Shown piece after piece: positions 1 through 64,000 of a stretch of 64,000 bases of DNA. The notes below the pieces were generated by a model. The model was not told where the DNA came from, did not search any database, and saw only the letters and a list, made by a program, of their open reading frames with translations. The position numbers and the translations under genes were made by a program. Position 1 is the stretch's first letter, and every line of letters begins with the position of its first letter. The stretch is from Psococerastis gibbosa (Eukaryota > Arthropoda > Insecta > Psocodea > Psocidae). The DNA lies in the NCBI GenBank assembly GCA_963971405.1, contig OZ020491.1, forward strand, positions 16,362,855 through 16,426,854. Direction: 5' to 3'.

Positions 1-595
1 TACAACTGATTGCCGGCAACTGAAGCGCAGCACATATATCGCATGTTCCAAGGCTCACTCAGGTAACCAATAGACGATAGTTCGAGTCTTTCCTCATACA
101 CAGTATCTTCGCATTCTATATAACAAAAAAATTCTCGATTAACCTATACACTAGGGCTATATAAAAATCAGTAATCAGATAACTAAGAACAGCGTCAGAG
201 GAAAAAAATTTGAGAAAATAAAATTAACCAAAACCCGGAACAATGAAACTATTGATTGATTGAAATTCTGATACTAATGTAAGATTACATTTGTTAGCTG
301 CACAGATAATAATGGATGCGTTGTTTTTGTTTTTTGTTTTTTTGCGGAAACAAGAATGAATGGGATTAAAACAAGGTGTATTATGCAACTTCAATTACTG
401 GTTACACAGCACATTGCCTAAAATGCTGCAGAACTACACTCGGGCTGTTAATTTAAGATAAATTCAACACTTTCTTCATTTCAATACAGTCATGAATTCG
501 AAGACACTCAGAGTTGTGTGTATCTTCGATGCAGTACTACTACTACTACTAGGGCTCAGCTGCAGGTTACTAGCCTGAGAATGACTATGTGACTT
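1..595. other. No gene seen; AT-rich flank
   Basis: No open reading frame with splice signals or recognisable repeat was found here. The stretch holds a short T-rich run near 320-345 and a CTA/CTACTA microsatellite near 535-552. Confidence 0.4.
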
Positions 596-599
596 TGCC

Positions 600-1745
600 A
601 ACAAATAAGCAAACACTACTAGGGTACAACTCCCTAAGGCGGATGAACCTGACGTCGGACAACGGCATAGGGAAGCGGAAAGTAACAGGAAACTACCGCA
701 TTTAAGTCTATAGCATCCGCAGTAACATGAAAAGTCACTAGCAAATATTTATTCCGGAGTTGTAGTTGTTGTTTCTAACGCCTGCTTTCAGCATTTCTGC
801 TTTAAGCAACCCTGTCAGCCTGGCGGGGGGAGTGAGTCTGTTTGTTAACATGAGGCACCCAAAGGGCAGACTCTATCACCTCGGGGAAAGAGGAGTTGAC
901 TAACAGGGTGGACCTCCTGATTATAGTGGATTCCGAACCACTTGGGGAACATGGTAAAGTCACACGTTTAGATCGGAGGTGACCAGGACTCGACTTATAC
1001 TACCTAAGCGCGTTATCATGTCCCACCAGGTTCCCCTGCCAACGCTGTGCACACTACCAAGTTGCCGCAGTTTGAAACATGCTCTGCTCTAATGGAATCA
1101 ACATGGTAAGACCGTTGGCCGTTGGCATTTATTCCGGAGGTAAAATTGTCCTCCGTTCGGAGCTCCGGGTGGGGAATGCTCGAGGCGACGAAAGAAAGAA
1201 TACGAGAAATGATACCCGGAAGAATATGAAGAATGACTAAAGAAGCAAACAACATGATATAAGGGAGAATGAATTGAAGAACACCAAGTACGGAACACGC
1301 CACATGGAACGTTAGGACGCTGTTCTAAAACAGCAAGTTGGAAAGCGATAAAAAAGAGATAAAAAAAATGCGTCATGATGGTTTAGGAATTGTGGAAGTG
1401 GCCGAGTAGTGGTGACTTTTGCGTAGGGAAAGTTAGCAGAGTGATTCTCTAGTAGCTAGAAACTATTAAAGAAGAGAGACACCTAGGTACTACCTCATAT
1501 AAAAAGTAGAAGAGCGAAAAGTGTAGGACATTTGCTAAGACACGTAAACCTGGTACACACCATCATTGAGGGCACAGTGGAAGGAACCAATAGAAGACGG
1601 CGGCCGAAGAAGGAATGCAAGGATCAACTGACTGAAGGAGGACGCAGGAGCTCCAACGTACCAATAACTGAAGAGGAGGGCGCAGGACAGAGCTGGAGGA
1701 TGATAATATGCAGAGAGTTGCTGCCAACCAGAAAAAGAACTACTG
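600..1745 (+). pseudogene. Internally deleted non-LTR retrotransposon (endonuclease-RT family)
   Basis: Both ends of one non-LTR element are present with almost everything between them missing. Positions 1300-1410 read TWNVRTLF, then a stop, then SKLESDKKEIKKMRHDGLGIVE, the usual start of the apurinic-type endonuclease domain. Positions 1523-1735 read LVHTIIEGTVEG and ICRELLPT, the same C-terminal tail as the better copy at 13087-14190. The 700 bases before 1300 look like the GC-richer 5' leader common to such elements; a related leader fragment lies at 21980-22110. Stops and frameshifts make it dead. The deletion joins endonuclease start to RT tail over about 110 bases. The 5' limit at 600 is an estimate. 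Confidence 0.65.
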
Positions 1746-2681
1746 TCGGACTATTAATTGGAAATAAATGAATTATTCATATTGTATTGATAATCATTAT
1801 TCCAATACATACAGTCACAAAATCGAAGAAACTTTCGTTATCATCAATTAGGTTGCACTGTAATTACTGTCAATATCGGGGTATGCTGATATTTTTTTTT
1901 TCTTCAGGAAAAAGGGAAAAGTATTAAATACGGTATGTAGCGTTAGAATTTTTGGCTGCCGAAGAAAGACGGAATATGCATTTTTTCGCTTTAATTAATG
2001 TAGGCTACATATGAATATATACATGAATTTTATACTTACCCCAAATTTCAACTAAGCACTCAGACAGTGAGGCACATTTTGTTGATCTGGTCACCTACCA
2101 CCTAGGCAAAGGATTTCGTAAACAATATTACTTTTAAAAATTTTAGTAGCCACCAACGGACATAAGATTTAAAGAACCATTAACCGAAAATGGATCGATT
2201 AAGATTATCCAAAGAATTCGGCCACTTCTTGTAGTTCACGATCTCTGGCCTGCTCATGGGCCCATCGTTCTTCCGCTTGTCGTTCACTAAGTCTCCACTT
2301 ATCATGACTTATCACCTCTTCACAAGCCCCGCACTTTTTACCTCCTGCAAACGACGTATAGGCATTAGAAGAAGGAATCAATTATATTCTAGGTTATTAG
2401 TTCCTATCACTGGTCAGCAGTGCAGCAGTGTAGGTCACGAGTGAACTGAACAGTTAAGCCCGTTCATTTAGAGTTTATACGAACTAAAATGCTGTTCAGC
2501 TGCTGTGTAGCTGTGCTAGCCTGTTTAGCAATACGAATCTTGTCAATAAGAGCATTTAAGTAGAGGATAAGTCGATTTAGAGGGTTTAGAGAGTTCTTTC
2601 TAAATCCTCGGTTATAAATTTCGGTTATATAACGACGAGGTTACCTTTTCTCTAAAGAAGGTTATCCCAATTAATTGACCC
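1746..2681. other. No gene seen
   Basis: AT-rich sequence with short ORFs in several frames, none with flanking splice sites or a recognisable protein. I see no tandem or inverted repeat of note. Confidence 0.4.
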
Positions 2682-2684
2682 TTA

Positions 2685-3137
2685 GGCGCGAATTCCACCG
2701 AACTCGTTTTTGACAGTTACCGTGATATTGTAGTGGTAGCAGACATTAAAGACAGTCTAAAAATGACTGCTACCACGTCAATATCACGGTAACTATCAAG
2801 AACCGATCCGAGTTTACTCGAAAACCCTCCAAATTGAGTTAGCTCAAAATAAAAAATAAATGGTCTCGAGGTATGATTTTTGTGAACCTACATGCCAAAT
2901 TTCATTCAAGTCCACCGAGTAGTTTGCCTGGAAATCGATGAACAGACAGACAGACAGACAGAGCGACAGACAGACAGACAGATAGACATTTCGTAAAAAC
3001 CACTTTTTTTGGTTCCTGGGACCTCAAAACGTGTAAATCCGTTGAAATCTCGGATTCGAAAATTTCGACCATCACAAAGCTTTCCTTATACTACGCATAA
3101 ATTGGAAAGCAAAAACGAGGTCAGTGGAATTTGCGCC
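2685..3137. mobile_element. Palindromic MITE B1, interrupted by a later insertion
   Basis: The left end reads GGCGCGAATTCCACC beside TTA, and the right end reads GGAATTTGCGCC beside TAA. Left and right arms are inverted copies (for example GACAGTTACCGTGATATTG). The centre holds GTGGTAGCAGACATT and its partner CTGCTACCAC. The right arm is split after 2799 by the GACA-microsatellite element at 2800-3109. Removing that insert restores the arm complement. The ends and the TTA/TAA flanks suggest the PIF/Harbinger (Tourist-like) group; this is inferred from ends only. Confidence 0.75.
2800..3109 (+). mobile_element. GACA-repeat Helitron/HINE-like element, copy A1 (internally deleted)
   Basis: It starts with GAACCGATCCGAGTTTACTCG-type sequence, jumps to the 3' half with the GACA microsatellite (2941-2985), and ends ATAAATTGGAAAG. 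It sits inside palindromic MITE B1, so its ends can be read against the intact opposite arm: either a 3-bp CAA duplication or no duplication at all. About 500 bases present in copies at 20451 and 33318 are missing after position 2820. Confidence 0.75.
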
Positions 3138-3140
3138 TAA

Positions 3141-5451
3141 CCGAATATTAAGTTGAGTTTTTCTTTGGACGGGGACGGGCCTCATTAAAACTTGGACTTT
3201 CCCCTGGAATTTCATTGCTTCCAGCTCCAATATTTCTCCAGATGAGAAGAATTGTCAAGACCCAGCTCTTTTGTGTCCTGTTCCTGGACAGCTGATGAAT
3301 TCGCAGCACGAATGCGAATAATATTAGCATACCGGTACATACAGATGCATACAAAACAGCTTTATTTTCCTAGTTATGCTGCAGTCGACTCAGCTGAGGA
3401 AGGGTCACGTGACACCTATTACTTTGCAAACCTCATGAATGCATTAATATTAATAAGGGCTTAACAAATGTCCCTCGCAAGTCATAGGCTATTTTTAAGA
3501 CAGTAGGCCTATGTAGCCTATTCAAAGGGGTATTGGTTCGGCAGTCAAATAGAAAAACAAAAGAATTCAAGTTAGTATTTTTTTTTTTTTTTACGGCGAC
3601 TTGGCTAAGCCAATATCACGCCGAGGTACAGCACAAACTTAGTTCCTCCTAAATCGTGACTACATCGTCCAACTCCCTTGTAAGGCATTGCAGGACCGAT
3701 GACACCCCTAATTCAAGAGCCATCGCCTTAATGTCCCTTACTTCCGTAACCGAGTACCCCAAATCTTGACGAATGGCAACTGTGAGTCAAGTAATGTCGT
3801 AGGTTAAATTTACATTGCAAACTTACCTTTTAAGTTTTAATACAGTAAGTTGTCTATAAATACAGTGTGGAAACCCCGAAATTAGAGGATTTAGAAAAAA
3901 AGGACTTGGCGGGATTCATTTTTTTAAATTATTTTTTTGATAGGTGGATACTCCAGGCATTATAGCAGTGAAACGTGGGACACAAATATTTTTTGACTTG
4001 TGCAAATATTTCTCTTATCAATTTGAAAAAATAATCAGCTCTAAATGCCCGGGTGGGATAAGTGACCATCCTCCACTCACTCTTGTCTCTCCACTTTTGA
4101 TTATTCAACACTTCCTCTGGTCCTCAATCCGGTTTCTGTATCTCTTCCTTGGCCTTCCTCATCTTCGTGTACTCTAAATGTCTTGATCATCAATAATTTT
4201 CCTCATGCACCTGCGGTTATCCATTAGCTCTACACTTGATATCCCTTTTTTTCTATCCCGCAGAATTGATATTTTTTAATTTAATTGAAGACAACAGCAA
4301 AAGGCAATATTTTACCTTGAAAAGGAGGAGTTTTCATGAAGGCAATAAGACAGGACAGGTGAAAAAGATGACCACAGTATACCCGTTCAACATGATCCGC
4401 AGCATTTGCATCAAGTTGAGCAGCCTAGACAACAATAAATTACAATTATTTAGTACATTTAGTTAATGTCAGGGAGGCAAAACTATTATTTTTGTGTTTT
4501 AGGCGAACAGCGAAAAACTTCTAGCACGTATTTCCCGTTCAATTTGGAGGAAAAATAAGCCATATATTGTGATACAAAAAATGCACCGTTATCGAGCTAG
4601 TGGCGGATTAAGGGTAAAATATGGGGAACGTGCAGAGTACTGGAAAATATGCCCCCCTCAGGAACTAGTTGACCTATTGGAGATCTAAGCATTGAATGTG
4701 GACAAAAATAGAATTAGGAGGCATCAGTAAGTTTCCGAGAAAATCTAATTTAAGGGCCAATCGTGGCCCTAAAGGCAAAATTAGTTCGGAAAACGAAAAG
4801 TGTTTGATAAATCAACTGCTTTTTTCTGTGTTTTTGTAATAATTCCAGTTTTTTTATTGCATTTCTTCAGACTACCACCGGCACAGTCAACCAATAAGAC
4901 TCCTCGAGTGGAAGTACCTCAGCAAACAGAAACATCTCTATTGATCAACTACCGGAACCATCGACCGATGAGACTCCTTGCGGGTGGAAGAACCAGGCGA
5001 TCCGTGTCCGAACCGGTCTCAGAGATACCGGCGTCCACCAGCCTACTTTGGGGACTACATTTCATATCTCTAAATTAAAATTGGAACCCTTCCAGTTCGA
5101 TTGTACGATTCTGCTGTTGATTAGAGGTCATTACATCTAAAGGTACATCTACACGTGTTCGTCATATTAGCAGTTTAAGCCCTAATTAGTGCCGCTAGCC
5201 ACAATAGTGCTAATACTGCTAAATACGCATAATCCACCGCCAACGTACAACGCACACGTGCTGCTATGGTACATGCACTAGTAAAACCAATTGCAAAGGT
5301 CCTAACTACACACGCCAATTAATCAATCAATAAAAACAAAAACCAATAGGCCTAGGCGTTGCAGTACATACTGAAGTAAAACAAACAAGTTTATATCAAC
5401 AGAGTAAATCGCGCCAAGCAAGAAGCTAAGTATGACCAATAAAATTCTCAC
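3141..5451. other. Non-coding stretch, probably intron or flank of the RWD gene
   Basis: The next exon of the minus-strand RWD/RING gene should lie below 5452, but I could not find the missing half of the zinc domain here. Open frames at 3929-4177 and 4855-5078 are not recognisable. The second is rich in Pro/Arg/Ser and follows a TTCTTCAG acceptor-like site, so it might be transposon or host coding debris. A T-run lies near 3578-3594. Confidence 0.35.
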
Positions 5452-5743
5452 CTTAGGGTCATCAGGCAGACACTGCTTTTGGCAAACTTGGCAATTTTCA
5501 GAGACATATATCCGACACGTTGTCACCAAAAAGGTTACAATTTTTTCTAAGCTTGGCTTTTCTTTAAATGTAGTAGAGGCAGGTGCTTTTACTATTTTAC
5601 CGGCTACTGGCCGCACTTTTCCGTCTTTAAACTTAACCAGCCTAGTTGACGGGGGTTCTGAGCATTGCCGACCAATCACATTGCACTGGGCAAGTAAATA
5701 ATTTTCCATTACATCCGGGAAGTTGCTTTGTGCGTCCAGTATG
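5452..5743 (-). CDS. RWD/RING gene exon C
   Basis: 292 bases, opening in codon position 3 and closing in phase 0 at AAG|GTGAGA. It encodes the end of the second RWD-like domain (FPDVMENYLLAQ) and the CQVCQKQC zinc-ligand run. A Lys/Pro-rich linker sits between the two. Confidence 0.75.
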
Positions 5744-8700
5744 CTGAAAATAAAATACTGTACGTTATACAATGAATACAATAATTTAGTTACTTTGTAA
5801 CAGTTTTAAGAGGTATAACCACTCATTTTAGCATTTTCTGTTTAATTGCATGACTACCAAACTGAACATTATTATTTCAGAAGGATGGAAACTATCTCTA
5901 TTCTCTGGCTGATATTAATTAAATCTACAAGAGCTAAATTACGAGATAAAACACACATACATATAACACAGAACAACAATACAACGAAACTGGTTTAAAA
6001 TCCCCATCTTCAGGACTCCTCCACTCTTCCCCGTCAGAATACTTGGGGGGAAACACCCTGTACCCTCAATCATCTTTCCGTGGCCAATGCTGGAGTTATT
6101 ACTGTTTTAGGCGCCCATTCCACATACGTCAATCGTCAATGAAAAATTGAAAAATGACGTCAACATGACGTAAATTGACGTGGTAGCAGAATTTTTAGTA
6201 TGTCTTTAATGTCTGCTAAAACGTCATTTTTCAATTTTTCATTGACGATTGACGTATGTGGAATGGGCGCCTTACATATAGACGAAAAGACACCCGCCCC
6301 ATCCTCAAATTAAATTAGGTCATCCCCACTGCAATAATGGAGAGTTCCCCTTATGCACATACTACTAGCCCCCAGTAAAGCCACTGTTACTAGGACTCTC
6401 TACAACCCCACAGATGATTTGCGACACCAGCTAGTGGTTCAAGTAAATGACCCATAGAAACCAACATTTACAATTCAGAGAGTGGTCATTAAGTTAATTA
6501 AGGATAAAGTTCACCAATATTTTCAGGATACACCTAGCTGCACGTCATGGTTATACATAATACACCATCCAATTTTAAAGAAAATTACGATTACCTGGCA
6601 GGCTTTATGGAATATTCTTCAGGTATCTTAATTACCACTTTTAAAAAATAAGCTCCAACGACAATGGTCAAAAAGATTGTCGATGCCTTCCGTTTTAATT
6701 TTATCTCATCTTTTGAGCCAAGTAGCTTTTTAATAGTTGTTATTTCATCGTAGCACACTGACAAAGTGTTTTCAACAAGAAATTTCTTCAAGAATTTAAT
6801 TATGTGTAAAAGCTGAGGTTTCATTAAAAGTTTGTCCACTTCGGTATTGGCTGCCTTACTTAATTTTTTAATCAATTCGTCAGATAATGTTTTACTTTTC
6901 AGCTCAAGAAGAATTGGCGTTGCTAGAACAAAATTAGAAATAAAAATAATAAATTTAGTCAATTTTTCAGAAGGCCTACCTTATTAGTTTGTAGCTGTGG
7001 ACCGAGAAATTAATTACAAATCAAGAAATCGAACCTTCAAGCCACTTACTTACTAGCCAACGGCCCCCTGCCGCTGACCAGTGAAGATGTGCCTTGAGTG
7101 ATGCTCCTGTACCGCCTTCCTTCAGTAAAAATTGGGCAGCATCTATGGTTTGAAAGTAAAAAACAGGGCCCGCCCGTGACTCTGTTGAGGTGGAATGCCA
7201 GAAAGTCGTGTCCAGATGTAGTAGGGAAGACTGCAACGAATGTTGGTCGCGGCAGATTTCTGTCGACAGGACTTGAGGACAGAACATCCCAATTTCCTTC
7301 CGCCACCACCAATAAATATAAGTTAATTTTCAGTATGTTGTGCTTATGTTGAGTTTGGGGTGCCCAGAAAGCTACGAAAAATGACACAGGTGTGTGTTGA
7401 AGGCTCCCGAGCTCGAGTCAAAGCGGATGGAGGCCTCTCAGCCCCTTTCGACGTGGCAACCGGCGTTAAGCAGGGAGACGGCCTTTCTCCACTTCTTTTC
7501 AACCTGGTCTTGGAAAAATGCACGAGGAAGGCAAGAGAAATGAGAGGAGGAGTGACGGTGGGCAACAATGTAAAGATACTGGGCTACGCAGATGACCTCA
7601 ACGTCATATCCCACACAAAAACGGAAGTGGATGCATTGGTGGTCTCGATTGAGGAGGAGGCAAGGAAGGTTGGCCTCAAGATAAACGTGGAGAAAACAAA
7701 GTATTTACAAGTGTCTCGCCACCCCTGTCCCCCCCAACAAGGCCGTTTTGAGGAAGTTGAAGAGTTCCGGTATCTGGGATCGGTAATCACGAGAGACAAC
7801 CGAGTAAGAGCAGACGTCATCAGCCGTATAAAAGCTGCCAATGTGGCTTACTTTCAAACGAGACCCCTTTTCAACTCCAGGCTTCTATCATGGACCACCA
7901 AAACTCGGCTCTATAAAACCCTCGTACTACCGGTTCTGCTGTATGGCGCGGAGGCTTGGACGCTAACATCCAGGGAATGCGACGCACTGCGAGTGTTCGA
8001 GAACAAGATGCTCAGGCGGATTTTTGGTGGGATCATTGAGGACGGCAACTACAGAGCTAGAACCAACGCAGAAATTCACGCCCTATACAAATCAGCTAGT
8101 GTCTTGGACCGTCTCAGGGGGCAGCGACTCCAATGGATAGGTCATGTAGCGAGAATGGACCCCTCCAGAGCAGCACGCGCTGTATGGGAGGCTCACTTGA
8201 CCGAACCCAGACCCCTGGGAAGGCCAAGGAAGAGGTACCAGGACCAGATGGCGGATGACGTCCAAAAAATGGGCTTGCACCCAGAAACGTGGCGGACGGT
8301 GGCTTGTGATCGAGCGGAATGGAGAGGCATAGTACGTGCGGCCAAAAGTCCCCATGGGCTGTTAGCGCCACCCTAAGTCAAGTAAGTCAAGTAAGTCATG
8401 TTGTGCACATCTTATTTGTTTCATCATAACTAAATGTTTTGTTGTAGAAAGCTTAGAAGTGGAGAAATTAAGTTATTTGTTTTTACAATAGCTAGACATT
8501 GTTTTTGTACCTAGTATATTCTATAATCTTAGGGTGTTCGATGGGCCCTCATTTGTGGCCTACGTCTTTGGTCCCTTTGGGACACCTAATGAACACTAAT
8601 AATAATAGTATATTACCTGCAGTACAATTCTCCTATCAGTACTGATACTGAAGGCGTATTGGGGTCTGGACCATAGACAAATAACTAATAATAATAACTG

Positions 8701-9003
8701 CAGGTGTCAGTAGTATTCAAATCACTCAGTAGGTCCTAGCTACAAAGGTTCTTATAACTTATAAGGGACAATTTCTTTATAGCCCTAACTCCTAATTAAA
8801 TGCAATATGTAGGCCTACTATTGTACACCTTACCAGGATAATTGTCCGAAAACATACAGCAAACAACTATTTTTCTTCGCCCTATGCAATTTATTTCGCA
8901 GCGCACCATTGTTTCCAAACAAGACACAAGTTTCGTACCCTCAACAGCCCTTTCGCACACTTTTCTAACCTCTTGCAGCTCATTTTCAACAAAAACTTCT
9001 CGA
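5452..9003 (-). CDS. RWD-domain protein with C-terminal RING-like zinc half (partial gene, three exons)
   Basis: Three exons on the minus strand join in phase: 9003-8834, 6922-6595 and 5743-5452. Exon A ends in phase 1 and exon B opens by completing an Ala codon, giving DNYPATPILLELKSKTL. Exon B ends in phase 2 and exon C completes a Ser codon. Donors are GTAAGG, GTAATC and GTGAGA; acceptors follow TTTTGTTCTAG and TTTTATTTTCAG. The product resembles two RWD (UBC-like) folds: DNYPATPILLELK in the first and FLKVVIKIPEEY with QCNVIGRQCSEPP in the second. The tail CQVCQKQC looks like the first cysteine pairs of a RING-type domain. RWD plus RING suggests a ubiquitin-pathway role; that is inference. 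The start codon and the rest of the zinc domain are not found, so the gene is incomplete here. The exon A 5' limit is uncertain. Confidence 0.72.
6110..6271. mobile_element. Palindromic MITE B2
   Basis: 162 bases flanked by direct TTA on both sides. Ends are GGCGCCCATTCCACATACG and its inverted partner. Arms (ACGTCAATCGTCAATG...) are near-perfect inverted copies running to a centre with GTGGTAGCAGA and TGTCTGCTA. It lies in the intron between exons B and C of the RWD gene. Confidence 0.85.
6595..6922 (-). CDS. RWD/RING gene exon B
   Basis: 328 bases. It begins PILLELKSKTLSDELIK and ends EEYSIKPA, covering the end of the first RWD-like fold, a Lys-rich linker helix and the start of the second fold. 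It opens with two codon bases after TTCTAG and ends CCAG|GTAATC. Confidence 0.78.
6923..7347. other. Intron sequence of the RWD gene
   Basis: This lies between exon B and the retrotransposon. Open frames occur on both strands (7046-7387 minus and 7098-7352 plus), but the phase match of exons A and B leaves no room for an extra exon, so I do not call one. Confidence 0.45.
7348..8376 (+). CDS. Reverse transcriptase, C-terminal two thirds
   Basis: The open frame of about 340 residues has no internal stops. It shows the RT core GVKQGDGLSPLLFN (near residues 30-43), the catalytic GYADDLN (near 78-84), INVEKTKYL (near 109), YLGSVI, and the thumb-type segment LYGAEAWTLT. The C-terminus carries LQWIGHVARM and GRPRKRYQDQM, typical of insect endonuclease-RT proteins. 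It would polymerise cDNA on an RNA template. The N-terminal endonuclease and first RT motifs are missing through 5' truncation, so the copy cannot move by itself. The intact frame suggests a fairly recent insertion. The clade (RTE-like, I-like or other) cannot be fixed by eye. Confidence 0.85.
   Translation, partial: VEFGVPRKLRKMTQVCVEGSRARVKADGGLSAPFDVATGVKQGDGLSPLLFNLVLEKCTRKAREMRGGVTVGNNVKILGYADDLNVISHTKTEVDALVVSIEEEARKVGLKINVEKTKYLQVSRHPCPPQQGRFEEVEEFRYLGSVITRDNRVRADVISRIKAANVAYFQTRPLFNSRLLSWTTKTRLYKTLVLPVLLYGAEAWTLTSRECDALRVFENKMLRRIFGGIIEDGNYRARTNAEIHALYKSASVLDRLRGQRLQWIGHVARMDPSRAARAVWEAHLTEPRPLGRPRKRYQDQMADDVQKMGLHPETWRTVACDRAEWRGIVRAAKSPHGLLAPP
7348..8612 (+). mobile_element. 5'-truncated non-LTR retrotransposon
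   Basis: The insert begins inside a reverse-transcriptase domain and ends in a short TAATAATAAT-type tail near 8596-8612, with a 235-base 3' UTR. The stop is followed by a three-copy TAAGTCAAG repeat (8373-8399). It sits wholly inside the RWD gene intron, in opposite orientation to the gene. 5' truncation and a microsatellite tail are normal for RTE- or I-type non-LTR elements. The exact 5' junction is not marked by a duplication I can see. Confidence 0.8.
8613..8833. other. Intron sequence of the RWD gene
   Basis: It lies between the retrotransposon tail and the donor of exon A. No repeat or coding signal was seen. Confidence 0.4.
8834..9003 (-). CDS. RWD/RING gene exon A (5' limit uncertain)
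   Basis: The frame reads SREVFVENELQEVRKVCERA and later VRCEINCIGRRKIVVCCMF, ending DNYP plus one base at CCTG|GTAAGG. The segment looks like the first strands of an RWD domain. The frame stays open to about 9052 without an in-frame ATG, so an upstream exon is needed. A possible acceptor is CCCTGAG at 9004. Confidence 0.65.
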
Positions 9004-9216
9004 CTCAGGGTGTTGGACAAAGCAGCACAATGCGTTAAAGATGAAATACGGGCTTATATACTTTAAATATGTAAATAAAGAAAACAATAGGAAGACTGTT
9101 TTTACCGTAAGCTGAATTTTTTATGGAAATTAATTAAATTGTGATTTGTTTGTCATTTTCAGACCAGTAGAACGTCCTGAACAGTGAACACAATGTCAAC
9201 GTCAGTTCTTGCGTAG

Positions 9217-9300
9217 TGACGTCAGAGTAAGAGGGCGGAGCTAACAGCGCATGCGTGATTGCTAAAATAATGTAAACAAAATCAGCTGTTCGGCCATTGG
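9217..9300 (-). promoter_or_regulatory. Candidate promoter of the RWD gene
   Basis: Within 84 bases lie a perfect CRE (TGACGTCA, 9217-9224), a GC box (GGGCGG, 9233-9238), an NRF1-like GCGCATGCG palindrome (9247-9255) and an inverted CCAAT box (ATTGG, 9296-9300). The spacing and GC content differ from the AT-rich surroundings. It lies about 210 bases upstream of exon A, as expected of a TATA-less promoter. The symmetry of the sites would also allow bidirectional use. Confidence 0.5.
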
Positions 9301-9309
9301 ATGAAATAA

Positions 9310-9565
9310 AGTGCAATGAGCGCTATTGATTTTTAAAGTTTTCAGTTGTTATTATTCATATTTCTAGCGTTATATATTAAGCATTGCTGCTATGGCTTGT
9401 GTAATAGTGATAGCCGATACCAGGACAGACCACATATGAGAGAGGTCCGAATTATATCGTTCCCCAAGCCACTGGAAAAAATTAAGAAATGCAAGTGGAG
9501 GTTGCATCTTTGTGGCAGAACGAAGTCCACAATATTTAAAGTTACAAAATACACATATATATATG
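9310..9565. other. No gene seen
   Basis: Open frames on both strands carry no recognisable protein. The sequence runs into a cluster of poly-C hAT-like MITEs. Confidence 0.35.
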
Positions 9566-9722
9566 CATGGCCGTGCACACGAGGTGGTCCATGGGGTCCG
9601 CACCCCCCCCCCCCCCGAAATAAATTTCTGCAGGTAAACCTGTATGGTTTGAAGAATTTATTCATTAATAAATTACGTAAAAAAATGTTTGGACCCCCCC
9701 CCCCCGACATCATAACCTGGGA
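9566..9722. mobile_element. Poly-C MITE fragment, GGCCGTG type
   Basis: It starts CATGGCCGTGCACACG and contains two long C-runs (9603-9616 and 9696-9706). It resembles the complete copy at 10048-10220, but the right inverted end is degraded (CATAACCTGGG). Confidence 0.55.
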
Positions 9723-9819
9723 ACAGTCTTGTATATATGTTCAAAACATTTAGTGGATCCTAGTTAGTGGGCGGGCCAACAAAAGAGTTTCCAGATCCAA
9801 TCGGAAAGTCAATTGAGAT

Positions 9820-9996
9820 CATGGCCGTAGCCAAGGGGGAGTTCAACCTCTCCCCCCCCCCCCCCCCCGTGATGAAATGGCTTGATACTAAGTAGAATCG
9901 GATTTTGAGAGGAAAAATATAAACTACTATGTAATAGGCTATCCAATTAAATTTCTGAACCCCCCCCCCCCCCGAAAAATCCTGGCTACGGCCTTG
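9820..9996. mobile_element. hAT-like MITE with 8-bp duplication
   Basis: 177 bases with ends CATGGCCGTAGCCA and TGGCTACGGCCTTG. The flanks ATTGAGAT (9812-9819) and ATTGGGAT (9997-10004) look like an 8-bp target duplication with one change. Two long C-runs lie near each end. The size of the duplication and the CA..TG ends point to hAT. Confidence 0.75.
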
Positions 9997-10047
9997 ATTG
10001 GGATCAATAATGTATATTAATATATATCGTCGTTACTTTCCAGTGGC

Positions 10048-10220
10048 CATGGCCGTGCCCAGGTGGGTGGTCCATGGGGTCCGGACCCCCCCCCCCCCCG
10101 AAATAATTTTTTATGTGAACCTGTATCGCTTGATGACCATTAATTCAATAATAAATTACGTTAAAAAAAATTGACACCCCCCCCCCCCCCCCCCCGAAAA
10201 CAAAAGCTGGGCACGGCCTG
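10048..10220. mobile_element. Poly-C MITE, GGCCGTGCCCA ends
   Basis: Ends are CATGGCCGTGCCCAG and CTGGGCACGGCCTG. Internally it matches 9566-9722 (the ACCTGTAT and AATAAATTACGT segments). C-runs lie at 10085-10099 and 10177-10195. Confidence 0.65.
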
Positions 10221-11020
10221 TGGCCCTGCGAAAATTAACTGCTTTGGTGCTCAGATACTACATTTAATTCGAGTGAAAGTATTATGGAGAGACAATAACC
10301 CTTCTTACGCAACCAATATTTACAAACATCATGATGGCTAGCGTGTCGGCAGCCCAGCCGACTAGGCTATATTTCATGGTAGTTATGCAGTAAAGTTGTA
10401 TGGTTAAGGTAATAAATCATTAATAATATATTAAATGTAATATGTATAAGCAAGCTTAGGCTCACATACCCATTTAAAAATCTGTTCTGCCCTCGCGGAA
10501 GTATCACAACCAATGAAATAAAATTAGATAGGCCTACACAAGTAAATAATATAGTTTTCGACAATTATTTGCAGCTACTTTGCCGTAAATTTTTGTCAGT
10601 ACCGCGCAAGCATTGAAGGAACATATAAATAGCACTAGTTTGCCGTTTAAAAGCTAAAATTTCTTGAAATGAAATAAATTTCATTGGAAAGCCTATACAC
10701 TCCATGATAAAATAAGGACAGCCCGCCATCTTTGTTTTACCTGCGCAAGAACTCTATTTAATTTTGCATTTGCTACATTTTAAATTGCATAGGGTACAGT
10801 ACAGTTGCTGTTTTGGATGATTGAACTTTTTTGATGCTATTGTTTATTTTTAATCCACATAATTTTCAGCTATTTTGGGAAAGCATATATTAATTATAAT
10901 AATGAAGTTAGACAGCCTAAATATTTAATAATGACACATTTTTTTTGTTTTAAAAATTTTGGGTTAGGTACCATAAGAGTACCTAAGAGTAGGTACTGCT
11001 AGAAAAAAGACTAAGAAGAA
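10221..11020. other. No gene seen
   Basis: AT-rich sequence without splice-flanked frames or obvious repeats. It ends in the target site of the retrotransposon that begins at 11031. Confidence 0.4.
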
Positions 11021-13086
11021 ACCGTTGAACGTGAGCAGACTGGAGGAAAGCCTGGACAATGGGGAGATTGCACTGGCAGCGTTTTTGGACATTGAGGCGG
11101 CTTTCTCCAACGCGGGACATGACTCCATGGTAAGGGCGTTGGAGAGAGTTGGCGTAAATGCAACTGTGTGTAGATGGATCAGATCCATGCTTAGCAATAG
11201 GAAGATTCTAGCATCCCTATCTGATGAGAAGGTGATGGTAAGGGCCACCAGGGGTACGGCACAGGGGGGGGGTTATCTCGCCCCTGTTGTGGAACCTTGT
11301 GGTGGACAAAATCATCACCAGACTCAATGAGGTGGGAGTGTACGCACAAGGATATGCGGATGATTTGGCCATTGTGATTAGGGGTAAGTCCATGACGGTC
11401 ATAACCGAGCTAATGCAAATGGCTTTTTCTGAAGTAGAAAAATGGTGCAAGGCTGAAAATCTGAGCATCAACCCATCCAAAATCTCGATGGTACCATTTA
11501 CTCGAAAGAAGAATCTTGATGGGGGAAAGCTGCCTAAGCTTTTCAATCAAGTTGTAAAACTGGGGACGGAGGTTAAGTATCTAGGGGTTAACCTAGACAA
11601 AGGACTTACCTGGAATCCCCATATTACAAAAACTATTAACCGAGCTAAACAATTAATTTATGTTTGCAGACGGGCAATAGGCACAACGTGGGGAATCAGG
11701 CCCAAAATGGCAATGTGGATTTACACAATGGTCATTAGGCCGGTGATTACCTATGGAAGTGTAGTTTGGTGGACCAAGACTACACAGGTCACAGTGACAA
11801 CCAAGTTGAATGGGCTCCAGAGGCTGGCCTGCCTCTGTATCACAGGAGCAATGTCAACTTCACCAGGGGATGTCCTGAATACTTTATTGAACCTGCCAAC
11901 CCTGGGAGTCTTCATTGAAGCACAGGCCAGGATGGGCGCCTATAGATTGGAGCTGGAAGGCTGCTGGAGAAGCAAAAGGTCAGGCCACTCCAATATTACC
12001 AAAAGCATATCGGAAGACACGCTTTTAATGCCGTCAGATCGAATGACACCCCTGCTCTCATTCAGCAAACCATTTAACACTAGAATTCCAGCTAGAAAAG
12101 AATGGAATGCTGAAGAACATCAAACAGGGGACAATGACCTAGTCTGGTATACAGATGGGTCGAAAATGGAAAATGGGGCTGGAGGAGGAGTCTATGGGGA
12201 AACTGTAGACAAATCCATAGTCCTAAGCCTCGGCAAATATGCTACAGTCTTTCAGGCTGAGGTAGGGGCCATTATAAAATGCCTAGAGGAGTGTATGGAA
12301 ATGGAAAGCAAGGGCAAAACCATTATTATCTATACAGACTCGCAGGCAGCGATTAAGGCTGTGGAGGCTATAAAGATCACATCAAAAATGGTGTGGCACT
12401 GCATCAACCTCCTAATAAAGGTGTGTCGGGAAAACTCAGTCTCGCTGATTTGGGTCCCGGCTCACTCGAACTTTGATGGGAATGAAAGAGCCGACGAGCT
12501 GGCTCGAAAAGGTGCAGAAACGCCATTCATTGGTGCAGAACCTAAGTATGGGATGGCTTATTGCCAGGCCCGTACTTCTGTACAAAAATGGGTGCAGAGA
12601 AAAACTGCAGAGGAATGGAAGAAAGTCCCGGAAAGCAGATTTGCTAAGAAGGTTATTCCGGGTCCTAGTAAAAAGCTCACCGATCAGCTTCTCTCTTTAA
12701 GTAGAGAGCAAGCTAGAAGGGTGGTTGGCACGCTTACGGGCCACGGCCACTTCAACAAACACATGCATAGGGTTGGCGTGAAAAACGACAGTAGATGCAG
12801 ACTGTGTGAAGTTGAAGAAGAAACAGCTGAACACATTCTCTTTGAATGTGAAGCGCTGGGAAAAACTCGATACCAAACTCTTGGCCACCCTAGGTCTGAA
12901 GAGGAAACCATCCGATCTAATCCCATCACAAAAACACTAGAATTTATCAAAAAGACTGGTGTTATAAGATGGGCGTAGACGGCAAACGTGGAAGCAAAAG
13001 ACCTTCTAGGTCGACGCTTATAGGAACTCAAACGAGTAGGCCCCACGAAGGTAAAAAAAAAAAAAAAAAAAAAAAAACCGTTGAAC
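11021..13086 (+). mobile_element. 5'-truncated I/R1-type retrotransposon with target duplication
   Basis: The element proper spans 11031-13076. It is flanked by the 10-bp direct repeat ACCGTTGAAC (11021-11030 and 13077-13086, sharing the last A of the tail). It ends in a run of 25 A (13053-13077). The 5' end is cut inside the RT domain. It landed right at the left edge of another retrotransposon (13087 onward). A clean duplication, long A tail and nearly open frame mean it is young. Confidence 0.88.
11031..12978 (+). pseudogene. Reverse transcriptase-RNase H ORF broken by one extra G
   Basis: The first frame (11031-11272) carries RT motif A, FLDIEAAFSNAGHDS. The second frame (11272-12978) carries GYADDLAIVIRG, the thumb, and then an RNase H domain. 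The RNase H catalytic acids are D in WYTDGSK (about residue 289 of the second frame), E in VFQAEVG (about 325), D in YTDSQAA and D in GNERADELA. Near the end CRLCEVEEETAEHILFEC is a Cys/His zinc-type tail. The break is a run of nine G at 11264-11272. Eight would join the frames as GTAQ-GGVISPLLW, the expected RT motif. RNase H points to the I/R1/LOA side of non-LTR elements rather than plain Jockey. The endonuclease is absent. Confidence 0.9.
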
Positions 13087-14190
13087 TTATATCGGTTTTA
13101 TTGACCTGGAGAAGGCCTTTGACAAAGTCCAATGGAAAAAGCTCTTCGAAATACTAAAAAAGTCTGGAGTCAAGCACAAGGGCAGGAAAATCATATGGGC
13201 GCTATACAAGAATGAAGCGGTAGTCATAAGGTCTGGGACAGAAATTGGAGAGGCCAGAATACGTCAGGGGGTAAGACAGGGATGTTCGTTAGACTATCTC
13301 CGGCACTATATAATATATACATAAAATGGCCTTAAACGAGATGAGAGAATCGCTGCTTGACGAGAGGTGTGAGAGTGCAGGGGGTAAAAGTTGACATGAT
13401 ACGTTTCGCTGATGACATTGCACTTATCGCTGACGACGAAGAGGAACTACAGCGTGCCTTAGAAACAATGCAGGACATATTGACAAGAGGATATAATATG
13501 ACCATAAATAAAAGCAAAACCAAAGTCATGGTTGTGAAGAATAAGAATGACATTAGCCAAGCATATGCATCCCTTGACAGAGTAGTTCTCAGCAGTGTCA
13601 AGCAATTTAAGTACCTGGGCAGAGCAATAACAGAAGACAATAGCTCAGCGATTGAAATAAACAGCCGTATCCAACAAGCCAAGGTGGCATTCAATAAAAA
13701 ATCCAAGATTCTGAAATCCTATAACATTAAACTAACCATCAGGAAGGAATTTCTAAAAACATGTGTGTGGAGTGTTTTATTGTACGGCTGTGAAGCCTGG
13801 ACTATAGCAGATAAGGAACTAAAGAAACTCGAAGCTTTCGAATTCGAAATGTGGTGTTACAGAAGGATGCTACGGATCAGCTGGAGGGACCATGTGACAA
13901 ATGAAAGAGTGCTAGACGCTATCGGGGAAGAAAGACAGTTAGTAGCCCAGATACGAATCAGGAGAGCGAAATGGATGGGGCGTTTGCTAAGGCACGAAAA
14001 TCTGGTACACACTATTATCGAGGGCACAGTAGAGGGAAATAACCGAAGAGGACGGCCGAAGAAGGAATTCATGGATCAAGTAAAAGAAGACGCAGGAGCA
14101 ATATCATATCAAGAACTGAAGCGGAAGATCGAGGACCGAGTAAACTGGAGGACGATATGCAGGGAGTTGCTGCCAACCAATCGCTAAGAT
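13087..14190 (+). pseudogene. Degenerate endonuclease-RT family retrotransposon, 3' part
   Basis: Reading across frames, 13090-13310 gives YIGFIDLEKAFDKVQW and VRQGCS. The long frame 13357-14187 gives MIRFADDIALIADDEEE (catalytic FADD), then YLGRAITEDN and LYGCEAWTI. The C-terminus is AKWMGRLLRHENLVHTIIEG with GRPKKEFMDQV and ICRELLPTNR. Frame breaks fall near 13290-13360, so it is not functional. The tail is the same family as 1523-1735 and is related to 33012-34198. Its left end coincides with the insertion site of the younger element, so the 5' end of this copy is either truncated there or lies before 11021 in unrecognised form. Confidence 0.82.
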
Positions 14191-14469
14191 TGTAACCTTA
14201 AGAAGACCATAAGATAACTATAGTTTCATTTGGCGCGAAAATGTGAGGCCAAAAGATGGCGGATCTTCTATTGGTCCCCACTTCCGCAAGCAAATCATAT
14301 GGAGGTGTAGGGGCTTGCAACTGCGAGATGAAAAAAGCTTTTACTTTTGTTTTCAAACGACGCTTTTCGTGACACCTACCGTTTGAGAAGTGAATTGATA
14401 GTTCAATTGTTAACCGCTAGAGAGCAGAGACATCCACATGTTTTCAAAATAAACTTCTCATTGATCTTA

Positions 14470-14611
14470 GGCGGGGTTTCCATATACGTCAATAGTCAAT
14501 GGTAAATGTGGTTTTGACGTGGTAGCAGACATTTTTATACTGTCTTTAATGTCTGCTAAAATGTCAATACCACATTTACGATTGACTATTGACGTAGGTC
14601 GAAACAGCGCC
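14470..14611. mobile_element. Palindromic MITE B3
   Basis: 142 bases with direct TTA on both flanks and ends GGCGGGGTTTCC and GAAACAGCGCC. Arms ACGTCAATAGTCAATGGTAA... face their inverted copy. The centre has GTGGTAGCAGACATT and AATGTCTGCT. The arm sequence is shared with the half-element at 54986. Confidence 0.85.
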
Positions 14612-15419
14612 TTACTTGTACGTAGGTATTGCCGTGTGGTTAGTGCACTAATGCAGTAGGCATAGGTGATGGTTTTAGTAACTTGAAATGAAGTGAACTA
14701 ATCATATTCAATTACCTGAAGTTTCACTGATTCTTGCTCTCTACTGGCATGAATATGGGCAAAAAACAACCTAGATTGGCTAGATTTCTTGAGTTCACTA
14801 ATGACTAAGTAGCCTACAGTTTTAGTTCAAGTATACGAAAGGGACCATTGAAATACAATAAGCAAGGGAATACATTAAATATATTACATACGAACAATTT
14901 ACACCAGTAATTACGCTAGACAAAAAGTTAAGTTGAATACTAAGTAACCAGATCTGAACTAAGTACTAGGATACAAATAATCTGACACCACAATTTCCAA
15001 GGTGATGCACAACAAACATCAGACATAGTAGTCACATAAAACATAGACATGAGGGTATAATGCAGTGGATGCCTACTGCACATTGGAGGGGCCCCTTTGA
15101 AGGTTGAATTATTCAATTAGATGCATAGCGTTACAAGTTACTAAAATATGGGGTATATTAAGGTAATGTGATTAAATAACTTCCATTTGAGAACTTTCCT
15201 ATATGATAATCCGAAGTCGCTGTGATTGGCGCGGCGCAGAGAGAGAGCGTCGTATCACATTCGTATACAATCCAACCCTCTGATGGGTTGAAAATACGAT
15301 ACGTTTTCTCTACGAAGATTTTCCATGGTGGTGCCACAGAGCGCTATTTCAGCCTTTTGAGAAATTTCCGTATAATCTCCCCTTCGAACAAGGGTTTGAA
15401 ATCGCGTGCCTGGCATTTT
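14612..15419. other. No gene seen
   Basis: AT-rich sequence with no supported exon or repeat. Open frame 15222-15443 is not recognisable. Confidence 0.35.
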
Positions 15420-15732
15420 ATTACTGGTAAATGTTATGTATGAAGATTCTAGAACAATTCAAAATGGCGGATTGGAAGAATCCTTTTTGGTAATTTGTTA
15501 TTGGATTTCAATGAAAATATACAATATATTATGATTTATTCAAGTATTTAATGTTATTCTTTAAAGTAATAATGCATAATTAATTAATATTATTACTTTA
15601 AAGAACAACATTTAACACTTCAATAAATCACAATATATATATTTTTATTGAAATCCAGTTACAAATTATTAAAAAGGATTCTTCCAATACGCCATTTTTA
15701 ATTGTTCTAGAATCCTCATACATACCAGTAAA
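15420..15732. mobile_element. Long hairpin MITE (about 150-bp arms)
   Basis: The left arm starts TTACTGGTA and carries AGATTCTAGAACAATT and ATGGCGGATTGG. The right arm carries the inverted partners (CCAATACGCCAT, AATTGTTCTAGAATC, TACCAGTAAA). The arms meet at a short AT-rich loop near 15580-15595. Small indels distinguish them, so it is an aged transposon-type palindrome with no coding capacity. Confidence 0.8.
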
Positions 15733-16230
15733 AGAAAAGTTCTTCATTTAAAAAAAATCCACGCACTGCGATTGAAGGACAAAAAACTCCCTATTAGGGA
15801 CCCGAATTATTAAGTTATTTCGTCTAAACGAACTATCAACAACATTACTCCATGCCAGGCCAATTTAGTAAGTCTAATTAACGTACATAAAATTACATGG
15901 GGTTCTCCATGGCAACATTAATAAGAGAGCCACATAGTCTCATAAATCAAAGATCTTCAAACACATCACAAATATGTATTAATACGAGTAAAATCACAGC
16001 CAAATGGCCACAAAGTAAGACCTTTATAGCGTTTAACTTAAAAATCAGCAATCATGTTTGCTCTAGTGGCTTGGCAATAAACAGGCTCAGTATAGCCTAC
16101 CTGGCCTTTTGAGAAGATAAATTCTTGACAGTTGAAGAAATTTATTTCCAAGCACATTAAAACGTAAATTTTATGGTGAAGGAAACATAAACAATTACTG
16201 TTGGACCAGCGGACCGGACCTATTATGCCG
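15733..16230. other. No gene seen
   Basis: Short frame 15897-16112 has no features. The stretch lies between the hairpin and a cluster of short palindromic repeats. Confidence 0.35.
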
Positions 16231-16340
16231 TTTAATATTAACTTAATCTGGGAATAAAAATGTAAACAAGATACTTTTTAAATGGGAAGTGTTATTCAAA
16301 ATCGTTCTGTTTACATTTTTAACAGATTACGTTAATATTA
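16231..16340. repeat. Short palindromic repeat H1 (TGTAAAC type)
   Basis: Inverted halves are AATATTAACTTAATC..AAATGTAAACA and TGTTTACATTTTT..ACGTTAATATT, around a loop with GTTATTCAAAAT. It is the same family as 16430, 16583, 36915 and 52690. Confidence 0.65.
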
Positions 16341-16429
16341 TTTTATTGCATTTTATTAATGTATACTTAATTCTTATGGAAGTATTGGAATAAACAAAGT
16401 ATTTCGTTAGTTCCAATGCCAACCACGGT

Positions 16430-16545
16430 GATTATTATTAATCTCAGCCAGGTATTAAAAATGAGAACATGTTAATTTTTTAATGGAGAGTGCTATTCAA
16501 AATTGTTTTATTTACATTTTGAACCCAAGAATAAGTTAATACTAA
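16430..16545. repeat. Short palindromic repeat H2
   Basis: It shares GTGCTATTCAAAATTGTTTT and TTTACATTTTGAACCC with the neighbouring copies. The inverted halves are more diverged than in H1. Confidence 0.55.
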
Positions 16546-16582
16546 ACTGCATTGTAGGCTCGCAGCAGTCGAGATACTAAGT

Positions 16583-16690
16583 TAACATATCACCGGGGTA
16601 AAATATTTAAAGAAAACTATTTAGCACTTTGCATTCTTAAAATTTCTTGTTTTTTCTTCCCTTTCTTCCCCGGTAATAAGTTAAATTGGT
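16583..16690. repeat. Short palindromic repeat H3
   Basis: The left half is GTTAACATATCACCGGGGTAAA and the right half CCCCGGTAATAAGTTAA, around a loop with TTTAGCACTTTGCATTC. It is the third member of the family within 460 bases. Confidence 0.6.
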
Positions 16691-17352
16691 ACAGTACAGT
16701 TAAAGAAAGTTTCATTCTGAATCGGGGCTTAGTTTCTCAATGTAGTAGTAAATATTTACTATTATTATGAATTGAACGTGCCAATTCAAGTGAAAATGTT
16801 TACTTTCGTCGACTTAGCCCTGGATATCGTGCTACGGGTAGTCCAACAGTACATAGTGAATGTTTTGACAGTGTACAAGGTTTACACTGCTTAGTGCTTA
16901 CCAATGTCATACTAGATTGAAACCCGGTTCAAACGAGAAGAGACGTTTTACCTTTTGTATCAGATAAAGCTTCTTGCACTAAAACTTCGGACAGACTGTA
17001 ATGTATCTGTATAAAGGTGGCAGAAGCCAAAAAATACAAAGACACTTCTAGTAACACATCCAAATAGTAATGCGAAGCACCTTTTTAGTTTTTTTTTATT
17101 GGAATGAACACAAATTATTTCCCAAATAAAATAACTTGAGCTCTTTTGTGTATGATCTAACACGATTAAACTCTAAGTGTGTCATTCACACAAGTGAATC
17201 AATTACATAGGAGGAATGGACAACACGTATTGAATGAGTTAATTTAAGAAAATCAATCAATTACTTGTTATTTGAAAACCATAATATTAGTCACAGACTC
17301 AAGTTATTTTATTCTGAGTTAAGTAATTAAAAGTCAGTAATGCCTTGTTAAT
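16691..17352. other. No gene seen; flank 3' of Orai
   Basis: AT-rich, with no supported coding or repeat feature. It may include the far 3' UTR or flank of the minus-strand Orai gene. Confidence 0.35.
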
Positions 17353-17694
17353 AGCCCGATCATGGCGATTTGGGATTAAAATAATACCGGGGGTTATTTT
17401 TTAATGCCACGTAAGTAAGGTGTCACGTGACGGTGTTAAAATATGCGCGGGAAATTCAAATTAATAAAATATTAGAATACAAGGAAGTACTAATAAACAT
17501 TAAAATGTACAGGTAGAATTTTGAAATATAACAAGAATTTTAATTTGTGTCTATATCTATGGGAGAAAAAATTGAAAACTCACCAAAAATATTAATTAAT
17601 GCATTTCAATTTCCCGCGCATGTTGCACGCATTTGTTTAAAACAATTGAATAAACCCCGGTATTATAATAATCCCAAATCGCCATGATCGGGCT
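17353..17694. mobile_element. CCGGGG-type MITE E1
   Basis: Ends are AGCCCGATCATGGCGATTTG and its inverted copy at 17675-17694. Subterminal ATAATACCGGGGGTTA is also mirrored. The interior has CGCGGGAAATT.. and ..TTTCCCGCGCAT. A second copy, broken by later insertions, spans about 39890-41272. It lies 71 bases from the Orai stop codon, so it may be inside the 3' UTR. Confidence 0.8.
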
Positions 17695-17764
17695 GCAGTA
17701 ACCTACAAGTACCATCATGAAACCGTATTTGTCAAATTCATAACCAGCCACTGGCCAACATCTC

Positions 17765-18068
17765 TTATACAACTTGAATATTCAGTCCATTCACAGCATC
17801 CGTGTCCCCAGCTTCGATCTGCTGCTTTAGAAGTTCCAATTCACGGATTCCGGACACTGTGACCTCATACTTGTGGGTGACTAACGACCGGTAGAAGTGG
17901 AAGGCGAATGCTACGAAGATTATGAGGACAGGGATGAGAACTATACAGGCCGACCACGCAGCGTACTTTGAAAAGTCGTAAAATTTTACCCAGCACAGGA
18001 TAGCTATCTCTAGGAGGAACAAAAGTAGCCCTAGGAGAGTCGAGAAGGCCCAAGCAGTTTCTATGTAC
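17765..18068 (-). CDS. Orai: Orai exon 4 (TM3, TM4, C-terminus, stop)
   Basis: It opens after TGCTTTTTCCAG by completing the TGG of HERLHW, then encodes [13 protein letters not shown] and the last two membrane helices. It ends NGLNIQVV and TAA at 17767-17765. The tail is short compared with Drosophila's longer C-terminus. Confidence 0.95.
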
Positions 18069-20667
18069 CTGGAAAAAGCACTTTAAATTACAATTAAGAC
18101 AATAATCCTGTGAAAAATTATGCAAATTGAGAACATTGGGGATACATTGGATATAAAGTTGAAGAATGTTGATGTAAGATAGCACCAGACAGTGAAATTA
18201 ACAACAAAAATAGAATTTATTACATTGTAGTATTATATGGTATATATAACACTGACATTAAATTAACTTTGGTTATAACAAAAATAGAAATTTGAAAGCC
18301 TGCGAAATAAAAACTATAGGACATAAAGACCGTTCGCTCTTAGAATCGAAATGCGCCATATTTACTGAAATAATCTACTTTCACGTTTATATGAACTATC
18401 ATCTCGAAAGGATACTTTTAGGTTGTAAAAAACACCAGAACCCGGAAGAAGGTCGGATCAGCAGGCGTTGTCGGCGCGCATCTTGGAATCCAAGCATTGA
18501 AATTTCGTGATATATTTTTTTTTATCATGATTGCAATGAGTTTGTCTTCCTCGGAAACCACGAAATATACATATAGACATTCCCATCGGATTCGAATTAG
18601 TCAAGAACGTTGTTGCCCCAATTGTGACATTACTATCACATCATTTACAGACGTTTTTTTCTGATAATGGGCGTAATATAATATACAGCCCGGGTGTAAT
18701 TAATACACCTGACCACAGAAGCCCAGTACCGCATTAGAATCTCAAGGAAACAAATGTAATGCTTACCAATGAAGACGCTCGTGTGGAGATTCATGTACCA
18801 GACTTATTGAGTGGAGATTACACACAGCATCGATATTTGGGAGAATACACGTGCTAATCATAAGGGCGAGCATGTGGACGGCCACGAGGAGAGTCGTGCA
18901 GATGGCGAACGCTACCAGCATCTGCGGGGGCACCGTAGTCTTATCATTAAGTTGGACTTCCACCATGGCAACCTGAAACAGCGAACAACGCAACTAATAG
19001 TAAACATAGTTCAATAACAATATATGACTCCCCTAGTACAGATCGGGACGTGAGGACGCTATAGCAGCAACTATTTCGTTATTTTTTCGACTTCGATGGC
19101 CAGGTGGTAACGTGCTTGCACTTGTGCGAGTCTTTACACGCCATGCGATCGGAGACGTGTCGTAGCTCAACACGGGTACTAACCTACAGAGGCGACTGAA
19201 GAGGTCAATCGGATACATTCATTAAATTGTTTGTATGCTATTAACCTTAAAAAAAAAAAAAAAAAAATCGTTATATATCGTTTTAAAAAAATGATTCTCC
19301 AGGAGAGCCCCCAGGCCCCCCACTTTGCAGTTGGGCTGGTAAATAAACTCTTTGTCAGTCAAATCTAAACTCTAAACTTTACTGCGCTCAAAATGCGTAA
19401 ACCCTCAGTATTTCGGGCCTGTTCAAGGGAATAGTAGCCTCAGGGGGATACGGAGATCCCCTCTTTCCAGTACCAGTACCGGTATGTGAATATTCGTGTG
19501 TCAACTATACCTAACATTTTTACTATACCTATTCGTCTAAATTGCCCCAATTGTGACATTACTTGCCGCTCGCATTCACTTTCTCCGAAAATGGGACTGG
19601 TCTGTGTATATGAAAACGGCAGTTAGGCTAGAAATTTACTGTCGCATGAGTATTCTTATTAAATAACAATAATAGCTGTTAATTCTGAGATCCTTCTTAT
19701 TTTTTACCTGACGGACGCCACGTCGACAGTAGTGACGTTTGAATCATAAAGATACATTAACTGGAGCGGCGGGAGCCATAATATGCCTTACGAGGCACCC
19801 GTTAACCATAAGCCAACTATCAGAGATAAGTACCGAAGCAAAAAATATCGAAGTCTTACACATTGCAGCATAGCAGAACGGATACATGGACCCGGTCAAA
19901 AACTCTGTACTTAGCTTGTGCAGGCTACACTTATCACTGGGTTTCCCCGCCAAATTGCGTACCGGTACTTCTCTTGTGCAGGCTACAGTAGCAGCCATAT
20001 TAATAACGGTCTCCAACCACGGGATGGTTTGAATTTGATATTAGAAAGTTATCAACAAACAAACAAAATGTATACGCATATTCTAAAAATAAAAAAATAA
20101 AAAAAATAAAAAAGCTTGCCAAAGCGCTAGAGTTGATTTTCCAAACTTAACAGGGCACAAGCTCCATCCCATTATAGTGAGAAATATTTTTAATCTACAA
20201 TACTATACCTACGTGGAATTTACATCATACCGTACCCAGAATGTAAAGAACTTATCAATTTTATGCTATGCGACATTAAATTGGGGAGCTCAACTCGTAT
20301 CTTTAACTGTATAGCTCAGGCTACTGTGGGCGTAACTAGTTAAGCCAAACATTGCATTTTAATGACTCGGCGGGGAAAATTACAAAGCTATAAAATGGCG
20401 AGAAAGTTAATGAGCCCAGTTATTGGTTCAACTAATTAAAATTAATTAAAGAACCGGTCCGAGTTTACTCGAACATGCTTTCCAATTTATAAAAATTAGT
20501 AGATAGAGAAAATGAGTAATTTCATGGTAAATAATTTTCCTATGGTTAAATTTGTTGTCCACCTGACGTCACTGGTGGTGAGGTAAATTCTAGATAGGTC
20601 AGACCAACACATTACCACACAGCAATACTGGCAGGGCACGCAATGCATTTGAGCGTGAATTTTCTAT

Positions 20668-20700
<33 letters not shown>

Positions 20701-23700
20701 CATTTTTTTGTACAAAACCAAATACTTTTTTGGGAAAGCAACCTGAACGGTTTCGTTAGTCAATTTAACACCTAAAACATACCTGAAGGTAGAAATCATC
20801 GATAGGAAGGTTTCGTAGAAAAAATATTTTTTAGTCATTTTTCATTAAAATTTAGTTATTTTTATTTTTTTACCCCCAGAAGCAAACTATCAAGGGGCAA
20901 GCGACCCCCCGCATTTTGTTAACATTAGTAACGACTACAATATATGTGAATTTAAAAGAAATAGTTGGAGCCGTTTTTGGGAAATAATTTTTTTAGACGT
21001 TTTTTGAAAATAAAAACCCCCCAAATTGAGTTAGCCCAAAATAAAAAAAAAATGGTCCCGAGGTATGATTTTTGTGAACCTACGTGCCGAATTTCATCAA
21101 AATCGACTGAGTAGTTTGCCCGGAAATCGACGAACAGACAGACAGACATTTCGTAAAAACCACTTTTTTTTGGTTCCTGGGACCTCAAAACGTGTAATTC
21201 CGTTGAAATCTCGGAATCGAAAATTTGGACCGTCACAAAGCTTTCCTTATGCTACGTATAAATTGGAAAGCAAAAATTAAAAAGAGTGGCGTTAGGGCAT
21301 CAGTATTCTGGATCACATCACCAAAAGTAACTTACCATGGCAAATCCAGAGAGAAGTGCCGAAGTTTTGCTGGAAGCTTTAAGTTTTGCTCTGCTAAGTT
21401 GAAGCTTTCTCCACGAGAGGTAGCCTGGAGTGTGTAGACCATCGCCAGACTGAGACATCGTGGTCGACTTTCCCTGGAACAAGAAAATTGAATTTAAGTT
21501 AACATCCTCATAGTGATAAACGTCTTCTTAACTATTGTGCGCCCACACAACACTTATATTATAAATGTAAAAAATAGTTTACTCATCAGCAGGCATGGCA
21601 CGAGGTATAGTCCACGCAAAATGAGAAAAGTATGGATTTGGAATGTTTTGGTACTGTACGACACTGTAACCTTTTCGATTGCACCATTTTGTTATGCCTT
21701 GCATCCAATGCATTTCCCCTGTACAGATTTAATGAAAACACTTAAGACTGTTTTGTTCGAATGTTGTATGCAAAACTACAAAGCTTCTGTATTCCATATT
21801 AGATGTAAAAAGGGCATCAATGCGGATACGTCGCAAACACGATCGCAGGGTGTCATAAAGTAATTGATAAGTTCATCTTAGTTTTGGTATAAAGTATGTG
21901 GCCGGTAACTTTTTGAACTCATCCTCAGTGGCTGATACTGTTGGCGTCTCAGAACAGCCTCGGAATTAGGGACACGATCTCTCCAAGATATGCGCTGCAT
22001 TCATCTGCATTTTGCGGAAGAATTCAACAGAGGAGTCAACGGCATAAGGATGCAGAAGGCAACGGGAAACCACTGCATTAAAGGTCCTTCGGGGCATCCC
22101 TTGTACAATCATCATGAGCGAAAAGTTTAAAACTTATCGCTCAAATGATCGCCAATCTTCAACGTTGAAGGGGCACGAGAAGAAGAAGAACGGCCTGGAT
22201 ATACCGCAGCCCAAGCCTACGAACCCCGTTCTTATTGGTAAAGACTAATTTTTTAACATCACTTTAATTGCCTGGAACATTTATGCTGCGGCCGCATGTA
22301 ATGCCCAAAAAAGACCAGAGCACTGGAAGAATAGTCCTTTGCTTTTGAGTGGTGAAAGTGTCTTCTAAGGTCGGATTTGTAGAAAACATAGAAACAGGAA
22401 TAACCATACTCCTAATGTGGCTATTCCACTTGTCAGTTTTTCTTCAATTTTGAAAATGTCATTGACGGAAATATCATAAATGTTGCTGCAACATGCATAC
22501 ATATTTTTACACCTCATTCCACTTGTCTTCAATAATTTACTGACAATTTTTGTTTTCAAGTGGAATAGCCATCTAACCGTATTTTTAAAGTGTTAACTTC
22601 GGGGCAGTTATTATGGATACGGTAATATAGTAACCCAAAAAAAGGACACAGACTGATTTATTACATCTATAAATCCGGGGGATTCATCAGAAGAAGATAA
22701 TGAGGAGGATTGGATATAACATTCAGCTTGCAAATGTTTGACTTTAATACAGTGGATACGGTAACTACTTTTCTTTTTTAACATTTAATTCAGAAGTTTA
22801 GAAGTTTTGACGCAAACAGTATCAGCCACTGAGGATGTCAGGCCGATTGAGCTCCAAAGACTGTGGCCATTTGGTGTTAGTCCCGGCCATTTACTGTATA
22901 CCAAAACTAAGATGAACTAAGGCGCCCATTCCACATACATACAACGTCAATGAAAATTATGAAATTGAAGGACATTTCAATTTCTCATTGATGGGGGCCA
23001 TTCCATATGTTTTTCAAAAATTGACAATTTTCAATTGAAACGTATGCGCCAAATTTTTGAAATTTGTTTGCATTTGCTTCTTGAAATTGTATTTGTTTTC
23101 TTCGTCGCCTTATTATTTAATCCTTATTATAATTTTTACACAGAAATGCTTTCTTTTTAGAGAAATCAATTAAAATAGTTGTACTTGTCATATCACATGA
23201 CGCCATTTTTTAATTTTAGATTGCTTGTTTCATTGTTTGTGATTTTACTCTATTATCAATTGATCATTGATCAATTTTAACAATGGCATAGAGTAAAATT
23301 GAAATGCCCTTCAATTTCATAATTTTCATTGACGTTGTACGTATGTGGAATGGGCACCTTATCAATTACTTAATGACACCCTACGATCGTGTTTGTGACG
23401 CATCCGCATTGATGCCCTTTTTACATCTAATATGGAATACAGAAGCTTTGTAGTTTTGTATACAACATTCGAACAAAACAGTCCTAAGTGTTTTCATTAT
23501 ATCTGTATAGGGGAAATGCTTTGGATGTAAGGCATAACAAAATGGTGCAATCGAAAAGGTTACAGTGTCTTACAGTACCAAAACATTCCAAATCCATACT
23601 TTTCTCATTTTGCGTGGACTATACCAAGCAAACAAAATATTTTTGGAACAGTACTTGCCAGTCTAAAAATATTTGGGAATTCCCGTGATGGACCCCTTGA

Positions 23701-23810
23701 CCAAATAGATAACATTTATATTAAAACTTATTCTAAACACTTAATCTACAATACAAAATAAATTCTTTTAAAATTGTGGTACATATGTATTATGTATCAA
23801 AATGTATATA

Positions 23811-23852
<42 letters not shown>

Positions 23853-25135
23853 ATATTGTATCATATTTCACGTGATATTACTGATATTTGATTGTCTACA
23901 CCTTTCAAGCTTTTCTCCCTCCGATTGTCTATTATATTAATGGAAATTATCACAACCCTTCCCACTATCTCTCAATCGTATTACATTTCATTGCGCTTGC
24001 GCCTACTAGCTAAGCTAAGCTATGGGCTGTGTGTAATGGTCAATCATCTGGGCGATCAAACAGGAGCATTAAACAAATAATGCTACAAGCTGTTGATTAT
24101 CGTTTGGCAGTAGAACCGAGACCTTGAACAATATTATAACGCTATATAACTCAACGGACTTAACAGCCGCTTCCGTGGAACATTCTCACGCTGCAGAAGG
24201 TCGAAAATACGAGTATGACAAATACTCACACGGGACTTGAAAGCTTTCGGTGACCAAAAACCGGATTTTTGCAATGAGCCGAATTTCTCAGGAAACCTCG
24301 AAAGCATTACTTACTTACATTACTTATATTACTTAGAACGAAAAAGTGTTCGTATACATTCTGATATTTAGTGCTTATTTAGTCTCATTACTGGCCAAAG
24401 TTCTAGAACTTCTTCCACCCGATAACAGCACTTCTTTTTCTGGCTCTACAGCCCTTGATCTTTTCGGATTTGTACGACGCCCCACCATGTACGGACCCCC
24501 AACTCGCGGAGGTCGGTTTCTAATTCGTCATTTTCGAACATCCAACCACGGCCATAAGACTGCGGCTGGGTCACGCCTCCTTCCCATGCCATCTAGCACG
24601 GATCGGTGTCCGAGAGACTCCTCTATGTGAGTGTGGGGATCAAGAGGGTACTCCGGACCACATCACTTTTGAGTGCCCCCTCTACAGCCGGGAGAGGACA
24701 GAGCTTAATAGCAGGTTGCAGGACCAGGGGAAGTTGCCACCATTCACGTATATGGATGTGCTCCAGGACTTGGGCAGAGACGGTCCCTGGGCAACCTCGT
24801 TGTCCAGTGAGCTCCCGATAGCAGTCTTTTGCCAGATGGATTTGGTAATGGCTGTATACCCTTAAGCAAAAAAGCAAAAAAACATACAATGCAAGGATTA
24901 TCGACTATTCTCATGCAAGTAGCCTGGGTTTGTGATGTGATACGTGGGACACATTTGATGATCAGTTGTGATCTGTGAGGTCAACTAGCCGATGTGACCC
25001 ACGGATTGCTTCCTACATCTGGCCATCAGGGGACATTCCGCGCCAATACTACATGCGTAGCTTCTACCAAGTTGGCCTATACCTAGTCAAAACGTCTATA
25101 CTGCTGGTATCAGTTTAATATCTACATATCAGCAT

Positions 25136-25166
<31 letters not shown>

Positions 25167-28100
25167 AGTATTATCATTTAAGAGACGATCGGACGCAGAC
25201 ATACATCAGTCAGTATTTTTCATACAATTTCAATTTTCACATTTTCGCATGTTAGTGCGACTATGATATTACTGTAATATCATCTGTAATAATTACAGAG
25301 CAAGGAAGATGAAAGCAGTCAACAAGCTAAAGAAGCGTAAGATGGGCGATGGCCGCGACTAGTCATATAGTAATTTCTACGCACAGAACATTCTAAAAGC
25401 TTATAAGGGAAGAATTAAACACAAAAATATTTGAGACCCCATTTAAAACCTAGCAACAAAACAAATAAAATAATTTCTTAATACATAAAAGAACTAACCA
25501 TAGAGTATTCCAAGAATGGACGCATCTTGCGGATCCTCTGCGCTTTAAGATTTAGACGGGTCATTAGGAAACTCACGAAAAGTACACTGTATTCGTTCAA
25601 GTACAATAACCAACTGCCAATAGCAATAATGGAACTATAGTATATAACGGGCTATTAATCGTGTACGAAGGAAATATACCATAATGCGATTGCGATGGAT
25701 AATGGCTTTATTGAAGGTTTCAATTGCATTTGGAAGATAAGCCAGTTAAATGCCGCCAAGTGAAGGTGCGGAGAAAATTAGACCGCTATTCATGAGCAAA
25801 TGAATCCAATTTTAATTACTAGTAAGATTGTCTCGCTGGACTGTGAATGTGGTCTGTATAACTAGATCATGGATGAGCTCACAGCTGGGAAGGATGTAGG
25901 GCTAAGCTTACTAGCATAGAAACTTGGTTAAGTCACGCTCACGCCTGCTATTTTAAGCATGTCTAGTTTGTCCATTATCATCTGTGGCCGGTGCCGGTTG
26001 ACATCGAGGACGTACACAAGTTTGCCAGCCGCCAAAATTCATACGAAAAACAATGCCAATAATATCTGAAAATATCAATGTGGTCGTTGGCAGGCCAAGG
26101 TTCTAGTTCCATAAAAAACCATATTAATACTATAGTACTACTCTTACTACAGCTAATAATGCTAACACGGGACTTGAGAGCTTTAGCGGGGCAAAAACTT
26201 TAGAAAAACCCGGATGTACCCAAAGTCCGTCTTTATTATTCTAACATGGATCAGCCCTATACATGGAGCTACCCATCAGTATTATAACAGATTATAATAC
26301 CCAATAGCCAGTTAATAATACGAGGGACACTATTATCCAATACCTAATATAAAAGATACAAAACCCTCCACTAGGGCCCTAAAAAACCCTGACTATGTCA
26401 TTGAAATAGATCCAAAATATTAAAATTGTTGCGTAACAACTTATTACGGCAATCGGATACTTGTGGCAGGGGCAGAATACATATTAAAGGTGCAAACCTT
26501 AATAATATTATGAAATCTGACGCTGCAATCAACAGTTACTGTGCAAAAGCATGTGTAGGGTGCTCATAAAACTGATTGCAGGAAATGGCCACAGTAAACC
26601 ACAGTCGACCTGAATATATATCGCTGTGTTTGAGCAGTGGAGCTTACACTGTGTAATCAACTCCAATATGGAGGCAGCCATCAGAATTATCACTGATTAT
26701 TACCCAATAGACAATAATACTCATAGGAGGGGGTGGCTACCATGACCATACCCAGTCTATAAATGACAGCAGGCTTTCGTATCATTCAGATTCATGGACA
26801 AATTAATTCATAATAATTATGTTACTCCACAAATGTATTTGACGAAAGCATCAACAGCCGCCATGGGTGGGTGCAGAGGGGTGCTTGAGAATTGACAAAC
26901 TTATACTCAGGCGGGTGATTCTCGCCATATGCGCAATGCAACAAAATTGCCCCCAAGGTCAAGCAAGCAGTCGACAAATTTGGTTTGTACAGCAGAATTC
27001 GCAGAAAGAAATCGACTCTACCGTGTGACGAGCGTATTGGCATTAATTTAATTTAAAAATTACATTGGACCGTTTTTTATAGTTATTTCTTGCTTTCTAG
27101 ACATTTGTTGAAGTTTATTTTATGCATACTGCATACTCTTGCCGTACAGAGGGTTGCAGCCTGAGCGGCACGCACTGGTGAATGGTGGTAGCTATCTATT
27201 TATATATTATATAGATCAATGCTTATACTAGACACACTAGGACAGTGAAGACATGATGCCACTCTACCATGTAAGAAAATCGTCTCAATGGCCTGAGTAT
27301 GCTCAGTCTGCACAGATAACTAATGAAAATTGATACCGAAAAATGCAAACAAAATGTACTTTCTCAAAGGAAGCCGAATAAATTGTGTGTGTAGCTGCAC
27401 TTGATCAGCAGCTAAATGAATGCCTAATAATTTCAATTAGTTAAATATATTAATTAAAGTAACAGTACAGTAATACTAATATTCACTCGAAAACAAATAC
27501 TTTTGTAATTTCGCTCTTGTCATTTCGACTTCTTTCCGCCCTGTTTGCATTGCACAATAAGCTACAATACAAATATGTTTTGCTATAATTTTTGGTTTGT
27601 CTCGCTGATTTGTCCCTCTCGTTAAAGGGAACCAATTGATGGTTGTCTTTACATTGGAGAAGGTACCCAAGTTAGGTAGGTACGTGACTAGTACCCGGAC
27701 TTGGTTAAGTTATGCTGACGCCTGTTATGTTGTGTCAATGGCAAGCATGTCTAAGTTTGCCCACTGTCGCTTGTAGCCGGTGTGAGTTGACATACCAGTT
27801 TTGCACAGTGGCCAAAATTCAAGCAAAAACAATACCAATAATGCCCGAAATATCAATATGGTAATTAGCAGGGCAAGGTTCAATATATACATATATACGG
27901 ACAGTCGAAATATATATATTAAGATATATGTACTAAATAAGCAGGCCTACGGGCTACGTCCATATGCCCCCAAAAAATAAAATTTGAACTGAACGAACGA
28001 TCCTGTAAATAAATCTAAGCCAATTACTAGTCAATTAGTCTTAATAATTTGGAAGGCCTAGATTTCATGTCAGATCCTTTCTCCAGTACATGTATTAGAC

Positions 28101-28805
28101 CTCAACTAGCCTCTAGTATTGTCCTCATCTGTAGAAGGCTTAATCCAGGTACGTCCCAACATTTTCCTGGCATGGACATGGATTTATCATAAGGCACAAC
28201 AGACCTGAGAATGCTTGGTAGGCTACTTCAAATACATTACGTTGTTTATGCCACATGGAAAGACTCAAAGCAACTCCAAATTTTAACGAAAGAAATACGT
28301 CGAAAATCTACAAAATCTTCCGGAAATTGAAAGAGACTGACCATCTATCGTGCTAATGCCATAAAATGGAACCGTAGAAGGTTTAAACACAAGTATTTAA
28401 CTTAGCAGGCTCAACGCTGGCACGATGAACCAGTTAACAAAAATAACATTTGAATTGCAAAAGGGCAAACTAACCCACATAGGCTAATTCCCAAAATAAA
28501 CAATATTTCCTTTATATTTTATAGAAAATTTACCTTTTGAGAACATGCAGCCGAAACATTTGACACAGAAACAGATCGATCTAATCCATTCGTTGATGCA
28601 TACATAGTTCCAAGAAAATCACTAAAAAAACACGAGTGTCACAAAAAACGTACGTAGGTACTTAGGCTAGCAGGTACTTCGCATAGATAGCAGGCTAACC
28701 CAACTGGCACTACGATCAACAAAACAACCAACAACAACAAAGGTGGCATTTGAATGACAAAAGTGCAAACAAACTCACTTCATTTCCCGGCGTCGTCGAT
28801 TCCAT
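17765..28805 (-). CDS. Orai: Orai calcium release-activated calcium channel
   Basis: Four coding exons join in phase: 28805-28779, 21473-21336, 18972-18767 and 18068-17765, predicting about 224 residues. Orai forms the plasma-membrane pore of store-operated calcium entry and is opened by STIM in the ER. The product shows the cytosolic [20 protein letters not shown] segment before TM1, then [13 protein letters not shown] (TM1 with the pore-lining Glu), TM2 with [14 protein letters not shown], the [13 protein letters not shown] loop, TM3 with [17 protein letters not shown]4 with [19 protein letters not shown], and the STIM-binding C-terminal helix [13 protein letters not shown]. Length and motifs match insect Orai short forms. 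Translation could start at MESTTPGNE or at the internal MSQSGDG in the second exon. All donors and acceptors are canonical. Introns are filled with transposons, but the coding frame is clean, so it is likely functional. Confidence 0.95.
18069..18766 (-). other. Orai intron between exons 3 and 4
   Basis: 698 bases, GTAAGC to TTTCCAG. No repeat that I can assign; short ORFs only. Confidence 0.7.
18767..18972 (-). CDS. Orai: Orai exon 3 (TM1 end, TM2)
   Basis: It opens in phase 0 after GCTGTTTCAG with [11 protein letters not shown], which contains the selectivity-filter Glu. It ends two bases into a Trp codon at CATTG|GTAAGC. Confidence 0.95.
19088..19267 (+). repeat. SINE-like element, copy 1
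   Basis: The head CGATGGCCAGGTGGTAACG resembles a pol III A box from a tRNA-like head. The body carries GATCGGAGACGTGTCGT and CAATCGGATACATTC. It ends in an A-run (19249-19267). Two more copies lie at 29461 and 38365 in the same orientation. A clear B box is not visible, so the tRNA origin is inferred. Confidence 0.7.
19268..20450. other. Orai intron 2, unassigned sequence
   Basis: No exon signals were found. It holds an A-rich stretch at 20090-20115 and otherwise unremarkable sequence. Confidence 0.4.
20451..21270 (+). mobile_element. GACA-repeat Helitron/HINE-like element, copy A2 (full length)
   Basis: It starts GAACCGGTCCGAGTTTACTCG and ends ATAAATTGGAAAG. A subterminal TGCTTTCCAATTTAT (20476-20490) is the inverted copy of the right end (21258-21272). 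CGAGTTTACTCG near the left end can form a hairpin. The interior has an A-run of about 30 (20671-20700), CAAGGGGCAAGCGACC, the AATTTCATCAAAATCGAC core and a short GACA run. It lies in Orai intron 2, only about 65 bases from exon 2. No coding capacity is seen. Confidence 0.8.
21336..21473 (-). CDS. Orai: Orai exon 2 (N-terminal cytosolic segment to TM1)
   Basis: It opens in phase 0 after TTCTTGTTCCAG as [18 protein letters not shown], runs through the [12 protein letters not shown] basic segment and ends SGFAM at ATG|GTAAGT. The internal ATG (21458) gives an alternative 210-residue start. Confidence 0.95.
22417..22576. mobile_element. Small TIR element GGCTATTCCACTTG
   Basis: Ends are TGTGGCTATTCCACTTGTC and CAAGTGGAATAGCCAT. 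An inner pair CCACTTGTCTTCAA and TTCTTCAATTTTG is also partly mirrored. The ends echo the ATTCCAC of the palindromic MITE group, so it may be a distant member; the core GTAGCAGACATT is absent. Confidence 0.5.
22921..23358. mobile_element. Palindromic MITE B4 with internal unique core
   Basis: Ends are GGCGCCCATTCCACATAC and GGAATGGGCACC, with TAA on the left and TTA on the right. Arms (CAACGTCAATGAAAATTATG..) match those of the 45761 element. Inside lies a 150-base non-palindromic segment (CATGACGCCATTTTTTAATT, GATCATTGATCAATTTTAAC) that is also the core of the elements at 36018, 37877, 38802 and 60830. The insertion splits the right arm of the 2-kb inverted-repeat element. Confidence 0.8.
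23626..24460. other. Orai intron 1, unassigned; TA microsatellite
   Basis: A TA run lies at about 23808-23851. No coding or other repeat signal that I can support. Confidence 0.5.
24461..24865 (+). pseudogene. Non-LTR retrotransposon C-terminal fragment
   Basis: With a frame change near 24560 it reads [20 protein letters not shown], then [19 protein letters not shown] and [20 protein letters not shown], a zinc-type motif (C-x-C..H..C). It ends MDLVMAVYP and TAA at 24865, followed by an A-rich CAAAAAAGCAAAAAAAC tail. This is the usual tail of R1/Jockey-type ORF2 proteins. Everything before the last 150 residues is missing, so it is a 5'-truncated dead copy inside Orai intron 1. Confidence 0.75.
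24866..25920. other. Orai intron 1, unassigned; TA microsatellite
   Basis: TA repeat at 25137-25161. Short ORFs only. Confidence 0.5.
25921..26106 (+). repeat. Interspersed repeat I, copy 1
   Basis: It shares ACTTGGTTAAGT, GCATGTCTA.GTTTG, GGCCAAAATTCA.. and ATATCAATATGG-type blocks in the same order with 27697-27884. A 5' fragment also occurs near 37600-37630. No TIR or A tail is apparent. Confidence 0.55.
26107..27696. other. Orai intron 1, unassigned
   Basis: A diverged repeated block (CCATCAG.ATTAT..ATTATTACCCAATAG) occurs near 26270-26340 and 26665-26735. Nothing else can be assigned. Confidence 0.35.
27697..27884 (+). repeat. Interspersed repeat I, copy 2
   Basis: Second copy of the 25921-26106 repeat, with a small insertion (GTGTCAATGGCAAGC). 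It runs into ATATATACGGACAGTCGAAA, the inverse of a segment at 57405-57430. Confidence 0.55.
27885..28778. other. Orai intron 1 next to exon 1; local duplication
   Basis: The block near 28405-28480 (GGCACGATGAACCAG.., CATTTGAATTGCAAAAGGGC) resembles 28695-28775 (GGCACTACGATCAAC.., CATTTGAATGACAAAAGTGC), the intron side of exon 1. This looks like an old tandem duplication of the donor-proximal intron. No second exon 1 is visible. Confidence 0.4.
28779..28805 (-). CDS. Orai: Orai exon 1 (start codon, MESTTPGNE)
   Basis: 27 coding bases from ATG to GAA|GTGAGT. Phase 0 matches the opening of exon 2 (GKSTT), giving [17 protein letters not shown]. The exon is short but has a consensus donor and an upstream 5' UTR free of ATG for at least 40 bases. 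Confidence 0.7.
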
Positions 28806-29142
28806 CGTAATGTACAATCACAAAACGCGAAATTGCGAAGAAGGCTTTCCAGAGCTCAACAATAAACAGGTGTTTGTCGTATACAGTCTTATCGCGAATA
28901 GCTAATCCTAGCGCCACCATGATGACAGTGGCTCCCCATGGAACTATGGTTGAGTCGTAAGCGGTCGGCCTTCGTGAGGGTCATATGGGTGAAAGCGATA
29001 ATACACAAGACTGGAGCGCGCGCTACAAGGATGGGCTTCACAACAAGAAACATTAGTTATTAAGAAGTGTGCTTACTGCTTTCGTTTAACTTTAAAGCAA
29101 CGGAGGAGTCACACCCCTCACACGTAAGGCACTATATACCCG
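28806..29142. other. Probable 5' UTR and promoter side of Orai
   Basis: Upstream of the Orai start the sequence is less AT-rich with a few GCGC/CGCG sites (28980-29025). No TATA box or defined start site can be named. Confidence 0.35.
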
Positions 29143-29400
29143 GGTATTGTCATCCGCCATTTTTTATCCCATATTTCCTATATGCTAAGTATTGTAATTA
29201 TTTTTAAGAAAAGTAAAAGATTGAAAAAAACGAAAACAAGTTTAGTATTTTTTAATGAAACACTTCCCTAATTGGTAGAACGTTTTTTATATAGAAAATA
29301 AATAAACAACGATAAATTTCTAATAATAAATAGGTAAACGCCCAATGCTTGGCTTATACACCAGACTTATAATGGATAAAAAATGGCGGATGACAATACC
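29143..29400. mobile_element. MITE with 27-bp perfect-type TIRs
   Basis: 258 bases. Ends are GGTATTGTCATCCGCCATTT and the inverted partner at the right. The interior is AT-rich without coding potential. No clear target duplication. Confidence 0.8.
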
Positions 29401-29460
29401 TGTCTAATATAGAGCCCTACTCACACGACAACATTTCCGAAATTTGTTTACTAATATTAG

Positions 29461-29624
29461 CGACCGAGGTGGTAACGCGTGCTTGCACTTGTGCGAGTCT
29501 TTACACGCCATGTGATCGGGGACGTGTCGTAACTCAACACGGGTACTAACCTACAGAGGCGACTAAAAAGGTCAATCGGATACATTCATTAAATTGTTTG
29601 TATGCGATTAATCTAAAAAAAAAA
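29461..29624 (+). repeat. SINE-like element, copy 2
   Basis: It matches copy 1 along its length (GCTTGCACTTGTGCGAGTC, AACACGGGTACTAACC, CATTCATTAAATTGTTTG) and ends in ten A. Confidence 0.72.
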
Positions 29625-30004
29625 GGTTGTAACCCTGTCAAATTATTGTTGTCATGCTGTGGCTATGGTCGAAGGCGAAGTTGGGAAGGTTGAAGGATCT
29701 TCGGGCGAACAAAATAGTAATTAGGACGGAACTACCCCCCCCCCCTCCTGGACGAACTGCAAGGTAGGCAGAATAAATGGCGACAGAGGGGCAGCTTGTG
29801 TCGTCGTAGAGTTCACCCCGAAGAGAAAGCAAGCTGTCCCGTGTGTCGCCCCAGGCGAGGGTGGGCGGACTGTTAACAACTGGCAAGAAGAAGCGGAAAA
29901 TCGAAGAAGATGGTGAAGTTTCGTACAAAAGGCCAAAAGTCCCAAAAGGGCTACTGAACACTGAACGCTGACAACTGGATTACCATTTAATAGAACCCTT
30001 TTAT
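29625..30004. other. No gene seen; GC-richer segment
   Basis: Both strands have long open frames (29638-29961 minus) over a GC-richer stretch with a C/T run at 29735-29749, but no recognisable protein or splice sites. Confidence 0.35.
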
Positions 30005-30202
30005 AGTGGCTCCTACACGGTCAGTAATAATGTCATTACCTTATCAAGATGACAGTAATAATGATCGTGTAAGGTGGACAAAGTTGGAAATTAGAAAAAT
30101 AATGACAGGGATCCATATATTCTGATCACAGCTGCAGCATTACTGAATAGTAATGTCATTACTGATAATGTCATTATTATTGAACGTGTAGGGGCCGCTT
30201 AA
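30005..30202. mobile_element. MITE GTGGCTCCTACAC
   Basis: Ends are GTGGCTCCTACACGGTCAG and ACGTGTAGGGGCCGC. Subterminal TAATAATGTCATTAC repeats are inverted and partly duplicated on both sides. About 198 bases, non-coding. Confidence 0.7.
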
Positions 30203-30300
30203 GTTACGCTCGAAAATAACCTTTACGGCTAGCATTGGCGCAGAGCAGGGAATTGGAATTTGCTATTAAGTTAAAATTGAATTGCTCCACATCATAATAA

Positions 30301-30568
30301 CAAGCGACCCCCCGCATTTCGTTAACAATAATAACGACTACAATATATGTGAGTTTAAAAGAAATCGTTGGAGCCGTTTTTGAGAAATAATTTTTTTAGA
30401 CATTTTTTTGAAGTTTTTTGAGAATAAAACCCCCCCAAATTAAGTTAGCTCCAAATAAAAAAAATTGTTCCGAGTTATGATTTTTGTGAACCTACATGCC
30501 GAATTTCATCAAAATCGACCGAGTAGTTTGTCCGGAAATCGACGCACAGACAGACAGAACGACAGAAC

Positions 30569-30612
<44 letters not shown>

Positions 30613-30733
30613 TTTCGTAAAAACCACTTTTTTGGGTTCCTGGGGCCTTAAAACGTGCAAATTCGTTGAAATCTCGGAATCGAAAATTTCGACCGTCACA
30701 AAGCTTTCCTTATACTACGTATAAATTGGAAAG
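30301..30733 (+). mobile_element. GACA-repeat Helitron/HINE-like element, copy A3 (5' truncated)
   Basis: It begins at CAAGCGACCCCCCGCATTT and runs to ATTGGAAAG. It has the longest GACA run of the window (30545-30611, with two GAACGACA interruptions). Confidence 0.8.
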
Positions 30734-31515
30734 CAATAATAAAAATGCGTGTATTTATTAGAAAAACATTACAAATCATACATTACAAACCGGTGCCAAA
30801 AAAGCGCGTTTGGATCACCGAACAAACATCACGAAATTCATTCACTATTGACAAAAGTTCCTCAGTTCCTAATAGCCCTCATGTACCTGTACAGTAATTT
30901 GCCGTGCCTCGCTGGATAGTACATGAATGCTTTTTAATTTTTAAAGAAAGAAAGAAAATTGTCTTTATTTTCTATATGGGCGAATTTTGGGCCTGTCGGC
31001 CCACTCTTACAACTAACCCAGTCCTCTACGCAATCATCTAATACAGCTCTAAACATACTGAAGGTCCTTGTACATAAGCCTATCTCCGTTATCTCACTAA
31101 GTCACCAATGAGTACCTCACCCCAGGGACCACACTGATTTACTTTCAAAATAGTACTTCATATTCAAGGCAAGTTCTTCTTTCGCAGGAGATCATTATTC
31201 AATACCAGTTTACCAAGTGCCAAGTTATGAGTCATTCCTCAATTCTTAAGTCCATTGTACTTTTAATAATTCAAAGCTTCCTCTACAACGGTGAAATCAT
31301 CGTTCAGGGGTGGGCGAACCTAAAGCTAGTCAGTTGGTAGATAATGTCTACTCACAACTTTCTGAATAATAATCTAATCTTCTAGTAACTGACTACTAGT
31401 CAGCACGTCACAAAGTCGTTCAACAGCCTAGAGTGGGCGTTGGCTAAGTAAGTAATCAGCACGACTCAAAACTTGTGGGCTGTACGCATAAGACCGAAAT
31501 AACACCTAAAAAAAA
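30734..31515. other. No gene seen
   Basis: A GAAAG run and GTCTTTATTTTCTATATGGG near 30940-30980 resemble 3' ends of insect non-LTR elements, but no protein fragment is visible. Confidence 0.35.
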
Positions 31516-31600
31516 ATTGGACTTGACGGGACTCGAACCCACGATCTATATCTTGCTGGGTCATCATCTTATCTCAAATTTCGGTCTTCAACCAAAGTTA
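31516..31600 (-). repeat. tRNA-derived SINE head
   Basis: On the minus strand GATCGTGGGTTCGAGTCCCG contains a perfect B-box-like T arm (31528-31547) and ends in CAAGTCCAATT followed by an A/T-run. The D and anticodon arms do not fold as a tRNA, so it is a SINE remnant, not a tRNA gene. A similar piece lies at 51330. Confidence 0.5.
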
Positions 31601-31604
31601 GTTT

Positions 31605-32310
31605 AATAGTAGGGGAGCCCAAGCGGGGATTTCGGGATTTACTCGAGCGCGTCAGATTAAGGTATGGTAAGTTCATTACATGCTAAGTAGTATATATTTC
31701 ACTAATCTGACCATTTGAGTGTGACCTAAAGAAACGGGAGGACTTTAAAGATGTGCAGCTGCGTGATGCCTATATTTCCCACTTTGAGTTCAGTTGCCAT
31801 GACGCCATGATATTATTTACAGCGTATTTCCAACGTTTTGGCTAATTTAGTTATTTTTAATTTATTTTTAATAAAAGTTATGAGAATTAAAGTTTATAAA
31901 TATTTAATATTTAATATTATTAATATGAATATAATATAATATTATAATTTATAATTCCTGAGCTTTTCAAATAATTAAGTTAAATTATTTTAAAAAATCG
32001 AAGAAATTTTTTTTCTTTTAATTGTCAGATCAGGCAGATCCCCCCAGATAATCGTCAGATTATTATACAGCACGTCTAGAATATATAGATGAACCATATA
32101 TATTATATATCAATATCTGACGCGCTCGAGTATGTCCACGCAACAGTTTTTTTTTTACATTTTTGAAAATCTATAGCCGCTTACTCCACCGCTGAAGAGG
32201 TGTACATTATATAACATTTTTTCCTTTTTATCATCTAAGCTTTGCAACCCAGTAGGTCTCTATGATGCTCGAGTAAATCCCCATTTAGCATCGCGGGCTC
32301 CCCTACTATA
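31605..32310. mobile_element. 706-bp MITE AATAGTAGGGGAGCCC
   Basis: The left end AATAGTAGGGGAGCCC and the right end GGGCTCCCCTACTATA are inverted. Subterminal ATTTACTCGAGCG and CTCGAGTAAAT are also mirrored. TA flanks on both sides are compatible with a Tc1/mariner-like duplication. The interior is very AT-rich with CAGATTA/TAATCTG motifs and no ORF. Confidence 0.75.
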
Positions 32311-33011
32311 ATGTCAGTATTAACTATCGACTCACATGCACTTGTTCCAAAGCCTTTATTTGTCCATTGTACCATGAATTCTCTGTCGGTCACCCCTTCA
32401 AAATGAACCAGTCGGTCAACAGACAAAATAACAATATGAAGACAACAACAATCCCTCCCTCATCCCTGAGAAACAGCAATACCATCGAATGTAACTTAGA
32501 TAAAGTGATATAAAATCAAGCAGACGGTGGGAAGGACAGCAGCGTGCTTACGCTCAGTGGTAGGGCAAGTGACTCAGACAAGGGCGACAGCAATGCGGTG
32601 GGTTCAGATTGACAGCACGGCTTGCCAAAGCACGTCACAAGGGAAATTAACGGCTACAGCGAACAATCCTTCCGGTCACAGACAGCTGCCGGCGCCGTCT
32701 ATACTGGGGCAAGGTCTTTCTCCCTCTTTGAGATCCACAGCAGGAGATGGGCCAATCAATGGCAGAAGCTTCAACAAACTATTCACAGTTATGTTTGTAA
32801 ACAGCAATGACAATTTCTATAAGGCCCAATGGCCAATACACAAATTGTATCGTCGTACTACCTTTGAGAAACATTGCTGGCAATGGGTATCGATAAATCG
32901 CCTTTGTGCATCAACCTACAATTGAGGTGGTCTCCGAAAGAACATGCCCTTTATTCTAAGATTTTTCTAATTTTCGCCGATAAGCCCTTCTTCCGGAGAC
33001 CGCCTATATTG
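32311..33011. other. Unassigned, GC-richer stretch
   Basis: Frame 32527-32925 is open for 132 codons with a Ser/Thr/Gln-rich sequence I cannot place. There are no flanking splice sites that make it an exon, so I do not call it. Confidence 0.35.
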
Positions 33012-34198
33012 CAGTCGGGAGAGCTATGGAGAACAGAATCAGAACATTTGAAATGTGGGTATACAGACGAATGATGCGCATATTCTGGTGAGATCGTGTG
33101 GTTCAGAATCCTGAGGTTCTGAGGCGAATGGATACAGAACCCCATTTGCTGCTGACGGCAAAGAAACGGGAACTAACATACTTCGGTCATGTGATGAGGA
33201 ACGACAATGCATGTAATAATCCAAGGGAAGATAGAAGGACTGAGGCTCCCGGCAGAAGAAGAACATCCTGGTTGAAAAATCTGAGGGAGTGGTATGGAAA
33301 GAGCACGACAATTATTGCTTTCCAATTTATACGTAGTATAAGGAAAGCTTTGTGATGGTCGAAATTTTCGATTCCGAGATTTCAACGGATTTACACGTTT
33401 TGAGGTCCCAGGAACCCAAAAAAGTGGTTTTTACAAAATGTCTGTCTGTCGGTCGGTCTGTCTGTTCGTCGATTTCCGGGCAAACTACTCGGTGGATTTG
33501 ATTGAAATTTGGCATGTAGGTTCACAAAAATCATACCTCGGGACCATTTTTTTTTTTTTGGGCTAACTCAATTTAGGGGGGTTTTATTTTCAAAAAACTC
33601 CAAAAAAAGTCTAAAAAAATTATTTCTCAAAAACGGCTCCAACGATTTCTTTTAAATTCTCGTAGATTGTAGTCGTTATTAATGTTGACAAAATGCGGGG
33701 GGTCGCTTGCCCCTTGATAGTTTGCTTCTGGGGGTAAAAAAATTAAAATAACTAAATTTTAATGAAAAAATGACTAAAAAATGCGAAACCTTTCTATCGA
33801 TGATTTCTACCTTCAAGCATGTTTTAGGTGTTAAATTGAGTAACGAAACCGGATAGGTTGCTTTCCCAAAAAAATATTTGGCTTTGCCCAAAAAATTATT
33901 TTTTGAAAAAAATGATAGAAAATTCGCGCTCAAATGCATTGCATGCCCTGCCATTATTGCTGTGTGGTAATTAATGTGTTTGTTTGACCTATCGAGAATT
34001 TACCTCACTTCCAGTGACGTCAGGTGGACAACCGCCCCCCCCCCCCCCCCCGAGATATCGGAAAAATATTTGCCATAAAATTACTAATTTTCTCTATCTA
34101 ATAATTTTGATAAATTGGAAAGTATGCTCGAGTGAACTCGGACCGGTTCTTTTCAGAGCGGCAGCATACAAAGATCGCCAATCTTCGATAGAGATTTA
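33012..34198 (+). pseudogene. Endonuclease-RT C-terminal fragment split by an insertion
   Basis: Positions 33012-33314 read RIRTFEMWVYRRMMRIFW, a stop, then LTYFGHVMRNDNACNN and GRRRTSWLKNLREWYGKSTT. After the insertion at 33318-34149 the same frame resumes as FRAAAYKDRQSSIEI and stops at 34198. It is related to, but not the same subfamily as, the copies at 1523 and 13357. Only the last 130 residues remain. Confidence 0.78.
33318..34149 (-). mobile_element. GACA-repeat Helitron/HINE-like element, copy A4 (full length)
   Basis: On the plus strand it reads CTTTCCAATTTAT at the left and CTCGAGTGAACTCGGACCGGTTC at the right, the reverse of copy A2. It interrupts the retrotransposon tail above. 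Joining the flanks (..ACAATTA + TTTTCAG..) restores the reading frame, so there was little or no target duplication. A C-run lies at 34035-34051 and T-run at 33548-33560. Confidence 0.8.
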
Positions 34199-34199
34199 A

Positions 34200-36017
34200 A
34201 GAAGTTGTAGTACGACACAAATCTTCTTTTTGCCTTGGGAACCGCAGTATGGTTAAGTTAACACAGTTAATTCTTCAGTTGACGACATAATGTATCAAGC
34301 ACAGCCATGTTGTGGTCCTTTAATAAATTTTGACTTAAAAAATAATTTTAGGCTAGCTAATTGCCAATTGATAATGAAAGCGCCAACCACGCCGCTAAAC
34401 TCGGTAGCAGAGCAGAAAATCCAACAAAAATTAGTACAATTAACTATGCAACGAAAAAAAAACACTACCTACAAAACTTACCAAAACATTTCTCTCGAAC
34501 ATATCCTCCCAGTCTAGCAGCAAAAACAAAATAATTTATATATATTTATTCTAAACGAATTTTCATTCAATAAACTGTACAATAATTTTGGCGTCAATGG
34601 TACAATAATGAACTGATATATTACATGGGAACGTGGGTAACTAAGTCAAAATGTTAAATTAGACGGGACATAAAACGTACACAATTAAAAAGTAGGTAGA
34701 TAAATCTCCCTAGAATGCAAAGCTAACTTTGATTTTAATTTACTTTTTATTTCAAAATTAGGCCATTTTGACTGCGTTTTTCACGTTACCATAAGAAAGA
34801 TGTGTGGATAATTAGGTATTGACCGAATAGCTGGCATAACGAACTATATTCTATTGGGTTATCTATTGGTATTGTATTGTCTTTTGCCATTTTATGATTC
34901 CTCCACTATATAAGAAGTAAAGTTTAATAATTGAATAAAAGAATCACTCGTTAAGCACATGTTTCGGAAACAGTGAAGGTACTAAAGTAGTCCTGCCATC
35001 ACTGTGCGCCTACAAGGTAGCCCTTAGGCAACTTCATGCACAATCATGTACTAGTATTATTACTATTGCAGGGCTATTCATGGACGAACACCTAAGGCCC
35101 GGCGCATAATGAGCCCAGCACCCGCGCAGCACACGCCCAACTCACGCGTGCCAGGTTCTGTAAAGCACACTATCGAATGAGTTGCCGCACATTGGACTCA
35201 GCACACGGCTACCCCAGTTAATTGTGATCCACGCGTTGAACCGTTTGTGTTTCACGCACAGATTTCCTGGGTATGGGTACCATTCCTCTGGAACAGCCAT
35301 CCCCAAACTATGGCTGACATCACGAACCTGGGTGAATACTGGGTTCAATATGCGGTACTCCATCCATCCCATGGTTTGGGTGCTGCGCGGGTGCTGGTGC
35401 CCATTAAACGACCCCATCGGGTATCGGGCTTGATAGGTATTGTTTTAGAATTAGTTTCTAGTCGTTGACAAACTGGTTCAAGCCGACATTTTATTCCGCA
35501 TCGACTACAAGTGCCAACGCGCAAGCTGGGACACTGCCGGTAACAGCTCGACTGAACCAAGTATGGGAACGGGTCAAATGTACTAGTAGCCGGCAAAGCA
35601 TTCACAGTGGACATGGGAATAACTCAATATATAGTCATGTCACAGGCAAAATAATATAATTTATAACACGTCTTTTACGGACCCGAAACTGAATTGGGCA
35701 CTGACGCGTTTACATCATATGAAGAATGTGTGAATGAAGAGAATGGACGAAGCTAGAGAGGTGCAGGACAGTTGCCCCCCCCCCCCCACCTAAAGGTTTG
35801 ACTAGTTAACGCTAGATGAATTTATACCCAATATTTTAAAAGAAAATGAAGGATTTAAACTACCTAAGATACAATAAATAATATTTTAATGTTTATATTT
35901 TTTAAAAAATTAAAGAAACTCGCCACAATCGATCTTTTGCACCTGCCCCCCACCCGGGTCCAATCCTAGTTGCGCCCATGGCTGGCCCCATATACCTAAG
36001 GTGTGGGGTGGCCTTTA
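34200..36017. other. No gene seen
   Basis: A GC-richer segment (35090-35460) has overlapping open frames on both strands but no family I recognise. A C-run lies at 35774-35788. Confidence 0.35.
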
Positions 36018-36405
36018 GGCGCCCATTCCACCGACCGGCTAGGGCTATTTACAAAAACGGTGACGTGGTAGCAGACATTCAAGACTTAGGTGGCGTTTCC
36101 ACCGACCTCGCATTACAGAATGCAAATGACATTGACGGAAATTAGAATTTTTCTTTTTATAGAAATCTATTAAAATGTTTGTACTTAACATATCCCATGA
36201 CGCCATTTTTTAATTTTAGTTTGTTTGTTTGTGATTTTACTGTATGATCATTGATCAATTTTAACTATGGCATAGAGGAAAATAAACATTTCCGTCAATT
36301 CTGCAATGCGAGGTCGGTAGGTCGGTGGAAAACCCGCCTAAGTCTTGAATGCTACCACGTCACTGTTTTTGTAAATAGCCCTAGCCGGTCGGTGGAATGG
36401 GCGCC
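36018..36405. mobile_element. Nested palindromic MITE C1
   Basis: The outer palindrome has ends GGCGCCCATTCCACCGACC and its mirror, with direct TTA on both sides. Its arm runs GGCTAGGGCTATTTAC.. to GTGGTAGCAGACATTCAAGACT. At the exact centre sits a second TIR element starting TTAGGTGGCGTTTCCACC and holding the 150-base unique core (CATGACGCCATTTTTTAATT). The right inner arm is partly rearranged (AGGTCGGTAGGTCGGTGG). Confidence 0.85.
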
Positions 36406-36914
36406 TTACTGTTACCTCCTAGATTGCCCTGCCTATTCGGTTGAGCGAACGTCATCCCTACGAGCCCCAGCCAATCCCTCTGTTGCATTGGGAAAGAAAA
36501 TAAGCCACCGATACAGTTCTTTTAATCTACTAGCCACCGGCCTTTTCACTTGTCTTCAAATAAACCCATCCTCCCCTTCCTCCACCCAAACCTAGCCTCG
36601 CACATGCGTATTAGTATCGTTGTTGATAAAGAATGTATCATAGTGTAAGTGCGTGGGAATATACAATAACAAACGGATATGACTGTACTGACGTAACACA
36701 ATACAAAGTATTTCTATGAGAGACTGGCAACGGTTAATCGCTATCTGCAGAGCCACCACAAAATGACCTTATCAACTCTCAAAGGACTGGAAGTGAAGGG
36801 AGCTGATAACAGAGCCTATGCCCAATTGGGAAAATATTTTAGATATTGGGAAAGCGAGGGAATAATTCGTGAAATCTAATACGGTAATGGCATTGAGCGT
36901 AAATTGACCACCAG
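36406..36914. other. No gene seen
   Basis: The open frame continuing from the MITE (36251-36595) is an accident of the repeat. No other feature. Confidence 0.35.
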
Positions 36915-37084
36915 CAGCCTGATCGAGGCGATTATAATACCGGGGCTAAATAAATACCCTAGGATTATTACTGTAAACAAACAAATTTTGCATAGCACTT
37001 TCCATTATAAAATTATCTTGTTTACATTTTTATTACCAGGGGATTAAATAAATACCGTTATTATAATCGTCTCGATTAGGCTGC
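36915..37084. mobile_element. CCGGGG-type MITE H4
   Basis: Ends are GCAGCCTGATCGAGGCGATT and AATCGTCTCGATTAGGCTGC. Inside, ATAATACCGGGGCTAAATAA, TGTAAACAAAC, GCATAGCACTTTC and TTGTTTACATTTTTATTACC link the 17353 element to the short H repeats at 16231-16690 and 52690. So E and H are one family. Confidence 0.7.
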
Positions 37085-37167
37085 AGGCCTACAAACCTAC
37101 AGTACCTATTCGAATTATCAGATGAGTCACACAGGCGCCTTTTCAAAACCTGACCGGTTACTATATA

Positions 37168-37333
37168 GTTCTATATAGGGGACATTCGAGCGCGCCAAAA
37201 ATATTTTTGAATCTTAGAGCCACCTGATGCCACATCTCCTATGACCAGCCATTGATAAAAGTGTCAGGTGGCCCCAGAATTAAAAAAAATATTTTTGGCG
37301 CGCTCGAATGTCCCATCTCCCCTATTATAGAAC
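37168..37333. mobile_element. MITE GTTCTATATAGGGGACATTC
   Basis: The 45-base left arm carries CGAGCGCGCCAAAAATATTT and the right arm its mirror. A short inner pair CCACCTGA..TCAGGTGG is also inverted. 166 bases, non-coding. Confidence 0.75.
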
Positions 37334-37876
37334 TCTTGGTTACTGTTGCAGTTGAGGTAGCACTTACCAAGATAATATGGATAGAAGCTCTAAAAATTCA
37401 TGAATCAGGAAGATGTACGATAAAAAATCTAAAATAGACCACGTAACATACATTGCTGTATATCTTGATTAAGATTAAGATAACTAGCCAGACAAACAGC
37501 CATTCCGATGATATAAGAAAATCCATGAAATCTGGAATACGAATATTTGCAGCCTAACATGACAGTAGTCAATTAAGGCCACTTTGACTCGTTAACGAAC
37601 TTGGTTAAGTCGAGCTGACACCTGTTACAATAAGGGTATTCACAATGTTGAAGATATTTAGTTTAAACGCTTTAACCCACCCCGAAATATGTTTAGCTAA
37701 AACATTTAGTTTTCTGTTTTCACGAGTGTAAACATAACTCGATTTAACACAATAGGAATAACTATTTAACACCAACTTTGTGAATACCCTTAATGTCAAT
37801 AGTAACTAGTAAGCATACCAGAGCCCCTCGATTGTCACTTGTAATAATGAGATATACTTGCTCCATCTAGATCTAA
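37334..37876. other. No gene seen
   Basis: It contains a fragment of repeat I (37597-37630) and AT-rich sequence only. Confidence 0.35.
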
Positions 37877-38271
37877 GGCGCCGATTCCACCGACCGGCTA
37901 GGGCGAAATACAAAAAAGGTGACATGGTAGCAGACATTCAAGACTTAGGCGGCGTTTCCATCGACCTCGCATTGCAAAATGCAAATGACATTGACAGAAA
38001 TTTGAATTTTTCTTTTTATAGAAATCTATTAAAATGTTTGTACGTAACATATCCCATGACGCCATTTTTTAATTTTAGTTTGTTTGTTTGTGATTTTACT
38101 GTATGATCATTGATCAATTTTAACTATGGCATAGAGGAAAACAAACATTTCCGTCAATGTCATTTGCATTCTGCAATGCGAGGTCGGTGGATACCCTGCC
38201 AAAGTCTTGAATGTCTGCTACCACGTCACCGTTTTTGTATTTAGCCCTAGCCGGTCGGTGGAATCCCCGCC
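37877..38271. mobile_element. Nested palindromic MITE C2
   Basis: Direct TAA on both flanks. Same outer arm, inner element and unique core as C1, with the right inner arm complete (GTCAATGTCATTTGCATTC). The outer right arm ends GGTGGAATCCCCGCC. The best-preserved member of the group. Confidence 0.87.
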
Positions 38272-38364
38272 TAAATGATTATAATAAGAGTGGTTCCCAC
38301 CAAGTGACAGTATTTGTTCTAGCGGGTACTTCAAGTGGGCTTGGGTCCTGTCAATAGTACTTTA

Positions 38365-38510
38365 CGACTTCGGTGGTAGCGTGCTTGTACTTGTGAGATC
38401 GGAGACGTGTCGTAACTCAACACAAGTACCTACTCGGTTACTTAGTGAAGCGATTGAAGAGGTTAATCGGATACATTTATGAAAATGATTGTATGTGATT
38501 AAAAAAAAAA
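38365..38510 (+). repeat. SINE-like element, copy 3
   Basis: A more diverged copy of the 19088 repeat (CGGTGGTAGCGTGCTTG, GATCGGAGACGTGTCGTAAC, GAGGTTAATCGGATACATT) with a 15-base internal loss and a run of ten A. Confidence 0.68.
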
Positions 38511-38801
38511 TTACAGTATTTTTGTAGTAAATAGACAACCTAATTTAAGTCTGGTTAGCATCTTGGTGTTCAACTGTTATTATACTTAAAACCAACTGAT
38601 TTTTATTTTAACACTATTAACACATGTAATAATTTTAATTACATAACAAATTTGAAATAAAATATATATAGCCGCCGTTTTTATAAACTTTCGACTGCCG
38701 GTGGTATACCCAAACTTAATTTTAATTACATGTGGATAAAATTTACCAGAAGGAACAATTACTCCTGCTTGCCGGGAACTGGCCAAATTCAAATCAATTA
38801 A

Positions 38802-39129
38802 GCGCCCATTCCACCGACCGGCTAGGGCTATTTACAAAAACGGTGACGCGGTAGCAGACATTCAAGACTTAGGTGGCGTGCAAATGACATTGACGGAAAT
38901 TAGAATTTTTCTTTTTATAGAAATCTATTAAAATGCTTGTACTTAACATATCCCATGACGCCATTTTTTAATTTTAGTTTGTTTGTTTGTGATTTTACTG
39001 TATGATCAATGATCAATTTTAACTATGGCATAGAGGAAAATAAACATTTCCGTCAATTCTGCAATGCGAGGTCGGTGGAAACCCCGCCTAAGTCTTGAAT
39101 AGCCCTAGCCGGTCGGTGGAATGGGCGCC
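38802..39129. mobile_element. Nested palindromic MITE C3 with deletions
   Basis: Flanked by TAA and TTA. The left inner arm is lost (..AGGTGGCG joined to TGCAAATGACATTG), and the right outer arm lacks the segment from the core AATGTCTGCTACC to the TTTTTGTAA part. The unique core is intact. Confidence 0.82.
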
Positions 39130-39889
39130 TTACCCAAACCGGAGGAATGGACATGTCTTCATAAGAATCAGCGCGAAACAACAGCCTCCGGGGCCCGGCC
39201 ATTGGAAATAGCCCCCGTTAAAATATTAATAAGGCACACCACAGAGATTGACACTTGCACTACAACACTGGACCCCACTGATGCACAAGAGCCATCTCGT
39301 GAGAACAACCTTGAACTACAATATCAACTTTCCATTGTGGTACACAGTCCATTTGTCTCCCAATAAACATGTAGGTAGCAGATATATCCGAAACATAGGT
39401 CACAACACGAAACTGACCAAGTGATTCAGCAGTAGGAACGCCACTGAACTCAAGTCTCACAGAGAAAGTACTCGTAGGCTTGTATAATTTGCAATCCAGC
39501 CCAATGACAGGCTGGTCTCTCATTTAACAATAAGTAATAAAATACTGTAACACATTCCACAAATATTATTTTCTTATTTCTAATAGACCTCATTTACGAC
39601 TTGAACTGAGCCTCTGAGCGAAATTCTTCACCGTTGTTAAAAGTTAAATTATAACAGAACTGCGATGCGCGCGCAAAACTATTTTGCATGAGTGGTGACG
39701 TAATGATGCCGATTGTGAGTGCTTGTGACCCGATAACTCACTCCTATCCAATTACTACGGACGAGTTCAATGCCGATCTATGAGATTTCAGTAGTATATC
39801 TACGAGTCGTAATGAATGGCCGCTAGACTTTCAAAATCACAATTATATTCTGAATTTAATATCTGGCCACCCAGCAATTCTATTATTAT
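39130..39889. other. Unassigned; open frame on the minus strand
   Basis: The minus strand 39523-39260 encodes 87 residues from an ATG (MRDQPVIGLDCKLYKP..), with ordinary amino-acid composition. I do not recognise it and see no splice sites around it, so it stays a note rather than a gene. Confidence 0.3.
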
Positions 39890-40097
39890 TAACATGCTAC
39901 CGGGGTTTACTTTTTTTTACCTCATAAGTAAGGTGTTAAAATATGGGCGGGAAATTAAAATTAATAAATTATTGGAATACAAGAGAATGGTTGCATTGTT
40001 TTTTTTTTTTTTTTAATTGAAGGAAATACTAATATAAACATTAAAATGTACAGGCAGAATTTTGAAATATAATAAGAATTTTAATTAATGTGTACAT

Positions 40098-40489
40098 TTA
40101 AGAGTGTACAGCCCGTAGGAAATTGGCAACCCGAAATTTATTCCTTTTTATTTTTTATTTAATTAACTAAGCATGTTATTAAAGATTTGGCTCATCAAAG
40201 TTGTAGAAGACTACTTCATGCATCATATTAGAAGATATTTTTAATTTTCGAAAGTGTAGTTTTTTCATAAACATGCAGATATTTTATAAACAATAACTTT
40301 TCACGTAAAAGCGATTTTATAAAAAAACTACAATTTCGAAAACTAAAAATACCTTGTTATATGATGCATGAAGTAGTCTTCTACAACTTTGATGAGCCAA
40401 ATCTTTAATAACATGCTTAGTTAATTAAATAAAAAATTAAAAGTAATAAATTTCGGGTTGCCAATTTCCTACGGGCTGTACACTCTTAA
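40098..40489. mobile_element. 392-bp hairpin MITE
   Basis: The left arm opens TTAAGAGTGTACAGCCCGTA and the right arm closes with its mirror. Arms of about 175 bases are nearly identical (TTGGCAACCCGAAATTTATT, CATCAAAGTTGTAGAAGACT). The loop near 40266-40311 is AT-rich. The high arm identity suggests recent activity. Its hairpin RNA would be very stable. Confidence 0.85.
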
Positions 40490-40708
40490 GGGAGAAAAAA
40501 TTGAAAACTCACCAAAAATATAGCCGATGATTATTTTATGAATTTTGATTTCCCGCGCATTTTGCACTAATTTCTTTAAAACAATTGAATAAACCCCGGT
40601 ACCATATTAATCCCAAATCCTTGTGAGAGTTTCCTTGGTGACTTCGTGGAACTTGGAGAACATCATGAGCAGAGGAAGAAGAACGCAATGATCCACAGTA
40701 AAATACTT

Positions 40709-40752
40709 TAATAGTGACCGGTTTCGGATAAAATCCATCATCAGCCTAACAA
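40709..40752 (-). ncRNA. Hammerhead ribozyme-like motif, copy 1
   Basis: On the minus strand: CTGATGA, a GGAT-TTT-ATCC stem II after one unpaired T, GAAA, then CCGGTC. Flanking TTGTTAGG and ACTATTAA can form stem I except at the base next to the core. That change may weaken cleavage. Confidence 0.5.
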
Positions 40753-41158
40753 CACATGAAAAAACGCCAGCTTATATACTACGGGATGGGAGTGGGAGGT
40801 GGAGGCGGGGGTTGAGTACATAAATCGAGTAGTGGGGATACAGTTTGAAACATTATATCGTTCGTGAGAACCTCGTTATTCCTAATAGCCTTTCTAATCT
40901 CTAAGCTTTCTAACCTGTCTAATAGTCTACCTTTATTACAACAATGTAGAATTTTAAAATCTTCAAAATTACATGAGTGCGAGTTACTTGAGAGGTGGTC
41001 CGCAAAAGCTGAGGTACAGTCATTTTTACCGATCGCATTTTTATGCTCACGTAAGCGAAACTTAAAATTGTATCCCCACTACTCGATTTATGTACTCAAC
41101 CCCCGCCTCTACCTCCCACTCCCATCCCGTAGTATATAAGCTGGCGTTTTTTCATGTG

Positions 41159-41203
41159 TTGTTAGTCTGATGATGGATTTTATCCGAAACCGGTCACTAT
41201 TAA
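41159..41203 (+). ncRNA. Hammerhead ribozyme-like motif, copy 2
   Basis: CTGATGA (41167-41173), stem II GGAT/ATCC (41175-41185), GAAA (41186-41189) and the cleavage-type triplet GTC at 41193-41195. TTGTTAGT before the core pairs with ACTATTAA after the GTC with one mismatch, giving a type I layout with a minimal stem III (C..G). The extra T at 41174 is unusual against the strict consensus. Confidence 0.55.
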
Positions 41204-41272
41204 AGTATTTTACAGTGGATCATTGCGTTCTTCTTCCTCTACTCATGATAATCCCAAATCGCCGAAATCGGG

Positions 41273-42966
41273 TATTTTGTACTAACTCACAGGGAACATG
41301 AGAAACTCTCTCTCCCTGCCTCTCTGTCTTTGAGTCTCACAGCCCGCTCAATATGAAACATGATACTGCAACACATAAGCTTGTCATAAGAGAAAATTGC
41401 CGGATTTTCGTCTCCAAAAGAGACCAAACTGACCACGACACAAGATATCGTTGACAAGCGTCCATTAATCTCTTAATAGCTGCCTCTGCACACAAAGGAT
41501 TATTATTACACTACACCCACACATAAATCAAACACGACTAAACATAAATATACATTGGCACAGTTTTAAATTGATAAATAAGCACCCAAATTAAAAATTA
41601 ACGTACCCAGCTCACCCCAACATCCTGTCCGTTGCGACTGTAAGACAGAGAAATAGTTCCTATGTTACCTATGGGTTAGAAAAATAGACCTCCGTATGCT
41701 CAAAGTTATGAAATTCCGACTAAGGGGAACAACATCAATTTGGTACATACCTATAGATCGCTATGTTGATGAATAAAATAATTGATTTGGCGGAGCTGCT
41801 TTGACGGTTATTGTGTATTAGATCTAATAAAAAAATGATTTAATAAAGCTCTAGTATGGGCGTATTTTGGAGCTATGATTATATAAGAGAGGGGTCCCCT
41901 CCCCAAAGCTTTTGAAAAAATCGCAAATATGTTCTGAGGGAGTTATAATAGGCTACAGGCCAGAATAACTGAACAGGTAATGGCATAACAGGAGCTAAAA
42001 AAGTGTCAAGATGTATTTAGCTGAAAAGTGACATGAATTTTCCAATAGTACGCCCTCCCATCAATCGTTGATCTCACTTTAGTTAGATTTCTATAGAGAT
42101 CGTACTATACATCAACTCAGTACTTTTTTTGCTCTAATGCCACTGCAATAACTTCCACGATGTTTAATTCAACTGCATTTTTGCAATAAAAATCCCCAAA
42201 AGTTCTAAACTCGCCAAAATGAAAGAATTGTTTACAAATTAATTTTCAAATTCGCCCGTGCAAAACAGATGAATTATTTGCACGATTGCGGACAAATTAT
42301 GATAGCACAGCAGGAGTAATCATATATCTATTGTATGCATAACAACAAAAATGCCCAGTTTCCACAAAAGTAATAAGAGAGAACAACTTCAAGACAAGTT
42401 CATCTAGTAGACAATGTGTCTCCTTCAACCTTATATCAATGCGTGGACAACAGAAGGATTGTAGTTGTACACAGAAATTAACTGTCAGTCAACGTCTCTC
42501 TACGGGTAAAAGATTATAATTATACACTAGGCTCAACGGCCCTCTGTACAACACCAAATTTGAAAATTTGACATGAACTGAAAACTACGCAAAAAGGACG
42601 AAGATCAGCAATGGATGAGCCGATATGGAAAGTTTCCGGATTTATATGGCAGCAAACATTCTTTTCGATTCTAAAAAATTAACTTGCCGAAATAGATTAC
42701 TTACATCGCTGGATTGTAACATAGGCTCTTCCATTACCCTACCCTGTGTTCAAAATGAAGGAATAACCATTAAGAAAAAATATATATTCAAACAGAAAGA
42801 GGAAGTCTTTAAGACAAACTGCCGCACTGTGCTCAGGAACAAACCCAAGCAACGTTAACCTCCACCAAGGAGCATGAATTATAGAGATAACAGCTGGCTA
42901 AGGAGTTTGTACTTTACTTGTGTACTTAAGGCTATCATATGCAGACACTGATTTTTATTGGCTGAG
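41273..42966. other. No gene seen
   Basis: AT-rich sequence with a CTCTCTGCCTCTCTGTC run at 41308-41330. Open frame 42625-42858 is not recognisable. Confidence 0.35.
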
Positions 42967-43989
42967 CCTAAGCACTGAGATAGCTCAGGTGGTATGAAAT
43001 AAAAGAATAACGTTCGTTTGAGGATTAAGACTGGTAAGGCTTTCCTTACACTCAACCATAGAGGAGACCACCTGCTCTACACCAGTCGTTCCCAACCTAT
43101 GGGTCGCGACCTAAGATGGTGATGCGGGGCACTTTTATTGGGATCGCGGAACCAAGGCCGTAGCTATAGATTTGCGACGGGGGGAGGGTAGGTATGGGAT
43201 AAGCTAGTCTAAGCACTGAGATAGCTCAGGTGGTATGAAATAAAATATTAACGTTCGTTTGAGGATTACAGGGCCTCCATCGTAAAATTGATCCTAAATA
43301 GTTGAAATAGTAACCTAAACTTTGAAAAAAGTGACCTTTTAGTAACCAGGTTACATCATTGAAAAACATGGTCAGGGGTTTCATACGCTAATAAGCAATA
43401 TACAAAATCAATGAACTCAAATTTGTATGGCAATAAAATTTTATATTTAAGGGCAGTGTTTCGATTTTGGGAAACTTTGCAACTCCATGCACACCAACGC
43501 CCCAAAAAATTAAACTCTCATCTTCAGGCTTGTCAGATTCAGCGAAGTTCAAAACCGGACAAGACCCCAAAAGTATTGTAATTTTACCTAGTATACATTT
43601 TTTTCTGAAGAAGTTCCAATAATAATTACTCTCAATTTTACGAAGCCTAATTTGAATTTTCTGCATTTTTTTTTTCAAAAGAAGTGACTAAAATCAAAAT
43701 TGCAACGTTAACGCAGAATGGAAAAACATTTTAAATTTTGAGGCATTTATTATTTATTAATAAATTTTATTATTTTTTTGGTAGGACAATGCATTGTCCG
43801 GTTCATCAACAAATTATCAGCCGGATTAATCATTGAAAAACCCAAGCCCGTGTAAATTTATTTCTTGTGAATTCAATTGTATCTAGTGTATTCTTTAGAG
43901 GTTATTGTGTATTACTCGTATATGTATGAAAGCCTAGAAAATTTATTAGAGGTTTCAGCTTCGGTGCGAACACAGGCTTATAATATTTT

Positions 43990-44470
43990 GCGGACATGCG
44001 GAATAAATTGCTTTTAACCCAAAGAGGGGGGCCCGGGGGTTGCCCCAGGCGGAAAAATTTGAAAATATAAGTGCAAAATAGCGGGGTTTTACGCATTTTA
44101 ACAGCAGTAAAGTATGGATTTTACCAAGCTTACAAAAAAATTCTTCTTCATAAAAATAATATTGCATTTACCTCAAAAAGGGGGGCACGGGGGTCTCCCC
44201 CGGGGGAAAAATTTGAAAATGTAAGTGCTAAATAGTGGGGTTTTACAGCAGAAGGGGTCTCCCCCTGGGGGAAAATTTGAAAATGTAAGTGCTAAACAGT
44301 GGGGGTTTACAGCAGAAAAGTTTGCAAGGGAATGCATATTGATATTGCTCCAAACAAGGGTACCGGGGGTCTTCCCCGGGGGAGATGTTTTGAAAAAATA
44401 AGTCCAAAATAGTGAGATTTTACGATTTAAACAGCAGTAAAGTTTATAATTTACTGAGGAAGACACATTC
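43990..44470 (-). repeat. Degenerate tandem repeat, about 70-190 bp unit
   Basis: The block GGGGGGCCCGGGGGTTGCCCC, then AAATTTGAAAATATAAGTGC, then GCGGGGTTTTAC recurs four times with variations (about 44020, 44180, 44253, 44360). The minus strand is open through most of it. Fragments like it occur at 49300. Confidence 0.6.
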
Positions 44471-45760
44471 ATGTTACCGAACTAGATTTATTTAATTCTG
44501 AACTTTTCATTTCGGGGTTGCAGCCCCTCCCCCCTGGCTACGGCCTTCGAAAAACCGGATCTGGCAGCCTTGCTCTTCTTATATGTCAGAAGCTACACTG
44601 ACTGCATTTTCTGGCCATGCTTTGGAGGGCATGTAAAGTAGGCGGTCCCGGGCTCTCCTAGTTGAGTATTGAGATAGGGCTTTATAGCCCTAACTCCGCT
44701 AGATTAGCTGATAATAGCAATTTTCTATTTTTGTAAACCAAGCCACGAGGTGACTAACGACTTAGGTACAGTGCAGTTATTGACTTACTAACTACTGTAG
44801 TGGATAATCCACAGTCCATGTCCATAAGTTAAGCCCAGGGGATAGTTCCAGAGGGGCGGAGCGAGGCCTGGCCAGGTACTCTTATGAATGGGGGTTGCGT
44901 GACCTTGTTTGGCTTTGTATTGTGTGCAGACTGCTGAGTGCAGACCCCACAATCCCCCCGATTACACACTCGAATATTTATTCGACCAAAGAAATATTGG
45001 GCCCATTTTTTTTGAAAAATGAAGGTATTACACACTCAAATATTTCTTGGCTTGTGCCACGTCTATTAAGTGGCAAAAGAAAGAAATATTAGCAAAAAAA
45101 ATGCAAAATCAACTTTTGTTGCACAGAATAAGGATGGCGTCTAAAGAACGAAAAATCTTTTTTAACTATCTAAACTTTTTTAACCATGGATGAAAATATG
45201 AATGAATGCATTTAATGCGGAGAGTTGCCCCTACTCCGGGCAGGAATTTATAATTTAGACTATTTAAGACAACTAATTTTTTTAGGCTATTTATTATTGA
45301 CAACGTCTAGAATCTACGTCCTACATTGAATTGTACCTTGCGGAAATGAAATAAATATACTATTGTAACTTCGTCACACTGTTAGCGATTGTAAGTTTAG
45401 GCGCTGTCAATTGATGGCTAGGCCCATAGACAAATAACTAATATGGGAAAGGCCCCTAAGACAGGAGACGACAACGGGAAGACAAATCGCGGGGAAATAA
45501 ATGCATCATTAATATTCCTATTAATTTTCTCTTGCGATTTATTTGGGTAAACTGGTTTAGTTTATCGTATAAATGCTCCTCTTCCTGGATTAATTCAAAT
45601 AATAATTTGGTCATTTCCATTATCCACTTCACATTAGAGGTTATGCGCCATTTTGAAAAAGTTTGTTGGCGTCGGTTGCCATGGTTGGTTTGTTTACAAA
45701 ATTATTGGATCCAATTTAAAGTGTGTGTCTTAAATTCGATTGAATCTGAATTTTTGCTAT

Positions 45761-45902
45761 GGGGGGTATTCCACATACGTACAACGTCAATGAAAATTAT
45801 GAAATTGATGGTGGCAGCAGACATTTTTACATACTAAAAATTCTGCTGCCACCATCAATTTCATAATTTTCATTGACGTTGTACGTATGTGGAATACCCC
45901 CC
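45761..45902. mobile_element. Palindromic MITE B5 (near-perfect)
   Basis: 142 bases. GGGGGGTATTCCACATACG mirrors to ATACCCCCC at 45902. The arms match B4 (CAACGTCAATGAAAATTATG). The centre is GGTGGCAGCAGACATTTTTA with TTCTGCTGCCACC. The arms show almost no differences. Confidence 0.88.
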
Positions 45903-46645
45903 TATTACACGTTCCAATTTTTCTTCAACCAATATTTATTGCATCGAATATTGGACCATTATTCGAGTGTGTAATCGGGGGGAATACCATTTTAAATATT
46001 ACCACCGGCGCCAAATTTTAAATTGCACGTGATTGGAAGAAAATCAATTTTCATTAGTTAAAAAATTAAAATTATATCGAAAACCCCTCAAAAAAGTAAC
46101 TAATAGTAACCAAATATTAAAAAAGTAACCAAAAAGTTACCTGCCGTGAAAAAAGTAACCAATAGTTGAAAAAGTGACCAAGTGGAGGCCCTGGGATTAA
46201 GACTGAAAAGGCTTCCCTTACACTCAACCATAGAGGAGACCACCTTCTCTACACCAGTCGTTCCCAACCTATGGGTCGACCTAAAATGGTGATGCGGGGC
46301 ACTTCAATTCTTTTATTGGGATCGCGGAACCAAGGCAGTAGCTATAGATTTGCGACGGGGGGGGGGGGGGGGTAGGTATGGGATAAGCTAGTCTAAGCAC
46401 TGAGATAGCTCAGGTGGTATGAAATAAAATATTAACGTTCGTTTGAGGATTAAGACTGAAAAGGCTTCCCTTACACTCAACCATAGAGGAGACCACCTTC
46501 TCTACACCAGTCGTTCCCAACCTATGGGTCGACCTAAAATGGTGATGCGGGGCACTTCAATTCTTTTATTGGGATCGCGGAACCAAGGCAGTAGCTATAG
46601 ATTTGCGACGGGGGGGGGGGGGGGGGGGTATGGGATAAGCTAGCC

Positions 46646-48381
46646 TAAGGCCCGAGGCTACCATAGTGGTTTATACCGAGCTTGAGAAAGCAAGAAAGCA
46701 GAACTGAATTTTAGTAAATACAAAAAGTAGAAATATAGAAAGAACAGAACATATTTAATTTTTATTAATTTAAAAACGACCTTTTGAAGGGACAAAGAAT
46801 GAAAGGACACGAAAATACTTTGTGGAAGATGGAATTTTTCACGACGGGGGGGGGGGTCCGGACCCCCATAAATACGGCCTTGCACGGAACTCAGCTAGAT
46901 AAAGGTTAATAAAATATTTCTCTCAAAATTCCTCAAACCTTAATTTTTTTGCACCTGCATACATTCAAATAATTCCCCCGGTGGAGACCTCAGGACACCC
47001 CCACCAGGCAAATACCACTGTTCTTAATCTACAGATAACTACCGCTTGGTGGAGAGGGGCCAACTTTATCATTAATCTGGGCCCCGGTTTCGTCCTTATT
47101 ACGATTTACGGCTGATTTCAGTAACTGCAATGGTTGGGGCCTAGCACAAGCGTAAATTTTACGTTGCGTCTACATCAGCATTTTAAGGGACGGGCCACCA
47201 CATTTCCTAACGGAAAATCGTTCGCGGCCGACGGTAAAGAAGCATGTATTCTAGCTATTGCTATGAACCCCCCCCCCCCCCCCCACTATACATTTCATAA
47301 CTATTTTTTTTCTTTTTGTTTAAATACTAAACATCGCAAGTAAACACTACACGAGTAAATTAATGAACAACTGTAAGCTTAGGGACGCCGTTTTCCTTAC
47401 GTACGTAAGTACTCGTATAAATACAAGTACGCTAGCGCTTCAGTAGCGCCTATTCAACCTATATACTCGTAAAGTGCCGAGATACCTCTACCGCGTTTTC
47501 CTACACACATTATAGACGGAGTATTTAAGGAAAGCTTTGTAATTCCGAATTATTAATTAATTGAAATTCATTTCGGAGCACACCGCGGCCCACCTTGAGT
47601 AGCTGCCCACAGTTTAGGCAACGCTGGTCTACATCTTCAGTGGCATTATGTGGACTTGTACGATTGTAGCTCGGAGGCACAGTAACTTGTGCCATTGAAT
47701 GTTTAACACAATATGCTATGTATTCAGTGCTTAAGAAACGTATGGAAGTACGCTTTCAGATGGACCGCGGCCCTTCAGCGCGTACCACTTCATCAACAAC
47801 ACCCAACACGGCTGCGTTTCTGATGACAGTCTTCACCACTTTCATACTGTCAGATCATTGCTCCAATTTCCTCTTATTTTCACCATTTGGAATTGTGGTG
47901 TTTGGTTACGCCACTGCCGTTGCGTTTGGTTAGCTCAGTGCTGCATAAGCGACACTTAGCTTTCCTTAGAATAGGTATGCACGCGTCTCCTCTGACGTCA
48001 GACAACCTATAGGCATCCGAGGCATTAAATAGGAGTTGATTCGGAAAATAGCGCGCGAAGTAAGAAGGTGTTTGAATGCAATAGAATTATGTAACAACAA
48101 TAATAATAATAATAATTTTAATTTTTCAAATCTATCTACGCTGTCCTGAGCCAGTGCGCCTGTTTAATTGGTAAGTGCTCATTGATATTATTATACTGTA
48201 TGAAAAGGTTTTTTTATTATTTGTAAGCCTGTAAAGTGGGTAGACTAAATTGTCTTATTATCTAAATTATCTCTAGATAACATACATAAATATGAAGAGC
48301 TGAAGACCTGCAGGACAGTAAGTTCGATGGATCAAAGGAATAATAATGCTAATAATTTAGCATGCCTGTATACGTACTTAC
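46646..48381. other. No gene seen; G/C-run repeats
   Basis: G-runs at 46845 and a C-run at 47269-47284 mark remnants of the poly-C MITE group (ATACGGCCTTG at 46872). GTACGCTTTCAGATGGACCG at 47749 recurs with one change at 50380. If the 48382 exon is real, its next exons must lie here or further left; none could be recognised. Confidence 0.4.
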
Positions 48382-48466
48382 CGTTGAATACTATCCCCGT
48401 TGGGATCGGAGGAGGGTATGAACTTGGAGTGTAGTTGGGTGGTTTTCGAGCCCCCTGAGTTGACAT
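48382..48466 (-). CDS. First coding exon of an unidentified proline-rich protein
   Basis: The exon opens after TCTCTTTTTTTCAG at 48497 and has 31 bases of 5' UTR. The ATG is at 48466, and it reads MSTQGARKPPNYTPSSYPPP then IPTGIVFN, ending in phase 1 at AACG|GTAAGT. Both splice signals are strong. Proline- and tyrosine-rich N-termini of this kind are found on small membrane or adaptor proteins, but I cannot place the family. No downstream exon was found in the window. Confidence 0.5.
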
Positions 48467-48603
48467 GTATGCAGAGATCAGTTAACACTTTATACGTCTG
48501 AAAAAAAGAGATAAGTATTACGTGACAGGAGCAAAAAGGTACACAGTATGCAGTAGACCTACACGCTTAGATTTAGGACAACAGCGCTTGGAACACATCG
48601 TAC

Positions 48604-48871
48604 GGCGGAAATTCCACCGGCGATTTTACTTCATTTGTGATATGAGATATTTTGTTTGTTTTGTGTTCAGGAGACTATTATGTAGATACTTACATTATCT
48701 ATTATAAATTAAGTTATAATATGGTAGCAGACATCATTAATAAGTCTCTACCATGTTATAACTTAATTTATAATAGATAAGTTATGTATCTACATAATAG
48801 TCTCCTTAAAACAAAACGAACAAAAAATCTCAAATCACAAATGAAGTAAAATCGCCGGTGGAATTGCCGCC
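48604..48871. mobile_element. Palindromic MITE B6, long arms
   Basis: 268 bases. Ends are GGCGGAAATTCCACCGGCG and its mirror (CCGGTGGAATTGCCGCC). Arms of about 115 bases (ATTTTACTTCATTTGTGAT.., GAGACTATTATGTAGATAC..) are unrelated to the other members. The centre has ATGGTAGCAGACAT and CTCTACCAT, a shortened core. It lies upstream of the 48382 exon. Confidence 0.85.
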
Positions 48872-51329
48872 TAAACCGAAGGTGGATGAGGTGTTATTTA
48901 GAATTTAGCATAGGCCATAGAATAATAGCATATCTATGGTAAATAATGGTGTACTCTTCATTTTACTCTGTATTTAGTTATTTTACATAACATAGTAATA
49001 TGAGAGTAATAAGTAAGGAACAAGTCTACAAATGTTCAGAAACATCATCAATATTTTATCAATATTCAGGGACGTAACCACGGATATTATCCATACACTA
49101 TACTGTAAAATATTGATACTAGTATGTACTACTAATTACTAGTAAACTTTCCCTTCCAATAGCTATCCAGGGATTTTCAGGGGGGGGGGGGGAGGGGGTT
49201 TCATGAACAATGATCCTTGAGAGTATAGGTAGGCCTACATGACATTATTATTTTATTTATTTTACAAAAGTAAAAAAAAAAAAAAAAACAGTTTAGTGGG
49301 ACACTGCACCCCGAGAGAAATTTTTTTTTAAAAATATCTACGAAATAGTGGTGTTTTCAGCATTTTTACATATCAAGGGTAAGAAAAAACCCGCGAAGTT
49401 TGAAATGCATCTTATGAAAGCAACCGAACGTTTAAATGTATAATTTAGAATAATCAGGGGGATGGCAATTGATTTCCATGGGGCGTGCAAACAATGCAGC
49501 CTACGGTACATGAGAAATTCAAACACATGCCCTAGACTATTACTGTACCTCTCATTTATTCCAATTTTGTTAAAAATCAGAAAAGATAACAGATTCTTGA
49601 ATTTTATGAAGTAACCCACACCAAGCCGTACTTTATCACTCACTGATGTAACGATATGCCTGCACAATAACCGGCACTTACGAGTATCTCTATCGAATTA
49701 AAATCACCGCCAAATACATATAGATAAGCATTCATGTATCCGTTTTAACACCGGACTGTCACCGAAAGCTATGCAGGAAGGTAAGAGCCCCCACACCGTG
49801 ACACCAGTCATTATAAGAAAACCCCAAAACTAATTTATGGGCCATAAAGGCAGCAACACTTTTTTAAATGTCAGCAACAGCTTTCACTCTGATTTTAAGA
49901 AGAACCAGGAATAAATGGCCAACGGTATGCTCTAGTTCAGACAACTAGTTGGGAGATGGCCAGATGATAGAAAATTTTGAGTCCTTGCTCCCGACCTTTA
50001 GCAAGGAATGTTGTGTTAATTAAATTAAAATATTTAGAACAATTTGAGTTTCAAGTTATTTAAGAGGAAGTATGCCAGTTTTGGGGTTAGATGGTCCATT
50101 AGGATAGGAACATAGCCTGTATAATGCAAGAAATTAGTCATAGGATTAACCTTTAATTGTATAAGTAAGGTTAAAAATTAGCTTAACTTGTAGCAGTTTA
50201 CTTAGAGCTTCAGGGGGAGAAACCAACCAGAACCGATGCACCCAAAATGATTCTTGAAGACGACTAAGTAATTTTGTTGCATGATGAAGTAGAATCACGG
50301 AACCTCCGAGATCCAATCTTAGAAGTCTACGCAGTGCCACTGAAGATGTCGACCGCAGATGTTGACGAAAGGTTTGCAAGTACGCTTTCAGATCGACCGC
50401 GGCCTATCATCCCGGATTCTGATCATCATTTCATTGTTTATTATTATTATACTTTAATAGTCAGTTACTAGGTTCCTGCACCTTGATCCCATTGCCTCCC
50501 TTCCACCGCCAGTGGCATATTGTTGTAGTCTTGTGGAAGAGGGCGCCTATGACAGTTGGGAAAGAGCAAGAAGTGGTCTCAGGACCTCAGGTTAGGACAG
50601 TAGTACTGCAAGTGTCTTTCTGCAGAGTGGTCAGTTGAGGTGCCAGCTCTCACTACCAACCATATAATACCGCACTTCCAGGTATGTAATCTAGCATTGT
50701 ACGTAACTCATTTATTGTTACTATCTCAAGTCCGCCAAAAAAGACTATTGTTTTCGTCAGTTTTTTGTTTCCAAATGAATACTGGTGTTACTAAGGAATA
50801 ATAATCTCGTGCTATACTTCTGCAGTATGTTACAAAAAATATTAAACCTGTAACAGACTAACAGAATATTGTTAATGCATCTTAAGCGATGTACCTCAGT
50901 ACAGTACCTATCTAAAAAAAAACATCCAATCCCACCAATGAGGAATTAGGTGATGTGTGACTTGATGGACGGAATTTGTATGCCATTATTGGCAACTTTT
51001 TATTCTATATTCAAGATTATCATATATCTTTATATTAGTTTCATTATTTACAATTGGTTTATAATTTCACATTCATGCAGTCTGTTTCTTTATGTTTGAA
51101 ACACAGATTAAGTTATAAAATAATTATAGTTTTGAGAAAGCTAACAATTCTTGTTTTTAGTGTAATACAGTCATCCCCCACTTAATACACACCTGTGACC
51201 CCACCTATCCTCCCTCCATCTAAACCTAGTCTCCCACACATCTAGCACAAATTCCCGGGAGGAAAAAAAACAGTCATTAAATTGACTTTTGTGGTTCAAG
51301 TGGCAATCGAAATTAGAGAATGAAGAAGA
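48872..51329. other. No gene seen
   Basis: G-run at 49180-49196 and A-run at 49271-49288 belong to degraded MITE remnants (ACCCCGAGAGAAATTT). Open frames at 49338-49667 and 50146-50471 are unplaced. Confidence 0.35.
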
Positions 51330-51425
51330 ACCCTCGGCAAGGTATAGATCGTGGGTTTGAATCCCGCCAATTTCAGATTCCTCTTGATTCTTTAGTTTCA
51401 GAAAACCACACCGACAAAATTTGAC
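51330..51425 (+). repeat. tRNA-derived SINE head
   Basis: TATAGATCGTGGGTTTGAAT holds a B-box-like T arm, followed by CCCGCCAATTTCAG. It shares TATAGATCGTGGGTT with the minus-strand copy at 31516. It does not fold as a full tRNA. Confidence 0.45.
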
Positions 51426-51605
51426 TTCAGGCTACGAATTAACTCAAGCAGGGGAATATTTGAGAAACTTTCAGGGTGATTAGACACATAAGTTCAGCTA
51501 GGCAGGCAACATTTTAAGACAGAAGAGCTAAAAGTTACAATTTACAGTTTTGAAAGAGCCACTAAAATTTTTGTTTCAATATCATGTGTGAGGCTTCGGA
51601 TAAAA

Positions 51606-52430
51606 AGTTTACTCGAACATGCTTTCCAATTTATCAAAATTAGTAGATAGAGAAAATGAGTAATTTCATGGTAAATAATTTTCCTATTATTAAATCTCCG
51701 ATATCTCGGGGGGGGGGGGGGGGGGGGCGGGGGGTTGTCCGTCTAACGTCACTGGAGTTGAGGTAAATTCTAGATAGGTCAGACCAACACATTACCACAC
51801 AGCAATAATGGCAGAGCACGCAATGCATTTGAGGGGGAATTTTCTATCATTTTTTTCAAAAAAACATTTTTTTGCAAAAACCATCTTTTTTTGGGAGAGT
51901 AACCTGTCCGGTTTCGTAACTCAATTTAACACCTAAAACATGCCTGAAGGTAGAAATCATCGATTGAAAGGTATCGCAGAAAAATTATTTTTTAGTCATT
52001 TTTCATTAAATTTTAGTTATTTTTATTTTTTTATTCCCAGAAGCAAACTATCAAGGGGCAAGCAACCCCCCCGCATTTTGTCAACATTAAAGACGACTAC
52101 AATATATGTGAATCTAAAAGAAATCGTTGAAGCCGTTTTTGGGAAATAATTTTTTTAGACGTTTTTTGAAAATAAAAACCCCCCAAATTGAGTTGGCTCA
52201 AAATAAAAAAAAATGGTCCCGAGGTATGATTTTTGTGAACCGACGTGCCGAATTTCATCAAAATCGACTGAGTAGTTTGCCCGGAAATCGACGAACAGAC
52301 AGAGAGACATTTCGTAAAAACCACTTTTTTTGGTTCCTGGGACCTCAAAACGTGTAATTCCGTTGAAATCTCGGAATCGAAAATTTGGACCGTCACAAAG
52401 CTTTCCTTATGCTACGTATAAATTGGAAAG
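51606..52430 (+). mobile_element. GACA-repeat Helitron/HINE-like element, copy A5
   Basis: It begins at AAGTTTACTCGAACATG, so about 12 bases of the usual left end are missing, and ends ATAAATTGGAAAG. The G-run at 51709-51728 replaces the plain sequence of copy A2. The GACA tract has shrunk to two or three units. Confidence 0.82.
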
Positions 52431-52689
52431 CAATAATTACGGTTACAGAAATTCTAGCTTAAATTGTAGTTACTGTTAAAATTTGTACAAACGATACGAT
52501 ACTGGGTACTCCCCCGGCCGAAAAAGTGACAATAAAAGTGGAAAATAGCAAGGGTCTTTGAGTGGAAGGTTTTGATAGTAAACAAATTACAATTTTCAAA
52601 TTTGGCGCGTGAAACTAGTTAGCCCCAACTTTGAATTGGAGAAGCCGCACAGTCGAACACAGTAGCCAGCGGCCGTAGCACTAGGTATA
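52431..52689. other. No gene seen
   Basis: Short intergenic stretch without features. Confidence 0.35.
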
Positions 52690-52805
52690 ATACCAAGTTA
52701 ACTTATTACTGGGGTTAAAAATGTAAACAACATTTTTAGAATAGCACTGTAATAATTGTTTTTTGTTTACATTTTGAACCCCGGTAAAAATGTAACTTGG
52801 TACCT
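52690..52805. repeat. Short palindromic repeat H5
   Basis: ACCAAGTTAACTTATTACTG, GGGTTAAAAATGTAAACAAC and the mirror TGTTTACATTTTGAACCCCG, AATGTAACTTGGT. The loop carries ATAGCACTGTAAT, as in the other H copies. Confidence 0.72.
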
Positions 52806-53304
52806 TCGTAGGCAGGCCCATGGCAATATAAAATATCTAATACTTTATTAAGTTACTCGTAGTATTCATAAAATGTAAATTTTCTATGTTGAAATAAATA
52901 AACTAAACATCATGTATTTTAAACATTGATATACATGGATAGCTAGCACGGCACCTAGCCCACGCTGAACAAATGTCTTCACTTTTGGTCACGTGACAAA
53001 AGGGGTATTATGGCAAGAAGTGGTTGACTCCATTGCGTTCAAAGCGATTTAGACGTATTTCATTGCCTGTTATTCAATTTATTTACCCATTTATTGAGTT
53101 TTTCTTTGGTTTGACATAATTGTCATATCTTGCTCTGCTTATAAATGCACTAATAGGTTCAAGATATGTCGAGAAACGGGGGAAAATATTACTTTTCACA
53201 AGCAAGTGTTCGCATGGTTTGGTCATAAGTTGATGCAACATTTATGGGTTTATTTAAGTTTTATTAATCATTATGTTAACAAATCGCACACTTTCGATTG
53301 TCCT
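52806..53304. other. No gene seen
   Basis: AT-rich, no features; ends in the 8-bp target site ATTGTCCT. Confidence 0.35.
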
Positions 53305-53625
53305 CAAGGCCGTAGCCAAGGGGGGACCCTTGGGGGTGGTCGCCCCCCCCCCCCCCCCGAGAGAAATAGCATTATTCTAGTTAGAATGGACTTTTGAAGG
53401 AAATTAAGAGAAATTATTACTCAAGTAAGGGAAACGCGATATTTTTTGGGCTACCGCCCCCCCCCCCCCCGAAAACTTTTTCTGAAACCGTTACTGCCCC
53501 GAAATGAAATGGCTTGATACTAGATAGAATCGGATTTTGAGAGGAAACATAAAAACCACTATGTAATACCCAATGAAATTTTTACCCCCCCCCCCCCCCA
53601 AAAAAAAATCCTGGCTACGGCCTTG
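53305..53625. mobile_element. hAT-like MITE with perfect 8-bp duplication
   Basis: 321 bases with 14-bp TIRs CAAGGCCGTAGCCA and TGGCTACGGCCTTG. The flanks ATTGTCCT (53297-53304 and 53626-53633) are identical. It has three C-runs. The middle segment (GAAATGGCTTGATACTA..) matches the shorter copy at 9820. Confidence 0.88.
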
Positions 53626-53650
53626 ATTGTCCTGTATAATTTTAATACTA

Positions 53651-53695
<45 letters not shown>

Positions 53696-54068
53696 GTTTC
53701 AACCTCAAGGCATTTTTTAGTTCGTCAAGTTTAAAATTATTTTAGGAAGCTGAAAATTCCAGCAGCCTAAGCAGGCCTAGTCCTGCAGAACCTAAGTTTT
53801 GATAGTGAATAAAAATAGCGAAACACTATAAGGCAAATTTACAGAGGAAAAAAGTGTTTTTATTTCCCATAAGGGCGAATTTCGTGGCTTTCTTGCAAAT
53901 CACACGTACTGCAAAATGTCTAGAAATTATTAGGCTTATTGATATTGACATCCCTAAATCAACACTGCAATATTTTTTCATTGATGATAGCACACAGAAT
54001 ATTCACATCGTGTAAGCATAATAAGTAGGCTATGCGATTTAAAAATTCGAATGCCGGTGTGGGTGGAT
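53626..54068. other. TTA microsatellite and unassigned sequence
   Basis: A TTA repeat lies at 53653-53691. The rest is AT-rich. Confidence 0.5.
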
Positions 54069-54224
54069 CAGGGACGGATCCAGCTCATCATGGGGGGGGG
54101 AGCTGTGGGTCAAAATAGGAAAAACCTATGTAGTATCGATTAAATCAGAGCGTTATAAAAATTACCTTATAAAATAGATTCACTGATTTTTTTTTTTTTT
54201 GGGGGGGGGGGATATCCGCCCCTG
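54069..54224. mobile_element. MITE CAGGGACGGATCC
   Basis: Ends are CAGGGACGGATCCAG and GGATATCCGCCCCTG, with G-runs on each side and a T-run at 54187-54200. CAGGG-type ends and the GGCGGATCC motif are common in hAT-related MITEs. No duplication is visible. Confidence 0.6.
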
Positions 54225-54775
54225 TCAGACAGCTGACAGCTGAAGGGGGGAGCTGCCCCCAAAATCTTATAAGCTAGCCTGTTGTAAGTTGCCTAACTTA
54301 TTACGTTATAATGTAAAGGATACTACATTTGTTTATTATATTGTGAGCTAAATTACCCCCCCCCCCCAATGGGCTGGATCTACTCCTGGTATAGGTAGGA
54401 GCATAAATTTAGCAAGTTGAACACTTCAAATTTAGTCCCAATGCAATTAAATAGACGAACATGGTTAGATTGGACTAAATAGTTTGACTATCTTTTGTTA
54501 AATTGCTGCTTGACACAATTTTTCTTAGTAACATATTCCTAGCTAAATATTAATAAATCTTCATAAATGCTGGTGTGTGACCATAGAATATTGTTCTATA
54601 TTAAATACAAAAATATTACAAAAGCAGAAAATGTCAATAAATCGTATTAAAAAAATTATTGAAAAACATCAAATTTACACGTAAGTGTATATGGCATGGA
54701 ACGCTTCTGCCATAATGTTCAAAATATCAGGTTTTGTCCGTTGCCGACATCCCTAGCGCTCCTGGTGTGTTTCCA

Positions 54776-54809
<34 letters not shown>

Positions 54810-54985
54810 CAATGATTTTAAACCTAAACTTTCAAAATTGTTCATTGGCCCAAGGCCCTAGTGCTTTCTGAGAGCTACAGTTCTGAGAGCTTTTCTTTCC
54901 ACCAATGAATGATTAAAATTAAATTATTATCAATGATTATTTTTTAATAGACTGCCATTGACGAGTGTTTTGGGTACGTTCTTAA
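54225..54985. other. No gene seen; TA microsatellite
   Basis: TA repeat at 54777-54807. A C-run (54356-54367) with GGGCTGGATCTACTCCTGGT is another MITE remnant. Confidence 0.5.
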
Positions 54986-55062
54986 GGCGTTTATTCCACC
55001 TACGTCAATAGTCAATAGTAAATGTGATGTTGACGTGGTAGCAGACATTTTTAGACTGACAA
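54986..55062. mobile_element. Half palindromic MITE B7
   Basis: One arm only: GGCGTTTATTCCACCTACG, then ACGTCAATAGTCAATAGTAA (as in B3), then GTGGTAGCAGACATTTTTAG. It stops at the centre, and no mirror arm follows. Confidence 0.75.
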
Positions 55063-55971
55063 CAGTTACAAATCAGAGACAGATGGGTTCTATTTGTAGG
55101 TATATTAGCGCAATCCAGTATTGACTAATAATGTTACGCATGGTTCCATTGTAACTAGAATTATCGCGCTGTACAGAGCAGACTCAAACTGAAGGACCCC
55201 CCATTCACGACCGATTTATCCCAACGAGACGAGGCAAATTTATAGTATTGAAGACAACTTCGCTAACGTTAAAGCGGTTGAGAACAATGGATTACTAAAT
55301 TAACTAAATTAGGCCTACATATTTCCCTCTAATGGCGTCACGTGTTATCCCAATAAGGAGTGTTCCACGCTCCCACCACGCATAGAAAGGTTTTTGTGCT
55401 GAATAGTGGAGGAACGCTATGCATCGGAACAAAGGGGTGCCGCCTTACTCTATAACAATGACGACAGACTCCTTTACCGAGCCATTGCAACATGGCGGTA
55501 TGTTCCATTGCATAGTGTCCAGTCCTGTATACAGTACATAAAAATGCAAGGGAACATTTCTTGCATTTCTATCTAATTCTTCAATGATAGCTCTCCGACG
55601 GATGTTTCCTCTGAATTATGATTATGATTTAAGGACACATCAGAGATCATGCATCTACGGACCCATCGGTCCTAGCATGGTAGTTTTCATTTTTTTTAAC
55701 AAGCGGGGAAAAAACTGACGAGAGACTTCCTGAAGACGGGGCTACAAGGAATAGGGTTCGCGAGATTTGAGAACCTCCAGTGTATAAAAGGCTCGGTGGA
55801 AAACCTAGGTCCTAGACTGAGATGGCTTGACCACGGCATGGGGGTTAACCGTGATCAACAAGGCGGTCCCCCGGGACGAGTCCTTGCCATTGCACTTCGG
55901 CTTGGATGAATCCTGTGAATGCCCCAAATGTGGGCATATCGGGCGCGTAATTTTTGATTTCGATTTTGATA
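55063..55971. other. Unassigned, possibly retroelement-derived
   Basis: Frames at 55690-55930 contain CECPKCGHIG, a Cys-rich knuckle-like motif that could come from a retroelement or reverse-transcriptase tail just upstream of the non-LTR 3' end at 55972. I do not recognise the protein. Confidence 0.35.
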
Positions 55972-56121
55972 AGGTTAGCATGAAAAGAAGACTTTATAGT
56001 CTTATTGTTCGCCTTTTGTTTTTATTATTTATTATTTTATTATATTATTATTTATTTATTATTATTATATATTTTTTTTTTATTATTTATTAAAGTCGTT
56101 TTCAATTCAATTCAATTCAAT
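55972..56121 (+). repeat. Non-LTR 3' end with ATTCA tail, copy 1
   Basis: GTTAGCATGAAAAGAAGACT, TAGTCTTATTGTTCGCC and AAAGTCGTTTTCAATTCA, then an ATTCA repeat. A TTATTA expansion fills 56017-56090. Shared with 57207. Confidence 0.55.
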
Positions 56122-57206
56122 TACGGCAGCTGGGCTCCAGGCCATACGAAGCTGGCAGAGGAAAACCCTCATCTGAGACGAATGGAGACAAATTATTCAA
56201 AGCCAGAGCACTTCTTAGGCCGTAGCGCCATCGGGTACAGGGACAGATACAATGCATCACATTATTTGGTTTCTTACAGTGGTTCGGACAGGCCGTGTTA
56301 TTTACGTCAATAATTCCTACGACCCTATCATTATCTCTCCGCAGTCATTGGCCGCGATTCCAAGCTAAATTGCAAGTTAAACCAGCGAGAAAACTATTGT
56401 GGAAGATTCCAGCAATTATCCTTGAGATAGAATCCGACATACACAGTAACACTATCCAGTATTACCATGTTGAAACTCACTGATTATCCCAAAGGCATTG
56501 AGATCATTCGACCAACCTACCGAAACTAAATCATGATTATCATAGTCTAAAACGGGAACGCGTAATTTGGTAAAAGTAGAAGTAGAAGTTACATCACAGC
56601 CACTTGTGGTGGTCCAAGCTAGTAATATACAAAAACTATTTTTTGATGCCAGTCACTTGCTTTGCATAGCTATACTAATGATTGAGAGGGGTACTCCAAC
56701 TTCGTGCCGGCGAAACAGTTATTGTACAATCGATTATCGAAATAGTAACTCAGATTCATTAAGACGGAGATTGCCAAATATTTTGTAAACAAACCAGACC
56801 TGGGTATTTCTGAATAAAATAATTAATTCCTCGATTCACAGCCGCAAAGATAGGATAATGATTTTATGAAAAATTCACAAATTATTATACCAGCTTTGGT
56901 AGTAGATTTGCATTTTCGTACCTGAATTATTGTTACTCTAGCTACAGAAACATGAGAAAATAAAATTTTTCTGAAATTTTCCAAAAAATCATTTTCTCAT
57001 CTTTGCAGCTGTGAAACGGGGAATTAATTAATTTAGTACAAAATACTCAAGCCAGTCTTTTTTTATATATTTTTTTGATTTACAAAATATGGAAATCTCT
57101 GCCTTGATTGACAAAGCTTAGGCTGAGTTTTAAAAGACAACCGGAGGGGAAAATTCTTACAAGTGTCCAAAATCAAATATCACATGAAATATCGAACATA
57201 TGTTAT
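56122..57206. other. No gene seen
   Basis: Open frames are short and unplaced. A CCCTAT-type palindrome is absent; an imperfect inverted pair lies at 56815-57030 (AAATAATTAATTCCTCG.. and ..GGGGAATTAATTAATTT, AGCCGCAAAGAT and ATCTTTGCAGCTG), which looks like a 220-bp MITE. Confidence 0.4.
56818..57035. mobile_element. Probable MITE with AATTAATTCC ends
   Basis: The left end AATAATTAATTCCTCGATTC and the right end ACGGGGAATTAATTAATTT are inverted. Subterminal CAGCCGCAAAGAT mirrors ATCTTTGCAGCTG. The interior carries ATTATTGTTACTC and AGAAAATAAAATTTTTCTG. About 218 bases, non-coding. Confidence 0.6.
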
Positions 57207-57296
57207 GGTTAACATGAAAAAAAGACTTTATATTTATAGTCTTATTGTTCGCCATTTGTATTGCAATAAAGTCGTAATTCATTCATTCATTCATAA
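57207..57296 (+). repeat. Non-LTR 3' end with ATTC tail, copy 2
   Basis: GTTAACATGAAAAAAAGACT, TAGTCTTATTGTTCGCCATT, GCAATAAAGTCGTAATTC, then a four-copy ATTC run. The different tail units (ATTCA against ATTC) on the same 3' end indicate separate insertions. Confidence 0.55.
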
Positions 57297-57404
57297 GGTT
57301 GTCAACAACATCATATCCCTTATAAGACATGCTCATCCACATTTTGATATAATGTATGATTTTCATTTCAACTTAACATTGTATAATTTTTAAATCTTAA
57401 TATA

Positions 57405-57570
57405 CTGTATATATTTCGACTGTCCGTGTGTATGTTCCGGGCCTCCTCTCAAACGACTGGACCGATTATGATGAATATTGTTGTGTGTGTTCAAGGAGAA
57501 TCGAGGACGGTTTAGATTAACACCTTCGTCCACTGGAGAATGTTTATATAATTTGATTTTGGAATATTTT
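57405..57570 (+). repeat. Interspersed repeat with ACTGGACCGATTATGATGAA core
   Basis: It starts ATATATTTCGACTGTCCGTG and contains CAAACGACTGGACCGATTAT. The opening 20 bases occur inverted at 27890-27920. The core has the same shape as the ATTTCATCAAAATCG of the GACA elements, a sequence type common near the ends of arthropod Helitron/RTE repeats. Confidence 0.45.
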
Positions 57571-57685
57571 ACATTGGTGCGTGTACATGGCTGCTGGTAC
57601 TGCCGACATCAACCGACATCTAGCGGCAGACTGCGCTACATTTAATTTTCGTTTATCCCGACAGTTGGTGCTGCGTGTGTGACCA

Positions 57686-57785
57686 CAATTAATTTACATG
57701 AGCAGTGACTGCGAGGCCGTAGGCCGAGCTGCCGCCTGATTTACATGAGCAGTGACCGCGAGGCCGAAGGCCGAGCTGCCGCACT
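57686..57785. repeat. Two-copy 47-bp GC-rich tandem repeat
   Basis: TTTACATGAGCAGTGAC, GCGAGGCCG and AGGCCGAGCTGCCGC recur directly with three changes. Much more GC-rich than the surroundings. Confidence 0.65.
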
Positions 57786-59217
57786 CGGCAGGCCCAAGTG
57801 GTGGAGAACCGCCGGGAACCGCTTGTATACTGTATACTATTATAACGTTTGCTTAGACAGTGATTGATGTGCCACTCTCACAAAGCTCCGCCTTGAAGAG
57901 TACACACAGTGTTATATAATTGTATTACATTAGATAATTATCTATCTATCTAACTGTGCCCATCTCGATTCCGTCTAATCCCGATTGGCCACAATTGGTT
58001 AAATTGAATTATTAAAAAAGCAGGGCAGTGAGGGTGTCCGGAGTATCAAAATGTAGAGGAGTGTCTCTTCTAAGGGATGTGATATTTTTTAATGAATTAA
58101 AATGAGATTTCCTCCGAAATTTGATTTTGTTTAACGGATATTGGTAGTTGCTCTTAAGTGGCACCTTTATTACCAAGCCTACGGGTTAATTACGATTTTG
58201 CAGTGAAATCAAAATGATAATAGGTTCCTTCTATTTTTCAAATAAGTTAATGAAAAGCGCAGGAAGCGCTTGACCCATGTTCCCTTGACTACCTGATACA
58301 AGTTCAGATTACAGCACGGAGGTCTTCAAACCCCCCCCCCCTCAAGATTCTGGCTCTCCTGAGGGAGATATGCCTCGAGGAAGTGAAGCTATGTAGATAC
58401 TTTGCTGTAGGGGGCACAATAGGCCCAATAGGCTTAAGTGCACATAGGTAACACCTGTACCCCATTTAAAAAAAATACCGTATACAAGTTCAGATTAGAG
58501 CACGGAGGTCTTCAAAATTTTGGGCCATATACAGCGGCTAAGTCTTCACCTTGCGAATACATTACGTCATAATGACAATGCAATTTCTTTAATACTTGAA
58601 GGTTGTGTTTCATACAGCTGCAGCCAACCTCTGTACCCAATATAATATGGTGAAGAGAAGGTCAGTGTGCCACGGCTTTTAACGAGTAAAAAATGTATCT
58701 GTTCAACATCGCCACGTAATATCCAGTAGATGTCCAAAGAAAGTGATGATGCATTATACTCGTAGTACACATTAAACATATGTACATGCGGTATTCATAA
58801 TAAAAAAGCAATAAAACTGTACTCATGTTTACGTTTCAAATAAGGTGGTAGATAGCCTACAATATAAAGTACAGTGTAGCCTATTGATTTATTAAGTGAG
58901 TGTTTTTGAATGTCTACACGATTTTTCATGTCTGTAATGACATCGACATAAATTAGGAACACAACTGTGGGGCCCACGGGTAAATAGCACGCAATGACTA
59001 TTGCAATTAATAGAATAGTTTACATAAATTCGTATTCTAGAACATTAAAATTCTTGCAGGACTTGCAGGACATATTTAATCTCTTATGATCACTTCACTC
59101 CGCTCCACCGAAGCAAAACCTAACATTTGATTAATATTTTCCGATCACTATGTAATACTATGCTTCGTTATAGTAAATAAAATAAATAAACTGTGTCAAG
59201 TAAACGGAAAATTCCAC
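57786..59217. other. No gene seen
   Basis: TTCAGATTAGAGCACGGAGG-type text occurs twice (58303 and 58488), a short dispersed duplication of about 30 bases. Otherwise unremarkable. Confidence 0.4.
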
Positions 59218-59264
59218 CAAGGCGACCAGTTTCGCTTTCGGCACTAGGCCATCATCAGTTCAGG
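59218..59264 (-). ncRNA. Hammerhead-like remnant
   Basis: On the minus strand CTGATGA, then T, then GGC-CTAGT-GCC, then GAAA, later ACTGGTC. It has the same layout as the motifs at 40709 and 41159, including the extra T. Flanks do not pair into a convincing stem I, so it is probably inactive or only PLE-derived. Confidence 0.35.
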
Positions 59265-59491
59265 CAACGAAAACACAACACTGCAAGGCCATAGCTAAGC
59301 CCCCCGAAATGAAAAACAAAGAATTAAATACATCTAGTACAGTACTGGTAATATAAGTCTTCATTTGTAAATTCTAAACTTTACTGCTGTTCTTCTTCTG
59401 GAGTTTGCATCAATCGATTGGTTTGTAGCGAATGTTTCAATCTCCTTCTCCACTCTCATCTATCTAGTGAAGTCCTTTTTAGAACAAGTTA

Positions 59492-59678
59492 GATGTCGCA
59501 TCCTAGGTCCTTCATGACATCACTTCTTCTGTCGCATCCTAGGTCCTTCATGACATCACTTCTCCAGTCGCACCCCAGGTCCTTCATGACATCACTTCTT
59601 CTGTCGCATCCTAGGTCCTTCAAGACATCACTAGCTTCTGTCGCATCCTAGGTCCTTCATGACATCACTTCTTCTACT
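59492..59678 (+). repeat. Five-copy 36-39 bp minisatellite
   Basis: The unit TGTCGCATCCTAGGTCCTTC plus ATGACATCACTTCTTC repeats five times with small changes (CACCCCAGG, AAGACATC, ACTAGCTTC). Confidence 0.85.
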
Positions 59679-60285
59679 CCTTCCTCCGCCGTTCTCTTGA
59701 ATTGCTGTCTTCGACCACGCCCTCCATGATGTTCTTGAGGCGTCCTTCCAGCTTCCTGCACCAGAATATGCCTCCTCTCAATAAAATGGCGGCAACTGCT
59801 GTTAAAACCCCACTATTGCTATTTTTTCATAACATTTCCTCTGGCAGAGACCTCCGGACCTCTCTTTGGGTTAGCGGCAATATGACTATTTCTATACCAA
59901 CAAACCTTCATAATTGTAACTTAATGATTTAGTCCGCACGTCCGTAAAATATTATCACCATATATCCGCACAAAAGCTAAGTTCGCAATGAAAATACATT
60001 AGATATAATTGACTAGGCCAAGTACAGATACAATTGAGTGAACAAAAAAATTTACACTAAATTTGATCGCAGCCGCCGCAGCCCCCCTCCGCCTGGAAAA
60101 ATGGCTACCGCTTTATAAAAAATGTAGTAGTCTAATGCTGTACTAGAAAAATTATTTCTTTATTCACTGAGATTTTAAGCTCGGATTATTCGCAAGTAGT
60201 ACCTACGATATGATTCATCACTTAGCTGAACTCAAGGTCATGTAATTTCTCAATCAATACTATAATATTTTCTATCTTGTTTCAG
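59679..60285. other. Upstream of the SEC14-like gene
   Basis: Frame 59702-59932 is open but unplaced. No promoter can be named. The region ends in the acceptor of the first coding exon, so part of it is 5' UTR intron. Confidence 0.4.
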
Positions 60286-60357
60286 GACCTGGATTAAGAC
60301 AATATGGCACCAATACCACTCAATATCACAGATGAACAACGCTTTGCTTTAATCAAG
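60286..60357 (+). CDS. SEC14-like exon with start codon
   Basis: 18 bases of 5' UTR after TTGTTTCAG, ATG at 60304 (context ACAATATGG), 18 codons, ends AAG|GTAGGG in phase 0. Confidence 0.85.
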
Positions 60358-63047
60358 GTAGGGGACTGACTACCTGACATGGTTCTAGACAGTTGGTGAC
60401 GTCAACATTAACTATGACTTGTTTCTATTTCTCTAATGCCAACGACTCCATGGATTTCGGACATTATTTGTATTGTTTCCGTATGAATCACACCTGCTAC
60501 AAACGATAATGGACAAGCTGAGACAAGCTTATCATTGACGCAATGAAACAGGCGAAAGCATGACTTTACCAAGTACTGACGCGAGTCATGCTTACAGTAT
60601 AATATACGATCGGTTGTCAAACCGGAATTAATTAATCTAGTAAAAAAATACCCGGGCCTACTTTGCCTTAAAAATAGCTTCAGCAATAAGTTCACTGCAT
60701 CACAATTTAAAGCAGCGATACGTTATTTGTATTGTGCAATTACAATAATTAAATATCACTTTTCTCGCAATGCATAAGAGTCAGAGGTCAGAGATCAGTT
60801 CCCACACGGAAATTGGTCACTACTGCTACGGTGTCCATTCCATTGACCGGCTAGGGCTATTTCCAAAAACGGTGACGTGGTAGCAGACATTCAAGACTTA
60901 GGTGGCGTTTCCACCGACCTCGCATTGCAGAATTGACAGAAATGTTTATTTTCCCCTATGCCATAGTTAAAATTGATCAATGATCATACAGTAAAATCAC
61001 AAACAAACAAACTAAAATTAAAAAATGGCGTCATGGGATATGTTAAGTACAAACATTTTAATAGATTTCTATAAAAAGAAAAATTCTAATTTCTGGCAAT
61101 GTCATTTGCATTCTGCAATGCGAGGTCGGTGGAAACGCCACCTAAGTCTTGAATGTCTGCTATCTGCTACCACGTCACCGTTTTTGAAAATAGCCCTAGC
61201 AGGTCGATGGAATGGGCGCCTACCGCAACTATCCCATTTGTTGTACACTTGTCCGTCTCAAGAAACTCATTCATACAAGTTATTCTGATAGACAAAATTA
61301 CGAGAAAAAAAATACTTCTAGACGGTTTCACTACTCTCAGACCATTTTCACCATTATATACAATATTGAAAAACAAGACAGACCTAAACTTATTTTTACT
61401 ATTTTCCAACAATTCTGTGACATTTTCTCAGCCATATCATTGAACAATAAATAAATAAAAAGTAAGCGCAACGCTACTAAGACGCAAAACCTTATTAGTC
61501 AAGAATACAAACGATGGGTTTAATTTTGTAAAAATGTATTTCCCTTTTTTAGTTTCGAAGCAGCGTTCGCGACACATTGAAGCCAGGTCACGATGATCAT
61601 TTCCTACTACGATGGCTACGGGGTAAGCATTATTTCAATTAAAAAAATTCAATTTCAAAAAGATTGGTTTTGAGCACAGAATCACAATTTTACCGCCGAG
61701 TTGCTTCCAAAATAGTTCGCTTAAACTTAACATCATAGATCATACATGGTCACAAATGGATCCAATATCTGGGTCTCAAAAATACAATGCACATGTTTGC
61801 CAAGTCAGAGGGAAAGAGTCGGTCCTAGTCTCATTCTGCTCAAATATTTTAGAAAGTCCCCCCCCCCCCCCGTCTGCACAGCCACTCTTTTGAATGCTAT
61901 ACTCAGTCATGAATCAGCAAAATGCCCGTTTTCCCCAACGCAATTGGTCTACTCCTAGCTAGACTACGGTCGACACGGTTAAATCCGTGGAAAATGCATC
62001 GTGCAGAGTGCAGTCAGCCAGTCATCAAAACAAACGGTTGCCTTCACGCTGATGAAGCACGTGATCCCTCCAACCCAAGCAAATTTAAAAATATTTAGAA
62101 GTTTTAAACTATATTTCTTATTTAAAACTTTTTATTTTGATCCATAATTATTTAATAAGGTTCTGTTCTGTTCCTCTATCGCTCGGGAACCCCCATGCGT
62201 TTTATTTCGTTCGTCAAGTCAAGCTTTTCACGAAGGACAAAGGGCCTCGCAATGAACCGCCACCCGGAGCCTCGCAAAGGGTAAGGCCGCCGCTACATGA
62301 ATGCACAGGTTTCAAAATAGTTTGCAAGCAAGGAATGATAGTGTATCATTTGACGAAATTAATTAATTTCCCGTTCCACAGTAATTAGGCTAGGGACGCA
62401 CTAGGCAGCCTGGCTCCGGCAGCCAAAATATTGCGCAGCCAGTTATAAGCACTGGTCTCCGAGAGTTCATCCTAGTCGTTGTTCTACACTCGATAAAAAT
62501 AGACGTGGCAGATGTTGTTACTATGTACATATTGTCTCGTAGGACAAAACACAGAAAAAAGAGTAGATATTGAATTCATCCACTATTTTGGGAACGGCAC
62601 TTGATCAAGGGCTTGTTTAAAAATGATTTTAACGATATACGAAGACATCCAGATCGTTTCTAAATTACACTAGAATGTCAATACAATCATTGGATGACCG
62701 TCTACAACATATAAGGAATTCAATTACTGGTATTGAAACTCGTATGCGAGCATGCATAATACCAGAAGAAAAATAGGTTATTATCTTTGAGGAGAGTGTA
62801 AAAAAAAATTGTTTTGCAGAGATATGACAGTGGCCAAATGAAAAATTCATAAAAACACAAGCTTTACTACTCGCCCTAAATATTACTACTTCAGCAGCCC
62901 CCCCGATAAAAAACAGATTATAAGGGTATATTATTAAATTAATAAGGGAAATAGTCAGCTTTAAGTAACTCCACTTCTAAAAGCAATTTTTATTCAATTT
63001 CAGCTCGTAGTTGGAACCCAGAAAATGCGGAGAAGATGCTACGCGAG
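60286..63047 (+). CDS. SEC14-like (CRAL-TRIO) lipid-transfer protein, first three exons
   Basis: Exons 60286-60357 (ATG at 60304), 61553-61622 and 63004-63047 join in phase. The product starts MAPIPLNITDEQRFALIK, then FRSSVRDTLKPGHDDHFLLRWLR, then ARSWNPENAEKMLRE. This is the CRAL-TRIO N-terminal helical region: the D-D-x-F-LLRWLRAR run and AEKMLR are its signatures in animal SEC14-like 2-type proteins. These cytosolic proteins bind small hydrophobic ligands (phosphoinositides, tocopherol, squalene) and move them between membranes. Acceptors TTGTTTCAG, CTTTTTTAG and CAATTTCAG and donors GTAGGG, GTAAGC and GTAAGC are normal. Only about 56 of the usual 400 residues lie in the window; the lipid-binding lobe is off the right edge. 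Which paralogue it is cannot be told. Confidence 0.88.
60830..61220. mobile_element. Nested palindromic MITE C4, inner core reversed
   Basis: The outer ends are GGTGTCCATTCCATTGACC and GGAATGGGCGCC. The outer arm and the centre are the same as in C1, but the inner 150-base core runs in the opposite direction. The target flanks have decayed. It lies in the first coding intron of the SEC14-like gene. Confidence 0.85.
61553..61622 (+). CDS. SEC14-like exon 2
   Basis: 70 bases from FRSSVRDTLK to LLRWLR, opening in phase 0 and ending one base into the next codon at CGGG|GTAAGC. Confidence 0.88.
61623..63003 (+). other. SEC14-like intron
   Basis: 1.4 kb with a C-run at 61859-61871 and otherwise no repeat I can assign. 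Confidence 0.6.
63004..63047 (+). CDS. SEC14-like exon 3
   Basis: 44 bases; completes Ala and reads RSWNPENAEKMLRE to GAG|GTAAGC, phase 0. Confidence 0.85.
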
Positions 63048-63066
63048 GTAAGCTACAGCACAACTA

Positions 63067-63189
63067 GTGGTTTGCCCGGAAATCGATGAACAGACAGAGC
63101 GACAAACAGACAGACATTTCGCAAAAACCTGGGAATCGAAAATTTTGACCATCACAAAGCTTTCCTTATGCTACGTATTAATTGGAAAG
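63067..63189 (+). mobile_element. GACA-repeat Helitron/HINE-like element, copy A6 (short)
   Basis: Only the last part is present, starting at GTTTGCCCGGAAATCGATG, with the GTTCCTGGGACCTC segment deleted, and ending ATTGGAAAG. It begins 20 bases after the exon 3 donor. Confidence 0.75.
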
Positions 63190-63639
63190 CAAACACAGCT
63201 TATCTTATTTTGACACTAAACAAATTTATTGTTGGGAATGAAGAATTTATTTGAGGTTCGACCATGAACTGGAGTTTAAGAGCAAAAGTGACTCCAGTGC
63301 GAACAGTGGCACAATACGATAAGATGGCTTATTCCATCATGCAACAAAGATTTCATTGTGGACTAGATTATGCCTGGTCATTGCGTTAAAACGTAAACTG
63401 AAAATTGCTATTACCAAATAAAGGCCAAATGGAAGACTAATTTCAATTTTTAATAATTAATGTCCAATTCACAACTTGGCCATTTTCATTTTTAAATTAA
63501 ATTTATAATTAAGAATAGTTAGATACAATACAAATTCTAGGAACATCCGCATTTCACAGACGTATACTAATAAAGATTTCAAACAGGGGTCTGAGTCTGC
63601 CAGTACGTTAGCACCTTCCTAGCAGGTTCCGTAAATAAA

Positions 63640-64000
63640 ATTATTTTTTAGTTTATTCTTTGTGAAAATAGTCTCTTTTATTTTACTGTCCCTAGAACCA
63701 AACAAACAAGGGGGAAGCGACATAGCGGGTTTTGTGCACTTTGACCTTGACTACAATGCATGTGAATTGAAGAAAAGTAGTTTTGTAAGAAAATATTATT
63801 TTAGCTTTTTTTTTAATTTTTTGGAGGTAAACCCTCACAAAATTGAGTTAGCCCAAAATAATAAAAAGTAAGTTTTGTGAACCTATATCGGCCCCATCCC
63901 TTCATCAAAAAATCCATCGAGTAGTTTTACCACAAATCGACAGACAGATCGATCATCAGACACTTCGTAAACGCCACTTTTTGGATTCTCAAAACGTATA
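63640..64000 (+). mobile_element. GACA-repeat element, diverged copy A7, cut by the window end
   Basis: TTATTTTTTAGT, ACCAAACAAACAAGGGGGAA, AAAATTGAGTTAGCCCAAAA and CATCGAGTAGTTT match the family in order, with many differences. It continues past 64000. Confidence 0.65.

Follow-up and report, generated by a model that had tools for sequence, protein, structure and literature searches.

The window, by which we mean the whole 64,000-nucleotide stretch of Psococerastis gibbosa DNA analysed here (positions 16362855-16426854 of contig C19, in a genome of 409 Mb in 68 contigs), contains a collection of small palindromic elements, each named in what follows after the position at which it begins (Table 1). 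Eleven of them had been listed in an earlier note on this sequence, and an element is present at all eleven places. To these can be added a twelfth, at 22413-22574, and the inner elements that are nested inside four copies of the 36018 type, both of which were absent from the earlier list. Sites that match the end GGCGNNNATTCCAC with at most one mismatch number 20 in the window, whereas 50 first-order Markov sequences contain 0.7 on average; for the core (at most two mismatches) the figures are 13 and 0.06. The centre that ten elements were said to share is found in ten of the eleven and is missing from 22921. The repeat that interrupts the right arm of 2685 (2798-3115, its left edge uncertain by about 10 nt) has further copies at 21013, 30427, 33312 and 52175, with pieces near 63061. 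Two large inverted repeats, at 40653-41258 and 40098-40489, have 197- and 174-nt arms that are 95% complementary, and they are without the ends of the family.

Table 1. Elements of the family in the window (TSD, target duplication)
Positions	Strand	Element	Flanks	Remarks
2685..3137	-	2685 type	TTA/TAA	right arm interrupted by another repeat of ~300 bp; strand from asymmetric centre
6110..6271	+	6110 type, TIR-only	TSD TTA	outer 51 bp identical in both arms; left arm +21 nt
14470..14611	+	14470/54986 type, TIR-only	TSD TTA	
22413..22574	.	additional element, ATTCCACTTG ends	TAA/TAA	without core; contains CATTGACGGAAAT like arm V
22921..23358	+	22921 element, 45761-type arms	TAA/TTA	centre B inside, without core; more copies in L039, L040
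36018..36405	+	36018-type composite	TSD TTA	
36089..36338	+	inner element, arm V + centre B	TTA/TAA	within core of 36018 element
37877..38271	+	36018-type composite	TSD TAA	
38801..39129	+	36018-type composite	TSD TTA	carries deletions
45761..45902	-	45761 type, TIR-only	TSD TAT	arms 97% complementary; strand from 6110 comparison alone
48604..48871	+	48604 type	TAC/TAA	68 nt between end box and common-kind 35-nt arm, in both arms; second copy in L039
54986..55060	+	54986 type		left half + core; right half lost
60830..61220	-	36018-type composite	TSD TAC	

The 3-bp flanks are identical in seven of the ten complete window elements (TTA four times, and TAA, TAT and TAC), a count from which 54986 is excluded by the loss of its right end; 2685, 22921 and 48604 have unlike flanks. 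In the 36018-type set identical 3-bp flanks were found in 9 of 13 elements, three of the 13 coming from the window. The outer end GGCG..ATTCCAC, earlier described as fixed, is indeed common, but it is by no means invariable: 14470 has TTTCCAT and TTTCGAC, 60830 has GGTG together with ATTCCAT, GGGG is found in 45761, and variation among the elements also affects the three bases that follow GGCG. In 164 kb there are 39 family-like ends, with a core within reach for 18 and none for 21 (control, 0); several of the coreless ends are the inner ends of composites or ends of the 22921 type. With complete window elements of 142-453 bp, inverted repeats, a high copy number and 3-bp target duplications, the family is one of MITEs, an ordinary kind of element in which the evolution of the arms happens to be unusually legible.

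MITEs of the PIF/Harbinger group (Tourist-like, mPing) are characterized by a 3-bp TWA target duplication, G-rich ends and small, non-coding inverted-repeat copies. The present family resembles them in its 3-bp target duplication, with TTA and TAA common, in its G-rich ends and in its small non-coding copies; it differs in also targeting TAT and TAC rather than TWA alone, and in having a further conserved box whose distance is almost fixed. The genome, which by its LINE proteins is loosely insect-like, contains at least 150 matches to DDE_Tnp_4 (150 scored among 220 candidates). As a possible autonomous partner DDE_Tnp_4 was not linked to the family ends at the 2 of the 150 loci that were read, where an exact-word scan revealed no such ends around the transposase frame, in 2.6 kb each, a span that may miss ends. 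In L050 an open DDE_Tnp_4 frame is followed, some 540 bp downstream, by a 6110-type element with TTA flanks (2036-2197), which is a separate MITE copy. For mPing, an effect of internal sequence on mobility has been described (PMC9921582).

The abundance of the family is considerable. The exact core is present in 26,337 copies in the 409-Mb genome, against 3 for a reversed control, and the combination of ATTCCAC, 20-49 nt and the core gives 11,428 exact halves, against 0 in the control. Among the halves listed, which are the first 100 of the 11,428 and all from contig C1, the arm is 32-36 nt long in 96 and 33 nt in 75, although 20-49 nt were allowed, a range blind to arms as long as those of 48604. 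The arms in the window had been put at about 25 to more than 100 bases; they are in fact 33-36 nt long but for three, namely 6110 left (56), 2685 right (44 as joined, the edge of the insert being uncertain by about 10 nt) and 48604 (103). The paired-core pattern had 0 matches in viral contigs. Prokaryote relatives were considered and rejected, as all 8 loci with the paired-core pattern are without the full core motif GTGGTAGCAGACATT and resemble ordinary hairpins. The motif letters of the family find no mention in the open-access literature searched.

Are the arms of the different elements really foreign to each other? The earlier note distinguished at least five unrelated groups, a division that has not survived closer comparison, since the types in the window are largely alignable and the genome copies give two blocks. 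The arms of 6110, 14470/54986 and 22921/45761 are a single alignable type, and in arm-only alignments among 45761, 6110, 14470 and 54986 all six pairs have P ≤ 0.002 (2000 shuffles). The centre is asymmetric (ATTTTTAGACTGTCTTTAAT), and orientation by it allows five elements to be aligned from end to end: 6110 and 14470, 54986 with its left half and, reverse-complemented, 2685 and 45761. For 2685 this orientation is clear (37 vs 23 with 6110, 42 vs 27 with 14470); for 45761 it is clear with 6110 alone (32 vs 21) and open with 14470 (21 vs 20) and 2685 (26 vs 28). The inner arm of 2685 matches the common arm profile (P 0.002-0.004), and one of the four pairwise comparisons of 2685 with 14470 and 54986 passes. 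No match to the common profile was found for the 36018-type arm (P 0.43-0.66 over 30 nt).

Neighbours were suggested by a spanning tree built from 36 arm entries, of which 35 are distinct, taken from the genome list, the window and other loci, and 20 + 9 neighbour pairs were tested with 1000 shuffles after removal of the near-constant four bases from each end (the “interior”); as the pairs were picked as neighbours, the weak P values among them are optimistic. Judged by these alignments, the arm types are two well-joined blocks, a CGACC block and a GTCAATAG block. Block one leads from 36018 to a CTGCTAGTGCTAAATAC variant (0/1000), from this to the outer arm of L052 (2/1000), then to arm V (0/1000) and the CGACCTCGTTTTGC type (0/1000), which in turn is joined to 2685 (0/1000) and to the CGACGTCGTTTTTC type, g09 (0/1000). 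Block two leads from the CAACGTCAATAGTGATAG type, g12, to 54986 (1/1000), 14470 (0/1000), 6110 (2/1000), L028 (0/1000) and 45761 (0/1000). Compared directly, the end members look random (36018-45761, 437/1000; 36018-54986, 534/1000). Gradual divergence thus connects the arm types within each block, which is most of what the earlier note had named as the outcome that would refute it, but the links between the blocks are weak: the candidates are 2685-54986 (6/1000), g09-g12 (18/1000), g09-g14 (53/1000) and two through the arm of L046 (47/1000 and 19/1000), and the bridge that they would form, though probable, is only suggestive.

The long arm of 48604 is the common 35-nt arm with 68 nt added, because its core-side 35 nt match both the common arm profile (0/5000 shuffles on the left and 2/5000 on the right, this register being the best in both arms) and the nearest genome arm (interior, 1/1000); with 54986 alone the resemblance is weak (interior P 0.121). 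The 68-nt block is present in both arms and absent from the other arms of the window. Second copies of the 48604 and 22921 types were found in arbitrarily chosen stretches, and both are therefore repeated subfamilies. A half element in L051 has a CGACGTCG arm, its other side is by eye like the interior of 48604, and it is possibly a recombinant.

In the 36018 type an outer element encloses, within its core, another of its own kind, and the inner one is flanked by TTA and TAA. Centre B (~150 bp) is common to this inner element and to 22921, with 78-80% identity, and the arms of 22921 are 95-98% identical to those of 45761. The elements that surround the two sites of centre B (23150-23316 and 36150-36300) have different arms. 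In L052 the outer and the inner arm are both of the arm-V kind; L032 has a plain core between arm-V-like arms, and its spacer is by eye like that of 48604.

The observation that the two arms of an element agree has proved sound, the agreement being far better within elements than between them. Of the 362,880 possible left-right pairings of the nine window elements with both arms, none equals the true one, although 60830 is an exception, each of its arms being closer to a 36018 arm than to its partner. When 6110, 14470, 22921 and 45761 are taken by themselves, 2 of the 24 pairings tie for first place, namely the true one and that in which the near-identical 22921 and 45761 are exchanged. In a sample of 13 elements of the 36018 type (10 from fetched loci and 3 from the window) the arms differ, per 33 nt, by 1.69 within an element and, between elements, by 2.79 (left-right), 3.08 (left-left) and 2.5 (right-right), and the observed sum was reached by 0 of 20,000 shuffles. 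The end 14 nt are also paired (16/20,000), yet the difference within an element (1.08) is no closer than left-left (1.0), and at the ten core positions pairing is absent (0.54 vs 0.53). Boxes and arms differ at similar rates in this subfamily; constraint is therefore proposed for source copies only. Eight TIR-only elements, a script-picked set that misses other two-half elements (e.g. L050 and L054), have an arm difference of 5.75 within and 12.7 between elements (0/20,000 shuffles), and their own right arm is the nearest for six of the eight left arms, the exceptions being L055 and the damaged L028; subfamily structure adds to all such within- versus between-element contrasts. Copying between arms is needed, because independent divergence from a palindrome predicts a within-element distance that is not below the between-element distance.

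The left/right asymmetries bear on the direction of this copying. Next to the right core both 6110 and 14470 have TTTT instead of GTGG, and the 21-nt extra stretch of 6110 is on the left only, though the outer parts of the 6110 arms are identical. The 6110-related copy in L050 has kept both the centre asymmetry and the 21-nt extra, and it differs from the window 6110 by changes that are paired on the two sides, in the arm (T/C), in the end box (C/T) and at the three bases that follow GGCG. In 7 of the 13 elements of the 36018 type the outermost bases are GGCG at one end but GGTG at the opposite end. The earlier note had invoked inverted copying, with snap-back or a template switch at the core as examples; inter-arm copying itself has stood up, but the 6110 and 14470 types contradict a snap-back from the core. 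Since outward copying from the core stem would erase the left/right differences, conversion tracts that lie within the arms are the better fit. Snap-back amplification of MITEs is said to have been proposed before, for fish elements.

We consider it probable (about 0.7) that these elements belong to one MITE superfamily, with two conserved boxes in each half, a spacer that drifts while its length stays nearly constant, and gene conversion from arm to arm. The boxes recur across the subfamilies, a conservation partly ascertained by the finding of the elements through their boxes; the spacer drifts at a kept length, neighbours are linked inside the two blocks, and the arms are homogenised. The elements would be non-autonomous palindromic DNA transposons with 3-bp target duplications, mostly TTA, TAA, TAT and TAC. 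In each half a spacer arm of ~33-36 nt would separate the end box (mostly GGCGNNN-ATTCCAC) from the inner box, TGAC-GTGGTAGCAGACATT, and the “centre” would simply be the point where two inner boxes meet. The boxes may be retained because they are recognised, in the source copies, by the transposase that moves the elements or by a partner protein, the spacer being important mainly through its length, and the two arm blocks would be one lineage. Homogenisation would be gene conversion between the inverted arms of source copies, either during gap repair after excision or during hairpin replication, in tracts that span the arm and not always the innermost or outermost bases. The longer forms presumably arose by insertion, of an element of the same kind into the core (36018 type) or of 68 nt into one arm and later copied to the other (48604 type).

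On the model of the earlier note, an element captures new sequence between its constant end and its constant centre and makes an inverted duplicate of it, through snap-back or through a template switch at the core. The agreement of the arms within each element, the identical 68 nt in the two arms of 48604 and the weak bridge between the two arm blocks are all what such a process would leave. But intermediates connect the arm types inside each block, arm length is nearly constant, and the bases by the core stem stay unlike while the outer arms of 6110 are identical, an asymmetry retained in the L050 relative; moreover, outside the elements the only matches in the window are to the 2685 insert or its edge and none to the arms, albeit in a small search space. 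The building of arms from captured, unrelated sequence is thus not supported for most types, ordinary divergence joining the genome copies into two blocks, and we regard this model as unlikely. Capture is not shown, with the 68 nt of 48604 as the possible exception: this block is the one case still compatible with capture and inverted duplication.

Conversion could be dispensed with altogether if each subfamily had begun as one new, perfect palindrome whose arms then decayed independently. Many copies do have near-identical arms with scattered differences, and 45761 is nearly symmetrical, core included. Against this, the centre asymmetry of 6110 and 14470 is common by descent and yet their arms differ on both sides, and the L050 copy differs from the window 6110 by paired changes; this explanation is disfavoured because the common asymmetry would be lost each time that a new palindrome formed, and it seems to us just as improbable as capture. 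Slightly less probable still is selection for symmetry, in which a protein that binds both arms requires them to match and the paired changes are compensatory. The words GTCAAT/ATTGAC number 27 in 3,042 bp of elements and 37 in 60,958 bp outside, an enrichment such as a candidate binding site would have, although the elements are related and the counts not independent; the arms of distant subfamilies, however, drift to near-random similarity, and their letters seem little constrained. To the preferred reading, conversion between drifting arms, we would add a more speculative proposal, which we hold to be possible rather than likely. End repair coupled to transposition would repeatedly convert arm from arm, in tracts that end short of the centre and of the outermost bases; the two-box spacing of about three helical turns would be kept in the source copies, leaving the spacer free to become any sequence; and the 68-nt block of 48604 would be a new insertion fixed in both arms.

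Parts of this picture are familiar from other systems. Galileo/Foldback of Drosophila likewise has long inverted repeats with changing structure (PMC4168063); Galileo, however, is assigned to the P superfamily by its transposase (PMC4168063), and the present elements are short and have 3-bp target duplications. In Anopheles, MITE-like families are described that have TIRs in common and different interiors, some of them palindromic, and possible divergence past detection is mentioned by the authors (PMC3212995). The subfamilies here also have common ends and different interiors, but they differ from the Anopheles families, as there described, in their second conserved box and in the agreement of arm with arm. 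In Wolbachia insertion sequences the left and right TIRs of one element are reported to be made identical by gene conversion (PMC3004938), a TIR-to-TIR conversion within one element like that proposed here, although the elements are bacterial and their conversion is coupled to an inversion of the transposase gene (PMC3004938).

MITE subfamilies that seem unrelated in a single window can be joined once the intermediates of the genome are added. With 11,428 exact halves, and with centre markers that are inherited in some of the subfamilies, inter-arm conversion tracts could be mapped in many natural copies.
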